Shown here piece after piece: positions 1 through 64,000 of a DNA stretch of 64,000 bases. The stretch is from Ceratodon purpureus (Eukaryota > Streptophyta > Bryopsida > Pseudoditrichales > Ditrichaceae): contig CM026421.1 in the NCBI GenBank assembly GCA_014871385.1, positions 19,994,544 to 20,058,543 of the forward strand, in the 5' to 3' direction. The notes below the pieces were generated by a model. That model was not told the origin of the DNA and searched no databases. It saw only the letters and a list, made by a program, of their open reading frames with translations. Position numbers and translations under genes: made by a program. Each line of letters opens with the position of its first letter. The stretch's first letter is position 1.

Positions 1-3000
1 CGGACTTCATTGTCAATTTCTCACAAATGTGACCTTTTTGTTTAAGTCTCTCCCCTGCTACAGTTGGGTCATTGTACATAGCTGAATCTTTTGGATAACC
101 TTTCTGCAACCACATTCACAAATAATTCATAAGAAGATAAGCCTCACAATAGAAACAAATCACTTAATAAACTGTAATACTGCACAACTTTGACGGTTGT
201 AGGATAACAACAAAAGCAACGGTACTACTTTAAACTCTAAGTAAACCCAAAATATAATCGATAATATCCAATACTGAAACAACACTAGGCAGTTCAAATC
301 ATAAACAAAGTATCAACTAACACAGACAAGAGCACATAACACAAGACAGTGTTATTGAACCAATAAACTATCAATTCAGGGCCAAGGTGAAAGCACTAAG
401 GACGACAGAGGTGAATATAAAAACATCGACAAGGTTGTCAGAATCGCCACATACCAAAGCCAAGGAGTCGAAACTATCCTCTTTGATATTACGCTCCCTT
501 ATAACCACAGGAAACGTAGTCGAATCACTTTCGATTCGACAAAACATTCGCGTGTCTCTGAGTCTCATAAGAGCTCCATCCACCCGCATCTACTCACAAA
601 TAAAAGCAGCAACTATTATTCAAAGGTGCACCAGTACCAGAACTTCCTGAGAGCTCCCATGTATTATGTTTATGACTGAATAAATATTTCCCACGAAAAT
701 GCTATGCAAAAATGGAAAAAGCATAATAGATTTATGTGCTACTAGATAGGTGCGAGCTAAGAATATCTAAAAGGTGAACTAAGAATGAGATACACATTGT
801 GTAAAATCAGAGCAGGTAAAAAGAATTTCCACATCCCAACGTTTACGGCCATCGTACACGGCACCTAAACGAACTCAAAATTGAACAGAACTGAAAAAAT
901 CCCGTTCAAGTTCTCCAGGATCGAACTACGAGGATGAGACTTACCCAAAAGCGCAGCAAAAGAAACCAGCAACTAGGCATTACTCTCTGTGACAAATACC
1001 CACAACACTCAGTAAGGAAAACCAAATCTGAACCAAAAAAGGAAAAAAGACACACTCCATGCAACTCAAGAACCCTGCAGCGATCATAAAGAGGACAGGA
1101 TCGATTGCATACCACTTTGGCAGTCAAAAGAGATATCCCATTATCATCCAACTCGTCTTCATACAACACCACCTGTTTGAACTCCCACAATATAAGCAGA
1201 CGTAGATAACCAAAATGTCCAGATGTTAAACTCCAAGGTATATCAATCCACTGCGGCATGTATAAAGAGCCACGGCTTCTTCAGACCACCGTTAGCAAAT
1301 TTTCAACACGTCGCTTCAGGTAATGGAATATGTATTCATCAGATTCCAGCTACAATCATCCACATTTTCTAGAGCAAAGGCTGTATTCAAATAGATGTTA
1401 CGGCCCTTGTTAACAAGACCTACGGAGTTGATAATAAGCAGCAGGTCCTGCACAAGTTTAACCTGTTTGTAATACAACCTCACTCGAAACACACACTAGA
1501 CCTGCCGGCATTTACGGTATATGCAGAAAATTAATTATGAAATCAATCACAATACATGCAAGTCGTCAGATGTTAGGACGATATTAAGGACAAACAATGA
1601 CCATGATTACCTCGTCGTAAAACAAAATTGGATCCTTTGCTTGTAGCGCGGCCATGTCAATCCGTTCTTGGCTTTCCACCCACTCCAACGTGCCATCCAC
1701 GACGCCCTGATCATTCTAACCAAGCCCCGAATGGAAAAGATCTCAGGTCACAATAACATCCCTCGTTCTGGCAAGGTTTGTTTTGCATAATTAAGGCCTG
1801 CCCTTTCGGTGAAAGGCAAGAATAATCCATTCCACACCAACTATGCCCGATACAATTAAAAGACATAATGCTAAACGCTAACTGCCGAAGCGTCAGGTGG
1901 TGCAAGGTTGGGCACCACTGACACATAACAATCATAAGAATTTGACCACATAACTAAATGATAACAAAAGTCAAACCTCTTTGTTTTGAACACACTGGCT
2001 CCCAGCATATGGTGTTGTAAAAGTGTAGTCATAGTCCAGTATCACTTGTTCAACTGGCTTTCTGCTTCACAAAAAACAAAGATATGATCAGCAGAGCATT
2101 TCCTCGAAAGCTACGCTATTCTCATCATCTAAGACAAGCTTAAGGCAAGCTACTTCATATTGGTTACTTCCCTGCTGAAGTGCTTATGCCCACAGAGTAA
2201 TAACCACAACAACAATCCTGAATGCCTTACAGACAATCATTAAGCCAAAACGAATTTCGGCCACCACCTAAAAATCTCCTAACTCGCCTATAATCCCACC
2301 TTAACATATACACCAGCGAAACAGATCAACCAATTCGCAGGTGCAATAAAACGAGTTAACAAACCGTACATACGACTCTTCCACTTGGCAGCAGCAGGAA
2401 TCTGAACAGGAGGAAGGCTCTCCACCTTCCACCCTCGCAGAGCATCCAGAGCATTAAAATGGATCTTCAACCCAGTAGCCTCGTGCACAAGCTCCAGAAA
2501 ATTATCGCCAAATACCATCTGCGGCAAATGCATCGAACCCAACACTTTCTCCCACCTGCACCCCATCACCAACAACATCCCCATCACTCATCACCACATC
2601 CCAACCACGATCATCACATAGCCCACATCCCAACTAAGTCCCAAAAACCCACCACCAATTTCACTCCCCGAACAGCAATCCCCTAAAACCCAACAAAACC
2701 CACCATCTCCTCATTACATCACATCAAATGCCCTCTCCAAATTCAACATGTCATAACATCCTGAGCCACATCAATTTAAATTCACAACCCTAAACCCTCA
2801 TAAACCACCGAATCACTCCCACGAGCTGATCATCGAAAATTCTCGTCCAAATTCGACATCCAAACCCTAATCCAAAGTCTACCGATTCCGAATTCACGCT
2901 CATCCCTCTCCTCCTCAAAACCCAGCAAAAATCCTAGACGCAGGAAATTAAAATTCAATGAACAATCAATCCCACTGATGAGCAGGGAATCGGACGGAGT

Positions 3001-3220
3001 CGACTCACTTCTCCCGCGGGCCCATCTTCAGGATCGGCGCCTTGCGCGTCTGGATGCGCCATCCCCCAACGCTGATCCCACTGACGCCCTCCCCCCGAAT
3101 GAGCTCCGCGCCCGTCGCCTTGAGCGCCTTGCGCCTGCGCGACTCCTCGTCCTCTTGCGTCGTCACCTGCTCTAGCTCGTCCGCCATATCCCCGCACGCC
3201 GTGCAATTATCACACGCCAT
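1..3220 (-). CDS. TIP41: TIP41-like protein, 3' end beyond window
   Basis: TIP41-like proteins bind the PP2A-associated TAP42/TAP46 regulator and act in TOR signalling in the cytosol. I can trace eight exons with matching splice phases: 3009-3220, 2370-2555, 1977-2061, 1611-1706, 1113-1172, 945-986, 455-589 and 1-103. The conserved family blocks appear in order: MVFGDNFLELVHE, IHFNALDALRGWK, PPVQIPAAAKWKSR, VILDYDYTFTTPY, DPILFYDE, VVLYEDELDDNGISLLTAKV, RVMPSCWFLLLRFW and VDGALMRLRDTRM. At least 306 codons are present without a stop or frameshift, and the stop codon lies left of position 1. I chose the ATG at 3218-3220 because the frame is open from there; a second in-frame ATG (MADELEQ) follows 11 codons later and could be used instead. 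The exon 2 donor is GTACGG rather than the stronger-looking GTATGT four bases upstream, because only GTACGG keeps frame and family length. Telo-box-like repeats occur inside intron 1, not clearly in the promoter. Confidence 0.93.
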
Positions 3221-3367
3221 CGCTCAATCACTCGCTCAATCGCTCAATCGCTCAATTGCGATGATCGATGATCGATATCGCGCAGCTTCTCTTCTCTTCT
3301 CTTCTCTTGTCTTGTCTTGGAAATGGCTTCTTTGTAGGCAAATGCCATGTCATCTGTGTCACTTACT

Positions 3368-3445
3368 TCACCAAAAAGCTACCAAAAAGGACACAGCTTC
3401 ATCAAAAAGCTACCAAAAAAAGGCACAGCTTCACCAAAAAGTTAG
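3368..3445. repeat. Tandem repeat, about 31-bp unit
   Basis: Two and a half copies of a unit that reads roughly TTCA(C/T)CAAAAAGCTACCAAAA followed by GGCACAGC stand head to tail just upstream of the TIP41 start. Copies differ by one or two bases and by the A-run length. Confidence 0.7.
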
Positions 3446-4445
3446 TTTATCCAAAAATAGAAAAGGTAAAACTTCACAATAAAGCTACCGAATAATGGAA
3501 TGGGCCTACTATATCTACAGAATAAGAGAATTAAATGGAAATGGTATTAAATTTTAGCCAAAATGTATACCGTAGTATTATAGGAGATTTGTTGGAAAGT
3601 AATTCTATAAATAAGAAATGTGAAATTTATAAAATTATAATGATTGGGGAAAGAAAATTTTGGATAAATTCATTTTTGTGGTATTTTGTCATTTTTAAAC
3701 TGGAGGTGCGGGTATGTAAAGCAGGGATACATATTTTTAAACTATGAGAGCTCTCCATTTCTCTTGGAGCTCTCTGCGAATTACAAGGTAGTAAAGTTCT
3801 TTGGATCTCCAAAAATAGACACAGTAAGGTAACCACCACGTTTAGCGCGAATGGGCACACAAATTTCTAGTTTAAGCCATTAGTGGATATTTTTAGTGAT
3901 TTTTTTGCTGAAATTGAAAATCTAGAAGTTCATTTTTTGAGAGGTAATTCTTATTTTTTCCAAAACAAATTAAAAAAATATTTGTGCTCCACGTGAAGCA
4001 TACTATGGTGTTACGGTATGCTATAAGTATGTAATAACTTTATGATATCATTTTCATGGATATCAGTATGATATCACTTCAATATCTTTAGGGTATTATA
4101 GGATATCATAAAATGATGAAATGTAGTGTATGTATGTAAAAGTAGTAAAACATTTAGCAAGAGTAGCTAATATTTATAACAAACAGTTATAGGATCATTA
4201 CATTTATGTGACATATAGGGTAAAACTTTTGAAGCTTCTCTACTAGTTATGTAGCACATTTAGTAGGATTCAATTTATAAATTCACCTTGAGATTTGTGG
4301 AAAAATACCATGAGTTTTATTTATTGAGTTGTTGTTTTTTACTTCAAATAGTTGATGAGTATAGATGAGTTTGGTGGTTTTAGGGTATTTGTTGAGAAAG
4401 AATTTGGTAATAGAGTTATTTGTAAAGGCATCCGGTATTTGACTT

Positions 4446-4738
4446 AGATACCATGAGTTTTGCTTAAATATTGTATTATTTTTTTTTACTTCAAATAGTT
4501 GGAAGGCATGGAAGAACTTCGTGGTTTCACTATATTCGGTGTGTAAAAGCTTGGTGGTCTCTAAACTCAAGGAAAACTAGTTTTGCCGTCATTCCATCCT
4601 CGAAAACTAGTTTTCCTTGAGTTTAGAGACCACCAAGCTCTTACACAACGAATATAGTGAAACCATGAAGTTCTTCCATGCCTTCCAACTATTTGAAGTA
4701 AAAAAAATAATACAATAAAGCAAAAATTATGGTATCTT
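4446..4738. repeat. Foldback (hairpin) element
   Basis: The segment 4446-4585 and the segment 4602-4738 are near-perfect reverse complements separated by a loop of about 17 bases. The arms contain the same landmarks in mirror order: GATACCATGA, TACTTCAAATAGTTGGAAGG, TGGTTTCACTATATTCG and CCTTGAGTTTAGAGACCACC. The AT-rich stretch just left of the left arm (about 4,290-4,400) is a diverged direct copy of part of that arm. No coding capacity is believable. This fits a foldback or MITE-type element, or a source of hairpin RNA if it is transcribed. I found no convincing target-site duplication. Confidence 0.75.
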
Positions 4739-5705
4739 TTTAAAACATAAGGTGACTTTAAGGATAACTCTATTGTCTACACTTGAGAAAGACTAGTGTT
4801 GTTGTCATTCCATCCTTCATAACGAGTTTTTTGGTGTTTGGAGACTGCCAATTTTTTTTGGGCGGCATATGGAGAGACTACCACCCTCAACGAAATATAC
4901 TAAATGTTTTGAGTCAACCGAATACCGTATATTAATTGTTTTGAGTGTGCAAATAAGATTATGTTTTAAATGAAAGTCATGGTATTCAAATCAAATACCG
5001 GATGACATGTAATTTTGATGTCTACAAACAAATATATACAAGTGAAGCAGTCAAAAAACAAAAAAAAAAAAAAAAAAAAACGTTGTGAAAATCGGTCTTG
5101 AAACTGTTGGTGTTTTACACTGGAATTAATTTTCTTCTCAAATACATGTCAGTCCTCAACAGACTTGTAAAACTAATGCTGAGAGAACATTTCCAGTTTT
5201 GAAATGATTGCCACCTTTCCCCGAGTCACGCTCCTTCAAAATATCGTTCATTATACTTTCTAGAGTCTAAAAACTCTTCAGAGTGGAGTAAAGCTGTTCC
5301 AATCCCCACATTTCTATATCAATTCATGGTGACGTCTTTGCTTCCACAAGCGTAAAACTGGCCCTGCGCAGCTCCTCCGATAGTCATTAAACCCCAGAGG
5401 TACCAACACTGGTGTATATATGGACACAGCCAAACAAGGCGTGCTGTCATTGATCAATGGTGAAAAAACTGAACGAAAGTTCTACTAACCGTCAGTCCAC
5501 CATGCAGCGTCGTTTGAGACTTCAAGTTGAGGCATGTACGTTGAACTTCGCATGAAAAGCATCCTCTCGTCCCAGCTGTCTCGGGAATGTGCCAGCAGCA
5601 GTTTAGGTCGTCTCCTTAAAAGATGGACGTGACCTGATGCCCTGAACTGTTGCTACATCGAGGTAGCAACAAAGAATCTGAAAGGAGGTATTTGATCCGT
5701 CTAAC

Positions 5706-8700
5706 CTAGTTGAAAAAATACGGCGCTCTTAAAACCTCCTCAAGGTCTAAGTCACCTCTGGTGGGTACTTCGGGGAAAACGAGGTCAGGAAATCGCTCCT
5801 GAAAACTTTTTAGAAGCTGTTCCCCACATAAAACGAAAACCGTATTAGAATTCCAACCAACCAGCAAAATAAGACGATAGTAATTAAGAGAAAATTTACA
5901 ATATAACAATATCCTCAATGAGATGTACCCTTCGATAACGAATATTATAATATTACGAGCACAATTTACTTACATTTTCAAGAACTGGTTTACTATAAAG
6001 TTCAACAAACTTTTCACGTAGCAGAGTATTCATTTGTTCTATATCTCCTGCGTGTGTCCAATATGAATCATGTACACCTGCAGTTTCAATGAACAATGTA
6101 CAACGAACTTGTCAGGATGTAGACTTAACAGAGAAACAGGTAATATAGCTGAAAAGCTGTGAGCCGAATAAAAGTGCCGAAGTGCTTAATAATTCTCATA
6201 TAAAGCATATTCCAGTGTACAGCCAGGTATGTACCTGCAAAAGTAAGGCCAGCCTCTTGGCAAGCCAGGGCAGTCATCATCATGTGAGTACTATCAAGAG
6301 AATGTACGAAATTCGGAGGAAAGGCACTTTTCTGTCGCTGTACTAAAACAGGTTGATCGGCGTCCAGGTTTCTGAGAGCAAGAATTTGCAACGAAGTCTT
6401 AACCTGTTCAACATCCACAGCCAAAGATATTCAGAACACAAAACCCTGATGTATGACCACGTAAAACTCAAAGCTTTAGCACTGCAAATGCGTCCAGAAA
6501 ATGTGATTTATGTCATCTAGAATTTCAAAGAACCTTGAACTCTTCTCATACCAAATGTCTGCCAGGCTTGCGATAAGGCTGCACAACAGGAAGTCCAAGA
6601 GGAGTCGTCCATTTCACAGTTTCTCCATTTGAAGCAATAATCTGCACAGAACGGAAAATCAATTTAGTGGTGTGATGGCTCTCAATAAGAAATGAAAATC
6701 TAACTTGAAAATAATCACAACTATAGATAAAATCACGGCAAAATAGTACTCATGATTTGACAACTTCTGAACTACTAAATCCTGTTACGACCACATTATC
6801 TACATAAAATATAGTTATAACTATCAAAGCTATATACTCCAGTCCGACCTTTGCACAGTCTCCAAGCCAACTCATAATGCAACGGGCTTCTTTGAACATT
6901 TCTCCCAATGCGTTTAACGTTGTCTGCACCCACGAGAAAATAACAAACAGTTGAGAACCCAACTTACAGGTTATCGGAGCAAAAACTAGTCACTTAAGAA
7001 CTCAACTGCTAGAGTGCCTAGAGGCCAAGGACTCAACATGATATTCAATTGAAGCTCAACAATAATATCCAACTTCGACACAATACACAGCATCGATGCC
7101 CATTGACACACCTTAGCAGCATAACAGGCAGCCCTGTACATTTCTGTCTGCTCTTGAATAGTCCCACGCTCCTTTAATCTATTGAAAATTTGCATGCGAG
7201 CACCGACAAAGGTAACTCCATACACTGATGTCATAACTGTCTGCTTGACGAGCTTCCTATCAATCTGCACAGGTAGCATACGGAGAGGTCAGAACTGGGA
7301 GGAGGAAGCCATAGCTAAGAGAACAAGAGTCCAATCATCAATAACAGACCAGTAGAGCAGAGGAGACTAAATATGAACTGGCCGGTACATACTTCGGGGA
7401 GCAACATCTTTGCGTTCGCAGCATTGCGACTGGTTTTTGGATCTTTCAAGGCATCCTTCTCCATGATCTCACGAACCCTGTAAAAAGACAAATACACTTG
7501 AGGTTAAAGAAAAATGCTCCATTCAAAACAAAAATTCTTGGTGCTCATACAGTACCTGTCCAATTGACTATTGTTGAGTATGTATCTTGCTTCAAATGCA
7601 ACCTGACTACTTTATAATGGCACAACAAAGACCTTAAAAATCTAAGAATACCTAGCTGCTATGCCGGAGTAAACATCTGCTGGCTTATCACCGGCGATTA
7701 AATTTACGGATTCCGCTCCAATCTGCACAAAGTAGTATGAGTCAACAACTAACAAAAAGCAGCCATTTCTACTGCATTCAAAGGGAACAGAAATCAAGGA
7801 TCAAAAAATGTCTGGTACGATGCAAAAGCAGAACATAACTTGAAATAAGATCAATAAAGTATTCAGATACTCACCCTATCACGTCCTAATGCTGCATAAT
7901 GCTGTAAGCCATTACAAGAGCCGTCCTGTAACAAATGCAGCAAGTAAGCAACCTCAGATTTAAGATTGGAAACATACTTAAAAGATAAAACATTCACATA
8001 CTAAGAATCTTGTCGAATGTTTCGAGATCACTGCCCAAATAGAGCCCGGCAAAGTGCTTGTCGCATCTGGAATGAATAAAGCTAACTACTTTCGCAGAAG
8101 AAGACCAACCTGATGCACAGGTAAGTGCGAGATAAACGTCTCCGGGCTTCCAGAATTGATGGCATTCCGAATATCCAAACATGCTGCCAAGCACTGAAAA
8201 GGGTCTTCGGCTTCTAGCCACCATCGATCTCCTTCCAAAGGTCTCTCAGCAGAATCGAACACTTTTTCCATCATTTCGTCCACCCAAGCAACTCGTGCAT
8301 CGAATGACATCTTTCCTACTTTCCCACCATACAAATTTGCAAGATGGACTTTGAGCCATCGCAAACCAGAAGATCCCAATGGTCGACCCTCCGCAAACTG
8401 CAGTATACCTCGGCACATATCTGATCCCAAATGGTTCAGGTGCGGATGGATCGGATAAGCTCTCCCTCGAAAATCTAAATTATGTGGATAGAAAAAACCC
8501 TCTTCATCTTTTAACTTACGAGCTGCCTGTAGTAGTAAAAAAACCAGAATTATATCAGTTTCAAAAAACAAACGCTTCGCAGGTTCTAAAACCCAGAGGC
8601 CCTCAAATACTGCTAAGTGGTCAGTGATCATTCTCAACACCGATTATCATGGCAAATTGCATACGAAATGATCATTCCCAGCGTAAGAAAATAACATTGA

Positions 8701-11700
8701 CATTTGCATAGAAATTAGAATATTCTTATGTAACTTACCGCGAGCTTGAGTTCAGTGTCACAACGCATAGAGTGCCGTTCACTATTAATACGCTTTGCTG
8801 AAGCAGTATGCCGTCTCCAGTTCCGTAGTTCCTCGAAATCATCCGATTCAGGCTTATCTGGAAGTGGAACCTGAAATCGTGAAACACGCAACATAACCCA
8901 GTAAGACAGAGTCAAATGAGGTCCAAATTCGACCAAAGCAGTAACGTAGCTGGCGTTGTAAACCCGACAACCTCATGCGTGCAAAGTAAAATGCAGTTTA
9001 CTGCAACTTGATTTAGCCAAGACAGTGCGATAATACTTTATAACGAGGATGGTACTTCTGGCTAAAAAATCTCATAATCTTACATCATCTTGATCCACAA
9101 GATCTGCCAAACGCCCACCACCTGACCACATTTGCTCCAATACGTCCAGTACAACGTTGTTGATGTTCCATTGAGTTGAGCCCAATGCATCCAAAGCCTG
9201 AAATGAAGCAATACTGATTTAGAAACAGCCACAAAATTGTCATCACCGGCAAGGTCTCAGCTGAAACATATCTACTGGCAAGAATCACAGGAGCACTTGG
9301 TGGAAAAAGTTAACACCAGTAGAAAAAAGCTGGATGCAAGAGGGACCGAACGCAATAAGCACAGGAGGCACACCTGTACAATCTTAGACATATTTTGACG
9401 AGGAGTAGCAACGATTGTATCACGCAATTCCTTTGCACCATGTGTCCGCATGATGGTTGACTTCAGATGCAAATATCCACCGTCATAAAACCTGCAATTG
9501 AAAGCACTCCTTGAATACGTATAGACAATCCAGATAGCAAATCAAGATAGCTCTGCACTAATACGTTTGTACCACACTTTTATCATGAGAATATGTAAAA
9601 TATTTTTTCAAAATATACAAATAACTCCCAACAAGTTTTTAAAATCACCGAATAACAAGGAAAGACACCAGAGGGAATGTAAGTGTACCCATTCCATGCA
9701 CGTGGTTTCACCAACATTGGCATGTACGGCATCACCATATGTTGCACCTGAAATCAAAACTCAAGACATTAAAACACATCCTACCAAGAATATGCAATAC
9801 CCTAAAAAAATTGCAATAATAATAAACATAGAAAATGAATATCTGGGAAGGTAGATGAAAATACAACTATACGTTAAAAATCCACCACATCCAGGTGTGG
9901 AAGCGATATCACCCATCTGATTAATAATTAAACAGCTAGAAAAAGAGAGGACACATATACTCTGCTACTGAAAAGCCTGAGTGAACTCACCGACTTGTCC
10001 AAAGCACTCATGACGGCAGGGTCGCACTCAATAACACCGTATATTCTATTCAAACTGCAAACGATACACGAAAGATAAATGTATATTAAAATGAGTTTTT
10101 ATCATTTGATGACACTTAAGATAATAAACTTCAAAATCTAAATCTAAAAACAGGAATTAACAACCAGGAATCCTGACCAAGCGTGACGGTAGAAAATATG
10201 AAGGCATACAGCTTACTTGTTTTTGTTCTTGATAGGATAATTTCTCAATGTGTGCTTGAATGCCGGGCGCATTTCGGTCATATCTTGGGCAGTTTGGTCA
10301 GCAGGTGGACGCATAAAAGACGTTTCTAGCATGAGCTCAAGCAATCTACTCCCAACCTACAAACAAAAAGGCAGTGTTTCAGAATCTCTGGAAAGGATGA
10401 CCGGATGATGACGCTACTCAGCCTGGCACCCGATCAAAGAATCAGTACTTACCATCAACTGACTTAAAGTATTGGACCACAAACGATACCCATGTCGTGC
10501 AAAAACCTATTCCATCTGCCAAAAATATAATCAGATCCCGTACCTTGACTTGAATGGCAGGTCCCCAGGGCTCGTCACCATTGGCTTGCTGCACTAACTT
10601 TCCAACCAAGCGCAACTTTTGTTGTTTTACTAACTTCTTCACCTTCTCCTTAGTTAACTTCAACTTTAAATTAGCTTCTTGAATAGACTCAGCACTTAAG
10701 CCCAACAATTCATCAGTAGAATCTGTGTCAATGTCGTTAAGAGCAGCCACACCCGTCTTCTTCTTTCCCTTCTTTCCGCCTTTTTTCTTTGAGTGCAGAA
10801 GCTTATATATTCCGACCTGTCAAAGAAGGATCATACAGCATTCAGAACTCTCTTAACAGCCAGTAAACCATAAACATAAGTGACCCACAAAGTATCAAGA
10901 AGTAGAACTCAGAAAGAAAGAAAAAAGTTACTGCTGCATGCGAGCAGTAAGTAGCAACTTCACAAATCACATTCCACATCCCAAATTCGCGAAACTGCTA
11001 AGACATGCTAACATCAACTAAATCAAGCTAAAAGATTGTAGGAAGACCTCTTGCTCCACAGCTTCTCCAATTTGCAGAGCTGCATGAAGTACTTTTACAC
11101 ATCCGTGTTCCTGATCGCTCATCAGAAGACTCATTAGGCGATGCATGGTAATGACTGCTAGCATGTCAGCTGGAAGCTGTGCCATAAACGGGCCATAAAC
11201 AGCACGGTGTTCTCTAAAGTTGCGGTCATCGTAATCCTTTTGTTCTTGAGCAATAGCATCCCTGTAGAGATGAGAATTCACCCCATCACCGAACTAGGTC
11301 AGAATGACGATCGTTCAAAAACCACCGCATTTTCGATAATTCTAAACTAATCGCGTACAAGACCAGACAGAGTGTCCAAATTCTGCAGGCACGTAATTAG
11401 GTCAGGTGTAAAACCCATAGGAGAAGTAAGGTTCGGTGCGGTTCATTACCTCAAGGGCTCGAACCAGCCAAGAAGTAACGACCGAGTAGCAGGCAGGTTC
11501 GGGGCTAGGTTTTTCTTGCACATTTCCGCAACCAGCTCTTTGTACTCTGCCGCTGCTTGATGCCATGCTTCCGTTTCAATTTTGAACTGCCGCATGTGCA
11601 GTTCCTTCTGCTTTTGCCTAACCTTCCTACGCTCCTGAGCACGCCTCTTCGCTTCAGACACTTTATCAACATCCTCTAACGGAACCAGCACCTCAGGCTC

Positions 11701-12150
11701 ATACTCTTCCTCAACTTCATCCTCCACCACTACTTCCGCCGTACTCGCAAAAGCACGGCTATAATCTAAACCCGCTTTATCCCTACTCTTCAAACTAACG
11801 CCTCCAACCTCCTGCCCCGGCACCCCCTGCAGGAACAGCCACGGCAAATTCACGACGTTGTACAGAGCCGCGTCGAGCGTCTGATCCACACTCGATCCCC
11901 TGGAATCCGCCACCGATCGCACCAACCCCACCCTCCCCTCCTTCAACGGCCACCGCGCCTCTCCATTCACGTCCTTATCAACCGCCCTGTCCAGCGCAGC
12001 AGCCTGCCCCGCCGCAGCTGCCGACGACCCCGACGTCCATCGGAACCTGGAACTCTCCGACCAAAACGGCGACACATTCCCCTCAAATCCCAGCCCTCGC
12101 AGCTGCTCCCGCGGTTGTCTGGACAGCTGCCGCACCGCCGCCCTCCACAT
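5706..12150 (-). CDS. RPOT: Phage-type (T7-like) organellar RNA polymerase RPOT
   Basis: Single-subunit DNA-directed RNA polymerase that transcribes mitochondrial or plastid genes. Nineteen exons join in phase to 1,046 residues: 11450-12150, 11048-11261, 10544-10816, 10217-10356, 9991-10054, 9689-9747, 9374-9491, 9084-9197, 8739-8870, 8110-8526, 7875-7925, 7652-7722, 7393-7477, 7112-7264, 6849-6923, 6552-6641, 6235-6403, 5974-6077 and 5706-5816. Family blocks include [46 protein letters not shown] (D745, the T7 D537 position), [15 protein letters not shown] (K820 and Y828, the T7 K631 and Y639 positions) and [15 protein letters not shown] (D979, the T7 D812 position). The protein ends APYFFN, near the usual F-N-A/F-N terminus. 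The start at 12150 gives an Arg-rich, amphipathic presequence ([12 protein letters not shown]) typical of an organelle target. In-frame upstream ATGs exist at 12285 and 12390. All catalytic residues are present and no break is seen. Confidence 0.96.
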
Positions 12151-12174
12151 TCCGCAACCCCTTACACCACCACC

Positions 12175-12620
12175 ACAACTAATCCACTCCTCCCGCTCGC
12201 GCAATCCAGCAACCACACCAACATAAATTCCCCCTCTCCCCCTCCCTGTCCCTACTCCCCACTCGCAAACCCCAATCGCTGTCATAAACCCCCCATTCTC
12301 CCCCCTCAGCGGCTCAAATTGGAAACGGAAAAAACTGGCAAGGAGACGGCGATGGGGAGAGAGCGGCTGTGCTCCAGGAAGGGGACGCAATTGCGATCGG
12401 CGATGGCGGCAGCGCCTGCGAGTGCAGCCTCTCTCTCTCCCGGAGTGTCTTCTCCTGCAAGTGCAGCCTGCCTCTCTTCCAGGGCTTTGGCAACTATCGC
12501 CACTGCCAGTCCAATTAGGGTTTTAGGGGTTTGGGGAAGTGCTCCTCTTTTGTTCCTGTGTGTGTGAATGGGGTTCTAGCTTTCGTGTTTGCTGATGTGG
12601 CGGGGTGCTTTTGCCGACGT
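12175..12620 (-). promoter_or_regulatory. RPOT 5' region, left copy of an inverted duplication
   Basis: This 5' flank and leader of RPOT is the reverse complement, with scattered differences, of 15,475-15,880 upstream of MON1. Shared landmarks include CGCAATTGCGTCCCC, GACACTCCGGGAGAGAGAGA, ATGGGGGGTTTATGACAGCG and CACGTCGGCAAAAGC. A telo-box-like ATTAGGGTTTTAGGGG lies near 12,514. Promoter function is inferred from position. Confidence 0.75.
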
Positions 12621-13259
12621 GGATTCTGGGGAGCGGCGGTGGGCCTTGAACTACCTGAAGAATGAATGAATATTAATTGGCAGTCATCATGTCCAGAATT
12701 TTCCTTTTTTTTTTTCTTTTCTATTTTTTTTTCTTTTCTATTTTTTTTTCTTTTCTTTTTTTTGAGGCAAATGGTGAAATTCCATTGCAAGAACTAATTT
12801 ACTGAATGTTCTTTTTACACCAAAGTCACCAGATACTGTAACACCGTAAGAGGTTTGGAAAAACCATATTTCATTTTTTTGGAAAAACAAGGTTCATTTC
12901 TCATATTTTAATTTTTTTCAAAATAATGCACAAGAATGCTTTTTCAATTTTAAAAATCCACTAGAAGTAACCTTTGATGAATTAAAAATAAACAAATCTC
13001 TCATAATTTAATTTCTCATATTTTGTTTTTTCATCTATAAAGTTTCCATATTTTATTGTTCTCTTTTTCTATAATTATTTATAAACAAACATGCTATCAA
13101 CATATGGTAATATATTCATAGAAATTAGAGTGCTTGGAATTGTTGAATGGTGGATGAGGGTTCATGAGTGTCTGTTTAAAGCGGAAGTTTGTGCGCCCAT
13201 CTGCGCTCAACGTCAAAATTACCTCACTGTTACTATATTATGAGTCAAAAAAACTTAAC

Positions 13260-13450
13260 CACTCTTTTTTTCTTTTTTTTTTTGAAACACACGGATTACT
13301 TTTCGCAATGCGCTGCTAAGCAGACGAGTTGCTTTTCGCAACCTATCGCCGGGGTTATCCATCCGGTACAAGTGAGATTTTGTAGCCAATCGGAATCGAA
13401 CCACCAACCTCTGAACACCCCGGCAACAACCGAAGGTACCCTAGTCCATT
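13260..13450 (-). mobile_element. Possible tRNA-derived SINE
   Basis: On the minus strand, 13,402-13,392 reads GGTTCGATTCC, an exact match to the RNA polymerase III box B consensus (GGTTCGANTCC). About 110 bases downstream the strand ends in an A-rich tail (complement of the T-run at 13,262-13,283). That order, a box B in a GC-richer head then an A-rich tail, suits a SINE. No good box A and no target duplication could be seen, so a chance box B or a tRNA relic remains possible. Confidence 0.35.
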
Positions 13451-14128
13451 ATCTCATAGTTTAAGGTCATTCCAAACCACTTCAACACTCCTTTGCTTTG
13501 CAGAGAATTCTCACAAATTAGGGTCACAAATGGTAAAAAATGTGTCCCCGCTTTATATACTTGGACTCTCGGTTTAAGTTGATCGATGGTTGGGTGAATG
13601 AGAAGCCCCATTGTATTCAATCCCTCACATTCAATGTGGAATTCCAAGTGATTGTAAAATTAGGCATGGTTTTAAAATTGGAAAAAGCATTCAAGGTTTT
13701 TTTATTTTTTTATTTTTTTATTTTTTTAAATTCATCTATGGATTTTGGTTTTTTGATATCCAATCAGTGATAATTATATTTTGAAATAGTCAGATATTTA
13801 AATTTATGGATTTTGGTTTCGTGACATATAAATCATAATAATAAAAGTTGAATTTATTCCAAGTTTGGGATCTGTACATGATTACAATGAGGATATTTGA
13901 ACTTGAGAATCATTTTAGATTTATGTGATGTTCTGCATAATTTGTTTGAAAGTTGGTCTTAAAAAACAATAAAATTTAGTGGACTAAAAACCATTGTAGT
14001 CAATGCAAAAAATATGATGATACAGACTTACATTCATTCTTAAGGCTTCATATTCCAATGATGATACCTTATATGAAACTAAATTACAGTGTCTTTAGAA
14101 ACATTTCTTTATTATAGAAACATTTCTT

Positions 14129-14965
14129 TTAACCCCTAAACGGCCAAGGGTGTTTTTCATCAAAACGGCCTGAAAACAGCCCCTCTTCAAAGCAAGGTGG
14201 ATTTTGCAAACTCGGGGTCTTAATTAGTACATCTAACCGTAAGATCTTGTAGCTAACTTCTATGTCTACATGTCCACCAAATATTACACACTCATTCTTC
14301 ACCAATTGCAAGATCATAATGTTCAAAGTTGAAAAACAAGTTTTTTTTCCCTGCCAAAAAGGGATCAGCAGAGTTTTGAAGGCCCAAAAAACCATTTTTT
14401 TCCATTATGGATTTTGGGGGTTTTGATGCACGTCAAAGAAGACTGAGTTAGCTAATTGTGTTGAAAAAATTATATTCAAAAAAGTTGTAGAAGGTTGCCA
14501 AAACAATCATTTTCCGCTAGGGGGTATACTGAAATTCACAAACAAAGGCCGTTTTTGGACAATAAAAATAGCATATGAAAAAATTTTGGATCAAAAATCC
14601 GAACGGTGAGAACATGCTCTACTAGCTTATCAATACATAGAAATTTTTATTTTTGAAAAATATCAAAATCTCAATTTTTGGTGGAATTTCAAAGTTTCGT
14701 CTTTAGGCAGATTTGGCAGTTTTGGGCAGTTTTGGGCAGAAATTGCTGCATTCACAGTGGCTGAGAGCCTGCCCGCGGAAAGGCGTTTTATGCTCAGAGG
14801 AGCATAACTTTTTCTCACTTCATCCAAAAAAAATAAAAAAAATATCCCCATAAACCTCTTGAAAAAACCTTTTATCACAAAAAATTTCAAATAAATTTGA
14901 ATTTTTAGGAACCTGCCCAAATTTCAAAAAAGCCCATTCCAGGACAATGGCCGTTTAGGGGTTAA
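14129..14965. mobile_element. TTAA-flanked terminal-inverted-repeat element, piggyBac-like ends
   Basis: An 829-bp unit (14133-14961) begins CCCCTAAACGGCCA and ends with the exact reverse complement, and it is bounded on both sides by TTAA (14129-14132 and 14962-14965). Terminal repeats starting with CCC and a TTAA duplication are the hallmark of piggyBac-type and some Sola3/Kolobok transposons. The inside is AT-rich with imperfect subterminal repeats of AAACGGCC/GGCCGTTT. No transposase is encoded, so it would be a non-autonomous (MITE-like) copy. Confidence 0.75.
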
Positions 14966-15474
14966 ATAAACATGAAAGAGGATTTATGTGTAGGTTAAAA
15001 CTCTTTCATTATTTTTCTATGTCTATGTATATCTTCACAAAATGTACATTATTGATGATTTTTATTTAAAAAAAAAATTTTAAGTGAAAAATTTGGAACT
15101 TCTGAGTTTTTAAAATTACTTTGAATAATATTTATTTGAAATTAATAGTGAGATTCTAAATTAACAATAATATTCAATGAAAAAACTATATAATTAGATA
15201 TAGAAATTTTGTAAATTAATGTGTAATTTCCACAAAATGAACATTTCAACATAAATAAATAAGGTTCGCTTCTCAAAAATTGAATTCCATGGTTTTTGTT
15301 TTTTATCCAAAATTCAATAAAAATGACCTCAAATCAAAAGGTTTAGAAATTAAAAGAAAATAATTTTTTTTTTTTTGTCTGTTTTTCTTTTAATCTTCAT
15401 AATTTTGTAATATTTTACGGTTACTATTTTCAGAAACCCGATGGTTCAACACCCCACAGGCGCATAATTTCCCA

Positions 15475-15880
15475 ATAACCCACGTCCACGTCGGCAAAAG
15501 CCCTCCGCCACATCAGCAAACCAGAACTGTAGAAACCCATTCACACGTACAGTAACAAAATAGTGGCGTTGCCTAAGCCAGAGAGGCAGGCTCCACAGGC
15601 AGGGGAAGACACTCCGGGAGAGAGAGAGAGAGGCTGCGCTCGCAGGCATTGCCGCCATCGCTCATCGCAATTGCGTCCCCCTCCTGGAGCACAGCCGCTC
15701 TCTCCCCATCGCCGTCTCCACGCCAGTTTTTTCCGTTTTTAATTTGAGCCTCTGAGGCCGGAGAATGGGGGGTTTATGACAGCGATTGGGGTTTGCGAGT
15801 GGGGAGTAGGGACAGGGAGGGAGGGGGATTGGCGGAGTTCATGTTATTGCGTTTGCTGGATTGCGCGAGCGGGAGGATCG
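15475..15880 (+). promoter_or_regulatory. MON1 5' region, right copy of the inverted duplication
   Basis: Mirror copy of 12,175-12,620. Similarity runs from CCACGTCGGCAAAAGC near 15,482 to TGCTGGATTGCGCGAGCGGG near 15,853, which lies within about 30 bases of the RPOT start codon in the left copy. MON1 transcription presumably starts in or just after this block. A GA-rich microsatellite follows at about 16,180-16,232. Confidence 0.7.
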
Positions 15881-16415
15881 GGATGCGGTTTATGGCCCAC
15901 GCGGATCAGGGCTGGCGAAATTTGGAGCGGGTGGGGCTTCCACGAGATCTGAATCCGGATTCTGATTAGGGCAACTGGGGCTTCGACATTAGGGTTTAAT
16001 TCTTGTGCAAGCAAGCGGAGGAGATTTTGGACGTGAGTTTCTTCAGGTTGCCGTCGTCGCATGTGTCCTGATTGAACTGCGAAGGGCAGCTCCGCTTTCT
16101 GTGTATTCAGGTATTATTTCTAATGCTGGGTTTTAGTTCGCCAGGGGTGATGCTTATCAGAAGCAATGGATTGAATACGGATGAGAGAGAGAGGGAGAGA
16201 GATGGAGAGAGAGGGAGAGAGGGAGAGGGAGTGTGTTTGTTATATTTATTGTGGGGCTCTCATTTTGATGCCTTCGAGTACGCCTGAGTAGTTAGACCTC
16301 GGTCTATGAGATTTGTCGTTGTGGCATTGGTGCACCAATTAAAGAACTATGAAATTTATTTACAGTAGGACTTAATACAATTTTGCAACCCTAATGTATT
16401 TCCAGAGCTCCCGAA

Positions 16416-19400
16416 ATGGATAATACAACAGTTCACGAGTCACACAGCGACATCGAAGACCTGTTTGATGAGGAGGAGGGTGAGCGACCATGTTACTTGT
16501 CAGATGAGGAGCATGCTGAGAGTGTGACTGGAGCACCTGCTGTCAGCAGTTCAGAAATGGAAGCTGATAATGTAGCGAAACTCTCAAACCTGGACATAAG
16601 TGACAACACACAGGAGGAGAGTCAGGTGCATGAGGGGGGGTCAAGTCATGAAATCAGCGAAACAACACCTGGACATCAAGGTGAAGAAGGTAATGAGCAG
16701 TTTTCATGCAGTTTTATGGGATGTCCTGACGGATGTAAGGAAAGGGTTACAGTGGTTAACGAAAGGACAGATTATGCCTAGGGCCATTTATCTCTCAAGG
16801 TTTATATATGTTTATAACGATTGGAAGAGATCGTTATTTCGGCTCCATGATATATCTTGTTGCTTGATTAATGATGTGTGTTTGTTTTGGGTTTGTATTA
16901 GGCGGGAGGAGCAATGATCCAAAAGGCTTGGAATTGGGAGATGGAGATGGTTCTGCGATCGCTACATCTTCAACCACTGATGTAGGACCAGAGAGTACAG
17001 ACTCTGGGGTTTTGGTGACTGATGTCGTGGATGGAGATACCTTGTCCGAAGATGGCATTCAAGAGAGCCCTGGGAGTCCAAGCAGTAGTCGCGAAGGAAC
17101 CAGTGGCTACCTAGCAGGCAGTGGCAGTAGTGCTGCCAGTGTCTGTAGTGCAAGCGGAGTCGATGAAAGTGCCGATCGAATTCTGAATCAGGAGTCTACG
17201 CGACCGACGAGGCGATCTTGGGTTCCTGGCAAACGCCATCCAGATGAGGTCTCTGCCACTTATTTAAAAATGGGTATAGAGCGATTCGCGTTGTTGAGAT
17301 AGCGAGACGAGTGTTTGAGATTTAAGCTGATAACATTCTTATGGAGTGTGTAGGACTTGAATTTTAAGAGTGATTCTTTTAAAACCCTGTAGGTGTCACA
17401 CCTAGAGTGGAATTGCATTGCGAACTTACTGAACATGGAAGTCCTTTACCTTTTGCAGGATGACACGTCTCTTGCATGGCGAAAACACAAGAAGCATTTC
17501 TTTATTCTCAGTAATGCAGGAAAACCGATATATTCCAGGTTTGTTCACGAGATGTGAACTTTTATCTAAGGATAATAATAGATACTGCCTGTCTACTTAG
17601 CGAAAGCCACTTTTATGTTATGAATTCAGCTGATGCGTGCATTCACATGGACAGTGACCGAAGCCTACCTTGGGATGAGTAGTCACTTGTATATTTTCTG
17701 AATGTTGTTTTGGTCCGATGTTCTTATCCTATATGGTTTATTCTGAGCAGATATGGGGATGAGCATAAACTTGCAGGTTTTTCAGCGACCTTGCAAGCTA
17801 TCATGTCTTTCGTTGAAAACAGGTACTGCTAGAAGTTATCCTATCAGACGAACAATTATTATGGTTATTGCAGCTGGGAAACTGTAGCTAGGATTGTCTT
17901 TTTATGATCAGACATAGTTACTTTACTATGGCCTGGCTTGATACAATTTTAATGGACGGGTTAGGTGAATGCTGGTTGTGATGGTGTTACTAACTTGGGG
18001 TCTTCTTGGAATACGCAACTTGGTGTTGAAGTGGAGACACGATTCGGTTTGTAAAGGCTGGCGATCATCAGGTACGACGTTTTATTCTGCTTGAGATCTC
18101 CAAATCATCTGAGCTACATATCTGAACGTGAAGTGCCAACTCTTCATGCTTTCATACAATGGACCCTATGATAACCTCCTGATTTGTAGTCTTGTTTGAT
18201 AGCCAGTATTATGGGTCCAAAAACACTGCTCATCATAACTCTTTTGTGCACATCTTTATTATCTTCGTATTGTTATTGCTTCGAGAATGTTGTACTTAAT
18301 ATCGATTAAGTGATGTATGTTTTGGTCATCTCACCGTGTGCTCATAGTCATGCATTTTGTTGCAGATAGTCTTTTTGGTAAAGGGTCCGCTGTATCTGGT
18401 GGCAATTAGTGCCACTGAAGAGCCAGATGAGGTTATTAGGTGCCAGCTGGAGTTGTTACATGCACAGGTTTGTCTCTGCTTTTTGTACTTGTCTTTTTTG
18501 GGTTTAATAATTAATAACCTGTCTATGTCAGAAGAATTTTACTTCATCTCATGCCTTTATATACAAAATTTCAGAAGCCGTCGCTTGTTTTTATTCTAGT
18601 TTTTTTTTTGTCCACTTTGAGATGTCAGTTGGCTTATTTGATCAACTGACGTGAAGTATCTTCATTTTTTTGGATGTAGCTCATTTTAATTTTGACGAAG
18701 GGAGTAGAGAAATGCTTCGTGAAAAATTCCAAGTTTGATATGCGACCCCTGCTTGGTGGCACAGATATGGTTTTTTCTCATCTTATTCATGGATTCAGCT
18801 GGTATGTAACTCTACCTTGCATTGTAAATTATGAAGTCGTTTTTAAGCAATTTCTGTTTTCTTTAACCGACGGAGACAAACCTTTGGTTTTGATTAGTTA
18901 AATATCATCGCAGGAATCCAGCCACTTTCTTACGTGCGTACACTTGCCTCCCTCTGCCTTATGCTATTCGGCAGGCGGCTGGTGCTGCCCTTCAAGACAT
19001 GCCTAATACCGGTCCTTTATTCAGTCTCCTAATGTGTGGTTCCAAGGTAAGTTGGCTGTTTAGATTAACACCTGTGGTTGTCCAGTCTTAGTCCGATTTT
19101 AGAGCTGTTGTGAGATGTTCCACAAGAGTTTCTTGCTTCCCACGACCTCGTGTTCAATTTTACAGTATCTGTTTGGGCTGTATGTTCATTTGTAAGGAAC
19201 GAATGACCCCAATTGTTGCAACTTCAAATAGATGTCCTTGTCTACTCTAACACTGAAAACTCTGCTGGATGTTTTCTTAGGTCATAAGCCTCATGAGTCC
19301 TCGTAAAAGCTCAATTTCTCCAAACGACATCCTCCTTCTCAGCAATTACGTTGCCTCCTCTGACTCTTTCAGGTGAGGCTCAGCGTCTCTGCAGCTCCTT

Positions 19401-21673
19401 ATTCCATTATGATGTAGTCTTAGCAACTTTTTTTTCTTGCTTTCTTTTGTTTTGTTTTGTTTCCCACTAGTATCCAGGTTTTCTTTGGAGTTGGATTTAC
19501 TGGAATATCATTCTTTGTTTGTAGGAAAACGTGAACTGGATTTACTGGAATATCATTCTTTGTTTGTAGGACAACGGAGTCATTCTTCCCCGTCTGTCTA
19601 CCAGGATACAATCCTACAGCATTTCTCTATGCATATGTGCAGTACTTAGATGTAAGTTTCTTTGGAGACCAGAGATCAATTGTATTTATTTGGAATGTGA
19701 TTTGGCATGAAAATACTGAGGTGCTTTTCTAAGTCACATACCGGTCGACATCTCTTATTTCCTTTCACTTAGACTTCTTATCCTATGCACTTTCTGAGAT
19801 TAGCACTCTTCTACTTGACTTGTCTCAACTAATTATCGTGCAAATTTCACATCATTTTACCCTGTTCCAGAAAGTAGATTTATGTAATTTGCAAAAGCTT
19901 TGCTACAGGAGTAACAGTGCCATGCTCACCTTTCCTTTGTTGACACAGAGCGACACATGCCTGTTTCTTTTGACTGCCGATCCAGATGGGTTTTTCCAGC
20001 TGAAGGAGTGCAGGTAATTACTCGGGCAGTTTTTGCTTTGAGGCAGATTTCAGTAGGAAACTAGACTGTCCTTTTTTTCCAGTACAAAATGCTTATTTTA
20101 CGTGGTTTTAAACTGGAGGTCGAAGGGCTTGAGTTATTCATTTGACTCATTTGGAAGTGCTGTCCTTCGCAGAGGTCGGATTGGAACTATTTTGAGGCAA
20201 ACAAATGTGCTAGCCGAGGTTGCAAATGCAGTGCGCCGTGGGGGCCTACGAGTGGAGCACTTGCTTGAGACAAAGGCTTCACATCCGGTTCTGGATCCCA
20301 AAACAAGTTCTATTTTTGGCTCTGATGGTGACCATGAGTTGCATGGTTCTGCAGGAGTTCCTAGGGAGGGTACTATAGGAATTGGAGGACCTGCAGGGCT
20401 TTGGCATTTTATTTACAGAAGCAGCTTCTTGGATCAGTATGTGGCTTCAGAATTCTCTTCTCCGCTGCACACTACAAGCGCTCAAAAAAGGTATTGAAGT
20501 CTTTATCAATGAGCTCTTTTTGTGCTTTCATTTCCTGTTTCAGAAAGGCAGCCGTTTAATTCTCTGTTTTAAGTCACTTGTTTGTCCAAAATACATTTCA
20601 GGAGGAAACGGTACTAAAATTTCCTTACGACTTGCTGTTAAGAAGATCTGTACAATATGTACATTTTACTGCTTCTTTGCTAAGTTATCGTTGTCCTAGA
20701 TTGCTTTTTAACGGCTTCTGAACTTGTTTTGAACTCTTTTTGGTTTTTTCCAATATGATTCTGTAACGTTCCTAGTGGATGGTTTTACGAATGTCCAGTG
20801 TCCTATGCATGCATTGGGGACGTTGCCCAGTGTTCTATGGTTGGCATTCTGTATCGAAGGTCTATGACTGCACATTTATTTATTGTTTTTGCTTAGTTAT
20901 GTAGGACGTCAGAGAACTTACTCGTATCACCGCTTTTTCATACAGATTATATAGAGCATATCAGAAATTATATACATCCATGCACGGTGCCGGAGCAGCA
21001 GGACCACACAAGATGCAATACCGACGTGATGAACGCCACGGTATGTCTCGTTCCAACTTTAGTTAATTTCTTTTGTAGTTCGAGCTATTGGATGCCCTTA
21101 AAATTTCTACGTCTTGGTTCTAGACAAAACTGACATCCCTCCCGGGTTCTTTCCAGTGTTATTGTCCTGGAGAACCTCTGATTTTGAGCTCTATGCGGCC
21201 TTTGATCCTTTGGCAGACAAGGTATGTCTTGGAAGCTTGATGACTAAGAATCTTTTGCATTGTAGTACTTGTCCATTTTCCATCCTTTTCTATGTTTTCT
21301 GAACAACTGTAAATTCTTGTATGCTAGGCTTGTTGAATTCTTATAGTGTTCTGAGATGGATGATTATGAATACTGCCAGCGTATAAGATGGTATTTTCAG
21401 TCATGTTTTGTGTAATCATGCGGTCATGTGAGTTGTCTCTCGTGGATTTCCTGATTAATCTTCTCATCAGCATGTTGCTAAGACAATAATTAGATAGGTC
21501 TTAAGTTTTGTATATCTCGGCTTTATCTCACTCTAATGTAGTGGACACGGTTCTAATTAACTGCTTTCATGATGCAGAGCTCTGCTGTGGCAGTATGCAA
21601 TCGTGTTTGCCAATGGTTGCGAGATTTGGAAAGTGAAATCTTCTTATTAGGAGCGACTCCTTTCAGTTGGTAA
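16416..21673 (+). CDS. MON1: Vacuolar fusion protein MON1
   Basis: MON1 pairs with CCZ1 to form the guanine-nucleotide exchange factor for Rab7 on late endosomes, driving vacuolar traffic. Fifteen exons join in phase to 660 residues: 16416-16689, 16902-17248, 17459-17538, 17751-17822, 18032-18071, 18366-18467, 18680-18801, 18914-19046, 19281-19372, 19570-19651, 19949-20013, 20173-20490, 20946-21040, 21157-21221 and 21578-21673. The first two exons encode an acidic, Ser-rich variable region. The SAND/longin core follows with family blocks [106 protein letters not shown] and [12 protein letters not shown], and the end FSW matches family members. The exon 2 donor GTCTCT is weak but is the one that keeps frame. 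No break is seen. A 45-bp tandem duplication precedes exon 10. Confidence 0.95.
19491..19580 (+). repeat. 45-bp tandem duplication across a MON1 3' splice site
   Basis: Two head-to-tail copies, starting near 19491 and 19536, each read TGGATTTACTGGAATATCAT and end in TTTGTTTGTAG. Both copies therefore carry a pyrimidine-rich tract and an AG acceptor. Use of the second acceptor gives the conserved protein. Use of the first adds 45 bases with an in-frame TGA four codons in. Confidence 0.9.
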
Positions 21674-23131
21674 TACCCTATCGCAGGCTGATATGCTTTT
21701 TAGTCTTGGTAGATGATACAATCATTTTTTCCAATATTTGCAGAGTTCAACAGGTTCTATGTGGTCAGCATATTTGCTGCAGACCTTTAATTGATCCACT
21801 TGTCAAGTAGTCATTACACGATGCACATGTACAATACCACTCAGTAAAGTTGACGCATTCTCATTCTCAGTCTGCTGTTTCAGAGTGTTTTATCCTCATT
21901 GTTGGCTGTAATCGTGATGGGAGGAGTGCTAAACTTGTTTCTTATATGTCATTTTAGCCATTCGAGTTGTTTTTCAACACTTCAAAGTTTGACTAAGAGA
22001 TTCATTAGTTTTTAGCTAATGGAGCATGATTCTAAGCTGGTCATTCGAAGTACTATCTGCAGACTAAATTCTCAAATGGTAGATTGCAAGTCTTAGGAAT
22101 CTTGTCACTCGGTAATAGGCAGTGAAGTGAAGGGATGTGTCAATTCAAGCAGGTGCAATTAAGTATGTGAGTAGCCCTCCATGGAGCTCATGAGACGAGC
22201 TGTAGCTTTTACGGTTCGCCTGGAAAAATATTGTGGCAGGTATGTGAAATACAAACACTCTGGTTTACTCAAATATCATGTAGTATGTGTTCAAATCTAT
22301 TTTGGTAAATTTAGGAGTCTTATTATCTATTTAGCAGTCGACATGACATAATAGTTTTACAAATTATGTAATGAGAATGTTAGTAATATTTTTGTGAGCT
22401 CCGCTGACACGTTCAGTGGTTAATGAGTGCTGTAGTCGGAAAATGAAATGAATGGCGATGGTCCCACTGCCTCAAACTGGGTATAGGTCACTCCTATTGC
22501 TGCGTTAGTGTCTCTTCGGAATTGGGAGTGACTGAAACGAAGTCCACGGGATGCATAGATATTGACTTGTTTTAGATATTTTTTAACTCCTATAGCTTTG
22601 CTATTATTCTCCTAACATAACACATCACGACAATAACATTTTGCTGCATTATGGACAGGTAATATACAATCCAGACTTGAAAGGCTGGCTGTGAGTACAA
22701 GAGCAGGTCGGAGAACTTGAGCTAACCCACTTGGCCTTGTTAGGTTCAATCTTTTCCAAGTTCTTTGATTTCAGTTTGTGATAGGTTGTAGGTGTTAAAA
22801 ATTGTGCATTTGTGCACACCAAAAGTCAATAAAAATTTATGTATTGTTTGTGAACTAATTTGTACCTTATCTTGGGTGGAACTTATTGGAGGTGTGCTGT
22901 AATTTTCTATTTTACTGATTTTTGGTCGAAATTGAACGTTACTTTTTGTATGTGATTGCATATTTGGATAAAGCACAAAAAATCAGTAACTTTAAGCGTT
23001 GAAAAAATAAATTTACGACGTAAATTGCATAAGTTAAGATAAAAAGTAATTAAGTAACGTAAGACAATTAGGATTACTAATTAATTAGGGTTAGTAATTA
23101 TTTATAGTTACTAGACACTTAGGGTTAGTAA
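21674..23131. other. MON1 3' flank, no further gene seen
   Basis: The stretch probably holds the MON1 3' untranslated region; an AATAAA lies at about 22,826. It ends in AT-rich DNA with several imperfect copies of TTAGGGTTAGTAATTAATTA near 23,070-23,145. No ORF with family likeness was seen. Confidence 0.5.
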
Positions 23132-23964
23132 TTAATTAGGGTTAGAGTAAATTCCATTTACCTTTTGCCCTAAAATATTTACTGTGGTAGTTTTTAGATT
23201 TCTTACTTCAGTAACTAAAGTTTTACCATAGGTTCGTAGGCCAGAAGTCAACCACTTTGGATTGCGCTTTTTTGGTTTACACATAGCATTGAGGAGCATT
23301 GAGCATTCCCCATGGGCGTCGAGTAGAATACAGTCAATAGAAATGTACCTGTCATGATTCTTGGAATAGTACTTTTTAATGTAACCCATCCAAGCCGTCA
23401 CGCGGAGGTTGCCTTCGTACACGTAAAAATATTTGTTCCGAAACTGATGGAGAGTAGGATCAGACAACAAATACTCTTTGAACTCATCATTAGCGGCCTT
23501 CCATAGTGGGTTAAACCAGATGGCGTTGTCCTCACAAACCGCTAAGTCCTTGTCTTTGATGTTGAAAGAAGACACATACAAAATTTGATCCCCTTTACAA
23601 TACCCTTTGACGAACTCGTTCACCAACATCTCGACGTCCTTATTGACAATTGTACGCAGCTTCAGGTAGGTCTTCAGACGGAAAAGAGGAATAAGGAATT
23701 GAGACTTCTTAATCAGTTTGCTGCAATGCCTGGAGATGACGGTTTTGTATTAGTCACTCTTCTGCAGCAACCTCATCTCAATTGTGTTCCACATGGAGTT
23801 CTTGTCCTGCAAGTGAGGGGGCATGTGAACAATGCCAAATTCAACACCACTAGCATGCCGTAAGGGTTTTTCTAAGCGTTTGTCACTAGACTTGGGCACT
23901 TCTAGAGTGGCCTCTTCCATAATTACGGCCTCCTCTACGGGTTGGCTAATCTCGGCAACGTGCT
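23132..23964 (-). pseudogene. Unrecognised gene, 3' part, split from its 5' part by a Ty3 element
   Basis: On the minus strand one frame runs from 23964 to about 23132 and is interrupted by a single TAA at 23750-23752. It encodes about 275 residues, including a run with KKYYSKNHDRYISIDCILLD and AHGECSMLLNAMCKPKKRNP. I do not recognise the family. The matching 5' part is at 60,210-60,374 on the plus strand: its frame meets this one exactly at the GTGCT duplicated by the LTR element. The 5' part also has one in-frame stop (TAA, 60300-60302), so the gene was probably already dead or is an older mobile-element gene. Confidence 0.55.
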
Positions 23965-24158
23965 TGTTACGAGTAGACACTCGTCTGGACTTACTCGTAC
24001 TTAGCAAGGAGGTAGTTAGAGCGGTTATGGTATCTTCCTTATAACAAGTGAGAGGAGGACTTTCCTCTCACTTGTCATCTTGTTTACTTAATAAAGATTA
24101 TATTGTAAGAAACTTTGGTTTATGATGTAAGAGCGTCGACATGAATGGATTCCTAACA
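23965..24158 (+). repeat. 5' LTR of a Ty3/Gypsy retrotransposon
   Basis: The 194-bp unit starts TGTTACGAGTAG and ends GATTCCTAACA. It is the near-identical reverse complement of 60,375-60,568. It is preceded by GTGCT, the same five bases that follow the other LTR when both are read in element orientation. It contains a 12-bp perfect stem (24044-24055 with 24064-24075). A TAATAAAGATT motif near 24,090 could serve for polyadenylation. Confidence 0.88.
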
Positions 24159-26280
24159 TTATGACAAGTCATGAGTGTTCACGCTCTTTCATGACATCAA
24201 GGCAAAAGGATCAGCTGTTGCTGGAATTTTCAAAATTAATGATTTTAGTCCAGTACGCCATCGCAGCCGTGCTTACTGTTTCAGATTCTTTACTGTCGCC
24301 ATGAATCTTCTCACGAAAATAGATGAAGAGGACTCTTTTCAAGTGTGTCCGCTTCAGGTTATCCGGAGCTGCACCTCCTATGATGAAGGAGCTCCATTCG
24401 TATCAGACAGAAGCGGACAGAGAAAATGTGAAGACTGATAACATGAAGAATTCTCATGCCGACCCGTTCGACATCAAGCAGCAGGAAAATATTCGTTCAA
24501 TGCTGCTTCGGGCCCCACAGATTTCCTTTTTTGTATCAGTGTTCAAATCGACCTCGATGCCAGAGCAGGACACAGAGCACTGAAAGCACTGAGCAGCATT
24601 CCATTTCTTAAAGCATGTCGTCACTCCCCATTTCCAGGGACAAGGAAGCAATCACCGATTCCGGTCTCAACTGACTGTAACTTACACCAGAAACTCAAGT
24701 GGAACCTCCTCCCCACCTCCTTGCAGAAAGACTTCCGGATTGAGGATGAAAGGGCTGCAGCCTGCTACACTTGTAATCGTACTGAAAGGACCATAATGAT
24801 CTTGCCAGTTGACTGCAATCGACAATTAGCGATTAAGAAATTCGGTCTCCTGATAAGGAAGCGGAACCCGGAAGGCCGATCGAAGGGCGAAATTCTCGCC
24901 AGCACCTCTGCAGAGGTTCAAGCAGATGCACATCGTTTTAAAAGCACCTCGCCGTTTTGATGTGCAGAAACTCACCGGTTTGCAGTAGAGCCGTGGTCGA
25001 GGAATGCAAGGAGCGAGGTGCAGCGGGACTCCATTCTGATCGGCGACCATGCGGAGTCGACTTCGAGCCCTTCGGTTGTGAAACTCACCGGTTTGCAGTT
25101 ACGACAGTTGCTTTTTGAGGGCATGCAGGCAGGCGTGCGGTTTCAATCTGATGTCATCTGACCACCGTCGTGATGGAATATCTCATCAACCAAAAGACCT
25201 TCTTCGACTTGAAAATATCTGATGTTGAATTTCATGAGTTGGTGTGGTGAGTGTAGAAATTCTGGTCTCTTGCTCTGCAGGTGTTGTGATTACTGTGCAG
25301 GTGGTGTTCCGACTTCAGTTGGAGAACACGAGCATCGATGAGAGTAAAGCACAGGTGCAGGATGATGTACTTACGATCTTCAGGAAATTCCGAGAAATAA
25401 CATCATGGGGAGATACCGTCGACGGCTCATGCCAATGCCGAGACTGGACTGATGCGTGAGCTGTGAATTAATATTTGGTTGAAGATTTTATGTTCACGTA
25501 TTGAAAACATCGAGTAATTCCAAGTCATTCTGATCTGTGAGAATAAGCAACTCGACACAAATATTATCCGCAAACTCCTCAATCTCTTGCCGAGTAGGAA
25601 AATTCTTGCTCCGTTCAATGGTGAAGCAGATTCTTATTGATGGAAGAAAGCTGCATGGGCTATGAACAGGAGACTGCACCGACGATATTGCAGTTCAGGC
25701 TTCATCCCAGCTTGCAAGCAGCTCCAACATGCATGCGCCCATCCTGGAACCGGGCCTACCAACCAAAAGGTAGCACTCCAAAGCGAGTTCAAAGCTCTAA
25801 CATGCAACTGAAATCAACAGAAGCACTTGTGGAAGGAGATTCAAACAGACACGGTATTGAAACTACAGTTACTATCTAGCCAGGTCAGAAAGTTCCTTTG
25901 CCCTATCTGTACCAATTAAATTAATACAAGAAAGTTAAATTAATACAAGAAAGTTAAATTAATACAAGAAAGTTAAAATGAATGAGGCAAAGGACAAACA
26001 ACGTTTCATTGCTATTCTTGGACATCTAAATTATTTTCGACATTTCAATGTACATATGACCGAGTTTTTGAAAGTCAAAGAGAGTTACCTGGAATTAAAG
26101 AAAATCACAAATACCAAGACATTGAAGAGAAAATGAAATTGGATAATGGAAGTGTACACAATCAGTTTATAAAATAAGGATCTGTAACCATGGATCAAGA
26201 AATACTTAACACGGAAGGTGCTCCGCCTGTGCCGAATGGAGTAGGTCCTGACTTGGCTTTGTTTATACAACAACAAATTG
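24159..26280 (+). mobile_element. Interior of the Ty3 element, unrecognised or rearranged
   Basis: Between the 5' LTR and the integrase remnant I see no gag, protease or reverse transcriptase motifs and no standard initiator-Met primer binding site next to the LTR. A 22-base motif beginning AAACTCACCGGTTTGCAGT occurs twice (24,968 and 25,080), and a 20-bp unit around TTAAATTAATACAAGAAAG occurs three times at about 25,916-25,976. The element is therefore a large-deletion or substituted derivative. Confidence 0.5.
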
Positions 26281-26836
26281 TGACCGGGGGACTGTGTTTA
26301 TCTCAAAATTCATGCGCCGCTTATGTCAACTTTTATGTATTAATCCTTCTACAACAATAGCGTTCCATCCTCAATCCAACGGGCAAACGGAAAGAATAAA
26401 TCAGATCTTGGAACAATATTTGCGTATGTTTACTACTCGACGTCAGGATGACTGGGCTGACTTGCTTCCGTTAGCAGAATTTGCATATAATAACTCCACT
26501 CATTCATCGACTGGCTTCTCCCCGTTTTATGCAACATATGGGTATCATCTTGTCTTATCTTTCACTACACCGACCTCGACCACCGTTCCGGGAGCAGAGG
26601 ACCGCATAAGGCACCTTCAAGAGGTACACAACGAGGTGAAGACAATGATTGAAATTGCAGGTGTACGAGCCCAACGATATTACAATCAAGGAGTGCAGGT
26701 TCAACCTACATTTCAAATAGGTGAGAAGGTATTTCTACGACGTGATAATATTTCGACGACGGCTCCTTCCAAGAAATTCGCATCACAGTTTCTTGGCCCA
26801 TTTCCGATTATTGCCAAGCTTTCTGACTTGGTTTAT
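26281..26836 (+). pseudogene. Ty3/Gypsy integrase C-terminal half, truncated
   Basis: The frame encodes about 185 residues of integrase: a DRGTVFISKF block with part of the catalytic core, the AFHPQSNGQTERINQ block, DDWADLLPLAEFAYNNS, GFSPFYATYG and the C-terminal FLGPFPIIAKLSDLVY segment. It is open, but it starts abruptly inside the catalytic core and stops at 26836, where the giant element begins. The continuation (end of integrase plus chromodomain) is at 60,569-60,940 on the minus strand, with compatible frame across the TTAT duplication. This identifies a chromovirus-type plant retrotransposon. Confidence 0.9.
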
Positions 26837-26869
26837 GGGGGGAAGCACAATAAAGTGAACCAGAAAGTG
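26837..26869 (+). repeat. Left terminal inverted repeat of giant element copy 1
   Basis: Six G residues then AAGCACAATAAAGTGAACC, an A-rich step and AAGTGC. The last part differs by one base and one A from the right end. AAAGTGAA inside it recurs through the element. Confidence 0.85.
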
Positions 26870-27569
26870 CAAAATGTGACCAGATCAAAGTGAATTCGCA
26901 GTGGCCTGTTTGGGTACAGTGGGAACTCTTGGGAACGCTTGGGAGCGTGGAAGGTGGTTGAACTGCGATATAAGAGAGTAGGGTTTAGAGTGACACTTGT
27001 TGCAAGGGTTTAGGGGTGGACACGGAAGCCAAAATTGTGCGTCTTCATTGTGGGGGATCCCGCGAAGATGAGTTGTGAATGCTCCGCAGCCAGTTCAGTG
27101 CTTCAACCTGATGAGCCCCTTTTCCAAGGGAGGCGAATTGATGCAGTCAGGTGCGTATCCGGCGTCATTTATGTTAAAGAGGGTCTATGCAAAATTGTTC
27201 GGGATAGGTTGCGCCAAGTAGTATTCACCATCACTTGGAAGGGTCACTTCACTGTCTAGCCACTTTCCGGAACCTGAAGGTAGTTGCAGGAAGAAAGTTC
27301 TTTCGGGAGAGTTCGTGGCCGAGAAGGGTGGGGAAGAATTGGAATGCTGAGCGTTGAAGAGTTGATTGACTGATCTCGGGGTTTGCATGCCTAGATTCAC
27401 CGTCGTAGCAATTAGAAGACGAAGACATCATCCGTTGCAGGGGTGTCTGGATACAGGGTTCGCTAGCCAGTGGATCAGGGTTTACCCAAGTTAGGGTTCG
27501 GTGCTTGCGAATGCACATGCAGGATCTTGCATGCGACAGGAGAAACTAGTCGTATAGATTAGCTACGCC

Positions 27570-30500
27570 ATGGCCACAGTGAAACGGGAGTTGGCTACTA
27601 CCCTCCCCAAATCTGATGCAGACCTGAACAGGAAACAGGGGGAGAGGATCAAGTTTGCAAAAGGACTCCACTTACGGTGTAGGTGGTCTGTGTAGGATTT
27701 TGCAGAGCACCTGGAGCTAGAGGACGTGGGCATTTGCGGAAAGACAGAATGTGGAACGACACATATCAGCGAAAACCATTTCAAGAGGGTGTTTCCAAAT
27801 AAAGGAGGCAGTGGGCTGAAAGTGGTTGCGAATGAATTCATCACGGAGGCTGAGTGCGGTACAATCTGGCAGAAGTATTTTCTAATGTACAACCATGCAC
27901 CTCCCAACAAGGAGTTTGCTCGTTATTTTTTGAGGAGCTGGTTGGCGGAGAAGGAGGGGAAGTGTAAGATTAATTGGGCCAAATTTGCCCATGACATTTG
28001 TCGCAAGCAGTACATTGCGTGGCAGAAGGATGGAAGAGTGGAGGAGGCCCTACACTCAAAGTGGGATGAGCTTCAGGGAATTCCATGTTTGGAGAATTTA
28101 GGGCACAGTGCGAGTCAAGGTGGGGATCAACGCCAGCTTGGAGCAACGTGCGAGCCCGCTTCTTGGACCGAGGAGCAGAGTTCGGAGGTTCTTCAGATGT
28201 TGGAGGATGCCGAAGGAGACGCTGGCGGGATTGGGCCAAAGATGTGAGTGATGCGTTCGTTACCTTATCCTTTGTTGATCGCTTATTCATCTGTGGAACA
28301 ATCACCGAAAACGACATGCGTAGAAAGCTTGAAATGTTTTATGTCCTCTGTGCATACCTTGCATTGTTCAGTCCGGTTTTCAATGGTTGTTCTGCGGTGT
28401 CCATGATAAAGCTCGCTTGGTTGGTAAATGTCCGATTGGGGATGAGTATCATGCTGTGGTACTTGTTAAAGGTTTTGTGGTTTTTACTGTCTGTTACGGG
28501 ACAGGTGCTCGGAATGGATACGGTCTGGGGTGTGTTACTTGCTTGAATTTAACATGTTCTGTAATGTACTCACAAACATGCGCAGATCAAGTGGGGGTTG
28601 ATGTTCTTCAGTAAGCGTGAATAATAGTCTTGTTCCGGTTAATGTAATATGTGATTTTAGGTTTAGGTCATGGACACAGCCAGATGCGAGTAGTACGCAT
28701 TGAAACGGAATTATCAGTTCTGGTCCTCAGTCTTCACATACATGGAGTTATTAAATGAAACGAAGGAGTTCTAATGACATCATGAAACTCGTCTCCATGT
28801 CCCAGATTAAAGGTCCCGATCAACATTAAATGAAACGATCATGTGTCCATGAACAGCTTTGCAGTTTTTATGATAGGCTCGTTGGCCAGATAATATGAGC
28901 GTAGCCCGTAATCTATAGAAGCTAACTTTGAAAAGAATTTACAACAGCGCCTGAACCATAATAGAAGCAGAGGGTCCTGACGTAACCCAGCAGATTGGGA
29001 ATGCTTCCGAAATTTCTTGAAGTTGCGGAGCCCTAGAATAGTGAATGTCACCTTCTGTTTGCACAATTCGGTAGATCATTTCATGGTTACCACCTTGAGC
29101 CACCCTGAGTCACGTCCAGGATCCTTGGACTGTGTTTCAAGGCCACATCATAATTGAAGGATTTGCGGTTTTCTCTTACAATTAAGCTAGATTGTAAGTT
29201 TTGGTGGCTTGTAATCAGATCACAGATGCATCTGATTCGAGAGATCAAGACGTCACATGTTTCTTGAACGGTCACCTAGTACTTGACAGAGGTTTTTGGG
29301 AGGATGAGAGGATGTGCTAATCCTACTCACCTCCAAGCTCGGTGCTAAAGGTAAGCCCTGTGTCTGGAATGAGGGATTTCGATTCTTTAATTTAGAGGGG
29401 AGCATTAAGTATGAAAAGTCCGAAGACTACTGATACAATAGGTCATTATCCCATCGTAAGTTTATTGCATAAATTTTTCCGGACCAATAGCTTTGTCTAC
29501 AGGGATTTAGGGAGCGTTTTGTTCAAGCGCATAAGAAACATGTTTCCGAGTTTTTTAGCACGAAGGTTTGCGAAGTCCAGCGCGAGGGTACCGGGATAGT
29601 TGAACGCCTTCGACAGCAGCCGCTCATTCCAGAGAGCGATGCTGGACACCCTTTGACCGGATCAGCTTCGAAGGACAGAACAGATGTGGTACGGTACCGG
29701 AGCATTTTACTTCGGTGATTAGAGAAGACACGTGTAGCTCTGTTTCGGAGTTGATGGTTCTGATACCCTATTGTATCTGAGTTTCAAGGTGATAGTATAG
29801 ATTCAGGGTCTATTAGCAATTCTTTAATGCATCCCTTGTCAACGTCGAAATGGCAGATGACAAGGTCGACAAGGTTTTTCTCGGAATGTATGTTCTCTTT
29901 CATGGAAATCGGACTATGCTCGTACAGTGGTAGTCAATGAGTATTATATGTGCAACAACGTTTACCGAAACTTGACTGCACATTTGAGCGTCGTAACTCC
30001 TCTCTCCCTCATGTATTACTGAATTATGCTCCTGCTCAACGTCGTCATGAGCCTTCACCATGCTGAAGTCTGCACTGAGCTTGGGAACTTGCTTTGGTCA
30101 GGGTTAGAAGCACCTTGGGGGACAAACAGGTCTGGCTGGTAAGTTTTAAGTGCCACAATCGCCGCATTGGTTAGGACGTTCTCTGGAGTCTTTGATTAAT
30201 TTGGGGGGCACATTTGGATTCGGTGACGCAGTGGATAACACGGTTTGAGTGTGCGGACATGTCTGCGTACCCGACACATTCTGTGATTTCTCCATACTCA
30301 GGTAAGAGCTGAAAGGGACGCATTTGAACTGAGGATGATAGGCTCCGAATTTCTTCCTGACCACTGCAGAGTAATGATGCATGTCGGCAATGACTCTCGC
30401 CGGGATGACAGACGTCTGTGATTCGTTCACTAAATAGTACACAGCCCGAAGTTGATGCGACACAAGGGCACACACCGCGAGTGCACATGCTATAATGCCC

Positions 30501-33500
30501 AGAAATGCTGTTTTCAAGCATGTGTTCCCCCCCGTCTGGGGAGAAGTGTGTCCGGGTGGTAGTGGAAATGCCGCACTTCGATTTTGGTGACACGTACTGT
30601 CTACTAGGGAACATACCTCATCTGTGTTTCGCATACCTGTGCTGTAGATGCATACTAGAGGAGCGGAGCAAGGACCTCCAACAGCAGCGCAAGGGAGTTG
30701 ATGGTGCCCTAGCGGAACGCCTGAAGTCTTTGAGAGAGGAAGAGCTCAGCTGCGCCAACATGAGGAGCCGTCGTGACAGTTTGGTGGCGCATTTCAATTC
30801 CATTAGAGATGCCGGGGATTCAGGGGATAATGGCGAAGACAGAATTGAAGAAACCTGCGAAGAGGAGGATGAGGAGCTGAGGCGGATCGACAAGGACTTG
30901 GAATTCGGAGTTCACATACTCAATCGGGAGAGTGCCCGCACTGAGGTGCTGAGATTCGAACAAGAGGGGCTACAGACGGAGCTCAATAAGGTTGAGCATG
31001 AGATCCGCGTACGAGGGACGCAGTCAACTCGATTGGACATGTGGGTGGGGAAATTAACCGAGCAAGTACAGATGATGGCTGTGGGCTCCGGCATGGGGAC
31101 TACTCCACTCCCAATTCGAAATCCACGGGTCCCTACGGATGGACGAGCTCTGGTTATCAGAGTGAAAAATTGCCCGGTTTGTGGCTTTAACTTTGCCCGA
31201 CACAACATCTCTGTTGCGGACTGCAGTTGCTGCTATCATCACTTTTGTCTCGCTGCTTGGTTGAGTGACGGTAAAAGGAGGTGCGCAAATGTGAATTGCG
31301 AAATGGAGTTCAGCGCAGATTGGTTGGATAGCTTCGGTGCAAATCAAATCCGACTTCCAGCACTTCGGCAGCCGAAAGTAGAAGGACAAGTCAGTCGATT
31401 CAACGGGCGCGACGGTGGGAATGTTGCAGCTGCGGCGTCAACCAACTGTAAGTTCCTCAACCAACTGTAAGTTCCGCAAATGGCTTCGTCATGTGTGTTC
31501 CAACTTGAGGTTCCTTGTTAGTAACCTCAAGGATATGGTTGCTATCATCCGGAGGGAATTGTAACGGACATCTGCGGCCACGTTGATCTGGGGATTCTGG
31601 ACAGTAGTGTGTACGTCACTTTTTTCATACAGTGGTTGTTTTCACCTTCTGAATTTCCGGTTGGGCATCCTTGTGACTTACTTTTCGGTATAGCAGAACC
31701 CTTCACTGGTATTTCTCTAGGGATATAGTGTAACGCCCACTGTCTCCCTTGCTTTTGTCCTGGTGTGCCACGTTTTCCGGGGCTGTTGCTATGGACTTTG
31801 TTCAATTGATCTGCTTCATAGAGCCCGTACAGATGTAGAATGTGCAGTTCTGAAAGCGAAGTGGTTCACTGGCCGGGGAGGTGAGATCAGTGCTTTCGCA
31901 GTAAGTTACACCCTTAATCGTGGTCGGTGATGCCTGTCATGGATGCGTTAGCACTGCTCGACCATAAAAGTGCTTTCGGCAGTGCCTTCCTTCGGTATGA
32001 TCGGTATGCTTGAGTTTATTTCACGTGCAAGTGCTGTATCACTTTGGTTTTCTGGGCTAAACCTCTCAGTCCTTACGCAGAGTGACGAGGCGTCCGGAAT
32101 GTTAGGAATTTCACTGTGTTCATGTCAAGAGATTTCACGTTCACTTTCCAAGTCACTGTCGCTGTAATAGCACATCGACTCCAGTTTGATACGGGCATTA
32201 GGGTGGGCCGCTTTGGTGACTCTTTCTTCTCACTTAACCACTTTCAATTCACTAAGGAATAGTGGATTTTTTTTGTGGACATGAGGTGCGGTCGCTGAGG
32301 ACTTGCTTTCTATGGTGACGGGTACTGAGCAGCAGATCACAAGGTTCACTAGTACATAGTAAACCTTCGGTCACTGCGATATTACTTGAAACAGATGAAG
32401 TTCACTTTCCAAGAGAGATTCACTACGGTAGCACTGCGAATCCAGTTTCATCCGGACATTTCGGTGAAACGCTTTGGTGACCGTTTCTTTTCACTTACTC
32501 ACTTTCAATTCACTAAGGCTTACTGAATTGAATTTTTTAATTCTGTTTCTTTTTGCGACTGCATGAATTTTTACTCGGACTCAATAATGCGCAGAGCAGA
32601 GTGAGCATTGATAACTCACAGAGTATGTGATTGCTTGTGTAGTTCACGTGGGGTCGGCGTCAGGGACACCATCGTCGCTGAAGCAGAAGAGTGTGGTGAC
32701 GCCTTCTTCGGGAGAAGCGAAGACCCATGCGTCTCCGAGTTGGAAGACGCCGACGTCCACTGTGGGAAGGGTAGCCGGTGAAAGCAGAGCAGGACGTTTG
32801 GATGCACTGGCTTGCGGTACCCCTCCAGCGGTGAATGCATCTGGGACACCGTCACTGCTGACTGAGCCACTATCCACAAAGACGTCCGACGAAAGCATAC
32901 TCTTCCCGGATAAAGAAGAGCTCCGCTTCAGTCAGCCACAACGGCCTTCCCATGCGACTCCTGAGCGTGGAGACGGAATTATACAGAGCACTCTGATCCC
33001 GGAGACATTACCGGACACCGCTTTGGGGGTGGGAGAAGATGACGACATTCCACCATCCTCCACCGGCAAAGTGCCATCAACCACTACGATGAGTGAGGGA
33101 ACTCATAGGGCAACGTCGCATTCCGCCGAGGAGGATCCAGAAACTGACATGGCAGGAACCGATTGCCAAGTACTTGACATGGACACGGTGCACTCGGGAA
33201 AACAGGCGGTGGCTGAGGAGTCACCAACTGTTGGGAAGTCCTCAGGTAAAGGAACGGGGTCTGTCGGGACGCGACGGCAGGCGGCCTTGCGAAATAAGCT
33301 CTGTCCCTCGCCGGGTGCCACTACGGGGACATCAGGTCACGGAGGGTTGGTGCAAGGGGCTAAGAAGCCAATGTTAGGGCGAGGACGTGCAGGCCAGGGC
33401 GTGACAAGGGCAGAGAAGGGGTGCAATATGAAGCCATTGGCCGAAATTGGAGTGCAAGAGAAATTCAAAGCACCAGCTGCGGTTGCTGATGCAGGGAAAG

Positions 33501-33556
33501 GTCGAGGTCGCGGAGGGAATCAGGCAAAGCGCAAGCGCGAGGGAAGTATGCCGTAG
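27570..33556 (+). CDS. Element gene 1: coiled-coil protein with Cys/His zinc cluster and basic tail
   Basis: Three exons join in phase (27570-28243, 30648-31447 and 32643-33556) to 796 codons. The first exon encodes a Trp- and Lys-rich domain, including WQKYFLMYNHAPPNKEFARY. The second encodes a long charged coiled coil and then a cluster CPVCGFNF, C-S-C-C-Y-H-H-F-C and C-A-N-V-N-C, ending in ADWLDSFG (about residues 399-455), which looks like a RING/PHD-type metal fold. The third is Ser/Thr/Pro-rich and ends in a basic, nuclear-localisation-like KGRGRGGNQAKRKREG. The ATG at 27570 leads to an in-frame TAG at 27693-27695 (codon 42). Either this copy is broken there, or the first coding exon really starts after the TAG at an acceptor GTGTAG with an unseen upstream exon. 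I recall coiled-coil/zinc-cluster proteins of this general look in non-seed plants, but I cannot name the family. Confidence 0.6.
31500..32640. repeat. TTCACT-rich block inside intron 2 of element gene 1
   Basis: The part from 31,890 to 32,530 carries many copies of TTCACT, AGTGAA and GTGCTTT. It includes two diverged copies of a segment with CACTTTCCAAG, GATTCACT and TTTCAATTCACTAAGG (near 32,140-32,270 and 32,400-32,520). The same core, AAAGTGAA, is in the terminal repeats, so these may be transposase-binding subterminal-type repeats. Confidence 0.5.
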
Positions 33557-35081
33557 AGTATCTCTAATGTGGCAAAGTGAGTGACTACATGTTCCAAATT
33601 TTGAGACTGTATCGTCTACAGCGTAACATGTGATATGCAGACGACAGCTACATCAAACGATGCAATTTTGGGTTCAGGATAGTGTCAGAGGACTCCGGAC
33701 GGTTTTAAATGCGACGGGTCTCAATGTCCAGATTGGTCACGAGGTCAAGTATACATGTGTATGAATGGTTTTTTTTTTTTGGGGGGATTGGACATATGAA
33801 TACGATCACAGGAGTTAACGGTATTTCAATACTAGGTATTTTTTGTTCATTTGTATATCCGGCATGGCACTGAGGCTTGGCGTGTATTAATGACCTGTAT
33901 AAATATATAAAATATGTGCATTTACTGAACAAAAACTCAAGATCTGCAGATGGTATTCTTGGTTCGGTATTACTGTGCCTTCTTATTTGTTTTTAGGGAT
34001 TTTATGCATAAGAAGGGGAAGACGGATGTCACGCATAGACTACTGAGTTCAGGTTAGGAGACAAGTCTTGCTATCTGTATCATAGTTGAGGTGGTATGCC
34101 GCGAGTAGTTTATTCTAATATATCTGTGACGACTTTTCAGCGCTTGGTGCCTGTATGTAATTGTCCGTGCATGTTGTATATAAATTCGGACAGGCGAGAC
34201 CGATGCAGGAACCTTGGTTTTCGATGAGTCATTGACATCGACAAACAATTCGATGGAAGGGAGAAGGAGACGGAGATTATACTGAGAAATCAGAAGAACA
34301 GAGCGTGCAGAGGGTTCACGCACTTGAGAATTTGCTGGCGAATGGAAGATCGAAACCGTGTACCTGAGGCAAGCTGTGATTGGTGAAGCGCTGTCAATGC
34401 AGACTCAGAATATTCTCAAGACATGTCCATGAGTTTCTGAAGGAGAAGCTGTTCCAAGTGTGTACTTCAAGAGGAAAGCTCGTTCATGTTTTGATATGCT
34501 GGAGGGACAGGGAGGCATTGTTTCTTGCTTTGGCTGGCGTCCTATATCCCCGGAGTCTATTTAAATCATGTGTAGTTATTGCTGGAGAATAGGTTTGTTC
34601 AATGACTTACTGCTGGTTACTTTACTCTAGATCCGAATTCTGGTTCCAGTTTGTAAGGTGTTCGTGACTGACCTTGACTCTTCTTACATATAGGCATGAA
34701 GGTTACTGCTATTGTAAGTGAACAAGAGAAGATAAATGCTACTCTAAGCTATCACAAGTGACAAGCAGATCATTTGAGAACTGATATAGCTGCGATGACG
34801 AGCAGGGGTTTTTTGCTCTTTGTACATCTGCCAAACCTTTACTGTATACGTATATGTTTATAATCATCAACGACATAAGTTCTTTCGCTCACGCCAGATA
34901 AAGTTTTCCCAAGCCCCTGTCAATTTCAAATAATAAAATTGGTAAAATAATGGGCATCAAGTAATATCAACTGCATTGCGACGGCAGGTCACATAATTGA
35001 ACGGTATATTCAGGACTCTATTCTGCGAATGACATTTGCTTGAGGGTTGTAATGCTTAAGTTTTAGTTCTGTTGGCTACAG
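33557..35081. other. Element interior without a supported gene
   Basis: AT-rich, with a short T/G-run near 33,770. ORFs of 70-90 codons have no family likeness. It could hold the 3' untranslated region of element gene 1. Confidence 0.5.
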
Positions 35082-37230
35082 GCAAACGGATGCGGAAACC
35101 TGTTCATCGGAGAACTGTCGATTACAGCTCTACAGATGTGCGCTATATCCAGGTATTTGGCCAGACTGTCGTTGATGCTTCTTGCATTCCTGTGATTATT
35201 GGAGACAATCTTCGGAGAGCCACATGTATCTTATTCCTGTGAGATCTTTGCATTATTTTAGGTTGAAAGCCCATTATTAATAGAAAGCAAGACTTTAGGC
35301 TGGAACTTTCTTTTCGTAATCAATATATTTTAGAGATTTGTATTTGAATAGGGTCGGAAGAGAATTGAAGGGGTTTAGGGTTTTCCGTCAGGAAGAGTCG
35401 CACGTGCTAAACTGTGCGTTAATTTTTCAGAATCGAACCTGGCAACGCGATTGTCAGGATGCCCCTGCATTGCAGCCTACCTGCTGCTGTCGACGTAAGC
35501 AACCTCTTGTTCCATGAGTTCAGTGATAAGCAGATTTTGCATTCACAGTCATGTGTTTTCACTTTTAGGGCTTTCCGGGGCTCTGAATGTTCTATCTCAG
35601 TGATCACTGACTCGTATGATCCTTGATGTTGATGAATTTCTTTGAAACAGATGCTTCCGACGGCAGCGTATCCTGATAACCCTGCCACCAGTTTCACCAC
35701 GAAGTTCGTGCACCCGTCAACAAATAAAGTGCGGTGTTCAATCAATCGAGTGTTGGTAAAGTCCTCTGAAGTTTAACTATGATTTTGATTACTTTTCAAC
35801 GGCGCTTCATCCACGCACTGATTTTATGTTGATAGTGTTTATTATTTAGGTCGAGATGGTTTCTTAATGGTTTGTCTGTGTCTGAGTTCGGATGTTTTCG
35901 ATGAGTTGCTTCCAGAAGTTGAGTTCATCAAAACTATGTACTGATAGCTCTAATTGATTTCAGTGGACCCCCAATGGTCGGAGGCTGATAACAGGATCAC
36001 AAAGTGGAGAGTTCACACTCTGGAAAACTGCACACAAAGAAGCAGTGCGGGACTTGAGGTACACACTAACGCATCGAACAAAGCATGATTCAGTATTAAC
36101 TGACACCTGAATGTATCTAATTTCATTATTTTAGAGAGTTCAGTTGCGGTGCCCATTTGATTCTTCCGATTGCTGTAAGGCGTTTCGCTGCTAGCCAACT
36201 CATCGTCAAGCAAGAGTTAGAGGGGCGGCTGTAAAGTTGATCGTTCTGCGCTAGAGTAGTTATTGATACTGCTCTTCTTGCACAGACATGGCCAGAAAAA
36301 TACAGTTTTATCAGTAAAATGGAATAGCAACGGCAACTGGGTGCTGACTGCATCTCGGGATCATTACATTAAGGTATCATCCTCAGCTTTGGTGGGCGTA
36401 AATTGATACTAGTGGGATTTCTTATTATTCAAAGAAAGTGTGCCATTTTTCTGATGATTTCTTTTGTTTTGACAGCTGTACGATATCCGCACTTTGAAGG
36501 AATTGGAGTCCTATCGAGGGCATCGGAAGGAAGTCACATGTATGTCATCTACTTTAACAGCTTATTATTTAACAGTTTTGTGTGGAACATTCCTGTACAG
36601 TTGGTTACTTCATGGGTTATTTTTTGGCTTATACGAGCTTCCTTTTGCCTTGATACAGCCTTGGCTTGGCATCCATTCCATGAGGACCTTTTTGTCAGCG
36701 GAAGTTATGATGGTAGCATTATCCATTGGCTTGTGGGGTGAGAACCAAACCTTATTCCTTCTACAGCAGTTCATCATTTACGGTTAAGCAACAATATATC
36801 CAATAGTTCCTGTGTATATTTCCTGCCTGAAATCTGTTCATTTTGTGTTTTGGGGTTTATAATAGACATGAAGGACCGCAAGCAGAAGTAGCAAATGCAC
36901 ATGAAAGCAGCGTCTGGGATCAGGCTTGGCATCGTATGGGGCATATTTTATGCAGGTACTGTTCTCTTTTTAGCTGTTTCTGTTCCACTAGTATGTATTC
37001 AATGCCAAGCAACTATGTTCAATTGGATTTTAAGGCAATAAAGTCAACGTATGCGTTAACTCTTATCAATTGCAAAGGGAATAGAGTATTAAAAATGTAT
37101 TTTTTTTAAAGTTGGACTCCTTTCTGTATCTGACAGTGGAAGTAACGACCACACCACAAAATTCTGGTGCCGCAATCGCCCTGGGGAGACCCTGCGGGAC
37201 AACCGAGAGAGCAAGCACTCATAATCAAGG
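35082..37230 (+). pseudogene. FY: FY-type WD40 polyadenylation factor, internally deleted copy
   Basis: FY (Pfs2/WDR33 family) is a WD40 subunit of the mRNA 3'-end processing complex. Conserved exons with splice sites are visible: 35082-35152 (KRMRKPVHRRTVDYSSTDVR), about 35430-35490 (NRTWQRD), 35651-35754 ([11 protein letters not shown]), about 35965-36056 ([16 protein letters not shown]), 36290-36373 ([19 protein letters not shown]), 36475-36539, 36657-36738 ([18 protein letters not shown]), 36869-36955 and 37135-37215 ([19 protein letters not shown]). About 50 codons are missing between FTLW and [10 protein letters not shown]. The region at 36,130-36,290 does not give the expected next repeats. 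The exon near 35,430 is two bases short of the family frame. The reading stops at KHS soon after the last WD repeat, and the long C-terminal region is absent. It lies inside the giant element and keeps introns, so it was copied as DNA. Confidence 0.85.
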
Positions 37231-37928
37231 TAAATTTGACGGAATAAGGAAGTTCTCTATTTGAAAAGAGAAATGAATATGCATTTATTCTGGCTTTTAT
37301 TTACAACTGTGTTGCGGGACTGTAGATCTCCTGGACTCTTTTTCCTAAATACGGCATTTAAATTTATATTGTGTATGGTGGAAGCAGGCGCAGGTGCAAA
37401 TGATTCGCAGTTACAGGTTCATTTCTTAATGATTGTATGACAAACTTGCAACTTTGAAACCACACTAATATTTATAAAAGTTTTTTTCCAAGAGGCCAGG
37501 AATATGGGGGCTGATGGAGACAGGTGTGTGTCAACCTCAAATGACTCTGACCTGATGCTGTCTGGGTTCTGATTCCATCATGAAGCTGTAGGGTTGTTTT
37601 CGTATTATTAGCCTTCCACTCTCCCTAATTACCATTTTCCGACAAGGAAGTGGCTTGACGGGACTTAGGCCTAATCGATTTGATAGACCAAGTGATCATG
37701 GTGGGCTGTCAGGCAGGCTGACAGTCACCTCGCAGCCGTCTTCTCCATCCTCCTACCTGGTTCTTCTTCCAGAACGAAGGTACGCGAATTGTATGCAGCT
37801 ACGTCCTCCTTCCGTTTTCCTTTGAGCTGCTCTGTTGTTACAGTTTCACCTCCCTCGCGCCTCAGTTCTCCCAAGCTCTTGTCCTACGCCCTCTGCTGTT
37901 GTCGTTGGCCCTTGTAGTTTCCGCAGCC

Positions 37929-38486
37929 ATGTCTGACCTTCGCTGGATCGTAGATTGTGCGAGACACAAGCGAGGCTGCTTCGACATTGTGGCGTGCCAT
38001 GTTTTAATTGATCACGTACTGGAGTTCGCCTGTGCTCCCGCAGATCCCTGGGTTGTCATCGATCGGCTCAACGTTGATAGCAGCCTGCTGTTGGAGCTCA
38101 TACCGAAACTTTCGTGCTTGTCGAAGGAGTGGAACGCAGCGATGAGGTCCCGGGTAGAGTACAATGCCTTGCGCGCTGCTCCATCCCTGCGCAATTTCCA
38201 TTTGCCTGTTGACGGTAGAAAGTGGCTGCTTCACCGCCGGGGAAATCGGTTGGCGGAGTTTCATACCGCCGTCGCAGTCTTCAGCAAATCCTGGTCATTC
38301 ACGACCCCTCTGCCGATGAGGATTCGGACGCAGCCCCTGGGGGAGCTCCTGAACTCCGAGCTGAACTCCCTGCTTGCATTCCTCATGAGTGGGTGGACTC
38401 TGGAGGTGCACGTGATCCCAGGAGATGGGCAGGAGGAGCTAGAGACTGTCTGGGTCACGCCGGATCAGCGCTCCAAGCGCTTCTGA
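37929..38486 (+). CDS. Possible F-box-like protein
   Basis: An open frame of 185 codons starts at the ATG at 37929 (another in-frame ATG lies 30 bases upstream). The segment LLLELIPKLSCLSKEWNAAM resembles an F-box core, which would link a substrate to an SCF ubiquitin ligase. The rest has no repeat domain that I recognise, and the protein is short for an F-box protein. The upstream CT-rich leader looks like a plant 5' untranslated region. It may be another captured gene or a fragment. Confidence 0.4.
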   Translation: MSDLRWIVDCARHKRGCFDIVACHVLIDHVLEFACAPADPWVVIDRLNVDSSLLLELIPKLSCLSKEWNAAMRSRVEYNALRAAPSLRNFHLPVDGRKWLLHRRGNRLAEFHTAVAVFSKSWSFTTPLPMRIRTQPLGELLNSELNSLLAFLMSGWTLEVHVIPGDGQEELETVWVTPDQRSKRF

Positions 38487-39357
38487 AGGTGTGCTCGAAA
38501 CCCATTTTGCGGTGTTTTATTTTGCGGCAAAATTTTGATTGTAATTGTGAGTTGGGAGGAGATTTTCGGGGACGCCGACCACGTGGGCGGGTTTGCGGGA
38601 GCGGAAGGGGGCGGTCGCGGAGGGGGACGTGCCGGAGGGGGACAAACGGGAAGAGGGCGACGGCAGGCGGGGAGCAGGAGCAAATGCAGGTGGTGAGCAA
38701 ACAGAGTAAGGTAATTGGTGGGTTCTGTTCCGTCGTGATCGCTCGCGACCACAGCGACACGTACAACAGAATGCACGAGAACGCGACATTTTCAATCACT
38801 GTGATCCGCTTCGCTGCTTGCTTTACAAGTCCGGGTTTCAAACCGGATTGTACATTTTGAGCTGCCTGTCCACATGAACCTCCAACGAGAAGAAACATTT
38901 TGACGTACGTTTCCACTTAAGTGATGCATAAGTGTTAACGGGTTTAGGGAAGTTGACGGATTTGGGATGGAGAAGGAGATGGCGATGAAGGAGAGGTGAG
39001 GCGCTGGACGATAGGGCGTTTGTTTCGCACGGACCTCGAAACTTGCCGCGACTGTTCCACTTTATGCGTGGAGCGCCTTGGTGATTGTCTGCGACCAGAC
39101 CGTCTTCTCATCAAATTTGGCAGAAGCATCAAATTCTTCTGCACAACTTACCACGCAACTGGGCTCGAAGGTATAGTCAATCACCATCCACATCCTCAAT
39201 GTCTTATTATTTTATATTACAAATGATCCAATTATTCACAAATGACTTCTCCACGAATTGTTAGCCCAGTACATCTCATCAAGGGGATTGCAAAGGAAGC
39301 TTCTGTCTACATGGTTATGAATTTCTTATAATTTGTTTTTTTCACGACTATGTTCAG
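38487..39357. other. Element interior, no gene recognised
   Basis: Overlapping open frames on both strands at 38,220-38,900 come from GC-rich, G-run sequence (GGGGGACG type) and look like composition effects. Nothing else was seen. Confidence 0.4.
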
Positions 39358-39662
39358 GAGACACGGGATCTTGTCACCAGCGTCATCGGTAGTCGAGGAT
39401 ATCTTGCTCCTGGTAAGTTGTTGATCCATACTCTCATCACTGTTGTGTATGCTAGAACTTGGTAATCTTTGGACTCACCTAAAAGTATTCTCTGGGTCAA
39501 AATATTTTGGGGGTGATGAATGCTAACAACCCTGAGCTGTGCATGTATTGTTCAGAGTATGCGTTGAATGGACAATTGTCTGATGAAGTGGACGTATATA
39601 GCTATGGAGTGGTCTTGGTGAAGCTTCTCAGTCTTCAAGGAGCTTCTTCGCATGCTTCGTAG
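39358..39662 (+). pseudogene. Receptor-like kinase fragment
   Basis: Two exons, 39358-39412 and 39556-39662, join in phase. Together they encode VIGSRGYLAPEYALNGQLSD and VDVYSYGVVLVKLLSLQG, the activation-loop end and subdomains VIII-IX of a plant receptor-like Ser/Thr kinase (usual pattern GTRGYLAPEY and DVYSFGVVLLE). A TAG stop follows and no other kinase parts are nearby, so this is a captured, non-functional piece. Confidence 0.8.
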
Positions 39663-40978
39663 CAGTAATTCTCCAGAGTCTTTGCTACTTACCTGCCTGT
39701 TTTCAAGTTCTCCTTGTCAACCTCACCGTCTAAAACCAACGGGAGATATAGTAGATGAATTGAAGTTGACATGCTACGAGAAAAAAGGTCCTCTATCCTG
39801 TACGTGATCTGGAATGGATTGCCGGAGAAAGCGAGAGTGATATTTGATTGTAATTGGTCTGTTTTTGTGGAAGTATGTCTCCGCTGCATCTGCTCGCAAT
39901 TTCCTCGAGACAGACTTCTTGGTCCCGGAGTTATGGACAGCTTACTGGCATTTTGTGTGCATTTTGGCATGTCATTGTCCGCAACGGGATACAGTGCTTT
40001 TCAGGAGGCCCACAGTGTCCGGGACCTACATCTTTCTTAAATTCACCGTTCATAAAGCAAAGTGTGTCTGATGTTTGTGGTACCCTCCGGTGTTTGCGCA
40101 TGTGTTTAAAAAAACATCATTTCCTCCGCCTCGTTTCAACGTACATTTTAGGAGACTCCATGTTTGGATGTTTGAATTTCTCGACTTAGCAGCGCCAGTC
40201 TTACTTCAGAGTCCGTGTAAGACACAGCAGTGTGGGGACATCGAGTACGAGCACAATAGACACCCGGAAACCGTAGGGCGTACTCAGAACCCGTTTATAA
40301 CGTCTCCACAGCATGCACACAGTTCGGAGAAATGATATAAACGAAGGAATTAAAATTGTGTCCCACATGTTCTACTACTGTTCTGCCACTTCGAAACGTG
40401 CCGAGTGAATTAATGTACACGGGTAGCACTTCAAGCCTCCTTGCGACCACAGGACTTTACTTGCGCTGCGCTTGGTCATTGAACACTAAGACAAAAGTAA
40501 AATCTGTGACAACATTCAGAGGAGGCAAGGAACATCACAGTGATTTGTAAGTGATTGCAGCGAAGCTAAAGCAATGTGATTTGAAAGTGCAAAGTCTTAT
40601 CTAAGAAGGCAAAATGGCAGCTTAAGTAGACGGGAGTGTGACGACACTAATCCGCGAAGTCCTATCAAGTTACTGGACAGAACAACAGTGCGGGAATGTG
40701 AACACCAAAACAGCAGGTGATCTAATGTCAGCATACTACAAACATGTGTGTCCATAAAGGTAATTCTGCGAAATGTTGAGTTTGGAACCATAGTAAACAC
40801 GAGTACTTGTCAACGCAGTGTCTACGATCAGTTTGTGCCCCCTGTCTGACGTGCTACAAGACCTGTGCAGAAGATGTAGATCAGACTGAAGTGGCCCTCG
40901 ATTGCAGCTACGTCCTAACAGCGGGCAATTACATTGTTGAAGTTTACGGTGACATAGCAACGGTCTGGCTGGCACCGC
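39663..40978. other. Element interior, no gene recognised
   Basis: Overlapping ORFs of up to 111 codons at 39,770-40,335 in different frames show no family features. Nothing convincing was found. Confidence 0.4.
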
Positions 40979-41972
40979 TCATTCCTTCTTCACCACGTAT
41001 CGGCAATTCGTCACCTTCGTGAAGACAATTGTGTCCCCGACCTGTAGACTGTTCATAGTCACAAAATCCGCCCACCCGCTGCTGAAGTAGCAAAATGTCT
41101 GTTTGGGAGTTCTGCAGACTGAGCTCCTGACGACGTGCTCACGGATAGGTCCCGAAAGGGTCATCAAACTACCATCAAAAGTCTCTTGCCCCATTGAGCG
41201 CCAAAACGATGTCGGAATGTCCTGCGTGAAGTGAACGAAGAAGACACCTATCCGTTATGTGTGGGTTATGGAGGTCCCGCAATGTCTGATACGAAATTTC
41301 AACAGCTCTTCTGGCAAGGACGACAAGAGTGAATGAGCACAAGTTCAAAGGATAACTCACAAGACGGGCTGATTTGTGAGCACGGGTATGTGACGGCCGC
41401 AACTTCTTCTTGAAGTGGGGCGTGCTGTCGTTCACCACCTGCGGTTCCTCCGGAGCGATCCGCGGGCTGTGTCCTCCGCGGACTTGTGCCTCCTGCGGAA
41501 CGACTTCCGGGACACGTCCTCTGCTGTATGCAATGCTCGCCAGAAGGCAACGTTCGTCCACCAGTTCGAAGTCGAGGACGTCGCCGACTGAAACCGCCAT
41601 GTGTTCGGTGAGTTTCGACCAACCATAGCTGTCGCTGATCGCAGTTCCGACGCAGGAAGATGACGAAAGTTGTGTCATTCGCAGGGGCCACTCCAATGGG
41701 TTGCGGAGGGATGTGACGACAGCACACTGCACAGCTCCTGGCCATCCCGTTGCAGCGGAAAAGGGAGCGGGGACCTCCTGCAAAAGTGGAGGAGTGAGGA
41801 AACATGAAGGGAGTGATTCATTACGGGGAACGGGGTCATTACAAATCACATGGTGAAGCAGCTGGGATACCAGACGTGTAGGTGTTGTCCTCGACAGGAT
41901 TCGGACGGTGAAGTGGTTTCCGGACGCCTCGTCGAGGTCCTCCAAAAGCAGATTCTCGAAGCCGTCCGACAT
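40979..41972 (-). CDS. Protein with two B3-type DNA-binding domains
   Basis: Exons 41361-41972 and 40979-41221 join in phase to 284 residues. The first domain includes DSYGWSKLTEHMAVSVGDVL followed by DFEL. The second runs DIPTSFWRSMGQETFDGSLM through YFSSGWADFVTMNSLQVGD to IVF. Both match the B3 fold pattern (IP..FW, S..GW..F...N.L..GD...F.L) of plant-specific transcription factors of the REM/VRN1 type. A Lys/Arg-rich stretch (HFKKKLRPSHTRAHK) lies between the two and may be a nuclear signal. I chose the ATG at 41972 (MSDGFEN); another in-frame ATG is at 42068. The frame is intact, so unlike its neighbours in the element this gene could still be expressed. Confidence 0.75.
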
Positions 41973-42068
41973 TGCTCCACGGCCTGTACAGGAGGGAATC
42001 GACGAAACGTCTAGCGGAGAGGAAGAAGGAAGTGCTCTTGCAAGGATATGGACAAGCAATGCAAGCAC

Positions 42069-42862
42069 TCTGCTGGGCCCTCTCTACTTATACGCCAATG
42101 TGTGTGTACAAGTTGGGCTAGGGCAATGAGGCAATGAAGTAATGACCAAATCCGCCCACCGATTGCACTCATAGCTAATCCGTCGCGTCAAGAGTGAATT
42201 AGGGCTGCGACATAATGACAGTGACGAGGACTGTGGGGAAAAAAAATTAACCCGTCACTTCAACAGCTGCAGTAGCACTTACCCATTCCTCAGTACCAAG
42301 ACAGCCTGCGTTCAGAACTTGGGACGCAGCTGTGCTCAGTGAATTTTGCTCCTAGCTCTAGTCCGCATTCTCCACATCCATGTCGTTTTCTCCATCTCCA
42401 GAACGGAATGAGGGATTTCACCGACAGAGGACAACATATGGGAGTTCCTGCCCACCTTCGGCAATGGCGTGCATGCAAACGGGGAATCCAAAAACAAACA
42501 CGGTCAGAAATAAATGGAGCCAAATCCACTCGAGTAACGAAGTCACAGAAGACCGTATACTGCGATTACTGATATGGGAATGCCATTGCCGGGGACCCCA
42601 TAAATCTTGCTGTCAAAAATCAAGATGGGGGACCTAACAAACCAACCCTGGCCGATCAAAACAGTACAACAATCCGCAACAACAATAACACACCCTGAAA
42701 CCTAGTGATTTACCCCCCAAACAGACGAGACAAACACAAGTGTTGACAACGCCTTTGTGATCACTCCCGAAAACTCATCGTACAAAAACCATCCTAGTAA
42801 ATAAAAGTAAACAGCGTGCAGATGCAACTCGGATTCAATGGATTCGAAGAAGAAAGTCATAC
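42069..42862. other. Element interior, no gene recognised
   Basis: Short overlapping ORFs only. The region lies between the start of the B3 gene and the last recognisable VPS53 exon. Confidence 0.4.
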
Positions 42863-43965
42863 CTGTTCTTCAGACATGTCTATGCTTTCTGAGAAGTGGG
42901 AATCAATAAGCTTTGCAATATTGTCGCCCATATTGGCAGCCTGCCCAAGAACAATTCCGAAACATTAGAGTAAATTCGTTCTAGAAACGTCTAGATTTGC
43001 TTTTTCGGTATTCGGCAGGTAGATGATTGACACAAACGACTTTGCACTATGACAAGACATCCCACATGATTCAATGTCACAACGTAACACATTTTAAAGC
43101 ATGAACAGTATGCATTCCGCATTAGGAACCTTGCATAAGCTTGTAGCAGAAGCATTTTTTAGAACTCCAGAAACATCAAAGAAACACGCAAATAAACAGG
43201 TCGATTCTAAACCCAGAATGACCAAGTAAGCAGAGCACGTAGGAAACCATGACGTACCGTCTCGTGGCAGTACTCTGCTGTATTAACAATATAGCAGATA
43301 ACTCTCTCATCTTTATCTGAGACCTGAATTGCACAGAAACTAAGGATTAGTGCACCGAAACCGAAACATAGAACAGAAATCATGTTCCTAGAGTATTATA
43401 GCAACAACTTCATGCTCGAGCACTATTGACATGGAAACAGATAATACCTTGACTTGCCCCTCAGTGCCACTTACGAGACCAGGGTGACCTCTAGTCATGT
43501 CCGCAACAAGTTTCCCAGCATATGCTCGAAGAACTCGCTGGAACACCTGCTTCAAATGAAATTTAATTTCCAGTGGCCGAAATTAATAAGAAATCAAATT
43601 CTTCCAAACTCCAGGTCCATATTCAAATCAACCAGTAGTTGCACAGTAACCCAGCCAACCTGATTACCTAAACCACAAATAAGGTAATGAAGAGCACCTG
43701 CTACAAGTTGCAGAGCGTTTGATAGCGGGTGAGTGCACTGCAGCGCTTCAAGCTTCTTGTAATGATCAAAAACACCTGCGCAGGGAAGTCTATGGGCGAT
43801 ACTAAAGTGCGTCTTAAAAGTCGCACGCATTAAAAAAGCAAGGTGTGCCAACTTAAGCTTCGGAGACTGCAAATTTGTCAAGCTACATGCACCAGAAAGA
43901 CAAACCTGTGTGCCACTGGCTAAGATATGACTTTGGGTCCCTTCTTCAGATTCCCACGTCTCTTC
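42863..43965 (-). pseudogene. VPS53: VPS53 fragment, five exons with a premature stop
   Basis: VPS53 is a subunit of the GARP/EARP complex that tethers endosome-derived vesicles at the trans-Golgi. Five exons are visible on the minus strand: 43906-43965 (EETWESEEGTQSHI), 43698-43775 (ITRSLKRCSALTRYQTL), 43448-43546 (VFQRVLRAYAGKL), 43258-43323 (SDKDERVICYIVNTAEYCHE) and 42863-42940 (MSEEQ at its end). They correspond to the middle of the protein, roughly one fifth of its length. TAG at 43701-43703 stands in frame near the end of the second exon, where the family has an F-K pair. Flanking VPS53 exons are absent on both sides. Introns are retained, so this is a genomic capture. Confidence 0.87.
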
Positions 43966-46900
43966 CTGTTGACGATAATAATCCTATTCCAGGTCAGAAA
44001 ACTGTGAGGTTAATAAAAAATAATGCGTGCACTTGCAAACTCTGTTCACTTCGAGCACTTTCACTTGCACTTCACGGCAAAACAATGTATTCTTTCCACT
44101 TGCAAACTCTGTTCACTTCGAGCACTGTGACTTGCACTTCACTTTCTCATTGGGTACTTGCAAAAGTACTTGACCTAGTAAGATCTAAAAATCTAAAAAC
44201 CGAAAGTGAGACAAAGTGACTTCTAAGTGAACGCCGTTCACTAAGAAGGTAGAGGGCTGCTTAACACGAGTAAAGTGTTTCAGAAGTGGTTCGACGTGTA
44301 CCAACGCTCTTCGTCTGCGCTTCAGTACACGAAAAGGGTTTTCCCAGTGAGGAGCAAATACCTAAGAAGACTTTACGTAACTTCTAGAACGTAACAGTGA
44401 AGTCCTATCACAGAAAGTCGAATCAAAGTGCATCGTCACTTGATGACTTTCCTAAACGCATAAGCAGCACTCTATGTGAAACCGAGTGCTACCAAGTCCA
44501 AAACACTTGCCAACCAAATGACGGCACTCTGCAACTTTGCGGAAGTGCTTTGTCAGTATCACTGACGATGAGAAGGGTTCAAGAATCAGGTAACTCCAAG
44601 GAAATGTTCTGCCAGTGATACGAACTACTGCGCACACTGAACTCGGGATCAGGAAGTACAAAGAAGTCCGTCGTCACTGTCAAAAACTTACAAGGAGGAG
44701 GTTAAGGGGAAGTCACAGCGTCGCTCAAGACAGTCAGAGATAGAAAGTGCGGGACTAAGAAATTCCCCGATTACTGACAACTGTCCGGCACGGCCATGTA
44801 GCTATTGTAAGCTTCTGGAGTATTAGGAGGGCTGATTTAGTGGAAGCCCAGGCTGTGTCCGGCATGGCCAAGTACGTGACAGAGGTGAAGTAGATTCCTT
44901 CTATGAAAAATAAGTGCAAGCCCAACATACCTCTGTAACCACGTTCGCACATGGACGCTTCACTTGTCCACGTCCAGGAAGTTGACATGAAGTTATCACT
45001 ACGGCTTGCACGGCGTCCACCTGAACGATGGTATCTCGGCTGAGAAGGAAATGAGAAGTAATCAAGCAATGCTGAAGTGGACTGAAATATCCCAATACTC
45101 CGGACATGAAGTAAGAATCTGCTCGTATCTAGCATCACTTCGAGACTGTAGATAAGTGATAGCGTGTGCCCGCCATCTATAGCAGGAGTCCAACATCGTC
45201 TGTAATTGTTTACCTGAGACAATTCGCATATTGCTGGTGCTGTCGATTCAGAACTCCATCGCCAGTACGTTGACAACACTGATCTGTGCAATATATTATA
45301 CGAACCCCACGCCTGCTCTTGATGACGGTTCCTCCTCTCCAAATAGCTGCAAGTAGAGGCAAACGCCGTAGTATTAGGTCAATGACGCAAGAGAACACCT
45401 AGAAGATTCCTATCGAACTATCGGGAACCATTTCTACATTTCATTTATAATCAATGGTTGAAGAAAATGAGGTTTGATAAATGCCCGTGAAAAGCACTGA
45501 CGTTGGAAGTTCAAGCACAGTCAATTTCACTTAAAAGTGAATTTCATTGTAACGAAGCACTTGGAACAAAGTTTTCAGCGTTCACCCACTGTCTACTTCA
45601 AGTCCAGGTGCAATTGTTGCGGAGATGAAGTACCGACCCTCAGCTAACCGTTCACTTGGAACAGACATGGGAGCTTGTATGGTCTGCAAGCATTTTAGAG
45701 TTTCCCGACTCCAGAGTGCCTGTCAAAAAATGCATTCATCAAGATTGCACGTCTCCGAGTAAAACGTCCACTCATTTTCAGAAAAGATTCCCTAATACTT
45801 ACGATTTCTGCGCGGAAATTGCTGAAACCCGCCAACCACCAGACTGAACTTTATGTTAAGTTTCATAACCGAAGGCACTTATTCACCCAAAAAGCAAAGG
45901 CGGTGCAAGAGTTGTCCAACGAAAACAGGCCACAATGTTACTACTCCTAGCACGACACACTGCTCCACTATGACTTAGCTAAACACGGACCCAAATTAGA
46001 TAAATTACGACTTCTGTCGCCAATCACAGTAAACTCTGCAACAGTGAGGTGAACTATTAAATGCAAGTTAATGCAGAGAACTCATGTTAAATTTCAGACA
46101 TAATCTCACATCCAGCACTCTTACTAGAAGAACAATTAAATAATCACATACATTCACGTGGTAATGACTGCCAGGAGGATACGTGTGCCTTGAGGGTTCC
46201 ATCTCACAATGCCGTGCAGTCCTTGCCCGACCTCGAAGACGGGCTTGCAAACAGCGCTGAACCAGGTTGCCCAGCAGGCAAAACTGCGCAAATGTTAAAG
46301 GATCAATTAAACCAAACCCTTCCAACGATGGAATGTTATCACGATGTATACGGTCAGTAAAAGGCAGAAGTCAGAAACTCAAAACAAAGAGACGGCCCTC
46401 TCCCATAATTGAAGCCAGCATGGCTGGAAGTACTGAAACAACACAAATTTTAAATACCAATATCTGCTTCTGCTAACAAAATCAAACCAGGTCGAAGTGA
46501 AGTACTCGTTAATTTCTGCCAACAGATATTTTGCTCATCAGGTTCATTTGAGTAGTAATAACTGAAGGACTGGATACATCCATGAACCAAAAAAACCATC
46601 CTTGCCTTCTGCGACCCATTGCACATCATGAATCGTGCGTTCCTTACCTGATACATCCAAAAACACAAAAAAACGGAGAGGAAATTAGTGCCATGCCCAG
46701 ACTTCAGAGCATCCGTCGACGAGGGTGTCAGACAAGCACGACCAGCACACTGCAAACAGGAAGAACAACAGTGGAGAGCAATAAAGATCGGTACACGAAA
46801 TAGAGCTTCGACGATCAGTTCTAATGATGAACCCGTCAACGTCTTCTGGACTCTCTGACAGGTACAGCTCCGACATGGCAACCATCACTTCTCAGAAAGT

Positions 46901-47288
46901 GCAGCCGAGTCTCGCCATTGTAACTTTGATTAGCTTTGTCAACATCCGATTTCGCGAAATATTGTAACATCCCCATTCGCCTTTGTTCCACACCAGTTGA
47001 GCGGCACGTGACTTGAGAAAAGGACGTCTACGAACTGACATACCAACACCTGGCAGCATGGTATCCTGCCCGAGTTCACAACAACACAACTCCGATCTGA
47101 CCATGTTCAATCAATTGGAAACGTCCAAAGAACTTGCACTTCCATTAACACCCTGCACAGTAAAGATAACCGAGAGAAACAGAGCAAACCACAGTGCTTA
47201 CCTTCAAAATTTTGCACGTCTCTGGAACCGTTACCCATGCTGCATGATGCATCGCACAGAAACGGGCTCGCAGGTACTTCCCCGCGAG
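43966..47288. repeat. AGTGAA/TTCACT-rich region without a recognised gene
   Basis: From about 44,030 to 45,680 the motifs TTCACTT, AAGTGAA, GCACTT and AAGTGC recur on both strands at high density. A 46-base segment (44030-44075, CACTTGCAAACTCTGTTCAC and on) is repeated with two changes at 44098-44143. The rest (45,700-47,280) holds only modest ORFs; one on the minus strand at 46,068-46,325 looks protein-like, but I recognise nothing in it. Confidence 0.55.
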
Positions 47289-50200
47289 TCAATGAGCATT
47301 ATACATTTGCCTCTCCTCGACATTGGAGAGAATTGCTTCTCTAGTTTCTGGCGTCATCTTGAATCTTGGATTCTTCTTGGCGCTTTTGTATTGCATCAAC
47401 TCAACCCTAGACTGCACGACAAGGTGCGAGTAGTTCCATGCCTTCGGCTCATCCTCTAGGAGCTCGTACCTGTAGGATCCGGCGTCTCGTCCCACACTAG
47501 GAAGTCTCCTGTAATACGTCCCGCTGATCAGCATTGTATCCCTTGGCCATTTACACCCCCAGCCGTCAGTGAAGGTGGCTCCATTTTTGTGGACAGGCAT
47601 GTCGCAGAGCACCAGGAAGAAGCGGTCTCCGTGCTCAGGTCTGTCGGTATAGACGACGTATGTGTCCCCTGTCTCGACCCGCTGTGCCTCACTTTCCAAT
47701 TCACACTCGTCCTCAACGTCGTAATCTAGGTCGTCCTCGAACTCCGCAGTCCCATGTTCCACGTCTTCTTCGGTGCCCTGCCCTCGATCGTCTCCCCTGT
47801 TAATCTGGATCTCCCCCAGCGGTAACGTACCTCGCGGTTCACTGGTTTCACCACCGTGTTCACTAGCTCGTTGGAGCCGCGTCCCTTGTCCCATGCTCTA
47901 CCTCATTGTCGACATGCACATTCCACATGTTAGGAATTGGTGGAGGTAATCAGTAAGTGTTATTCTACAATAGCAAGCCTAAATCACATTACAACATGAA
48001 AACGTAAACTCTAAACTCTTTTGAGCGTTCACCATGCAGCACAAAGTCGGCAAACACATCTACTGATTTCAGTCCAAGAAATTCACAGCGATGAACGCGA
48101 AGTACGGGCGCGAATGAAATTGCTGAAACTGTCTCCCTCCTAACAATCCTTATCCATTGTACATTCCCGGCCTTCCCGTGCTGCCTACCACTTCCCCTAA
48201 ATCCTCTGTCCATCGACTTTCCTCACCCCAGTCTTAAATTTATTCTGCCACTCCGAACATGCCACGGTGCTGGTCCGCACCCTTAGCTCGTCCATGCTCT
48301 CAAATTACGTCATTTGAATGAACTCTCACACATCAAATTTTTAAAATAACCCAGGGCTACAGACAGTCAGACGTAGCCTTCGATTAAGGAAAAAACAGAA
48401 TTCGCACCATATACCACGGCATGCCTGTGGCCCTTAAAATGCACAGCAAGCATCTAGTCGGTGTGTAACTTCGCTGTACACTCATCCGGCTAGGTTTAGT
48501 ACGAAGTCAAAGAAAACGAACACAAAAACGGGCTCGCAGGAATCCACTGACTGTCCTACCAAGTTACTCACCTGAATTGGCGTCAACGGTTGCAAGACCT
48601 TAAGGGCCCAATGTTTCACGTGATTTTGCCTTCCACAGAACATCGGGTTGTCGTCCATGCACTCTGGACAGAAGCAGCTTAGTTCTCGGACATGTAAGTA
48701 CGTAACATTGATCGGTGACACAGAAGAAACGGAATGGACTGATCTAGTGCCAGGTACGGGTTGACAGTCTAGGTCACGTGTTCTATCCACGTCATTTGGC
48801 CCGATCAAATGGAAGTACCGTATGAGAGTTCTCCGAGCCTTTCCGTATGCCCTGTGCTCTTCAAACTCCTTGCGGTTGCAGAAGTCAACGACATCAGCCG
48901 CAGTCTGAAGCTTCGTACGGGATCCGAAGTTCATTTCCTCGTTGCGGAGTGCACACTTTAACATTGCCCCTGCTCCATCATGGAGCCCCTTGCCATGTCC
49001 ACTGCCAAAGTAAGACCATACCATCCTACACCCATTTGGTAGATCAGCACTCATTGTCGTGGAGGGATACCTGCAGAGAAAGCAACCAAAAACTGAATTT
49101 ACTTATCTTCCTCAGCAGTTTCGAAACCGGCAGATGGAAAATACAGACAAGACAGAATTTGTGATAGATAGAAATACCTTGAGACGTGGTACCAGCATCT
49201 CCGAGACTTGAACTGTGCTGCGCACCCGTCTGACCAAACAATGTGCTCGTTTGGTTTTATTCCCCTATCCGTTATGTGTTGCCAATGCAACGCAAAACAA
49301 TGTTGCACAAACAGAGTATCGTGCTCAGCATCATCACTAATATAGTAGTGGTATTCTGTCAGAAGTTTAGGGGCATCAGAACTCGGATCTGCTAGATAAC
49401 ACGGGTTCCACCTGTAGCATATGTGGACCAGTATAGTAATCTGGTGCTGGAGCCAGTGCATGGACTGAAGTTCATTGTAAGGCTGGAAAGTGTAGTTCTC
49501 CGCGAAATCCACAGCTGATAGTATAGATTCAGGAGGGAAGGTGTCGATGGACTCTTTGTACCGCTCCGCCTGCCACTTGGCGGTGTAGTTGTGCAGGATG
49601 AATGGTCCTAACTTCAGCCTGAGGTAGTCCAAATAGAGTGGAGCAGCAGTATTCTGGTACGTCATACGCAATACTTTGTTCTCTTTACCTGCCTTAGTCA
49701 CGCCGTGCACCACCATTTCGAAGTTGTGCCACTGCACCTTGAGCGTCCCTTCACTGTCCCTCTCCCTTGGGCATAACATTAACATATCCACTCCACAACG
49801 CTCGCACTCACCCTTGATACAACTCTGTGCATGCCAGCCGTCTCCCTCCAATGGACAGAGCACGCTGTGCCAAAGGTCCGTCAATCCACTGAAATGCGAT
49901 AGATCTGCATGGCACCTGCTCCGCTGATCCTCGCCAGTTGACTCTCCTGTTTGCGGGCTCACGCACACCTCACATTGACATGTGCAGTGACTACCATGTA
50001 TTCCCTTTGTGGCAGTCCGCATGTTGTTCCAACCCTGTCTGAGTTCCGCCATTTCACAATGGTACCGGCATGCACATGTGTTCCTTTCTTTCAACCTTCT
50101 CACGTAAAATGGCTTCAAGAGTTCGAAAGCCCGCAGCCCCACCTGATTGTGTTCGCTGGCCTCGGTGTACTTCGCATGGAACTCCAACTGCCAACCACGT

Positions 50201-52381
50201 AACATGAGTTAGCTATAATCTGTTCACGATCTTTGTCCTAGAACTTGAAGAAAACAGGCGGTGCAGGGGAGTTGAAGGTATAAATCATCCTACATTGTAA
50301 ATTATGGTTCTCTAGCTTCCACGCTAACTACATCTCAGTTGACCAGCACAAACTTCTTGCCTTCTGCAACTGTGACCAAGTGGAGGTTACGACTCAAGTA
50401 AGAGTTGCCGGCACTTATAATCATGGCCCCGGACATCCACGTGGACAGAACGCAGACACTTACAAACATTGCACCGAAACCAATTTTGACATGACAGTAC
50501 AGACCCAAACAGTCTGTTTTCAGCCGGCGGTGACGTGTCTACATTAGAGCGGAACGAAGACGATACTCTAATTTCCTAATATTAAGCCTATGGGAACAAC
50601 CTAGTACTTGAAGATTTAGCCCGGTCAAGAATTAAGAATTTGGGTTCAATGCACACTACTCGCAAGTGGCTATATCCATGTCCTAATACTACATATTACA
50701 GTGACAGTAGCAAAAGAGTTCTTTAAGTTTCTACGAGAACATCTACCACCATCTGCTTCGTGCAGTAGCATGACTACCTCACAGAACAAAGATGACAACG
50801 AAATAATCGCAACCAAATAAGACATAGCCAACCTTAGACAATCCGAACCCATGTCGCACAAGAGAACAGTTAAAAAATCGAACCTGAAACCTAGGTACAC
50901 CAGCGAATATATTCAAAGTTTCGGTTAACCACCAGAACAAAGCATTATCGTGGATGATCAAAACCGCCATTGACCATGTCATTGAACTTCGTAATGTCAC
51001 GTCTCCACAGCCAGACCATTAGTGCCACTATCTGATTGAAGTATGCAATGGATCTTTTCACGGAGCGTATGTCAGTCGCAGCGAGAGGGCCAGCATCGTG
51101 TGGCTTTTATCCGCGTAGGTAATTGGTGTTTTCAAACATAATATGAAAGCAATGAAAAGCGCAGTGACTTAAGTGCATGTGAAAACTGTACCTGGGACAC
51201 CTGCAAGTAGTGTGTGGCATGAGTATCATGCTCCTTTGCGGAAATCCTTCTTCTCTTGACATCCTTCTTGTTTGGAGAGACGGTGGTTTCCGTTTCCCAC
51301 CAAGAGCAAACCGCTCCTCGGACCTCTGGAGTAAGCGCGTCACTCCTTCGCTTTCTCTCCCCCCCCGCCCACAAGTTCTCACCAGTTTCATCCACTTGTG
51401 CTCGCCGTTGGAAAGCCTTTCGAACCAGGTACCGGGACGCCCCCAACGCATCGCAAATCTTCCGCTGCGAATCGCCCTTCGAGACTGCAGCAGTCAATAC
51501 AATATTTCTGACTTTTGTCTTTCCTTGGATATGTGTGTCACGGAGGTTTTGCAGCGCCCCTCTCAGACTTTGCACAGTTGTGGCAGCTACAGTGCGCAAC
51601 TTAAGAACAGTTGTCGATAACTCAGGGTCAATGCCTCTAATAAGATCATCTGCAAAACAACGGTGCAGGACCATCTTCTTCTCTTCCTCTGAGAAACCTG
51701 CATCCAGAACTTGCTTGAGGACCCTAAGAACCTTCGCAGCAGCATAAGCACACCTCCGGCCGCGTGGAGTGTCTTGTGTACACTCAATGTCTTGGACACC
51801 ATCAGCCGCCGACTCCGTCACCTGAGTCACGCCCTCCAAATCCTCGCCCGAGAAGTCTGCCCCACTCACTTCGCCTCCTCTTTCCCCCACCTCCCGATTG
51901 AGCTCCCACTGCCCTTCATCATCGTTCAAATCAACGGGGGGTTCTTCTCCAGACTCTCCCTGCGAACATCCTTCACCTGTATCATTCGGTATTGCAAACC
52001 GAAGTTGATCCTCCTGAACTCGGGTTCTCCATGTCCTGCGGTGCTCGCGCCGCTGTTCGACCCTGCAATGAGTTCGCACACTAAGAAGTTAACACCCATG
52101 TCACCTTCTGTTTAGGCCACCATCAGTCGCATTCTCTTAATCCAAAAAATATACCTTGTATGTCAAAAACAGAGTGCAATTTAGAGTCACAGACATTGAC
52201 ACTAGCATGAATGACACATCACTACGGGCAGCTGACGTCAAGAGCAGCACCTCAACACCCGAAGACGGTCCTGCTCCGCTCTCTCACGCAATTCTGTCTC
52301 TCGCCGTCGGCTCTCCTCCAGCATTAGTTCTCTCCTCCTCGGGACTGCATGCCTGCGATGCACATTTCTCTTGTTGCCCAT
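47289..52381 (-). CDS. Element gene 2: DDE/DDD-type transposase with HTH and Cys-rich regions
   Basis: Five exons join in phase to 1,039 residues: 52251-52381, 51192-52062, 49178-50187, 48572-49070 and 47289-47897. The N-terminus is Arg-rich (MGNKRNVHRRHAVPRRR). About residues 225-260 form a helix-turn-helix-like segment (VSKGDSQRKICDALGASRYL), suited to DNA binding. A Cys/His cluster follows (CACRYHC, HCTCQCEVC and CIKGECERC, about residues 371-470). The core has VDFAENYTFQPYNELQSMHW, IVWSDGCAAQFKSR and YFGSGHGKGLHDGAGAMLK, giving candidate acidic residues D561, D654 and D702 spaced like an RNase H-fold triad. I recall uncharacterised invertebrate proteins with very similar DFAENY, SDGAxxQ and HGKGxxDGxG blocks, but I cannot name the superfamily. 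No stop or frameshift is present. The ATG at 52381 is the first in frame. Confidence 0.8.
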
Positions 52382-52829
52382 AACTGTACGTGGTAAAAAA
52401 AGGGCTCCACACTTTCAGGGACTTCTTCTCCTGGGAACAACATGTTTGCAAGTCACACAACTGAGTCTTTAATCTTCGAAAAGTCTTAAGAAATGAACCT
52501 AATCGATTTGATAGATTCAAACAACTGGTAGTAAGTGTTGGAGATGGGCATGATCAAATACAGCTTGTCTAAAGTCACATGAACCTATCTACAAACTGAG
52601 ACAAGGCTAGCAATTTCACCTTCGCAGTTGATTGGATGATAACATGAGTGCCACGCACACCATAATCATGTCTATGACACAATCAACAAACATAGTTAAA
52701 CAATAGCGAACCATCTCTTTTTAGCTGAAAGAGAGAACACCCGTAAGACCAAAGTTCCTGTAGCACAGACCATAACCGAATTTTATCGTAGAATCAGATA
52801 CTCACTAGGCGAGGGAAACACGACATCAC
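52382..52829. other. Upstream flank of the transposase gene
   Basis: No gene seen. The transposase promoter is expected here. The boundary with captured host sequence lies somewhere before the first protease exon at 52,830. Confidence 0.4.
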
Positions 52830-53275
52830 CTAGTTGCTCCGCTGTTCGAAGTTGATGGAACACTTCACGTTTTGCAGCCAGCACGAAGAGCTCAAGAAGT
52901 ACATTCGTGTGTGTGTTATCCTGGCCAATCTGCGACTCCAGCTACAGCCAAGTATATAAGATGAAGCTCAACACTGGATATGGATAAGGACATTTCAACT
53001 GAAGTTTTCTTCTTCTCGTTTTTGGGTTTAGAGTCAGTGCAGAATTTGAGCGTACGCAAGCTGTACCTGGAAGTAAGTCTGCAGAGCTGAGTTCTCATCC
53101 TGAGGATTTGTTCCAGCGATGGGATAGTACCAATCAGCCCCAGGTTCCAACTTAACAATTCTCTGCTCCGTATGCTGAGGTTGGAAGGGGGGTCTGGCCT
53201 TCACCAGAGGTCCTCCTGAAAGAATCTTCTCAATCTGCTCTACCAGGCCCTCAGCTTCGTCGGCCGTCAAATTCC
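52830..53275 (-). pseudogene. Insulin-degrading-type M16 metallopeptidase fragment
   Basis: Two exons, 53067-53275 and 52830-52929, are in phase on the minus strand. They encode ADWYYPIAGTNPQDENSALQ, TYFQ, IGQDNTHTNVLLELFVLAAK and EVFHQLRTAEQLG. This matches the second-half (non-catalytic clamshell) region of plant peroxisomal/cytosolic insulin-degrading-like proteases, which has the pattern NPSDENSAL, YFQIGQD and FHQLRTVEQLGY. Frames are open and the splice sites are normal, but the zinc-binding HxxEH half and the C-terminus are missing. Another captured fragment inside the giant element. Confidence 0.85.
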
Positions 53276-53989
53276 CTGGAAACAACTCAGAATTTTAGTT
53301 TGTTTCCACGAAAACTTGGCTAAGAATCTGCCGAAGAACGAAATGTTACTAAGTAGTAGACCCGAGAAACCTTCCTACAGTCAATGAGTAACTCTTCCTC
53401 CAGTTTGACAATAGGAAAGAAATGAAGACTTTTTAAATCCTCTTAAAATCTGCCTCAAATGTGGTCGACCTAAATATAATTGTGAAACGCATACCTCCAA
53501 TAAAGCACTCTCGAAAATCCGTGACAGCATGCGAGGGAAAATTGCAGTCAAATCTCGGCCCTCTACGACTCAAGGGCCAACTGATATTTTTTCCTTTGAC
53601 ATATTTAAACAGCACGTATCATAAGAGCTTTTATCAGGATGTTTTATATGAAATCTTCTTATTTAAACCAAGTTCAGCCCCTTATGCGTTCAAATTAATG
53701 ACACCTATTTCAGATTTCCATCGTTATCCTTGTATGGTTATATTTCTGTAATGTTTGTACAGTTACATGCTTTTGCGATGCTAATAATCCAGACGCCACT
53801 TTTATTTGCCGAAACTAACATTCCGTGAATTTTTGATGTATCTATATGACCGTATGCAACGCATTGGTTCGGAGTTCGAGAACGTCCGTGTGTCGTAGTA
53901 AGGAAAGTATCCATGACTACTATTCTCCCACGAGCACTAACTAGAGTAGAATCAGCCATCAGACATATAGAACAAAAGCACTGAGCGGT
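53276..53989. other. Gap between the protease and SMC3 fragments
   Basis: AT-rich; short ORFs only. The inverted repeat with the right-hand element copy is already established at 53,990 and may continue to the left, but the partner lies outside the window. Confidence 0.4.
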
Positions 53990-54039
53990 TAACGTGAATC
54001 TGATAAGATAGGGATGGAAATAGAGGCATGATATATTAC

Positions 54040-55340
54040 CTCTCAATCGCATCAGACGGCAAGGATCCCAGGTCACGAATCTTCCTCATCAAGTCTTCTC
54101 GTTTAGCTTGAAGGAGATTACGCGTACTCAATAATTGCTCCAGCTCTTTAGATTCATCTTGCAGTGTGAGTTCATATTTGTCCTCAGAACCCTGACAATA
54201 CAAAGAACTGTTCATGAACTAACCTCAATCATCAACAACAAGACTTCTCTCGGCAAATGCTACTCATTGTAGTGCAGCTGTGACCAAGATCACCGTACAC
54301 CACCAAAATGTAGGAAATGTTACTGATTACCTCCACCTCCAATACGTGCGAATGACTCGAATCATAAAAATATTTAACTACATCGACCACTGACTTGAGC
54401 ACCTGAAGTTTTTCCGTCCCATTTTTCAATTCCCGAATTCTCTTCGAAGGCTTCTCAATCGGGTCAGTCACCGCTGGTAACGCAAACAATACAACGTCAG
54501 TAAGCGAGTCAACTGCTAAACAAGTGCAAAAGAAATGCACGCATTACGTTGTTGAGCACCTTTTCGTCAACATTTCAACAGAAAATTAAATATGCAGACA
54601 TTGTAACAAGGCAAATGGCACCTACACTTCAGATGGCGCAGAGCTTCGTGTACAGCGTTCTTGGCTTCCTTCAGCTCTTGTTTTCTAAGATCCACTTCCT
54701 GGAGACTCCCCTATTATCAGGTCCAGCTAACTGACCCTGCAGCTCCTGTTGCCTCTTTTCAAGATTTGATGAAAGTAGTGTCTCCGAGGTCTCTCTTCAT
54801 GGTCTCAGCCTGTGACCAAAGAACAAGAATATTATACTTCCGATTCCAGGGAACATACTGAGCACCACAGTCGAGATCGCACTTAATCTACACCCACCTT
54901 CTTAGAAGACAACAATGGCCAGAGTTCATACTTATACGAATTTTCTTGTTCACGCAGAAGCAACATATGTACCCCAAAACTTCATGTCAAAATTCCTCTT
55001 CAATGTGCATCTGCTTAAACCAATAGGTTGTAAATTAACCCTAGCGGCCCTCCATTTTTTCACCCATCAATTGTACACATTTGTTTGTTCCATGTATGAA
55101 GGTCAGATTATGCTGTGAGTATGCTCGGGCCAAATAGTACGTTGCCAAACTAATCCTATTCAGCACAGATGAATGAGTGACCCACTACTGTACCTATAAC
55201 ATCATAGAAAGGAAGAATCATACGCCCGTCCGACGACCTTGGCAATCAAGAAGTTGTTTCTTCACCTCCCATCGAAGCAATGCCTGCTCTTTGGGCCTGA
55301 ACCTGGTTATGAGCTGTGGCAAGCAACCGTTTCTGCACAT
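54040..55340 (-). pseudogene. SMC3: SMC3 cohesin subunit, coiled-coil fragment (left copy)
   Basis: SMC3 is the cohesin ATPase that holds sister chromatids together. On the minus strand the exon 54040-54191 encodes LQDESKELEQLLSTRNLLQ, KREDLMRKIRDLGSLPSD and AIER, which fits the late coiled coil of plant SMC3 (pattern ELEQxLSKRNLL and KKIRELGxLPSDAFE). Further upstream pieces encode SSNLEKRQQELQGQL and DLRKQELKEAKNAVHEAL (54,620-54,810) and LLATAHNQVQAQRAGIASM (near 55,300). The middle pieces need at least two frameshifts, and an in-frame TGA follows the frame-one reading, so this is a dead fragment. No ATPase head is present in the window. The region is copied in mirror image at 62,650-63,950. 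Confidence 0.8.
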
Positions 55341-57016
55341 CACAAATTGGTATTTATCGTTTAGCACACGTCATCGGTATTAGTTCAGGACCTCGTGTTG
55401 TCACATCTAAAATACCACTTAAGAAGGAACCAGAGAAACGCCCATCACATTTTTGATGGCGACACGCTAAATATGGAACACAGTATACCAGATAGAATCT
55501 TAGAGAAGCTCAACAACAAAGCCCATTGAAAGTAAGATACAAACCGAGAATATTACCTACACATGAACAAACACGTAGCACGAATGAGGAAGATTCTGGA
55601 AGAATCAATACCTTCTATGTTGAGACATCATACCTTAAACGCCACAGTGGAAAACGAATTCGTAGGATGCGAGTACTGCTCCCCTTCGGCGAAACCCTAA
55701 ACCATGAGAAGACGAACATGAGTATACAGCAATGGATTTAAGTACGCCTGAACTCAATTCATAATCGGACTTGACAACTCCATTATGAATCCTTCAAGCT
55801 CAAAACTACGGGCGCGTTACAATTCCCTTATGCTCCCAGTCAATATTTCTTCCTGACCGTAGCCTTCGGCAGCAACGCCCACAACATTACCCACCTCAAA
55901 AGTGGCATGAACTTCGGATATGGACAAACACTCAAAGCTCGAATTCCTGAAGCTCATTTGTGTTACTTGTTGTATCACGTTGGAAACTTGCTTACCTCAT
56001 GTCCATTAGAAGACGCGGCCGCCTCTCCCTCCATCAGAAGCCCTCTTCATGCGCTCCATCGCACTCCACTGAGACTCGATCACGCCAAGCTCCCTAAACC
56101 CTAATTTCCAGCGAAGACTAAAATCCAGGAATCCATACCTCCAGTCCTCACATTCGCCGCACTATCGGAGCCGCGGCCTCAGACTTGCACTGGATTCGGT
56201 CGGCACCAAATGAGTATTTTCCGCCGCCTCCTCCAGTTGATTACCTCCCACGTGAGGGTCCACTCCACCGAGGCTCTTCATTAAAAGTAGCATTTTCCAA
56301 CATTGATTACCATCGAACATTTTCTTACAAATGAAGACGTTCAGACCTTCTACTTGACGACTGTACCATCGCCTGACACCCTTTCATGTCTTGCAGGATC
56401 GACAGAACTGCATTCATTGGAAACACTAAAGACGTTCCCATGATACTGTTGAACATACGGTTATGACGTGGCAGTAGTCCACAGCACTTGCATTCCACTA
56501 GCACTTTTTTCACAGTGAATTTACTGTAAAATGTCCATTTTTAATTTAATTATTTTTCACTTTTTTTTTCCCCAAGAACTCACAGTCTTCAGGAACATCC
56601 GGAAAGAATATTGAAATTTTGAAAAAGATAAATTAAAGATCCCCAAAAGTTTCGTTGAAAACACTGTCCTGAAAACGTCGGAACGACACTTTTAGCCCAT
56701 CCGAGGTTCCAAAGTACTGAAACAGATACATTTACTAAACCCTATTTCAAAAGCGGGGTGCATAGCGAAATTAAAAGTGATATCGGACAAAACCCTAAAC
56801 CGTTCTGTTCACTTTTCGAAACGAGTCAGTTCACTTTGCCTGACTTTGACATCTCCGTTTTCCATTGTAAACTCAATATCTTTTCTCGCAACTTTGGGAA
56901 GTTGAAGAAGATCAAGTCTACTTTCCGTATCCCAAACTTAATTTTGCATCGACATAACATAGATCCCACTTTCTCTAGTGTTTACGGAAGGGGCTGAAAT
57001 TGGTGAAAAGATAAGC
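55341..57016. other. Right subterminal region of the giant element, no gene recognised
   Basis: The region includes a plant-leader-like stretch with AAACCCTAA near 56,095 and a GCC-rich block near 56,010-56,200, possibly the 5' end of another captured gene that I cannot name. From 56,740 to 57,049 it becomes rich in AAAGTGA and TTCACTT motifs close to the terminus. Confidence 0.45.
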
Positions 57017-57049
57017 ACTTTTTTGGTTCACTTTATTGTGCTTCCCCCC
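57017..57049 (-). repeat. Right terminal inverted repeat of giant element copy 1
   Basis: Reverse complement of the left end: GCACTTTTTTGGTTCACTTT then ATTGTGCTTCCCCCC. It is followed directly by ACCA and the exon of an unrecognised gene. Confidence 0.88.
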
Positions 57050-58470
57050 ACCAACGAACATTGACACGTGCATCTCAGATCTTGCATCCCGAAAACGACG
57101 AGTCAGGGACGCTGTCAAGTGCCCAGTGACGACTGAGTCGTCAGCCCCGAGCAGATACTTCTCTGCCACATCAGCTTCAGACAGAAGCAACCAACGATAG
57201 ATATTCCTTGACACGGCAAGTTTTCCAGGAGGCTCAGGGAACAAAATTCTGGCAAGGTCAAACTCATTCCGTGGGAGATGCTGTAGCTGTGGGAGCAGCA
57301 TAGGCTTGATCAATTCTCCAGAACGATCTTTCGAATCTGGTGGAAACAACAGCTAGTATTAGCACCAAATAATTGGAATTTGAGACCACTATCCAACACC
57401 CTGATGGGTGAACGCAGAGAAGAAACCCACACCAGACCTGCTTATTCTGCTTATAAACGCAATTACGCAAGAACCAAACGCGGTTCTGTACACAAGTCTC
57501 GAACAACCACGTTCTGTCAAGGACCAATTAACTAAAACTGACAGCTCCTCATCAGACTTACAGACATAACGACAGACAGGCTCAGACTGCCCTAGTCAAC
57601 CCATTAACATTCGCCAGACTATCATGTCTCCCAATTAGTGACGAATTAGCTCGTATCCCAAACATGGGACAACATGGGGGTAGTCAAAGCATCAGACACA
57701 AAACCTGTTTATTCTGCCTATGGAGGCAAGAAGCCCAAAACATCAAAAACCGAAGTACAACAATCCATGCTAACGATCACCGGCCCCCAAAATACAGCCA
57801 CGAACATCAGTGTGGACACAGTAAACAAACAAACAATCCAATAACACCCCAAAGTGAGCCAGAACCCCGTCAAGGTTCAAGAAAACAGCACACAAGGAAA
57901 CGAAGGTAAACAGACCTGCTGGACCTGGTTGCAATGCATCCCCATCGACAGGCAGCGCGCATTCCCGTGCCGTTCCTGCAGTTGATCCCAGTACGGACCT
58001 TATATCTTGAATGGTTATGCCCTCAAATATTCCAAGTGAATCATCACCCACCGTTAGTGAATCAGGACGCAAGCGAGTCCGAGCAGCAATTCTGGAAACA
58101 GCGATCGTCCCATTGTCATCGTCAGCAAGCTCCTGCCATGGCCTCCCGTCGAAAGAAAGCCAAATGCGTGGCTTCATCGGAAACCTGCTTTCCACCGCAC
58201 AGACGCTATCACTCATCATCAACAGAAGACACCAAACCCCCAACGCCGAACTCCACACCTCCAGCATTCCAAACTCAAAGAGACTCTACTTTTGAGATTC
58301 AAACCCGACCATGCCCTCAACATACAAGATGTCGTGCAGCAAAGAAAGTAGGCAAGCAGGCGGGAATCAACTCACCACCACCAAACCCTAGATCACCGCA
58401 AAGCTCTCCACCGCCTTTACCAGCTCAAGAAAGCACAACGCACCCAAATCAGATCGCACTGCGGGGCCAT
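57050..58470 (-). pseudogene. Unrecognised conserved-looking gene, cut by the giant element
   Basis: Two exons, 57916-58184 and 57050-57336, are in phase on the minus strand. They encode FDGRPWQELADDDNGTIAVS, RIAARTRLRPDSLTVGDDSL, FDLARILFPEPPGKL and VAEKYLLGADDSVVTGHL. The frames are long and open, the codon use looks genic, and an AAACCCTAA-type leader lies near 58,850. A first exon starting at the ATG at 58,470 is possible but unproven. The coding frame runs straight into the element terminus at 57049, so the second element copy must have inserted inside this exon. I do not recognise the family. The rest of the gene should lie beyond the far end of copy 2. Confidence 0.55.
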
Positions 58471-59760
58471 TGAACTCACACGCAAGAAAATCGAAAATCG
58501 AAACAAACCCTAGGTTCACACAAACAGAAACGAAACCCTCGGATTGACGCAAATCAAAGCGACAGAAGAAAGAGAGAAAGAAAACGGTCGAAATACATGC
58601 AGAAATGAAAACCTGATTAGCAAATCTTGGAAAAGTGAAACTTCAGAAGAAAGGAAACAAACAAAGTGAAAGAGATAGACATGCCTCAAATCGCTGAAAT
58701 CCGATAACCTTAAGTAAACTACGACCGTGAACATAAGAAGCATGCGACAGGAGAGGGAGTGAAATCAGCGTACGAGAGAAACAGGAGAGCGATGTAGAGA
58801 GCGAAAGGGACACTGCAAATGCGAGCGTACCACTGGCCAAGTACCCCCCGAAACCCTAAACATGGCGTTCAGAACTTCACACTGGCCCTCGGCTCTAGGG
58901 TAGAAGCACCTATAACCAACAACTTAAGGATTTTGAGCCTTTTTTTGGGGGTTATTTTTGGGGTATAATTTTCACGTGTAGAAAAGTAGGTTTCTCATAG
59001 AATGCAAAATCTTCAAAATTTTCTTTCCAATATTGAAATAGATACAAATTTTTAAACACAAAAGTACTTCCTAACCAAAAACCGATCTGTAGACTTTTCC
59101 ATTGTCACACCTAGTTGGTACTAATTTCCACTCATGAGTGTACCCAAAACCACCAGCTTTTTGAGTGTTTTGATTGGTCAGTTTGAATTGAGTGGTCTGA
59201 CAGCCAATCTGCGGTTCTTGGGACATCTACAGGTTGGTTATGGGGGTGCTATTGGAAATGGGTGCTTCTACCCTAACAGCCCCTCGAAATGGCGCCTACG
59301 TTTGGCTGCCCGCCATATGCACTATCCGGCCCAAAAACCATAATTTCTGTTTTTTGCATTTTTTAAAGAGTTTTGAGTTTAAAAATGAGGTCTACGATTC
59401 CATTTTACCCGTGGAGAGGCCTCCCTAGTGCCATGGCTGACATCAACCATTAAAAATTAGGGGGCAAATATACCTCAAATAATTTTATGGACAGGCAGTG
59501 CACATGGACGAGCAGCTAGGCGTAGGTGCCATTCCGAGGCGCTGTTAGTGCCGAGGCTGGCCCTCGCACATTAGCCTACCCTCAACAACCAATTGTTGCA
59601 GCCCGAGGGATAAAATCCACCTGCCCCTCCGCCATTGGTTGGAAATAAATCGCGTTCACACAATATAACATGTTCCCCACCTCCACAGGTCTCGTGAAAA
59701 GTCTTTTGACATATTTGATCTAATCAATTTTCATTTATCTTTTGAGATGTAGGTTGTCCC
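58471..59760. other. Promoter-side and intergenic sequence of the interrupted gene
   Basis: The telo-box (58,850) and a GA-rich leader (58,560-58,800) suggest the 5' untranslated region of the interrupted gene. Beyond 58,900 I see only short ORFs and no recognised feature. Confidence 0.4.
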
Positions 59761-59815
59761 ACAGAAATTTGAGGAACAGAAGGATGACTCCGACAACGAT
59801 AGTGACCTCTCCGGG

Positions 59816-60061
59816 ATGCGCTGTTGTGTTAATCTTGTTTTAGTTGGTCGTCGTTTTGTCATAGGTTTACCTGCTGTGTCTTTAGTGGCGCCTCCATCTC
59901 CTGTCCAATTGAATCCATCGAGAGTCATTGTTGATCGGGTTGCTCGTACGAATTACATGCAAGATTGGCAAGCTCAGGCCAAGTTGCGTCGTCTAGATGA
60001 TAGAGCCAAGGCGATTCTCACACCTCGTCGTTCTCTTAGAATTGCTTCTCAGACAGTCTAG
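59816..60061 (+). CDS. Unrecognised small ORF
   Basis: An open frame that extends upstream to about 59,755 through an acidic Asp/Ser run, then encodes an Arg-rich C-terminus with LRRLDDRAKAILTPRRSLRI. No family recognised. It may be a relic of the same mobile DNA as the gene at 60,210. Confidence 0.3.
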   Translation: MRCCVNLVLVGRRFVIGLPAVSLVAPPSPVQLNPSRVIVDRVARTNYMQDWQAQAKLRRLDDRAKAILTPRRSLRIASQTV

Positions 60062-60209
60062 TTCATATTCTCATCTTGCAATGTATCCAAACATTGTAAT
60101 CTTCCACATGAACGAGTTGTAGTCTTCACATTATATTTATTTCACTATTGCATTTGTTAAAATTCATATTCTTTCGAAATGTATTGTGCTCCGTTTACCA
60201 ACCTTCCAA

Positions 60210-60374
60210 ATGACGTTATCCAACGTGTTCGTACCTGAGCAAGTCCCACCTTCACCCAATGACTCCGTTGAAGAGGATTATAACATTGCCTTGGAGAATT
60301 AACATTCTCCAAGCCTAGATTTTGTCGACTTGGAAGACGATGCTCCTACGAATGCTCCATCTTTCAATCAGCAC
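60210..60374 (+). pseudogene. 5' part of the gene split by the Ty3 element
   Basis: From ATG 60210 the frame runs MTLSNVFVPEQVPPSPN, meets TAA at 60300-60302, and continues in the same frame to the LTR at 60375. Its last bases, AGCAC, are the complement of the GTGCT duplication. The frame lines up with the minus-strand frame starting at 23964, so both are halves of one gene now 36 kb apart. Confidence 0.55.
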
Positions 60375-60568
60375 TGTTAGGAATCCATTCATGTCGACGC
60401 TCTTACATCATAAACCAAAGTTTCCTACAATATAATCTTTATTAAGTAAACAAGATGACAAGTGAGAGGAAAGTCCTCCTCTCACTTGTTATAAGGAAGA
60501 TACCATAACCGCTCTAACTACCTCCTTGCTAAGTAAGAGTAAGTCCAGACGAGTGTCTACTCGTAACA
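60375..60568 (-). repeat. 3' LTR of the Ty3/Gypsy retrotransposon
   Basis: Reverse complement of the LTR at 23,965-24,158, the same 194-bp length and TG...CA ends. On the minus strand it is preceded by a polypurine tract (TTGGGGGGGTAA, at about 60,569-60,580) and followed by GTGCT. Confidence 0.9.
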
Positions 60569-60940
60569 TTACCCCCCCAATAAGGTTGAAGGTTGCGGCC
60601 TCTCCTCTTAGAAGGTCTTGACCCTACCGCATCCGGATGCCGGTGGTGGAAATCCCGAACTGCATCAGCTGCATTCTGTAGATTCTCCTCAGGTTCCCAA
60701 GAGTTCTCCTCTGGCCCATATCCCTCCCAACTGACTAAATAATGTAACTTCCGCCACCGGCCTTGCAGCCGCGAGTCCAAGACCGCATGAACCTCCCACT
60801 GAACATTTCCATCGGGTGTAATAATTGGTGGAGGAGGTTGGCGACGCCGTCCCTCGATGGTGTCCTCGTGGTACCGCTGGAGAAGGTTAACATGAAACAC
60901 ATCATGAATCCGTAGGGTCTTGGGGAGCTTAAGCTTATAA
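60569..60940 (-). pseudogene. Ty3/Gypsy integrase tail with chromodomain
   Basis: The minus-strand frame encodes LRIHDVFHVNLLQRY, the end of the integrase GPY/F module, then a chromodomain with LHYLVSWEGYGPEENSWEPE (aromatic W, Y and W residues of the methyl-lysine cage pattern). It ends just before the polypurine tract. This is the missing end of the integrase at 26,281-26,836. The junction with the giant element is at 60,941, preceded on the minus strand by its six C residues and followed by TTAT. Confidence 0.9.
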
Positions 60941-63900
60941 GGGGGGAAGCACAATAAAGTGAACCAAAAAAGTGCTTATCTTTTCACCAATTTCAGCCCC
61001 TTCCGTAAACACTAGAGAAAGTGGGATCTATGTTATGTCGATGCAAAATTAAGTTTGGGATACGGAAAGTAGACTTGATCTTCTTCAACTTCCCAAAGTT
61101 GCGAGAAAAGATATTGAGTTTACAATGGAAAACGGAGATGTCAAAGTCAGGCAAAGTGAACTGACTCGTTTCGAAAAGTGAACAGAACGGTTTAGGGTTT
61201 TGTCCGATATCACTTTTAATTTCGCTATGCACCCCGCTTTTGAAATAGGGTTTAATAAATGTATCTGTTTCAGTACTTTGGAACCTCGGATGGGCTAAAA
61301 GTGTCGTTCCGACGTTTTCAGGACAGTGTTTTCAACGAAACTTTTGGGGATCTTTAATTTATCTTTTTCAAAATTTCAATATTCTTTCCGGATGTTCCTG
61401 AAGACTGTGAGTTCTTGGGGAAAAAAAAAGTGAAAAATAATTAAATTAAAAATGGACATTTTACAGTAAATTCACTGTGAAAAAAGTGCTAGTGGAATGC
61501 AAGTGCTGTGGACTACTGCCACGTCATAACCGTATGTTCAACAGTATCATGGGAACGTCTTTAGTGTTTCCAATGAATGCAGTTCTGTCGATCCTGCAAG
61601 ACATGAAAGGGTGTCAGGCGATGGTACAGTCGTCAAGTAGAAGGTCTGAACGTCTTCATTTGTAAGAAAATGTTCGATGGTAATCAATGTTGGAAAATGC
61701 TACTTTTAATGAAGAGCCTCGGTGGAGTGGACCCTCACGTGGGAGGTAATCAACTGGAGGAGGCGGCGGAAAATACTCATTTGGTGCCGACCGAATCCAG
61801 TGCAAGTCTGAGGCCGCGGCTCCGATAGTGCGGCGAATGTGAGGACTGGAGGTATGGATTCCTGGATTTTAGTCTTCGCTGGAAATTAGGGTTTAGGGAG
61901 CTTGGCGTGATCGAGTCTCAGTGGAGTGCGATGGAGCGCATGAAGAGGGCTTCTGATGGAGGGAGAGGCGGCCGCGTCTTCTAATGGACATGAGGTAAGC
62001 AAGTTTCCAACGTGATACAACAAGTAACACAAATGAGCTTCAGGAATTCGAGCTTTGAGTGTTTGTCCATATCCGAAGTTCATGCCACTTTTGAGGTGGG
62101 TAATGTTGTGGGCGTTGCTGCCGAAGGCTACGGTCAGGAAGAAATATTGACTGGGAGCATAAGGGAATTGTAACGCGCCCGTAGTTTTGAGCTTGAAGGA
62201 TTCATAATGGAGTTGTCAAGTCCGATTATGAATTGAGTTCAGGCGTACTTAAATCCATTGCTGTATACTCATGTTCGTCTTCTCATGGTTTAGGGTTTCG
62301 CCGAAGGGGAGCAGTACTCGCATCCTACGAATTCGTTTTCCACTGTGGCGTTTAAGGTATGATGTCTCAACATAGAAGGTATTGATTCTTCCAGAATCTT
62401 CCTCATTCGTGCTACGTGTTTGTTCATGTGTAGGTAATATTCTCGGTTTGTATCTTACTTTCAATGGGCTTTGTTGTTGAGCTTCTCTAAGATTCTATCT
62501 GGTATACTGTGTTCCATATTTAGCGTGTCGCCATCAAAAATGTGATGGGCGTTTCTCTGGTTCCTTCTTAAGTGGTATTTTAGATGTGACAACACGAGGT
62601 CCTGAACTAATACCGATGACGTGTGCTAAACGATAAATACCAATTTGTGATGTGCAGAAACGGTTGCTTGCCACAGCTCATAACCAGGTTCAGGCCCAAA
62701 GAGCAGGCATTGCTTCGATGGGAGGTGAAGAAACAACTTCTTGATTGCCAAGGTCGTCGGACGGGCGTATGATTCTTCCTTTCTATGATGTTATAGGTAC
62801 AGTAGTGGGTCACTCATTCATCTGTGCTGAATAGGATTAGTTTGGCAACGTACTATTTGGCCCGAGCATACTCACAGCATAATCTGACCTTCATACATGG
62901 AACAAACAAATGTGTACAATTGATGGGTGAAAAAATGGAGGGCCGCTAGGGTTAATTTACAACCTATTGGTTTAAGCAGATGCACATTGAAGAGGAATTT
63001 TGACATGAAGTTTTGGGGTACATATGTTGCTTCTGCGTGAACAAGAAAATTCGTATAAGTATGAACTCTGGCCATTGTTGTCTTCTAAGAAGGTGGGTGT
63101 AGATTAAGTGCGATCTCGACTGTGGTGCTCAGTATGTTCCCTGGAATCGGAAGTATAATATTCTTGTTCTTTGGTCACAGGCTGAGACCATGAAGAGAGA
63201 CCTCGGAGACACTACTTTCATCAAATCTTGAAAAGAGGCAACAGGAGCTGCAGGGTCAGTTAGCTGGACCTGATAATAGGGGAGTCTCCAGGAAGTGGAT
63301 CTTAGAAAACAAGAGCTGAAGGAAGCCAAGAACGCTGTACACGAAGCTCTGCGCCATCTGAAGTGTAGGTGCCATTTGCCTTGTTACAATGTCTGCATAT
63401 TTAATTTTCTGTTGAAATGTTGACGAAAAGGTGCTCAACAACGTAATGCGTGCATTTCTTTTGCACTTGTTTAGCAGTTGACTCGCTTACTGACGTTGTA
63501 TTGTTTGCGTTACCAGCGGTGACTGACCCGATTGAGAAGCCTTCGAAGAGAATTCGGGAATTGAAAAATGGGACGGAAAAACTTCAGGTGCTCAAGTCAG
63601 TGGTCGATGTAGTTAAATATTTTTATGATTCGAGTCATTCGCACGTATTGGAGGTGGAGGTAATCAGTAACATTTCCTACATTTTGGTGGTGTACGGTGA
63701 TCTTGGTCACAGCTGCACTACAATGAGTAGCATTTGCCGAGAGAAGTCTTGTTGTTGATGATTGAGGTTAGTTCATGAACAGTTCTTTGTATTGTCAGGG
63801 TTCTGAGGACAAATATGAACTCACACTGCAAGATGAATCTAAAGAGCTGGAGCAATTATTGAGTACGCGTAATCTCCTTCAAGCTAAACGAGAAGACTTG

Positions 63901-64000
63901 ATGAGGAAGATTCGTGACCTGGGATCCTTGCCGTCTGATGCGATTGAGAGGTAATATATCATGCCTCTATTTCCATCCCTATCTTATCAGATTCACGTTA
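60941..64000. mobile_element. Giant terminal-inverted-repeat transposon, copy 2 (inverted, partial)
   Basis: Begins GGGGGGAAGCACAATAAAGT at 60941 and is the reverse complement of 53,990-57,049, running off the window. It is the right-hand end of the element in the opposite orientation. The left flank TTATAA on the plus strand is the Ty3 target site of copy 1, which shows that this end and the left end at 26837 once bounded the same insertion. Confidence 0.88.
62650..63950 (+). pseudogene. SMC3: SMC3 coiled-coil fragment (right copy)
   Basis: Mirror copy of 54,040-55,340. The best exon is 63799-63950, with acceptor TGTCAG and donor GTAATA, encoding the KIRDLGSLPSDAIER region. The exon starting at 63181 shows the same frameshifts as the left copy, so the damage preceded the duplication of the element or was spread by conversion. 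Confidence 0.8.

Follow-up and report, generated by a model that had tools for sequence, protein, structure and literature searches.

A 30-kb, probably Sola-type DNA transposon of the moss Ceratodon purpureus, carrying genes of its own and captured host DNA

The window analysed here is a stretch of 64,000 nucleotides from the moss Ceratodon purpureus (C1:19994544-20058543, contig CM026421.1; C-numbers denote assembly contigs), and the genome-wide searches reported below covered 362 Mb in 151 contigs. The window holds a complete element with inverted ends, E1, part of a second copy, E2, and an interrupted Ty3 element:

26837..57049, + strand: E1, complete element of 30,213 bp, delimited by its inverted ends and by the second copy E2
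26837..26869, + strand: left inverted end of E1 (end alignment and genome-wide recurrence)
57017..57049, - strand: right inverted end of E1 (end alignment and genome-wide recurrence)
60941..64000, - strand: in-window part of E2, which continues to C1:20088864 across a 10,000-N gap
26833..26836, + strand: TTAT target duplication in the Ty3 element; its partner is 60937-60940 on the - strand, and uninterrupted copies carry one TTAT
57050..57053, + strand: ACCA, which pairs with the flank past the far end of E2
23965..24158, + strand: 5' LTR of the interrupted Ty3 element, outer flank GTGCT
60375..60568, - strand: 3' LTR of the same Ty3 element, inverted, outer flank GTGCT

The inverted repeats of E1 are about 33 bp long, start with GGGGGG and run inward from 26837 and 57049, just as had been claimed in an earlier, sequence-only reading of this DNA. 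That reading had also called for a genome search for further copies of the end. A whole-genome pattern search with the 25-base end, allowing at most two mismatches, gave 962 matches on the + strand and 932 on the - strand, whereas the same pattern reversed, serving as control, gave 0 and 0; the ends are therefore beyond chance. The size of about 30 kb, likewise proposed from the sequence alone, is confirmed by E2, which matches all sequenced parts of E1.

The terminal 3,060 bp of E1 are repeated in inverted orientation over 60941-64000. In window coordinates continued over the next 40 kb, E2 spans 60941-94321 and includes a run of exactly 10,000 N. The two copies are inverted relative to each other, with a spacer of 3.9 kb between them; 6 substitutions and 6 one-base gaps separate them over 23,387 aligned bp (~99.9% alike). 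Judging by this likeness, either copy gave rise to its partner, or a single source gave rise to both, and recently.

As assembled, E1 is bordered by TTAT on the left and by ACCA on the right, and there is no duplication at its given coordinates; E2, when reversed, is flanked by ACCA and TTAT. Joining the left flank of E1 to the reversed left flank of E2 leaves the Ty3 integrase frame open through the join, with TTAT shared, while the join of the remaining two flanks shares ACCA and also has an open frame. The sequence-only reading had seen the two halves of the Ty3 integrase gene on either side of E1, with a shared TTAT and compatible frame: this is correct for the flank at 60375-60940, beside E2, and incorrect for the right flank of E1 at 57050, which is ACCA and not Ty3. 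The missing Ty3 half is 60375-60940, on the opposite strand, adjoining the third end (60941), that of E2. Both Ty3 LTRs are bordered by the same 5-bp GTGCT and therefore belong to one Ty3 insertion; and since exchanging the flanks restores both the TTAT and the ACCA duplication, E1 and E2 are two insertions at two sites, the 3.9-kb spacer being turned relative to both. The orientation of the spacer would follow from recombination of one inverted copy with the other or from a flip made by the assembly next to the gap.

The search for an empty site, carried out within the same genome, found the TTAT site uninterrupted: the 236-bp join is present at 236/236 (100%) at C1:20104386 and at C1:20123862, and at 93% at one place on C9, with three further, weaker genome matches at 71-74%, two of them partial. 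These sites bear on the alternative that E1 and E2 are a single insertion, duplicated by local rearrangement or by assembly. Two copies 3.9 kb apart, inverted, about 99.9% alike and next to a run of exactly 10,000 N are what makes this alternative attractive, but it must contend with four distinct flanks, which combine into a separate 4-bp duplication at each of two joins, both with an open frame, and with the existence of uninterrupted copies of the TTAT site. We consider it very unlikely, and plain duplication of one insertion is rejected on the flanks, which differ and pair into two 4-bp duplications.

Within E1, two of the genes of the element (A and D) encode proteins without an assigned family, a third (B) encodes a coiled-coil/RING-like protein, and a transposase lies on the opposite strand:

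27726..28247, + strand: gene A, main conserved frame (74-76% amino-acid identity in four distant copies)
30613..31446, + strand: gene B exon with coiled coils and a RING-like Cys/His cluster (pN/pS 0.42; exon start uncertain)
32642..33556, + strand: gene B exon, long tail (pN/pS 0.80, weak)
37899..38486, + strand: gene D, conserved coding exon
51189..52088, - strand: transposase exon 1 (boundaries approximate)
49165..50190, - strand: transposase exon 2
48560..49072, - strand: transposase exon 3
47292..47747, - strand: transposase exon 4

The pN/pS values place the coding exons of the E1 family under selection, with 0.60 for gene A and 0.48 for 37725-38480 of gene D; the stretch upstream of the gene D exon (37722-37898) gives 1.03 and is probably not coding. 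Two of the four distant copies of gene A that were compared are nearly identical to each other. E1 carries an in-frame stop just upstream of the main frame of this gene, and E2 is without it. Gene D has matches of 0.9-1.3 kb at 73-90% in 28 other genome places, and no indels were found over 37917-38479 in any of the five copies fetched. Pfam searches with gene A, gene D and the transposase returned nothing above cut-off, and NCBIfam returned nothing useful and no family for the transposase. Relatives of gene B are matched by Pfam RING families at scores below the family cut-offs, and the structure model of its product is reliable for the coiled coils alone (mean pLDDT 60.3). These RING-like relatives are entered in databases as ordinary moss proteins.

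The transposase has three conserved Asp residues, two of them invariant and one present in at least 90% of 50 sequences, at the places expected of an integrase-like core, forming a putative DDD triad. A first Foldseek search gave no matches at E <= 0.001; among the 50 matches listed by VIA-align are retroviral integrases, IstA, Mos1 and SETMAR. The core is most like retroviral integrases, a similarity at the level of the fold alone: comparison of a transposase exon with PDB sequences gave nothing convincing, and Pfam searches of three transposase sequences, up to E 1, gave no integrase family. Kinship with viruses or prokaryotes was rejected: 8 IMG/VR and 11 GTDB stretches matched the transposase peptide pattern and none of them encodes a relative (tblastn).

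Elsewhere in the genome, two copies on C6 have both ends located and measure 15,346 bp (TAAG duplication) and 22,760 bp (CAAT duplication). Both retain portions of E1, collinear with it and 72-89% identical in DNA sequence; a third C6 copy is known by its left end, its right end not being met within 40 kb. The C6 copies are 93-96% alike among themselves over most common stretches, and are decayed, with gene A broken in all three and stops within the transposase matches. Four further left ends (on C13, C9, C8 and C7) have in common with E1 no more than their first 350-430 bp together with gene A, at 76-81%, except that one of the four also has parts of gene B. At the four other elements with both ends located, the duplications are TAAG, CAAT, ATTG and AGAT, again of 4 bp. 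Two more putative elements, of 28,521 bp (C5) and 48,570 bp (C2), are indicated by listed coordinates. The position of the transposase relative to the ends was scored for 40 left ends (from 604 candidates), with 106 of 112 transposase matches entered. A transposase match faces the left end from 14,058-42,439 bp inside in 23/40 cases, whereas one lies in the same orientation as the end in 1/40 and none on the outer side within 45 kb (0/40). The 17 left ends without a facing transposase include that of E2, where the matching stretch falls in the gap, and that of the 15.3-kb C6 copy, from which most of the gene is missing.

The family also permits a judgement on the main alternative of the sequence-only reading, that E1 is a patchwork of nested elements lying between ends that match by chance or belong to short elements. 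Short elements of 737 and 740 bp do bear the same ends, and the C6 copies lack three inner segments of E1 (6.2, 3.0 and 3.1 kb). Nevertheless, E1 recurs as a block in E2, the C6 copies keep their common parts in the same order, and the transposase lies inside the ends in 23/40 cases and outside in none. A patchwork origin thus holds for some of the inner sequence, but for the element as a whole it is rejected as barely credible. The same reading had named, as the observation that would count against a giant transposon, ends belonging to short elements with unrelated material between them: short elements (with 4-bp duplications) and partly differing middles are indeed found, but so are the giant copies of 15.3 and 22.8 kb, with 4-bp duplications and ordered common contents.

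Parts of E1 match host genes on three other contigs:

34515..34793, - strand: captured piece of the SMC3 gene region (C13 donor, 93%)
34791..37415, + strand: captured piece of a WDR33-like gene (C5 donor, 96-98%, two internal deletions)
37415..37450, - strand: 36-bp piece of the M16 peptidase donor
52486..53565, + strand: captured piece of the M16 peptidase gene (C7 donor, 94%)
53891..55615, + strand: captured piece of the SMC3 gene region (C13 donor, 89-94%)

The WDR33-like piece lacks 411 and 793 bp of its donor and includes non-coding stretches between exons; E1 frames within 34791-37415 match WDR33 at E 1.9e-6 and about 8e-4. The SMC3 donor is named from the exon adjoining the copied C13 stretch, and the M16 peptidase donor from neighbouring frames at the C7 locus. 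Part of the peptidase piece is common to elements on C10, C13 and small scaffolds. The differing identities to the donors suggest more than one capture event. The SMC3 and peptidase pieces are each split across the transposase-bearing core, with their parts in opposite orientation, and the core is oriented alike in E1 and the C6 copies; the split would be explained by two or more inversions or by repair synthesis copying from both sides. Two stretches of E1, 41044-44065 and 53566-53890, fall outside these assignments; within the first, a C9 copy matches over 275 bp only, at 71%.

The duplications of the E1 family are 4 bp long, as are those of Ginger and Academ elements. Mutator elements (Pack-MULEs included), hAT and CACTA elements make duplications of other lengths and were rejected, as was KDZ (Kyakuja-Dileera-Zisupton), whose duplication is 8 bp and of which the Pfam search of the three transposase sequences found no family. 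Tc1-Mariner, with a duplication described as 2 bp TA (PMC10741241), was rejected likewise. As far as the cited descriptions go, the hallmarks of Sola are a 4-bp duplication and a DDD transposase, with sizes mostly of 2-9 kb and some above 15 kb (PMC10741241, PMC9033089) and inverted ends of 11 to 1124 bp (PMC10741241); Sola1 is recorded there for the moss Physcomitrella (PMC9033089), and Sola2 elements elsewhere are described with 4-bp duplications (PMC3627910). E1 agrees with this description in its duplications (TTAT and ACCA by flank pairing, and those of the four other elements), in inverted ends of about 33 bp and in its moss host, and its three conserved Asp would form the DDD triad; it differs in being 30 kb long and in having the RING-like gene and genes A and D. 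We therefore think it likely that the E1 family belongs to the Sola superfamily, a placement made from the published description of that superfamily. The earlier statement that the element does not fit common plant superfamilies holds for hAT, CACTA, Mutator and Mariner, but mirrors the list then considered, in which Sola, with its published 4-bp duplication and DDD transposase, does not appear.

The same kind of element could instead carry a transposase of another superfamily with 4-bp duplications (Ginger, Academ) or of an undescribed one, which we regard as somewhat unlikely. A core most like retroviral integrases is what a Ginger enzyme would be expected to have, and the placement in Sola is made from a published description; yet Pfam, integrase cores included, finds none in the three transposase sequences, and the combination of a putative DDD triad and a 4-bp duplication fits that published for Sola. 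Ginger itself calls for high similarity to Gypsy integrases, which was not found: Pfam gave no integrase family up to E 1, and the likeness is at the fold level alone.

E1 is a real, recently mobile DNA transposon; its 30 kb exceed the length of most comparable transposons several-fold, and it comes from a large family that has several genes of its own and captures fragments of host genes. The sequence-only reading, in which E1 is one discrete giant transposon bounded by inverted repeats and holding its own genes as well as host cargo, is upheld by E2, the duplications, the copies of the TTAT site, the collinear copies, the spacing of ends and transposase, and the donors. Taken together, the data make it highly probable that E1 is a giant cut-and-paste DNA transposon of autonomous type, probably Sola, with accessory genes and host capture, present as two insertions with a later turn of the spacer. 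Its own transposase would most likely bind the GGGGGGAAGCACAATAAAGTGAACC ends and insert the element into a 4-bp staggered cut, giving the 4-bp target duplications. The coiled-coil/RING-like protein and the products of genes A and D may be helpers of transposition or of escape from silencing, and host fragments may have been acquired through gap repair after excision. One copy inserted in the Ty3 element and another a few kb away; the 3.9-kb spacer would have been turned afterwards, either when the inverted copies recombined or through a flip in the assembly, and the family may be active at present. Against this explanation count the lack of a duplication at the ends of E1 as assembled, the gap that cuts E2, the stop in gene A of E1, the decay of the C6 copies and the empty first Foldseek search.

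Literature searches, with the Ceratodon genome paper outside their scope, recognised no description of this moss transposon family; we do not claim that it is unpublished. Fungal Starship elements are, like E1, giant gene-carrying transposons. Starships are driven by a tyrosine recombinase, and E1 differs from them by its integrase-like putative DDD core and its inverted ends. Plant Pack-MULEs, as the cited text presents them, resemble E1 in carrying captured host gene fragments between inverted ends, but are moved in trans by the MuDR enzyme, whereas E1 has a different transposase of its own and a 4-bp duplication (PMC6431247). For the brown alga Ectocarpus, the cited source describes Sola1-1 of 21.5 kb and KDZ elements of up to 30.3 kb, with accessory genes and nested insertions; it links giant DNA transposons with accessory genes to fungi and to brown, green and red algae, organisms whose haploid phase is long, and proposes that haploid life favours giant elements (PMC12477816). 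E1 is likewise a giant DNA transposon with accessory genes in a host with a long haploid phase; the accessory gene of Sola1-1 is given as a ParB/DNA methyltransferase protein, whereas E1 has the coiled-coil/RING-like protein, A and D (PMC12477816).

A bolder proposal, which we hold to be unlikely, is that the E1 family is a distinct giant lineage of land plants that needs several proteins of its own (DDD transposase, RING-like protein, A and D), captures host DNA serially, rearranges its core, and thrives because a mainly haploid host makes recombination between giant copies less costly. For annotators the family carries a warning, since relatives of its RING-like gene pass as ordinary moss proteins. 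At this locus, two nearly identical copies argue for recent movement; an inversion that may have occurred between them would be the cost predicted by the haploid-host theory, and the captured DNA can be traced to named donors on three chromosomes. A large, young family of giant elements in a moss would extend the haploid-host pattern to land plants, and would do so in a species amenable to cultivation and transformation.

Sequences that are neighbours in the donor genes lie apart in E1, the 30,213-bp transposon: those from the SMC3 region (34515-34793 and 53891-55615) and those from the M16 peptidase gene (37415-37450 and 52486-53565) are distributed over both flanks of the transposase-bearing core, in opposite orientations. 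Three decayed relatives of E1 (C6:2491160, C6:80260557 and C6:87982579) were found, all on the 110.5-Mb contig C6, which is perhaps the sex chromosome, and these three copies are 93-96% alike across most of the stretches they share. Missing from the C6 copies is a 3.0-kb segment of E1 (41044-44065), for which no source was identified. In gene B, the coiled-coil/RING-like gene of E1, the stretch that separates the two exons holds a 130-bp direct repeat (32139-32268 and 32400-32529; 77% identity).

Outside E1, the window also contains inverted repeat arms of 49-200 bp (12188-12623 and 15485-15877), 85-94% alike and separated by about 3 kb, and an open frame on the reverse strand (8086-8640) that appears to resemble a phage-type organellar RNA polymerase.

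Two further copies of a stretch of the Ty3 element interrupted by E1 (C1:20104386-20104621 and C1:20123862-20124097), each identical to it over 236 bp, are located on the same contig, at most about 100 kb away; these may be recent local copies or part of a duplicated region.
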